Assembly: GCA_004566265.1 (NCBI GenBank)
Contig: SPLB01000368.1
Location: 1 to 16,001, forward strand
Reading direction: 5' to 3'
From: Paracoccaceae bacterium
GTDB lineage: Bacteria; Pseudomonadota; Alphaproteobacteria; Rhodobacterales; Rhodobacteraceae
Length of the DNA stretch: 16,001 nt
Positions 1 through 16,001 of the stretch are shown piece after piece; positions within the stretch are counted from its first letter, which is position 1; each line of letters starts with the position of its first letter. The translations under genes and the position numbers were made by a program. Under the pieces are notes generated by a model. That model did no database searches. It was not told where the DNA came from and worked only from the letters and a program-made list of their open reading frames with translations.

Positions 1-757
1 GCACGGCGATTTGGCTCAACGATATGTGCCCTTGCGAGGTCAACGGGATTTGGCAGAGATAAAGTGGCAAATGGACAGGTCCGGATCGCCGCACCACGGA
101 CCTGCGACGCGCGGCTTTGCGAGCAAGCACAATGACCGTTTCGTCCCGCATACCTGACTTTACTCGCTTGCGTGCCCGATGACCGCAGAGCGGGACTTTG
201 CTGCCTTTTGCTGACGCCGCTTTTGCTCATGCAGAAAGTCTTCGCACCTGCGGTGGTGTCTTTTCGGCGCTGCCGCATTTCCGCGAGATCGGACATTCAA
301 AGCCATCCAGGTGGTCAGATTTTAAACCGACCTTCGCCGCAGGCTGACCCGATCATCAAGGCGCGGACTTAGTTGCTGTTCGCTGTCGCTACTCCAGCCG
401 TCTCCTTTGGTGATGCCCATGAATGTTGGTAAAATACCGAAAGACCTCTCTCTGCCCTAAGAACGGCCTTGGCTCAAATGGGAAGAAGCGGATCGACTTC
501 TTCGCGAGTAGGCGCTCTTCTGTTATACATATCAATGCTGTGCTGGGAGGCTTCCGGATGATGGCACAGATACGAGAACAAGTGCAGGTCCAGGACCGCA
601 ATCGGGACCTGGGCAAGGGTCAATCGAAAGGTATTGAGCGGTAACACTCAATAATGGTTCCTCATTGGTCAGCGGAGGTGGTGGAAAACCGCACTACCGG
701 AAATATTTCAGGCTGGTGCGTTCCGATCGTTTAAGGATCTAGTTGGTCATTAGGTTG
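1..757. other. Gene-poor region with no supported CDS
   Basis: No open frame here has recognisable family similarity, convincing ribosome binding and protein-like composition together. Two short frames look slightly protein-like. One is the plus frame from 2 to the stop at 155-157, which could be the 3' end of a gene entering from the left. The other is a minus-strand frame from a GTG at 647 to a TGA at 474-476 (57 codons). Neither matches a family I know. The segment also holds two imperfect copies of a GGACTT-rich motif (191-217 and 363-389), a hairpin at 677-698 (7-bp arms, one mismatch) without a T-tract, and the palindrome GAAATATTTC at 700-709. It lies downstream of the last operon gene, so the operon transcript probably ends here, but I see no clear intrinsic terminator. 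Confidence 0.5.
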
Positions 758-1879
758 TCAGGACCACTGTGTGCTTGGCGAACCCAAAAGGTCCCGATCA
801 ATTCTTACACCCAAGCCCGGTTCGCTCGGGGGCACAACCCCCCCGTCCATTATCGGCGCTTCAAAATGTCCCGTCTGGACTGTAACCATCTGGCGAGGAT
901 CCAGGACGCAGCGGAGATACCGCTCCGGCACAGTGGCACCCATATGAAAGATCGATGCAGCAGAGAGGGTCGAGCCTACGGTGTCTTGGACGCTGATGGT
1001 CAGGCCTGCCGCCTGGCATATGTCGCGGTGACGGCGCGCGCGGGTCAATCCGCCTGCTTTTGAGATCTTGAGGCCGATGCCATCGGCTATGTCGAGACGC
1101 ACAAGTTTGGCGATATCGCCATCATCCTGGGCAAGTTCGTCAAGGATTATTGGCACATCGCAACGCTGCCGCAGAGACAAGGTTTCGTGCCATGTCGCAC
1201 AGGGCGCTTCAAGAACGAAATCAAGTTCGGATGGAAGCATGCGTAGCATTCGAAGTGCTGTTTCCGGTAGAAGACCTCCATTTGCGTCGACAATAAAGTA
1301 CTCGCCGGGTTGACGATCAGCGAGCGACGCGGTGATGCGTTCGGCGTCAAGCGCTGGACCACCTTCAGAATCCAGTGCGCCAACCTTAACAGAATGACCC
1401 ATAAAGCCTTTTGCACGATGCTCAGCGACACGGTTTCGCATGTCCTCGGGCACACCCGCATAGATCGAGCTTATTGCTGGCAGGCGGTTTCGTGTTGATC
1501 CCCCAAGAAGGGTGAATACAGGTAGGTCAACGGATTTGCCAAAGACGTCCCAACAGGCAAGATCGAGGGCTGATTTCGCGTGGTTATGGCCCGTCAATGC
1601 CTCATCCATAGCATCATTGATGCGATCAACCTCGCGCGGATCGCGACCGATCAGATGCGGAGCGATCTCTTCGATCCCGGCGCGGACGCCGCGTGCATGA
1701 GCTGCAATGTAGTTTGATCCAAATGGGGTGCTTTCGCCCCAGCCCTCAAGTCCAGTATCAGTTGTCAAGCAAACAATTACACTGTCGAAACCAGTATAAA
1801 TGCGTCCGCCAGAAAGTTCATAGGATCCACCCGAATAGGGCAAGTGTATTTCGAATAGTTCTATCTTGTTGATTTTCAT
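758..1879 (-). CDS. Mandelate racemase/muconate lactonizing enzyme family (enolase superfamily) protein
   Basis: A 373-residue enolase-superfamily enzyme of the MR/MLE class, full length for the family. It has an N-terminal capping domain (about 1-125) and a barrel carrying the expected metal ligands Asp198 (VDAN), Glu224 (LEAP) and Asp247 (ILDE). The two general acid/base lysines are Lys165 (HSVKVG) and Lys271 (GLKISKAGG). This two-lysine arrangement is known in 1,1-proton-transfer racemases and epimerases and in cis-3-hydroxy-L-proline dehydratase. The N-terminal half (GWGESTPFGSNY, LIGRDP, GHNHAKSALD) recalls hydroxyproline-betaine 2-epimerase and cis-3-hydroxyproline dehydratase. The C-terminal stretch around 320-332 (LRCVLDPRQMV) differs from what I recall of both, so the substrate is open. 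The start is set by an ATGA overlap with the upstream MDR stop and an AGGA seven bases before the ATG. A longer in-frame start at 1963 would lie inside the preceding gene. It probably processes a demethylated or chiral product of this pathway. Confidence 0.93.
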   Translation of the reverse strand: MKINKIELFEIHLPYSGGSYELSGGRIYTGFDSVIVCLTTDTGLEGWGESTPFGSNYIAAHARGVRAGIEEIAPHLIGRDPREVDRINDAMDEALTGHNHAKSALDLACWDVFGKSVDLPVFTLLGGSTRNRLPAISSIYAGVPEDMRNRVAEHRAKGFMGHSVKVGALDSEGGPALDAERITASLADRQPGEYFIVDANGGLLPETALRMLRMLPSELDFVLEAPCATWHETLSLRQRCDVPIILDELAQDDGDIAKLVRLDIADGIGLKISKAGGLTRARRHRDICQAAGLTISVQDTVGSTLSAASIFHMGATVPERYLRCVLDPRQMVTVQTGHFEAPIMDGGVVPPSEPGLGVRIDRDLLGSPSTQWS

Positions 1880-2970
1880 GATAAATCCTGTGGCGGGATG
1901 AGTACCAGCTGTCCCATATGGGATTTGGCCATAAACTCCTCTTGCGCTTTGGTGATATCGCACAATGGGTAAGTCTTTGCAACAACAGGGCGAATTTCGC
2001 CAGCTTCGATATAGCTGACAAGATTGCTAAAAACCTCATCCTCCTGAAATGTACAGCCAAACAGCGTAAGGTCTTTCAAGTAAAGGGTGCGAACATCGAT
2101 CTCGCATATTGGTCCAGCGATGGCGCCTGCGGTCGCATAGCGTCCACCTCGGCGCAGCACATCCAGTAAGCTCGGCCATTGGGCACCGGCCACCAGATCG
2201 ATAACGACATCGATACAGCCCTCGCCCAACTCAGCGACCAAATCGGCATCGCGGTCCAGGACCCGATCGGCCCCGAGCGCACGCACTGCCTCGGATTTTG
2301 ATGCGGAGCTAAGCGCGATGATATGCGCACCGCGTCTCTTAGCCAGTTGCACTGCGGCAGAGCCGACGCCGCCAGAAGCGCCCGTAACGAGCACTTTCTC
2401 AGCGCCCAGATTGACCCTGTGCAACATGTTTTCAGCCGTTGAGTAGGCGCATGGAATCGCGGCCAATTCTATGTCGTCCCAATCGCAGTCTACGGCATGT
2501 GTCTCACCCGATGGCGCAACACAGAATTGCGCGAACCCGCCATCGCATTCACTCCCAATAGTCCAGCATTCATAGGGACGGTAATCGACATATGTGCGGA
2601 GCATGTTGCGGACAATCACCCGCTCGCCGATCCGCCCGGCGTTTACGCCTTTGCCCACAGCGACGATATGGCCACAGACATCTGCGCCTTGAATGCGTGG
2701 GAAAGTCAGTGCGGTTCCAGACCAACTGGCATCCTCATCGTCAACTTTGTCAAAACCAGTTGCACCGCCTTTATTGGTGTCATCTGTCACGGTTTTGGAG
2801 TACCAGCCAATGCGCGTGTTTATGTCAGTATTGTTGACCCCAGCGGCGGCAACGCGGATCAGAACTTCGCCGTCCTTAGGCTGCGGTACGGCCACATCTG
2901 TTCGGTAGCTGAGCATTTCAATACCGCCATGTCCGGTTAGTAGCGCTGCGTGCATTGTGTTTGGGATCAT
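1876..2970 (-). CDS. Medium-chain dehydrogenase/reductase (quinone oxidoreductase-like, probably zinc-independent)
   Basis: A 364-residue member of the MDR superfamily (GroES-like domain plus Rossmann domain). The N-terminal segment AAAGVNNTDINTRIGWY aligns with the catalytic-zinc region of alcohol dehydrogenases but lacks the cysteine there, so this looks like a zinc-independent NAD(P)H:quinone or enoyl-type reductase. The nucleotide-binding loop is VLVTGASGGVGSAAVQLAK. The start chosen (MIPNTMHAALLTGHGG) has GGAG seven bases upstream. The longer frame to 3003 adds residues without family resemblance, and an internal Met five residues on (2955) is an alternative. A 113-bp gap separates it from soxG, the largest gap in the run, so it may have an additional promoter. 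Its stop overlaps the MR/MLE start by ATGA, so those two enzymes are likely co-translated and may act in consecutive steps. Substrate unknown. Confidence 0.9.
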   Translation of the reverse strand: MIPNTMHAALLTGHGGIEMLSYRTDVAVPQPKDGEVLIRVAAAGVNNTDINTRIGWYSKTVTDDTNKGGATGFDKVDDEDASWSGTALTFPRIQGADVCGHIVAVGKGVNAGRIGERVIVRNMLRTYVDYRPYECWTIGSECDGGFAQFCVAPSGETHAVDCDWDDIELAAIPCAYSTAENMLHRVNLGAEKVLVTGASGGVGSAAVQLAKRRGAHIIALSSASKSEAVRALGADRVLDRDADLVAELGEGCIDVVIDLVAGAQWPSLLDVLRRGGRYATAGAIAGPICEIDVRTLYLKDLTLFGCTFQEDEVFSNLVSYIEAGEIRPVVAKTYPLCDITKAQEEFMAKSHMGQLVLIPPQDLS

Positions 2971-3083
2971 GTCATTGCTCCAAATTAGGCACCAATGGCG
3001 CATTATTCAGCGGCCGATCCCATTGTGAAGCGTGGGGCGCTAGATGCCGCATTGATCGTAATTTATGAGTGCTCATTAATGTG
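2971..3083 (-). promoter_or_regulatory. Possible internal promoter/operator between soxG and the MDR gene
   Basis: This is the only gap above 100 bp inside the ten-gene run. It contains the dyad ATGAG-TG-CTCAT (3065-3076) in an AT-rich context, just past the soxG stop. The dyad is too short and lacks a following T-tract, so it is not a terminator. It could be an operator or a processing site. I see no strong -35/-10 pair. Function is inference only. Confidence 0.2.
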
Positions 3084-3647
3084 TCACCTCACTGATCGCA
3101 TAGCTGTAGTGATTGCGCTGTGCAGCGACGTAGCCGACGCACGCGGACCAAGAATGCGAACATTCGCGTTCGGTACACGGCAAATCACGAAACAACTCAG
3201 GTGATGTATCGACGTGCGCGCTGCGGAACCGGCACCGACCGAGCTCAGATTGATATTGCACAAAAGTTCCAACACCCTGTTGATCCGTTGGCCCGATAGA
3301 TCGAACGCGGACCATGCGTCTGTTTGCTCAGTGACCGATGCGGTATTGCCCAATGCGGCTTTGACATGAGCAGCGATGTCATTTTGGACTTCATATTCGA
3401 CTCCAACCATCCATTGATCGGGTCCGACCCACTTGGCAGAAAACGGACCGGTCAATTCGGCCTTGCCGGCAGCTGGCACGGTCCCAACAAGAGACGCCAA
3501 ACGCTCACGACAAGCAGCTTCGCCCCCTAACCTTGCTGCAACAGAGGCGAGGGCAAGGTTTGCTACCTCGGTGCAAGTGATGCCACCAATTGTTTCGACC
3601 TGGGGTTCAGATGCTCCAAGTGCCGTGATTGCGATCAGATCATGCAC
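3084..3647 (-). CDS. soxG: Sarcosine oxidase gamma subunit (heterotetrameric type)
   Basis: Gamma subunit of a heterotetrameric sarcosine-oxidase-type enzyme, about 187 residues, the normal size. The body reads as SoxG: LIAITALGASEP near the N-terminus, CTEVANLALASVAARLG, the WVGPDQW-type motif, and a C-terminal GAGSAARTSIHHL segment. In the family it folds like the folate-binding domain of SoxA and helps cover the active site. I choose the GTG at 3647 because a strong GAGGGGGAG lies seven bases upstream and the resulting VHDLIAITALG matches where family members begin. A TTG at 3674 would give a longer 196-residue form. The GTG overlaps the end of soxA by eight bases, so it is translationally coupled. 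Last of the four sox genes in the usual B-D-A-G order. Confidence 0.9.
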   Translation of the reverse strand: MHDLIAITALGASEPQVETIGGITCTEVANLALASVAARLGGEAACRERLASLVGTVPAAGKAELTGPFSAKWVGPDQWMVGVEYEVQNDIAAHVKAALGNTASVTEQTDAWSAFDLSGQRINRVLELLCNINLSSVGAGSAARTSIHHLSCFVICRVPNANVRILGPRASATSLHSAITTAMRSVR

Positions 3648-6585
3648 GCAAACGCTCCCCCTCTGGATCAACAAAATGAGCAGACGTTATCTCTACCTCG
3701 ACCGTCAGATCAGTCACCGGAGACGCCAGCCGCATCACTTCGCCATGCCGACTGCCACCATTTCTTAGGAAAGCCAGTCCGATCATTTTGCCAAGGGTCG
3801 GTGAATGGGCCGCCGAGGTCACATAGCCTTGGTCGTGGGCTGCATCTAACGGACCGTCCGCCGAGACCAGGTGCCCACCCGCTGTGATTTTGTCCTCTGC
3901 GTTCTTGGGTTGAACGCCAACCGCCATCAGCGCCTCAGCCTCATTGAGACCGGGACGTTCCGATAGTTTGGACCCGATACTGTCCTTCTTCTTCGACACC
4001 ATCCGCCCCATCCCAAGGTTCAGTGCCGTAGTGGTCCCATTCAGCTCATTGCCGGCCGCATGGCCTTTTTCGATACGCATCACGCCAAGTGCTTCGGTGC
4101 CATAAGGCACAACGTCAAACTCTTCGCCCTCGACCATCAATCGCCGCATCAGCGCATCGCCATATCGAGACGGCACCGCGATTTCATATGCAAGCTCGCC
4201 GGAAAACGAGATGCGGAACAGCCGTGCGCGAAGCCCGTTGCAGATGGTGATGTTGCCGCATGCCATGAAGGGAAACGCGTCGTTGGAGATGTCGAATGCC
4301 GGGTCGACAATCTTCTTTAGAAGTCTGCGGGAGTTCGGTCCCGCAACCGCGTATTGTGCCCAGGCCTCGGTGGTAGAAATGAGTTGCACATCCAAGTCCG
4401 GGAACAGGCATTGATGCACAAACTCCAAATGTTGATAGACCTTGGCAGCATTAGCTGTGGTGGTGGTGACTACAAAATGATCTTCAGCCAGACGTGCGGC
4501 GGTGCCGTCATCCATTGCAATCCCATCTTCGCGCAACATGAGCCCGTAGCGGGTCTTGCCAACCGCCAGTTTGGCGAAGCCGTTGCAATATACCTTGTTC
4601 AAGAAATCTGCGGCTTCGGTTCCCTGCACGTCTATTTTTCCAAGCGTTGTGCAATCGCACACACCTACCGAGGCGCGGGTCTGGCGCACCTCACGGTCAA
4701 CCGACTGCCGCCAATGTGTTTCACCATTGATTGGGAACCATTGGGCGCGAAGCCAGTTGCCGACCTCAACAAAGACGGCTCCACGTTCCTTGGCCCAATG
4801 ATGAGACGGCGTCAGGCGCACAGGCTTGAAATTCTTTCCCCGTGACCTTCCGGCCAGCGCTCCAATGGGCACGGGGGTGTAGGGAGGTCGATAAATTGTC
4901 GTGCCGACTTCTGGGATCGGCTTGCCCGCAAGCTCGGCCATGATAGCCAGACCACCAAGGTTAGATGTCTTTCCTTGATCGGTCGCCATTCCGAGTGTCG
5001 AATATCGTTTCAGATGCTCAACCGAGCGAAATCCTTCCTGATGGCTGAGTTTGACATCCTTCACTGTGACATCGTTCTGCTGATCCAGCCAGGCACGCTC
5101 GCAGCCTGCGACATACCAGAATGGCGTCTGAGTAACCGGGGCGTCTTCGGCTTCTGGGACGGCAGGAGGGCGCCCCCTTAGCCCAAGCGCCCGCCGCGCG
5201 GCTTGTTGGCCGGATTTTAGCGCACCGTGGGTCGAAAACTGCCCGTCGGCGGCCCCTGCGACATGCATACCGGGGGGAAGATCTTCACCGGGCAAGAATG
5301 CGGAGAGTGTTTCATTCCAGAGCGGGCGGCCCCGCTGGTGACACGTCAGGTGAACATTGGGATTCCAACCACCTGAAACCCCCAAAGCGCCGCATTCAAG
5401 CGTACGCATGCTGCCATCGGATTGTCGCACCTCGACAAACGTAAGCCCAAGACGTCCCGTCGTGTTTGCGACCTCTGCGCCAGCCAGTACTTCATAGTCG
5501 GTCGATCCCGGAGCGTCGGGGCGGGTGTCAATCACGGCGGCAATTTTGATGCCCAGCCTATGAAGATCTTGCGCTGTGCGGTGCCCATCATCGTTGTTGG
5601 TGAAAATTGAAACTTTCTTCGCTGGGGTGACGGCCCACCGGTTGGCATAGCTGCGCAGGGCCGAGGCCAGCATGATCCCGGGCCGGTCATTATTTTCGAA
5701 CGCGATCGGCCGCTCGGTTGCACCTGCACACAAGATCGTCTTCGCAGCCGTGATCCGCCACAAAATCTGGCGCGGTTTTCCCGGCGCGGGTTCTGCAATG
5801 TGGTCACTCACCCGCTCAAGCGCGCCATAGATTCCGTGGTCGAAGGCTCCGATCACAGTTGTGCGTGGCATCAGCCGGACATTGGGCAGGGTGGCAAGTT
5901 CAGCAACAACCTTTGTGACCCAGTCGGCCCCTGTCATATCATCAATCGTAAACCGCCCGCTGTTGAGCCGTCCACCCATTCGGAAGTCTTCGTCAGCGAG
6001 AATGACCTGCTTTCCTGCATGCGCAGCCGTAAGCGTTGCGGTTAGTCCGGCAGGTCCTGCGCCGATCACCAGCAAATCACAATGCTGGAACCCTTTGTCA
6101 TAGATGTCAGGGTCGGCCTGCATCGAGAGCGATCCGAGCCCTGCAGCACGGCGGATTATCGGCTCATATACACATTCCCAAAATGCAGCGGGCCACATGA
6201 AGGTCTTGTAATAGAAGCCGGCGGTCAAAAACCGGGACAGGCGATCATTGATCGCCATCACGTCAAAGGCCAGGGATGGCCAACGGTTCTGTGAGCGGGC
6301 GGTGAGCCCATCAAAGAGTTCCGCAGTTGTGGTACGTGTGTTGGGTTCTCGGCGCGCACCGCTGCGCAGTTCGACAAGGGCGTTGGGCTCCTCCGACCCC
6401 GCGGACATCAGCCCTCGTGGTCGGTGGTATTTAAACGATCGGCCCATCAACCGCACGCCGTTGGCAAGCAAGGCAGAGGCGAGAGTATCGCCGGGATGGC
6501 CTGAGAAGTTTTTGCCATCAAATCTGAAGGACAAGGTCGATTCTCGGTCTATCTGACCGCCTGTCAGTCGGTTGACCTGTGTCAT
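3640..6585 (-). CDS. soxA: Sarcosine oxidase alpha subunit (heterotetrameric type)
   Basis: A full-length 981-residue SoxA. The N-terminal ferredoxin-like domain (about 15-100) has the typical DTLASALLANGVRLMGRSFK region and, as usual for SoxA, no cluster cysteines. An NAD(P)/FAD-type domain follows with LLVIGAGPAGLTA (171-183) and GATERPIAFENNDRPG (288-303). A further family segment is near 508-542 (VKDVKL, LGMATDQGKTSN). From about 590 to the end lies a GcvT/T-protein-type tetrahydrofolate domain (HHWAKERGAVFVEVGNW, TTTTANAAKV, GELAYEIAVPS). In characterised enzymes the formaldehyde equivalent from the SoxB active site is captured here as 5,10-methylene-THF. The start is fixed by an ATGA overlap with soxD and a GGGG nine bases upstream. 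The amine substrate may be sarcosine or another N-methyl amino acid, given the altered SoxD partner. Confidence 0.96.
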   Translation of the reverse strand: MTQVNRLTGGQIDRESTLSFRFDGKNFSGHPGDTLASALLANGVRLMGRSFKYHRPRGLMSAGSEEPNALVELRSGARREPNTRTTTAELFDGLTARSQNRWPSLAFDVMAINDRLSRFLTAGFYYKTFMWPAAFWECVYEPIIRRAAGLGSLSMQADPDIYDKGFQHCDLLVIGAGPAGLTATLTAAHAGKQVILADEDFRMGGRLNSGRFTIDDMTGADWVTKVVAELATLPNVRLMPRTTVIGAFDHGIYGALERVSDHIAEPAPGKPRQILWRITAAKTILCAGATERPIAFENNDRPGIMLASALRSYANRWAVTPAKKVSIFTNNDDGHRTAQDLHRLGIKIAAVIDTRPDAPGSTDYEVLAGAEVANTTGRLGLTFVEVRQSDGSMRTLECGALGVSGGWNPNVHLTCHQRGRPLWNETLSAFLPGEDLPPGMHVAGAADGQFSTHGALKSGQQAARRALGLRGRPPAVPEAEDAPVTQTPFWYVAGCERAWLDQQNDVTVKDVKLSHQEGFRSVEHLKRYSTLGMATDQGKTSNLGGLAIMAELAGKPIPEVGTTIYRPPYTPVPIGALAGRSRGKNFKPVRLTPSHHWAKERGAVFVEVGNWLRAQWFPINGETHWRQSVDREVRQTRASVGVCDCTTLGKIDVQGTEAADFLNKVYCNGFAKLAVGKTRYGLMLREDGIAMDDGTAARLAEDHFVVTTTTANAAKVYQHLEFVHQCLFPDLDVQLISTTEAWAQYAVAGPNSRRLLKKIVDPAFDISNDAFPFMACGNITICNGLRARLFRISFSGELAYEIAVPSRYGDALMRRLMVEGEEFDVVPYGTEALGVMRIEKGHAAGNELNGTTTALNLGMGRMVSKKKDSIGSKLSERPGLNEAEALMAVGVQPKNAEDKITAGGHLVSADGPLDAAHDQGYVTSAAHSPTLGKMIGLAFLRNGGSRHGEVMRLASPVTDLTVEVEITSAHFVDPEGERLRA

Positions 6586-6866
6586 TTTGAACGCCCCTGA
6601 CTGCGTGCGACATCGCGTGCCAACTCCACCGAAGTGATTTCATGTGTCACGGTGTTGCGCGTTACGACCAGCCAGGACCGGTCGCCTGCCTCATGAAACC
6701 AAAGCTCGCGATGTGGACCCGCAGGATTGTCCCTCAGGTACGCATAGTCGTGCCAGTCTTGTGCACTTGCCGTCTCTGGGTCCGGACGATCAATCAGTGT
6801 GGCATCGCCCAGATAGATGAATTCGGAGCTGTCGCGCGGGCCAAGCAATGGGTGGTTTATCAGCAT
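6582..6866 (-). CDS. soxD: Sarcosine oxidase delta subunit, cysteine-free variant
   Basis: A 94-residue SoxD between soxB and soxA. The core is recognisable: EFIYLGDA (15-22), WHDYAYLRDNPAGPHRELWFHEAG (38-61) and RNTVTHE (70-76). Characterised delta subunits bind zinc through a CPxCG-type motif at the N-terminus and an HxxxC motif. Here the N-terminus is LINHPLLGP (one cysteine position is His5, the other Leu8). The second motif keeps His58 but has Asp62 where the cysteine should be. The protein contains no cysteine at all, so the zinc site is absent or rebuilt. It starts at a TGATG overlap with the soxB stop, lacks its own ribosome binding site, and ends in an ATGA overlap with soxA. This suggests a divergent Sox complex and possibly a different substrate. 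Confidence 0.92.
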   Translation of the reverse strand: MLINHPLLGPRDSSEFIYLGDATLIDRPDPETASAQDWHDYAYLRDNPAGPHRELWFHEAGDRSWLVVTRNTVTHEITSVELARDVARSQGRSK

Positions 6867-8122
6867 CAGTGCAAATTGGGCTGATTGCCCATCCCTTTTT
6901 CATCAATCATGTGCCCGGTCGCGAACCGGTCAAACCGATAGGCCTTGGCGGTTTGATGGGGCTCATCAAGCGCAAGCAAATGCGCAAAGGCAAAACCAGA
7001 GGCCGGCGTGGCCTTGAATCCGCCATAACACCAGCCCCCATTGAAATAGAGTCCATCGATATGGGTCCGGTCTATGATGGGCGAGCCGTCCATGGACATG
7101 TCCATAATCCCGCCCCACATGCGCAGCAGTCGCGCACGACCGATCATCGGCATGATCGCCATACCGCTTTCGCAGACATCCTCGACCACCGGCAGATTGC
7201 CCCGCTGAGCGTAGGAATTGTAACCGTCGATGTCGCCGCCAAAGACAAGGCCACCCTTATCGGACTGGCTGACATAGAAGTGGCCCGCTCCAAAAGTGAT
7301 GACGCCCGGCAAGACCGGTTTCAATCCCTCGGAAACGAACGCCTGCAAAACGTGACTTTCAATGGGCAGGCGCATCTCCGCCATGGACATCAATTTGCCA
7401 GAGTTACCCGCGACAGCGCAGCCAACTTTGCCCGCGCCGATGAAGCCGCGTGACGTTTCAACGCCCTTGCAGACCCCTCCGTCAATGCGGAAACCAGTCA
7501 CCTCACAGTTCTGGAGTATATCGACGCCCTGACTGTCTGCTGACCTCGCGTATCCCCATGCAACCGCATCATGACGCACCGTGCCGCCTCGCCGCTGTGC
7601 CAACCCGCCCTTGATTGGGAAACGCGCATCATTGAAATTCAGAAACGGGTATTCCTTTCGCACCGCAGCTTCGTCCAGATATTCCGCATCCGCCCCGTTT
7701 AGTCTCATCGCATTGCCGCGCCGAATGTAGGCATCCCGCTGCGAATCGGAATGGATCAAATTGATGATCCCGCGCTGGCTGACCATCGCGTTATAGTTGA
7801 GGTCCTGTTCCAATCCTTCCCAGAGCTTCAGGGAATGCTCATAAAAGGGCTCATTGCCATCCAAAAGATAATTGGAGCGGATAATGGTTGTATTTCGCCC
7901 GACATTGCCGCCACCGATCCAGCCTTTTTCGATCACCGCGACATTGGACTGGCCATAAATCTTGGCCAGGTAATGTGCAGTGGCCAGACCATGCCCGCCG
8001 CCGCCAATGATGATGATATCGTAATACGGTTTGGGGTCTGGCTCCCGCCAAGCGGGACGCCAGCCCTTGTGACCTGTCAGGGCTTCTTTGATGACCCTTA
8101 ACCCGGAGTAGCGCGACGTCAT
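6866..8122 (-). CDS. soxB: Sarcosine oxidase beta subunit (heterotetrameric type)
   Basis: A 418-residue SoxB, the catalytic amine-oxidising flavoprotein of the heterotetramer. It opens with RYSGLRVIKEALTGHKGW, the standard N-terminus. The FAD dinucleotide motif is IIIIGGGGHGLATAHYLAK (36-54). GGNVGRNTTIIRSNYL (71-86) is near-invariant in the family. RHDAVAWGYAR (183-193) carries His184, the position that links FMN covalently in characterised tetrameric sarcosine oxidases. The C-terminal FNGGWCYGGFKATPASG (360-376) is also typical. The ATG at 8122 is preceded by GAGGTGGGG, which overlaps the stop of the upstream dehydrogenase. An upstream in-frame start at 8161 is rejected. It oxidises an N-methyl group using oxygen; the exact amine is inferred, not shown. 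Confidence 0.96.
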   Translation of the reverse strand: MTSRYSGLRVIKEALTGHKGWRPAWREPDPKPYYDIIIIGGGGHGLATAHYLAKIYGQSNVAVIEKGWIGGGNVGRNTTIIRSNYLLDGNEPFYEHSLKLWEGLEQDLNYNAMVSQRGIINLIHSDSQRDAYIRRGNAMRLNGADAEYLDEAAVRKEYPFLNFNDARFPIKGGLAQRRGGTVRHDAVAWGYARSADSQGVDILQNCEVTGFRIDGGVCKGVETSRGFIGAGKVGCAVAGNSGKLMSMAEMRLPIESHVLQAFVSEGLKPVLPGVITFGAGHFYVSQSDKGGLVFGGDIDGYNSYAQRGNLPVVEDVCESGMAIMPMIGRARLLRMWGGIMDMSMDGSPIIDRTHIDGLYFNGGWCYGGFKATPASGFAFAHLLALDEPHQTAKAYRFDRFATGHMIDEKGMGNQPNLH

Positions 8123-8129
8123 CCCCACC

Positions 8130-10550
8130 TCAACCGCGCAGGATCTTGCCGGCCGCGTCAAAGGGCGGTTCTGACAGGATCGTAGCTTTGTGTGGGCGGC
8201 CTAGAACCATGACATCGACATCATCCCCGGGGCCTGCATCTTTGACAAAGCCAAGGGCCAGAGACATGCCGACAGTATAGCCATAGGCACCGGACGTGAC
8301 GCGTCCAATGCCTTCACCGTTTTTGAAGATGGGTTCACCACCTGTGGCATCAGCGTTGGATGCGGTTACGTCCGCCTCATGTAAATGCAGCAGGACCAGT
8401 TGTTCGCGCGCGGTGTTGTTCAGCACATCCAGCGCAGCCTCTTTGTTGAGGAAGTCCTTCTCCATCTTGCACAGACGCTCCAGCCCGACCTCTTGGGGCC
8501 AGCATTCGGGGCTGTACTCTCGCGACCAGGAGCCATAGCCCTTTTCCACCCTGAGCGACATCAGCGCTCGGCTGCCCACCGGCCCTGCGTCAAATTCCTT
8601 CCCGGTCTGCAACAAAGCTTCATAGAGCTGCGCTTGATCTTCGGTCTTACAATGAAGCTCCCATCCAAGATCACCGGTGAAGGATACACGCAATGCCAGG
8701 CACTCCACATCCGCAAGTTCGATCATCTGAGACCGCATGAAGGGAAAATCGGGTGTCGCAAGAGAGGTATTTGTCAGCCGCTGCAGCAGATCGCGTGATT
8801 TGGGGCCCGCCACGTTAAAGCCGCATACGGCTTCGGTCATGCTTTCGAAGCTGGTCCCTTCCGGCAAGGGCACCTGCTTGAAGAACCGTTTGTGGTAGCG
8901 TTCTGCCAGACCGGAGCCGATGATCCAGAATTCATCTTCTGCCACGCGGGTAACAGTGAAGTCACCTGCAATGCCCCCGCGTTTGCCGACAAGCGGCGTC
9001 AAGCAAGACCGCCCCACAGTTTTGGGCATAGTGTTTGCAAAGATCGCATTGAGCCAATCGGCCGCATCGGGGCCTTTGCAGCGATATTTGGCGAAGTTGG
9101 AAATATCGATAATACCTGCGCGATCACGCAGCATCTTGCATTCCTCGCCCACCGGCCCCCACCAATTCTGACGCGTGAACCCGTTGGTGTCTTCAGTTCC
9201 CGGCGTATCGGCATACCATAAGGGATGTTCCCATCCGGCATTGAGCCCAAAAACCGCGCCCATGGACTCCTGCTTATCGTAGATCGGACGCGTGCGCGCA
9301 GGGCGACCGGCACTGCGCTCTTCGTTAGGGAAGTGGATCGAAAAACGGTGCGCGTACTGGTCCTGCACCCGCGCCATGGTGAAGTCTTTCGTCGTCCATG
9401 TGTCAAATCGTGCCATGTCCCAGGCGAACATGTCGTATTGAGTTTCACCTTCGATGATCCATTGGGCCGCCATCAGACCCATGCCGCCTGATTGCGAAAA
9501 GCCCGGGATGATCCCGTTGCAGCAAAAATATCCGTTAACCTCCGGGACAGGACCCATCAGAACGTTGGAATCCGGTGACCAAATCATCGGCCCGTTGATC
9601 ACGCGCTTTATCCCGGCCTCACCGACGGCCGGAACACGCTCGATCGCGTTCATCATGTTCTCTTCAATCCGCTCCAGATCGTCGGGAAACAGGTCATGAG
9701 CAAAGTCGAGCGGCGTGCCTTCTTCGGCCCAGAATTTCATTCCCCGCTCATAGGCACCGACCAATAGGCCCTGGCCTTCCTGTCGAAGGTAATATTCTCC
9801 GTCCCTGTCACTCACCGAGGGCAGGCGTGATCCGTGATCCTTTACATCCGCCATGGTCTCGGTCACAAAATACTGGTGCTCGGTGGGCTGCAGAGGCAGC
9901 TCAATCCCGGCAAGCGCGGCCACTTCGCGTCCCCAAAGACCGGCTGCGTTCACCACCCACTGGGTCTGGATGTCGCCCTTCGGTGTTTTTACGAGCCATG
10001 AGCCGTCATTTTGCTGTTCAGTCGCCGTTACAGGTGTGAACCTGTGGATTTCGGCCCCACGTTGGCGAGCACCTACGGCATAGGCATTGGTGACGCCAGA
10101 CGGATCGACATTACCACCGTCAGGTTCATACATGACGCAGCGGATACCGTCGTAGTTCACCATCGGGTTCAGCTTTTTCGCTTCATCGATGGAGACTTCA
10201 TAGAAGTTCATGCCATAAAGCTTAGCTTTGGCCGCTTGCAGTTTTAGTTGATGTTCCCGTTCTTCAGTTTGCGCCAGATAGAGCGATCCGGGTTGGAAAA
10301 TTCCACAGCTTTGGCCCGTTTCGGCCTCCAGCTCCTGGTAGAGGGTCATGGTATAGTGCTGAATGCGGCTGATATTCGTGCTGTCATGCAGCCCGTGAAT
10401 ATTTGCTGCTGCGTGCCAGGTCGATCCGGAGGTCAGTTCGTCCCGTTCAAGAAGCACGACATTGGACCACCCCAGTTTTGTCAGGTGGTAGAGAATAGAA
10501 CATCCGATAACGCCGCCCCCTATGACGACTGCCTGTGCCTCTGTTCGCAT
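8130..10550 (-). CDS. Dimethylglycine/sarcosine dehydrogenase-like FAD oxidoreductase with GcvT domain
   Basis: An 806-residue protein with the architecture of dimethylglycine dehydrogenase. The N-terminal DAO-type FAD domain has VVIGGGVIGCSILYHL (8-23). The STWHAAAN segment carries His46, at the position where eukaryotic DMG dehydrogenase attaches FAD covalently. A middle FAO_M-like linker is followed by a C-terminal GcvT aminomethyltransferase-type folate domain from about residue 430 (DRAGIIDISNFAKYRCKGPDAADWL, with GDLGWELH and VGSRALMSLRVEKGYGSW). Family members oxidise an N-methyl group and pass the one-carbon unit to tetrahydrofolate. In this operon it sits between the Rieske oxygenase (first demethylation) and SoxBDAG, so removal of the second methyl is the simplest role. 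Paralogues act on sarcosine or other N-methyl amines, so the substrate is not certain. The stop is seven bases before soxB. Confidence 0.93.
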   Translation of the reverse strand: MRTEAQAVVIGGGVIGCSILYHLTKLGWSNVVLLERDELTSGSTWHAAANIHGLHDSTNISRIQHYTMTLYQELEAETGQSCGIFQPGSLYLAQTEEREHQLKLQAAKAKLYGMNFYEVSIDEAKKLNPMVNYDGIRCVMYEPDGGNVDPSGVTNAYAVGARQRGAEIHRFTPVTATEQQNDGSWLVKTPKGDIQTQWVVNAAGLWGREVAALAGIELPLQPTEHQYFVTETMADVKDHGSRLPSVSDRDGEYYLRQEGQGLLVGAYERGMKFWAEEGTPLDFAHDLFPDDLERIEENMMNAIERVPAVGEAGIKRVINGPMIWSPDSNVLMGPVPEVNGYFCCNGIIPGFSQSGGMGLMAAQWIIEGETQYDMFAWDMARFDTWTTKDFTMARVQDQYAHRFSIHFPNEERSAGRPARTRPIYDKQESMGAVFGLNAGWEHPLWYADTPGTEDTNGFTRQNWWGPVGEECKMLRDRAGIIDISNFAKYRCKGPDAADWLNAIFANTMPKTVGRSCLTPLVGKRGGIAGDFTVTRVAEDEFWIIGSGLAERYHKRFFKQVPLPEGTSFESMTEAVCGFNVAGPKSRDLLQRLTNTSLATPDFPFMRSQMIELADVECLALRVSFTGDLGWELHCKTEDQAQLYEALLQTGKEFDAGPVGSRALMSLRVEKGYGSWSREYSPECWPQEVGLERLCKMEKDFLNKEAALDVLNNTAREQLVLLHLHEADVTASNADATGGEPIFKNGEGIGRVTSGAYGYTVGMSLALGFVKDAGPGDDVDVMVLGRPHKATILSEPPFDAAGKILRG

Positions 10551-10573
10551 GATTGGTCTTTCTTCTTTCCGGG

Positions 10574-10813
10574 TTAAAACTCTAGACGGATTGCGCGACC
10601 GTAGTCCGTCAGGCGCTTGTTAAGGGGGTTGGCCTGGGGCGCGCCGGCTTCCAGCGCAAACACAAAGGCATGGGTTAGGAAAAAGCAGGCTGCATCGACG
10701 TCTTGTGACTTTTCGGCCTCGTCCCCGGCGAGGGTATAAAGACGCACAAGCTCATCTAATTCGTGTTTTTCGTGCGCTTGAAGCAAAGCGGTTTCGAGTA
10801 CGTTTCGGTCCAT
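10574..10813 (-). CDS. Small hypothetical protein within the betaine-demethylation operon
   Basis: A 79-residue acidic protein, MDRNVLETALLQAHEKHELD at its start. I do not recognise a named family. It appears almost wholly helical, with regularly spaced leucines and alanines (LVRLYTLAGDEAEKS, AACFFLTHAFVFALEAGAP), recalling a single helical-repeat unit. There is no signal peptide and no clear membrane helix. Support for a real gene: it starts three bases after the aldehyde dehydrogenase stop, has AAAGGGTAG upstream overlapping that stop, ends 23 bases before the next start, and its composition is protein-like. A role as a small accessory or assembly factor for the adjacent dehydrogenases is conceivable but not shown. 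The long antisense frames here are shadows. Confidence 0.8.
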   Translation of the reverse strand: MDRNVLETALLQAHEKHELDELVRLYTLAGDEAEKSQDVDAACFFLTHAFVFALEAGAPQANPLNKRLTDYGRAIRLEF

Positions 10814-10816
10814 CGA

Positions 10817-12268
10817 CTACCCTTTGAGAGATATCGCGATGTTTTTCGTGCGCACGTAATTGTAGAGCGCTTCCAAACCTTTTTCGCGACCAAAACCGGA
10901 TTTGCCGACACCGCCAAACGGGGTGGCAATCCCACCTGCGAACCATTCGTTGACGAACACCTGACCAGCGCGCAGCTTTCGCGCAACCCGGTGTGACCGC
11001 GCCAGGTCCCGAGTGAATACGCCTGCAACCAATCCGAATTCTGTCCCATTCGCCATGGCAATGGCTTCGGCTTCGGTGTCAAACGGAGTCATGCAGGCGA
11101 CGGGCCCAAAGATTTCTTCTTGTGCAACCCGGCTCGATGGGTCCACATCGGCCAGGATTGTCGGCGCCATGAAGTACCCTTTACAGTCTATGCGCGCACC
11201 ACCTGCCGCAATCCGCGCACCATCCTGCTTGGCTGTCGAGGTTATGTCTTCGATCCGTGCGAGCTGTTGTGCTGAAATGACTGGTGTGTGGACTGGGTTA
11301 TCAAGACCATGACCGACACTCAGACCGTTGGCGAGGGCGGCAGCACACTCCACTGCCTCATCATAGATTGAACGATGAACTAGAACGCGTGCCATTGCGG
11401 AGCAGACCTGGCCTGCATTGTAAAAAATTCCGCTTTGCAGGCTGGACATGAGAGTATCCAGGTTGGCGTCTTCAAAGACCACCGCAGCCGATTTGCCGCC
11501 CAACTCCATCAGCGCCGGTGTCACCGTGTCGGCGGCGGCATGCAAGATAGCCTGTCCCGTCGGGATCGAGCCAGTAAAGACGATCTGATCGATCTCGGAA
11601 CTCGCTACGAGTTTGGCCCCCAGTTCGGCGCCTATGCCATTGAGGATCGATACAGTGCCTGCTGGGACATCGGCCCGTTCCAATGCAAGTCCCAGCATGG
11701 CCAATCCGATGGGATCAAGTTCAGGGGATTTGATGACGGTTGAATTGCCTGCGGCCATGGCTGGGGCGAGTGAGCGCGCTGCCAGTGAGACGGGAAAATT
11801 CCATGGTACGATCTGGGCTGAGATGCCAAAAGGCTCATAAACCGTGTAGTCAGCATAGTCAGGACCTAACGGGATCGACTTACCTTCGATCTTGTCAGCA
11901 ACGCCACCGTAATACTCAAAATATTGCGCAGCCTCTTCAAACTCGTCAAAAGCAGCTTCGAGTGATTTGCCGCTTTCGCGGCAAAGGAGGGCCGAACCTT
12001 CGTCAGCAATACCCCGGATCTCCTGTGCGACCCGTAGAAGCAGTCGCCCGCGCGCTGAGGGTTGCATGTCACAAAGATCGCCGCGATCGAATGATTTTCG
12101 GGCGGCTTCAATCGCCCTTGCAAGGGTTGTCTCTCCAGCTTCAGCACAATCGGCAACATGCTCGGCAAGGCCCGGATCTTCAACCGCGATAGCTCTACCT
12201 TCATCGCCGTCAACCCATGAGCCAGCAAGGAAATTCCTGGCCAACCCATCCTTCAAATAGGTACTCAT
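10817..12268 (-). CDS. NAD(P)-dependent aldehyde dehydrogenase
   Basis: A 483-residue class I/II-type aldehyde dehydrogenase of normal length. Visible active-site elements are IVPWNFP with Asn157, VIKSPE with Lys180 for coenzyme binding, FTGS (231-234), MELGGKS with general base Glu255, and NAGQVCSAMARVLVH with nucleophile Cys289. EEIFGPV and PFGGVGKSGFGREKG lie near the C-terminus. The start MSTYLKDG is fixed by an ATGA overlap with the Rieske stop; a longer frame from 12304 lies inside that gene. Relatives include betaine-aldehyde and gamma-aminobutyraldehyde dehydrogenases. Being second in the operon directly after an oxygenase that releases formaldehyde, it may oxidise formaldehyde or an aldehyde derived from the betaine substrate. 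Sequence alone does not separate these. Confidence 0.94.
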   Translation of the reverse strand: MSTYLKDGLARNFLAGSWVDGDEGRAIAVEDPGLAEHVADCAEAGETTLARAIEAARKSFDRGDLCDMQPSARGRLLLRVAQEIRGIADEGSALLCRESGKSLEAAFDEFEEAAQYFEYYGGVADKIEGKSIPLGPDYADYTVYEPFGISAQIVPWNFPVSLAARSLAPAMAAGNSTVIKSPELDPIGLAMLGLALERADVPAGTVSILNGIGAELGAKLVASSEIDQIVFTGSIPTGQAILHAAADTVTPALMELGGKSAAVVFEDANLDTLMSSLQSGIFYNAGQVCSAMARVLVHRSIYDEAVECAAALANGLSVGHGLDNPVHTPVISAQQLARIEDITSTAKQDGARIAAGGARIDCKGYFMAPTILADVDPSSRVAQEEIFGPVACMTPFDTEAEAIAMANGTEFGLVAGVFTRDLARSHRVARKLRAGQVFVNEWFAGGIATPFGGVGKSGFGREKGLEALYNYVRTKNIAISLKG

Positions 12269-13419
12269 GCGGTTCGACCGTTCGCTATCTGTGTCGCGAC
12301 CCAATGATGGAAATTGTGCGTTGGCCCATCCATTGCCGGAGAAAAGCGCCCACCGTCGAATAACTCACCGTGGCGACCTTTCTGCATGCCTTCGACAACA
12401 AAGACGTCTTCTTCAAACACCGTCTTCCAGAGCTGGGCATTCGCCCCGCGCAAGCCGTCATGTTCAGGCGAGTCCTTCTCGGATTTGGCATAGTAAAGTT
12501 CGATATGCTCAACTGTGTTGCCGCAATCCTTGGGCTCTAGCACGATGGCAAAGCTGTGGTCGCGCTGGATACCGAACAGGACGTTTGGGTAGAGGGCGAT
12601 GTATTCAGCGCCTTTATCCCATTTGTCGCTGAGCCCATCGAAATCTGGAAGTGTTTGGCCGTCCTCGTCCGTCAACTGCCGATAGACGAGCGTGCCCTGG
12701 CCGGAATAATGGCCGCGTTTTTCGATATTATAGTGATCTTCCAGCCGTGAGTAGCTGTTCAAGCCTGGATGCACCCAAGGCAGATGATAGCTTTCACAAT
12801 AGTTCTCAACTGCAAGCTTCCAATTGGTCGCCACTTCGAGCTTGAAACTGGAGCTTTCACCCCCATGGTGAATCGGCCGATCGAACTCTTTCCAGCGATT
12901 GAGCAACTCGCCGTGCACGTCCTCAAAGGCAGGGGCATTGCCGTCAATATTCACGAAGATCACGTCGCGCCAGATGTAGGAGCGGATCCGGAACAGTCCA
13001 AGCTTGCCCATATCCACATCGTCATGGGTATTCTGACCTGGGCCGCCGACATGAGGTGTCGCGCGCAATTCGCCATCAAGACCATAACACCAGCTGTGAT
13101 AAGGGCAGCGTATCGCGCCTCGGATTTTTTGTGGCTTATCGATAAGTACCATGCCGCGGTGACGACAGGTGTTCTGAAAGACACCAATTGATCCATCTCG
13201 ATCCCGGACCAGCAAAATTGGCATGCCGAGGAAGTCGACAGGTTTCGCATCTCCGGTTTCGGGAATGTCTTTTCCAAAGCCGACGCCAGCCCAGTTTGCA
13301 TATAGAACTGAACGCTTTTCCTCATGAAAAACGTCCGGGTCGACATAGTGTTCGTTAGGCAGGCCGTTGGCAGTGTTTACTTCTGCCAGCACTGAAGAGA
13401 GGTTGCTGTGCTTGTTCAT
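12265..13419 (-). CDS. Rieske-type oxygenase alpha subunit, quaternary-amine N-demethylase (GbcA/stachydrine demethylase-like)
   Basis: A 384-residue terminal oxygenase. The Rieske [2Fe-2S] ligands are Cys85 and His87 (TCRHRG) with Cys105 and His108 (CPYHSW). The catalytic domain has NWKLAVENYCESYHLPWVHP (199-218), giving iron ligands His212 and His217, with Asp338 (EEDVF) as the third. Glu209 sits where classical ring hydroxylases use Asp to bridge the two metal centres. Glu there is characteristic of the quaternary-ammonium Rieske group (GbcA, carnitine CntA, stachydrine demethylase). These enzymes hydroxylate an N-methyl group, which is lost as formaldehyde. No beta subunit is nearby, consistent with the alpha-only quaternary-amine enzymes. 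The start has GGAGAGA six to nine bases upstream. The overall sequence looks nearer to stachydrine/betaine demethylases than to CntA, but the substrate is inferred. Confidence 0.94.
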   Translation of the reverse strand: MNKHSNLSSVLAEVNTANGLPNEHYVDPDVFHEEKRSVLYANWAGVGFGKDIPETGDAKPVDFLGMPILLVRDRDGSIGVFQNTCRHRGMVLIDKPQKIRGAIRCPYHSWCYGLDGELRATPHVGGPGQNTHDDVDMGKLGLFRIRSYIWRDVIFVNIDGNAPAFEDVHGELLNRWKEFDRPIHHGGESSSFKLEVATNWKLAVENYCESYHLPWVHPGLNSYSRLEDHYNIEKRGHYSGQGTLVYRQLTDEDGQTLPDFDGLSDKWDKGAEYIALYPNVLFGIQRDHSFAIVLEPKDCGNTVEHIELYYAKSEKDSPEHDGLRGANAQLWKTVFEEDVFVVEGMQKGRHGELFDGGRFSPAMDGPTHNFHHWVATQIANGRTA

Positions 13420-13519
13420 CGATCTCTCCGAAACGCGGGATTGTTACTCTGCCTATTGGTAACGGATGATCGGTGATCTCAATATAGGAAAAGTTCACTC
13501 TCAGTTGATCTGATCTAAA
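13420..13519 (-). promoter_or_regulatory. Operon promoter region with LysR-type dyad
   Basis: This 100-bp gap between the LysR gene and the Rieske gene should hold the operon promoter. It contains a perfect dyad GTTAC-N11-GTAAC at 13443-13463, matching the T-N11-A form of LysR-type binding sites. The dyad lies 24-44 bases before the Rieske ATG. A TATATT at about 13482-13487 on the minus strand is a candidate -10, but I find no convincing -35 at the right distance. Weak basal promoter elements fit an activator-dependent promoter. Confidence 0.45.
13443..13463. promoter_or_regulatory. Perfect dyad GTTAC-N11-GTAAC, candidate LysR operator
   Basis: Both arms are exact complements, and the spacing of 11 matches the T-N11-A core of LysR-type sites. 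It lies 24-44 bases upstream of the Rieske start and about 57 bases past the end of the LysR gene, so it could bind the adjacent regulator. The position close to the start codon is nearer than a typical LysR recognition site, so it may be an activation or repression site rather than the primary one. Confidence 0.4.
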
Positions 13520-14419
13520 TCAAGCCTTGCGCGCACCATTTAACAACCAGTTTTTGAGGGCGAGGGCGTTACATGACAACTGGTCATCAGGCAGTCCGGC
13601 AAGATAGAATTGATTGGGTGCAGGAATGGACTTTGTTCCCACAATTTGAAGCTTTCCACTATCTAGCATTGGTTGCACCAATCGTTGCCAGCCAAGAGCG
13701 ACCCCAGCCCCCTTGCGTGCGATTTGCAGTGCTACAGAATAGCTGTTCACTCGTGTTCCCGTTGAAATATCACCATTATGACCCAATTGAGCAAACCACT
13801 CTGACCATTTGGTCCAATTGGTGTTGGGTGTGTCTAGGTGAATGAGCCGTTGCCGAGCCAGTTGCGCAAGACTGTGATCGCGGAGCTTCAGCGCCAAATC
13901 GGGGGCTGCCACGGGCACAAGTGCGTCGCGATAGATCGGGGTTTGTTCGAGAGTTGGGTTTTGTTCCTTTCCGTAACAAATGAATAGGTCAAAGTCTCTG
14001 GTGTTCTGAAAAGGTCGATCTTGGGTTACCTGATGCACATTGATTTCGGGGTATTCGCGCCAGAAATCGATAACTGCAGGTGAAAGCCATAGTGCAGCAA
14101 CTGCGGTGGTCGAACCAACCGTCACGGCAGCGGCATCACCATTTCTACGTATCCGAGCGAGCTTTCGAGATATCAGTCGAAAAGCCGAAGCGAGGGATTC
14201 AAAGAGGTCTTCACCCTCGGGAGTTAGCTCAACGCCTCTGTGTTTGCGTAGGAAAAGAATTGTCCCGAGTTCGCCTTCCAACGCCTTGATCTGGTGGCTT
14301 ACTGCACCGGGGGTAACAGACAATTCCTGTGCCGCATCCTTGAAACTCAAATGCCGCGCTGCGGCCTCAAAGACCGAGAGTGTGGTAAACGGAGGAAGGT
14401 CATAATGGCGTCGCGACAT
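13520..14419 (-). CDS. LysR-family transcriptional regulator (GcvA-like)
   Basis: A 299-residue LysR-type regulator. The N-terminal winged helix-turn-helix occupies about residues 6-65 (LPPFTTLSVFEAAARHLSFK, DAAQELSVTPGAVSHQIKAL). This is the GcvA-like pattern, followed by the usual substrate-binding domain to the C-terminus (GVALGWQRLVQPML near the end). It sits between the minus-strand operon and the plus-strand reductase, with its own promoter facing the reductase promoter, so it most likely controls both. The effector is probably the betaine substrate or a demethylated intermediate; this is inference. The ATG at 14419 has only a weak ribosome binding site, and a dyad lies directly upstream (14432-14455), suggesting autoregulation. 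Confidence 0.92.
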   Translation of the reverse strand: MSRRHYDLPPFTTLSVFEAAARHLSFKDAAQELSVTPGAVSHQIKALEGELGTILFLRKHRGVELTPEGEDLFESLASAFRLISRKLARIRRNGDAAAVTVGSTTAVAALWLSPAVIDFWREYPEINVHQVTQDRPFQNTRDFDLFICYGKEQNPTLEQTPIYRDALVPVAAPDLALKLRDHSLAQLARQRLIHLDTPNTNWTKWSEWFAQLGHNGDISTGTRVNSYSVALQIARKGAGVALGWQRLVQPMLDSGKLQIVGTKSIPAPNQFYLAGLPDDQLSCNALALKNWLLNGARKA

Positions 14420-14720
14420 GGGTACTAACCAAGTTGGGGTTATTTCACCTCAACTGTATATGATAATTTTCCGAATTGAACCAGTCCTTCAATTGTTCTT
14501 GTCTATTGCTCAGGGAGGACGAGCCGGTGTCACACGCCTATGCGAGTGATCGAGATCCTGCTGATGGCAGGCACCTTCCGGCTTGATGAATACCGGTGAG
14601 AGTTTTGTGGGGGCGATTGCAGGGCACAAGAACCATCTGAAATCGCTTGGGTAGCCGGAGATCGAAGCGTCTCTCCGCGGCGCATGGTCTTGCAGCCTGT
14701 TGCAGAAATGAGGGAGTTGG
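14420..14720. promoter_or_regulatory. Divergent control region and 5' leader between LysR and reductase genes
   Basis: The 301-bp space between divergent genes holds a 9-bp inverted repeat, AGTTGGGGT-N6-ACCTCAACT (14432-14455, one mismatch), a plausible LysR site. On the plus strand TTGAAC (14476-14481) is a possible -35, with poor -10 candidates around 14500-14507. The reductase ATG is preceded by GAGGGAG. If transcription starts near 14510, the leader is about 200 bases long, with a 22-codon frame (14586-14654) that lacks a good ribosome binding site. I see no riboswitch fold that I can name. Confidence 0.4.
14432..14455. promoter_or_regulatory. Inverted repeat AGTTGGGGT-N6-ACCTCAACT upstream of the LysR gene
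   Basis: The 9-bp arms pair with one mismatch and begin 13 bases upstream of the LysR start codon, within the divergent promoter region. LysR-type regulators commonly repress their own gene and activate the divergent one from a site in such a position. Binding by this regulator is inference. Confidence 0.4.
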
Positions 14721-15665
14721 ATGAATACACAGATTGCCAGACTGGTAAGAAAGACTGCGCTCAGCCCGGACACCACCGACTTTCTCTTTGAGGTTAAGGA
14801 CGGACGTTTCGCCGGGCTCGAAGCCGGCGCACACATAGATGTTCATCTTGGCAAAGATCTTGTCCGGCAGTATTCGATTTGGAGCTGGACCCAGGACGGA
14901 CGCTGCCTGAACGTTGCAGTGAAACGCGAGGACGAAGGGAGAGGGGGCTCCCTGGCAATGCACGCGCTCGAAGCCGGAATGCTTGTCCAGATCGGCGGAC
15001 CGCGCAACCATTTTCACCTGCAACCCGCAGACCGCTACGTCGCGCTCATTGCAGGCGGTATTGGCGCGACGCCAATTGTAGCGATGGCCCGCGAGTTGCT
15101 GAATACAGGGCGCAACTTTCAGGTCATCTATCTGGTTCGAAGTAAGGGCCTCGCAGCCATGGACGCCAAGTTCCGAGCGCTTGGAATCGATGAATGGTAC
15201 CGGCTGCACTGTGACGACAAAGACGGACAGCTCGATTTTAAAGCGGTCCTGCGTGATCTGCCCGTGGACAGCGACGTTTATACTTGTGGTCCAGAGCCGA
15301 TGCTAAATGCGGTCCTGGAAGCCGGGTCGAACATGCGCGGCGGGACAATTCATTTCGAACGCTTTTCAGCAGCTAGTGACCAAGACCGCGATGAAAGCTC
15401 AGAGTTCGAGGTCGAGATCAAATCCAGCGGCGCTGTTTTTGAAGTCGGAGCGGAAGAAACCATCCTCTCTGTGCTCAATTCAAATGGGGTGCCTATCGAT
15501 TTCGGCTGCTCTGAAGGATTGTGCGGAACCTGCATGGTGGACGTGTTGGAGGGTGAGGTTGATCACCGTGACGCCATTCTGACCCCTGACGAACAAGCCA
15601 CAAACCAATTTATGTGCACTTGCGTGTCCCGCGCTAAAAGCAAGCGGCTCGTGCTGGACCTTTAA
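14721..15665 (+). CDS. Flavin/2Fe-2S oxidoreductase, reductase partner of the Rieske oxygenase (GbcB/CntB-like)
   Basis: A 314-residue reductase with phthalate-dioxygenase-reductase domain order. The flavin-binding barrel (about 1-100) has RQYSIWSW. The NAD(P)H domain has IAGGIGATPIVAMAREL (110-126) and YTCGPEPML. The C-terminal plant-type [2Fe-2S] domain has Cys263, Cys268, Cys271 and Cys301 (CSEGLCGTC ... CVSRAKSKRLVLDL). Such proteins carry electrons from NAD(P)H to the Rieske centre of quaternary-amine oxygenases, matching the oxygenase encoded at 12265-13419. The ATG follows GAGGGAG at good spacing. Unlike many gbcA/gbcB pairs next to each other in one direction, this gene is transcribed away from its oxygenase, separated by the LysR gene. 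The transporter remnant begins 30 bases after its stop and was probably co-transcribed. Confidence 0.94.
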   Translation: MNTQIARLVRKTALSPDTTDFLFEVKDGRFAGLEAGAHIDVHLGKDLVRQYSIWSWTQDGRCLNVAVKREDEGRGGSLAMHALEAGMLVQIGGPRNHFHLQPADRYVALIAGGIGATPIVAMARELLNTGRNFQVIYLVRSKGLAAMDAKFRALGIDEWYRLHCDDKDGQLDFKAVLRDLPVDSDVYTCGPEPMLNAVLEAGSNMRGGTIHFERFSAASDQDRDESSEFEVEIKSSGAVFEVGAEETILSVLNSNGVPIDFGCSEGLCGTCMVDVLEGEVDHRDAILTPDEQATNQFMCTCVSRAKSKRLVLDL

Positions 15666-15695
15666 CGAAAAAAAGAAATCCAACGGAGAGGACAA

Positions 15696-15893
15696 ATGTC
15701 AATAAAACCACCATTTACCGATCTGGCGATCAATCGATCCCAGAAAGGGTTCTACGAAGGGCATTCGGTTGAAATTGCCTTGCTCAGCAAGGCAATCATG
15801 GTCGGCCTGGTCTTGTGCGCTGATATGGCCGGCAAACGCCAATGGGGTGTTGGGAAGCATTAGTGGAGCGCTTCTGGAGCTATTCAACAGAGG
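15696..15893 (+). pseudogene. Truncated and frameshifted BCCT-type betaine/carnitine/choline transporter
   Basis: The ATG at 15696 has GGAGAGGAC upstream and opens MSIKPPFTDLAIN, followed by EIALLSKAIMVGLVL, the start of a first membrane helix. In the starting frame the sequence degenerates after codon 40 and stops at 15861-15863. Moving by one base at about 15817 restores ALIWPANANGVLGSISGALL and ELFN, which continues the BCCT N-terminal pattern (first helix, then a WP-x-N region before the second helix). This implies either a one-base insertion or a two-base loss near 15816. The match ends near 15890, where an IS3-family element begins. The gene is therefore broken twice. It sits directly downstream of the reductase and would fit as the uptake system for this pathway. 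The family call rests on about 65 residues, so it is good but not certain. Confidence 0.7.
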
Positions 15894-16001
15894 TGGTCGC
15901 GCAAATTCGGGCCAGGAGTTAAGATGGATTGCATGACGAAAGTGACAATCCAAAATGAAGAAACGAAAGAACCATTCACCAGAGTTTAAAGCCAAGGTCG
16001 C
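15894..16001 (+). mobile_element. Left end of an IS3-family insertion sequence (partial)
   Basis: The BCCT-like coding sequence breaks off near 15890, and an IS3-type orfA begins at 15955, about 60 bases further on, the usual distance from an IS3-family left terminus. A TG that could open the left inverted repeat (TGGTCGCGCAAATTCGG) starts at 15894. The right end and the target duplication lie outside the window, so the exact boundary is uncertain by several bases. Confidence 0.65.
15955..16001 (+). CDS. IS3-family transposase OrfA (N-terminal fragment, runs off the window)
   Basis: Only the first 15 codons and part of the next are present: MKKRKNHSPEFKAKV. This is the standard opening of an IS3-family OrfA helix-turn-helix protein (HSPEFKAKVALEAL in many members). 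OrfA normally binds the element's ends and is joined to the OrfB integrase by a programmed frameshift, which would lie beyond the window edge. The element interrupts the transporter gene. Confidence 0.8.
   Translation, partial: MKKRKNHSPEFKAKV

Follow-up and report, generated by a model that had tools for sequence, protein, structure and literature searches.

Introduction

Betaines are an important source of nitrogen and carbon in the sea, where the fate of proline-type betaines is poorly known. The question raised by the locus described here is which compound is degraded by an operon that combines several N-demethylating enzymes with an MDR reductase and an MR/MLE enzyme. The locus lies in a stretch of 16,001 nucleotides, here called the window (contig SPLB01000368.1, assembly GCA_004566265.1), from a Paracoccaceae bacterium; the host is a marine alphaproteobacterium. 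Judged from its genes, the operon probably removes methyl groups from a betaine, and its two terminal enzymes, which elsewhere accompany genes for hydroxyproline-betaine breakdown, point to a putative route for proline-type betaines. This reading is built on gene content, gene order, orthologies and genomic associations, from which the individual reaction steps are inferred.

Organization of the Locus

The genes listed in an earlier note on this DNA, namely a Rieske oxygenase with its reductase, a DMGDH-like protein, SoxBDAG, an MDR reductase and an MR/MLE enzyme, were all recovered with Pfam and NCBIfam. The reductase gene (14721–15665, forward strand), an FAD/NAD/2Fe-2S (FAD/Fer2) protein by Pfam with a 68% relative of PDR/VanB type at the same place in Phaeobacter, diverges from a reverse-strand series in the order LysR, Rieske, ALDH, a 79-aa gene, DMGDH, SoxBDAG, MDR and MR/MLE. 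The LysR-type regulator (13520–14419, reverse strand) was assigned by Pfam and NCBIfam. Adjoining the reductase is a broken BCCT transporter gene (15696–15888, forward strand), frame-changed and truncated, which tblastn with the BCCT protein of locus L129 matched as two pieces in different frames; it ends before the start, at about 15955, of a transposase-like reading frame read from the sequence (15955–16001, forward strand), which we take to be IS3-type.

Because relatives have parts of this arrangement too, chance does not account for the layout. When 61 Rieske loci and 80 MR/MLE loci were compared, the complete set with SoxBDAG within it was seen only in the window: a SoxA of at least 60% identity lies near the Rieske gene in 1 of the 61, which is the window itself, and near MR/MLE in none of the 80. 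The loci were drawn from two genome sets that overlap in part (L039 and L128, for example, have identical Rieske proteins and are probably the same record) and are not independent.

The Rieske Oxygenase and Its Companions

Identity of the Rieske oxygenase (12265–13419, reverse strand; Pfam) with GbcA was rejected, its score on the GbcA model NF058607 being 108 bits against a curated cut-off of 670; for scale, another Rieske protein, in P. onubensis, reaches 511 bits. The closest solved relative is the carnitine monooxygenase CntA (107 bits). All 61 homologs share an E-S-Y-H-L-P-W-V/I-H motif that aligns with CntA, and the bridging residue is Glu, as in CntA (E205). The group V enzymes CntA and Stc2 bear a Cys-X-X-Cys pair beside the mononuclear iron, whereas the pair occurs in none of the 61 homologs and is replaced by Ser and Leu in the window (E-S-Y-H-L). 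According to passages of one paper, the pair is found in "some" group V members and is hence not strictly defining (PMC10952381).

A further difference from group V is a small partner gene. The 79-aa gene (10574–10813, reverse strand) between ALDH and DMGDH, absent from the earlier gene list, emerged with a codon-position ORF caller; a small TPR-like gene of this kind accompanies the Rieske gene in 60 of the 61 loci. The predicted model of the protein (pLDDT 95.6) consists of four helices, and a fold search against the PDB returned no match at E 0.001, with TPR proteins among the best.

The ALDH (10817–12268, reverse strand; frame open to 12304), whose likely start overlaps the Rieske stop, was identified by Pfam; it is BADH-like and scores 403 bits on TIGR01804, cut-off 669. 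Its presence bears on the possibility that the substrate is acyclic, i.e., a beta-hydroxylated trimethyl amino acid, a carnitine-like compound or an N-alkyl dimethylglycine, and that C-N cleavage by the Rieske enzyme yields the aldehyde for ALDH. The proximity to CntA, whose product is given as malic semialdehyde in the part of the source concerned (PMC10952381), would suit such a substrate, and three demethylases would match three N-methyls. However, ALDH is absent from several Rieske-DMGDH operons (L123, L129, L130, L132, L133, L135), two kinds of Rieske enzyme come with related ALDHs, in keeping with a shared product, for example formaldehyde, and the MR/MLE subgroup and its neighbors are of proline type. 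An acyclic substrate is thus considered quite improbable.

Resident Demethylases and the Glycine Betaine Alternative

The DMGDH-like FAD/folate dehydrogenase (8130–10550, reverse strand; FAD/GCV_T) has the DAO-FAO_M-GCV_T-GCV_T_C domains and resembles solved DMGDH (PDB 4P9S, 586 bits); its NCBIfam matches include no DMGDH model, and its role on a DMGDH substrate is predicted. It is the ortholog (68–88%) of a resident DMGDH-type enzyme in 31 of the 34 family genomes tested. The SoxBDAG cassette is ordinary and stands alone elsewhere. All on the reverse strand, SoxB (6866–8122; frame open to 8161, likely ATG 8122) and SoxA, of the sarcosine oxidase alpha family (3640–6585), lie above their curated cut-offs (TIGR01373, 683.5 against 529 bits; TIGR01372, 1327 against 1164 bits), and SoxD (6582–6866; Pfam SoxD) and the SoxG-like subunit (3084–3647; frame open to 3674) lie below theirs (TIGR01374, 91.5 against 116.5 bits; TIGR01375, 49 against 144 bits). 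SoxG was assigned with the aid of relatives, and its start at 3647 was assumed from the overlap in plasmid relatives, which are annotated as sarcosine oxidase; the best plasmid SoxA relative is at 81%. The Rieske clade is present as a single copy in 170 of 394 family genomes, from which 40 loci were taken for comparison.

The idea that three classes of demethylase reflect three demethylations of an unusual trimethyl compound is not supported by these distributions, and HpbD, HpbA or a close MttB was found at none of 24 more distant Rieske loci used as controls. The co-occurrence of the three enzymes as proof of a trimethyl substrate is ruled out by the orthology of DMGDH. Since DMGDH is a resident ortholog and SoxBDAG ordinary, the demethylases alone would fit a path from glycine betaine to glycine. 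The known route (GbcAB, DMGDH/DgcAB, SoxBDAG) has the same order of reaction types and close DMGDH and SoxBDAG relatives, but its Rieske enzyme is far from that of the window and it offers no place for MDR or MR/MLE.

The operon may therefore hold two jobs under one regulator, in which Rieske, DMGDH and SoxBDAG convert glycine betaine through DMG and sarcosine to glycine and the terminal pair catalyzes a separate or loosely related reaction, possibly from its own promoter. The gene junctions are relevant here. Of the translational coupling claimed for the operon end, the overlap of MDR and MR/MLE (ATGA, 1876–1879) stands, but no such coupling links MDR to soxG: 113 bp separate the soxG stop from the likely MDR start codon (ATG at 2970, with GGAG seven bases ahead of it), and a promoter-like match precedes this ATG at 3029–3002, although the window has 10 such matches against 8.9 expected by chance. 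Phaeobacter, moreover, carries a Rieske-ALDH-hyp80-DMGDH set without the pair in the 29 kb shown, with BCCT and SoxBDAG near by. On the other side stand the failure on the GbcA model and the 17 loci, among 80, in which pair and Rieske clade occur together; these 17 comprise several layouts, but a single one of Leisingera type accounts for 13. In the portions of one study concerned, R. pomeroyi handles glycine betaine by MtgBCD, and few marine bacteria are reported to have gbcAB homologs, Citreicella SE45 being one that does (PMC12478193). Two separate jobs are a serious possibility, if short of a probable one; in that case a glycine-betaine oxygenase would have been overlooked by the GbcA model.

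The MDR-MR/MLE Pair

The MDR reductase (1876–2970, reverse strand; frame open to 3003) was identified with Pfam, NCBIfam and PDB 4J6F (298 bits), and lacks the Cys of the usual zinc site. The MR/MLE enzyme (758–1879, reverse strand; Pfam) matches PDB 2PS2 (496 bits) and 2PCE (457 bits), which, like 4J6F, bear generic names only. NCBIfam, PDB matches and the residue table assign it to the subgroup that contains HpbD and cis-3-hydroxyproline dehydratase. The metal ligands D198, E224 and D247 and the Lys bases K165 and K271, the D/E/D ligands and two Lys bases of the MLE subgroup of the enolase superfamily, are present in 14 of 14 aligned rows. Ligands and bases are shared with the dehydratase LhpJ, which we take to be the protein of 4MGG, and the dehydratase model NF043002 is the best NCBIfam model of MR/MLE; the score, however, is 311 bits against a cut-off of 500 (L162, annotated as this dehydratase, reaches 710), the motif at 298–305 is different, and the window enzyme has an MDR partner. 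With respect to HpbD (35–37%), Leu replaces Trp320, which is kept in 3 of 3 HpbD rows and is taken to bind the quaternary ammonium of the betaine. Without this Trp and below the dehydratase cut-off, neither substrate nor reaction follows from the family assignment.

The MDR-MR/MLE pair is a conserved unit, with MDR in 69 of 80 MR/MLE loci and adjacent in 63. Its strongest partner in an unbiased genome count is HpbD, the hydroxyproline/proline-betaine epimerase (534 bits to 4E8G/4IZG/4J1O, 484 bits to 2PMQ/4H2H): among the 394 family genomes, MR/MLE occurs in 10, HpbD in 18 and both in 6 (p about 7e-7), as neighbors in 5. HpbD is present in 24 of the 80 MR/MLE loci, and HpbD, HpbA or a close MttB in 26, 3 of which also have the Rieske clade. 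The neighborhoods contradict a constant companionship of pair and Rieske clade, since the pair usually occurs without these demethylases and MR/MLE lies near the clade in only 2 of the 10 family genomes that have it. The earlier note had held that finding the pair elsewhere without demethylation genes would count against its proposal; strictly, 63 of the 80 loci (several on short contigs) have no member of this Rieske clade, yet in its place 23 of these 63 bear HpbD, HpbA or a close MttB. Among 64 MR/MLE loci of at least 14 kb, 17 had no betaine-type enzyme at the thresholds used.

Several layouts illustrate the association. In Leisingera, MttB-HpbD, hydroxyproline-type genes and Rieske-ALDH-hyp80-MDR-MR/MLE form one stretch; in P. 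pantotrophus the order is HpbA, the pair, and a betaine-binding protein; and in M. amorphae it precedes a gene resembling trans-3-hydroxyproline dehydratase (354 bits against a curated cut-off of 550). Sulfitobacter SK012 has a second version of the set, with divergent Rieske, ALDH, DMGDH, MDR and MR/MLE genes (Rieske 26%, MDR 51%, MR/MLE 37%). In the window's own genome (67.8% complete), HpbD was not found, HpbA was represented by a 32% relative not counted as such, and MttB by a partial 42% match. What survives of the amino-acid-betaine proposal is therefore the occurrence of the pair in proline- and hydroxyproline-betaine islands of many relatives and the subgroup of MR/MLE.

These data could also mean that MR/MLE is an HpbD-like racemase or epimerase for a proline-type betaine, with MDR reducing a later intermediate. 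The enzyme keeps its two Lys bases and every metal ligand, HpbD is the strongest neighbor, and LhpJ itself epimerizes according to part of one report (PMC5144071). A second epimerase would, however, be redundant where HpbD is present, the cation-binding Trp is absent, and the frequent pairing with a reductase fits a dehydratase better, which makes an epimerase unlikely.

A Candidate Route for Proline-Type Betaines

The reading we prefer, which is plausible though held with less than even confidence, is that the operon is composite and serves the breakdown of a proline-type betaine, most likely a hydroxylated one, in which demethylation is followed by dehydration by MR/MLE and reduction by MDR towards proline. 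The Rieske oxygenase and its reductase would take one N-methyl off the quaternary ammonium as formaldehyde, which ALDH would consume; the DMGDH-like enzyme and SoxBDAG would move the remaining N-methyls onto tetrahydrofolate. MR/MLE would then abstract the alpha-proton and expel the beta-hydroxyl of a 3-hydroxyproline-type acid, and the zinc-less MDR would reduce the unsaturated or imine product towards proline or N-methylproline. As for precedent, LhpJ, an MLE-subclass enzyme, dehydrates cis-3-hydroxy-L-proline in addition to epimerizing it (PMC5144071, in part), and a hydroxyproline betaine, its isomer unspecified in the passages concerned, occurs in marine plankton holobionts (PMC11965087). 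That 3-hydroxyproline betaine is a natural marine substrate is a putative part of the scheme. Homarine, considered as a possible substrate, gained no support: in the one paper found to name both homarine and Rieske, homarine appears in a reference title only, and the titles listed include none on a homarine pathway.

The closest known systems are the hpb clusters for hydroxyproline betaine and proline betaine (HpbD, HpbA, HpbB1C1), reportedly described in 2013 (Zhao) and 2014 (Kumar). Like the window, they combine an MR/MLE enzyme with Rieske and flavin N-demethylation, and those of relatives contain the pair; unlike them, the window lacks HpbD and HpbA, for which DMGDH and SoxBDAG may stand in, and its Rieske enzyme belongs to another clade.

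A broader proposal, possible but rather doubtful, is that the pair is an undescribed dehydration-reduction module, distributed from Alphaproteobacteria to Actinobacteria, that converts a betaine of 3-hydroxyproline type, or the demethylated compound, to proline or proline betaine with MDR as enamine/imine reductase, and that in the window has joined a new Rieske clade and its TPR-like partner in one operon. Should the pair act in the proposed way, a function is gained for a widespread enzyme group whose solved relatives have generic names only, and the Rieske clade becomes a testable quaternary-ammonium oxygenase. In locus L052, a 2OG-Fe(II) oxygenase gene directly precedes MDR and has no place in the proposed scheme.

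Organization of the Locus

The minus strand of the window carries genes for LysR, the Rieske oxygenase (12265-13419), an ALDH, a 79-aa protein (10574-10813), a DMGDH-like flavoprotein (8130-10550), SoxB, SoxD, SoxA, SoxG, the zinc-less reductase MDR (1876-2970) and the enolase-superfamily enzyme MR/MLE (758-1879), and a FAD/Fer2 reductase is encoded on the plus strand. The likely ALDH start overlaps the Rieske stop, MDR and MR/MLE overlap by ATGA (1876-1879), and the gap of about 113 bp between soxG and MDR contains a promoter-like match, the number of such matches being close to chance. A broken BCCT transporter gene, detected 3' of the reductase gene as two tblastn pieces in different frames (15696-16001 region), is cut off before a transposase-like start in the same region, so the operon in the window may be without its own importer. 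The window is the entire contig C230 of a source genome of 1.97 Mb that is 67.8% complete. Both Rieske (E 1e-120) and MR/MLE (E 1e-110) were absent from G293, the sole other genome of the same genus sampled, and the locus may therefore be accessory.

Demethylation Enzymes

The closest solved structure to the Rieske oxygenase is carnitine monooxygenase CntA (107 bits), and its score against the GbcA model (108 bits) lies below the cut-off of 670. The iron-site motif ESYHLPW[VI]H was present in 61 of 61 Rieske homologs (among their loci, L039 and L128 are probably one record counted twice). CntA and Stc2 are described as having a Cys pair (PMC10952381), which was found neither in the window Rieske nor in any of the 61 homologs. 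One Rieske copy per genome was detected in 170 of 394 genomes of the family Rhodobacteraceae; LysR lies upstream of it in most closer relatives, and DMGDH of at least 60% identity lies near it in 12 of 61 loci.

Orthologs of the DMGDH-like protein (68-88% identity) were found in 31 of the 34 genomes tested, the exceptions being G197, G231 and G300, and the ortholog in G078 is partial, at a contig end. Among 20 further DMGDH loci, 12 showed a paired paralog (42-46%) with DMGDH in otherwise ordinary chromosomal surroundings, and the pair was not seen in the other eight. The DMGDH-like protein is therefore resident in the family, and dimethylglycine itself may well be its substrate. For R. pomeroyi, a DMGDH and a sarcosine dehydrogenase are reported whose locus numbers are close, SPO3400 and SPO3396 (PMC4744692).

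Plasmid records matching the window SoxA numbered 310, of which 177 were below 60% identity; the 20 best shared 71-81% identity with it, and the three best are SoxBDAG cassettes. Neither Rieske nor DMGDH was annotated within 12 kb of these three, in a plasmid gene table that is incomplete. About 10 kb separates SoxBDAG from the DMGDH that belongs to the Rieske set in Phaeobacter piscinae. The earlier note had matched Rieske, DMGDH and SoxBDAG to three successive demethylations of a trimethylammonium compound; with DMGDH resident in the family and SoxBDAG an ordinary cassette, these enzymes by themselves demand no new substrate. Their orthology suggests that they could serve glycine betaine, which fits an operon with two jobs, in which the demethylases act on glycine betaine and MDR-MR/MLE is separate. 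We rate this alternative as only slightly less likely than the composite proline-type pathway discussed below.

Genomic Company of the MDR-MR/MLE Pair

Across 84,980 species genomes, 282 relatives were confirmed by a pattern scan. Among the best 80 loci obtained from these, which are not phylogenetically independent, MDR (at least 60% identity) occurred in 69, adjacent in 63, DMGDH (at least 60%) in two and SoxA (at least 60%) in none. The Rieske clade of the window was present in 17 of the same best 80, 13 of them with one Leisingera-type layout. The betaine-pathway markers HpbD, a hydroxyproline/proline-betaine epimerase (at least 50%), HpbA (at least 45%) and MttB (at least 70%) were found in 24, five and eight of these best 80 loci, respectively, and any of the three in 26, compared with none of 24 control loci around distant Rieske at the same thresholds. 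At looser thresholds, some betaine-type enzyme was present in 50 of the best 80, representing 31 of 57 genus labels taken from record titles; for loci of at least 14 kb the count was 47 of 64, with 17 lacking one, and when Rieske was left out of the markers it was 31 of 64 versus 2 of 24 controls.

The 394 family genomes contain MR/MLE in 10, HpbD in 18 and both in six (hypergeometric 7e-7), where the two are neighbours in every case except G200. Rieske occurs in nine of the 10 MR/MLE genomes (p 0.003; exception G352), within about 12 kb on the same contig in only two (G000 and G086). The HpbD call rests on 534 bits to 4E8G/4IZG/4J1O and 484 bits to 2PMQ/4H2H, solved chains which we take to be characterised hydroxyproline-betaine and proline-betaine enzymes. 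Titles on such enzymes appear among the references of PMC5144071. No mention of the MDR-MR/MLE pair was found in the accessible portions of the open-licence literature searched. The company of the pair argues for proline-type betaines, and a composite proline-type betaine pathway is our tentative reading, somewhat short of an even chance; proline-type and glycine-betaine roles may also both be true in one operon.

Residues of MR/MLE and MDR

All 14 MR/MLE rows retain the metal ligands and the two Lys bases. At the place of the betaine-binding-site Trp of HpbD (three of three rows), all six rows of the window's MR/MLE group have Leu or Val, whereas the Sulfitobacter MR/MLE (also noted for L089) has Trp; at 298-303, Q-[DE]-x-x-G-S in the group of the window stands where HpbD has D-D-x-W-G-G-D. 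The group is separate in a quick tree (support 99, with long branches elsewhere in the tree), and the MR/MLE reaction cannot be read off these residues and the tree. MDR has Asn at the position of the first Cys of zinc enzymes. Among its relatives in NCBIfam are quinone reductase and alcohol dehydrogenases, and also reductases of crotonyl-CoA and acryloyl-CoA.

The Small Protein Beside the Rieske Oxygenase

A small TPR-like protein of about 79 aa, without a family name, is conserved with the Rieske clade: its gene lies just 3' of Rieske, directly or past ALDH, in 60 of 61 loci (exception L144). Its AlphaFold model has four helices (pLDDT 95.6); a PDB search returned nothing at E 0.001, with TPR domains among the best hits, and Pfam gave no well-fitting family. 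The protein may assist Rieske as a partner in folding or in electron transfer. In more distant relatives, Rieske and the small gene adjoin genes which we read as ilvB and ilvH; both of these gene families occur in 19 of 28 loci (L134-L161). In L138-L161, from many Rhodobacteraceae, single-copy Rieske and the small gene stand beside ilvBH-like genes, usually without an obvious partner oxidase nearby.

Islands in Relatives

MDR-MR/MLE loci occur, for example, in Leisingera S132, in P. pantotrophus with HpbA, so named by the record, and in Shinella with a betaine-binding protein; a further stretch noted here is L164:6304-12978 (P.). A second Rieske/ALDH/DMGDH/MDR/MR-MLE set, with a different Rieske, occurs in Sulfitobacter SK012 (Rieske 26%, ALDH 50%, DMGDH 33%, MDR 51%, MR/MLE 37%). 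The ALDHs kept with these two kinds of Rieske are related, which hints at a common product, for example formaldehyde. A second family of Rieske/DMGDH/MR-MLE sets was observed at L089:2554-12386 and L163:4564-12624, with a class III aminotransferase last.

A TetR-like regulator gene, of which the window has none, lies directly 5' of MDR or HpbD in L007, L008, L018, L044 and L047 (8359-8907), the L047 protein being below the Pfam cut-off. Two SDR genes follow HpbD at L047:12242-13701, and similarly in several islands (L018, L044 and others). M. amorphae has two MR/MLE genes of the window's type, along with ProX and a trans-3-hydroxyproline-dehydratase-like protein (354 bits, below the cut-off of 550). 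In this species, MDR-MR/MLE is preceded at L166:4882-7614 by a protein of the sterol-desaturase family together with a 2Fe-2S protein and an FAD oxidoreductase, which may represent a third type of oxygenase. A 2-oxoglutarate/Fe(II) oxygenase directly 5' of MDR at L052:7768-8772 may replace Rieske as demethylase or fall outside the scheme; its clustered family recurs elsewhere in L070 and L083.
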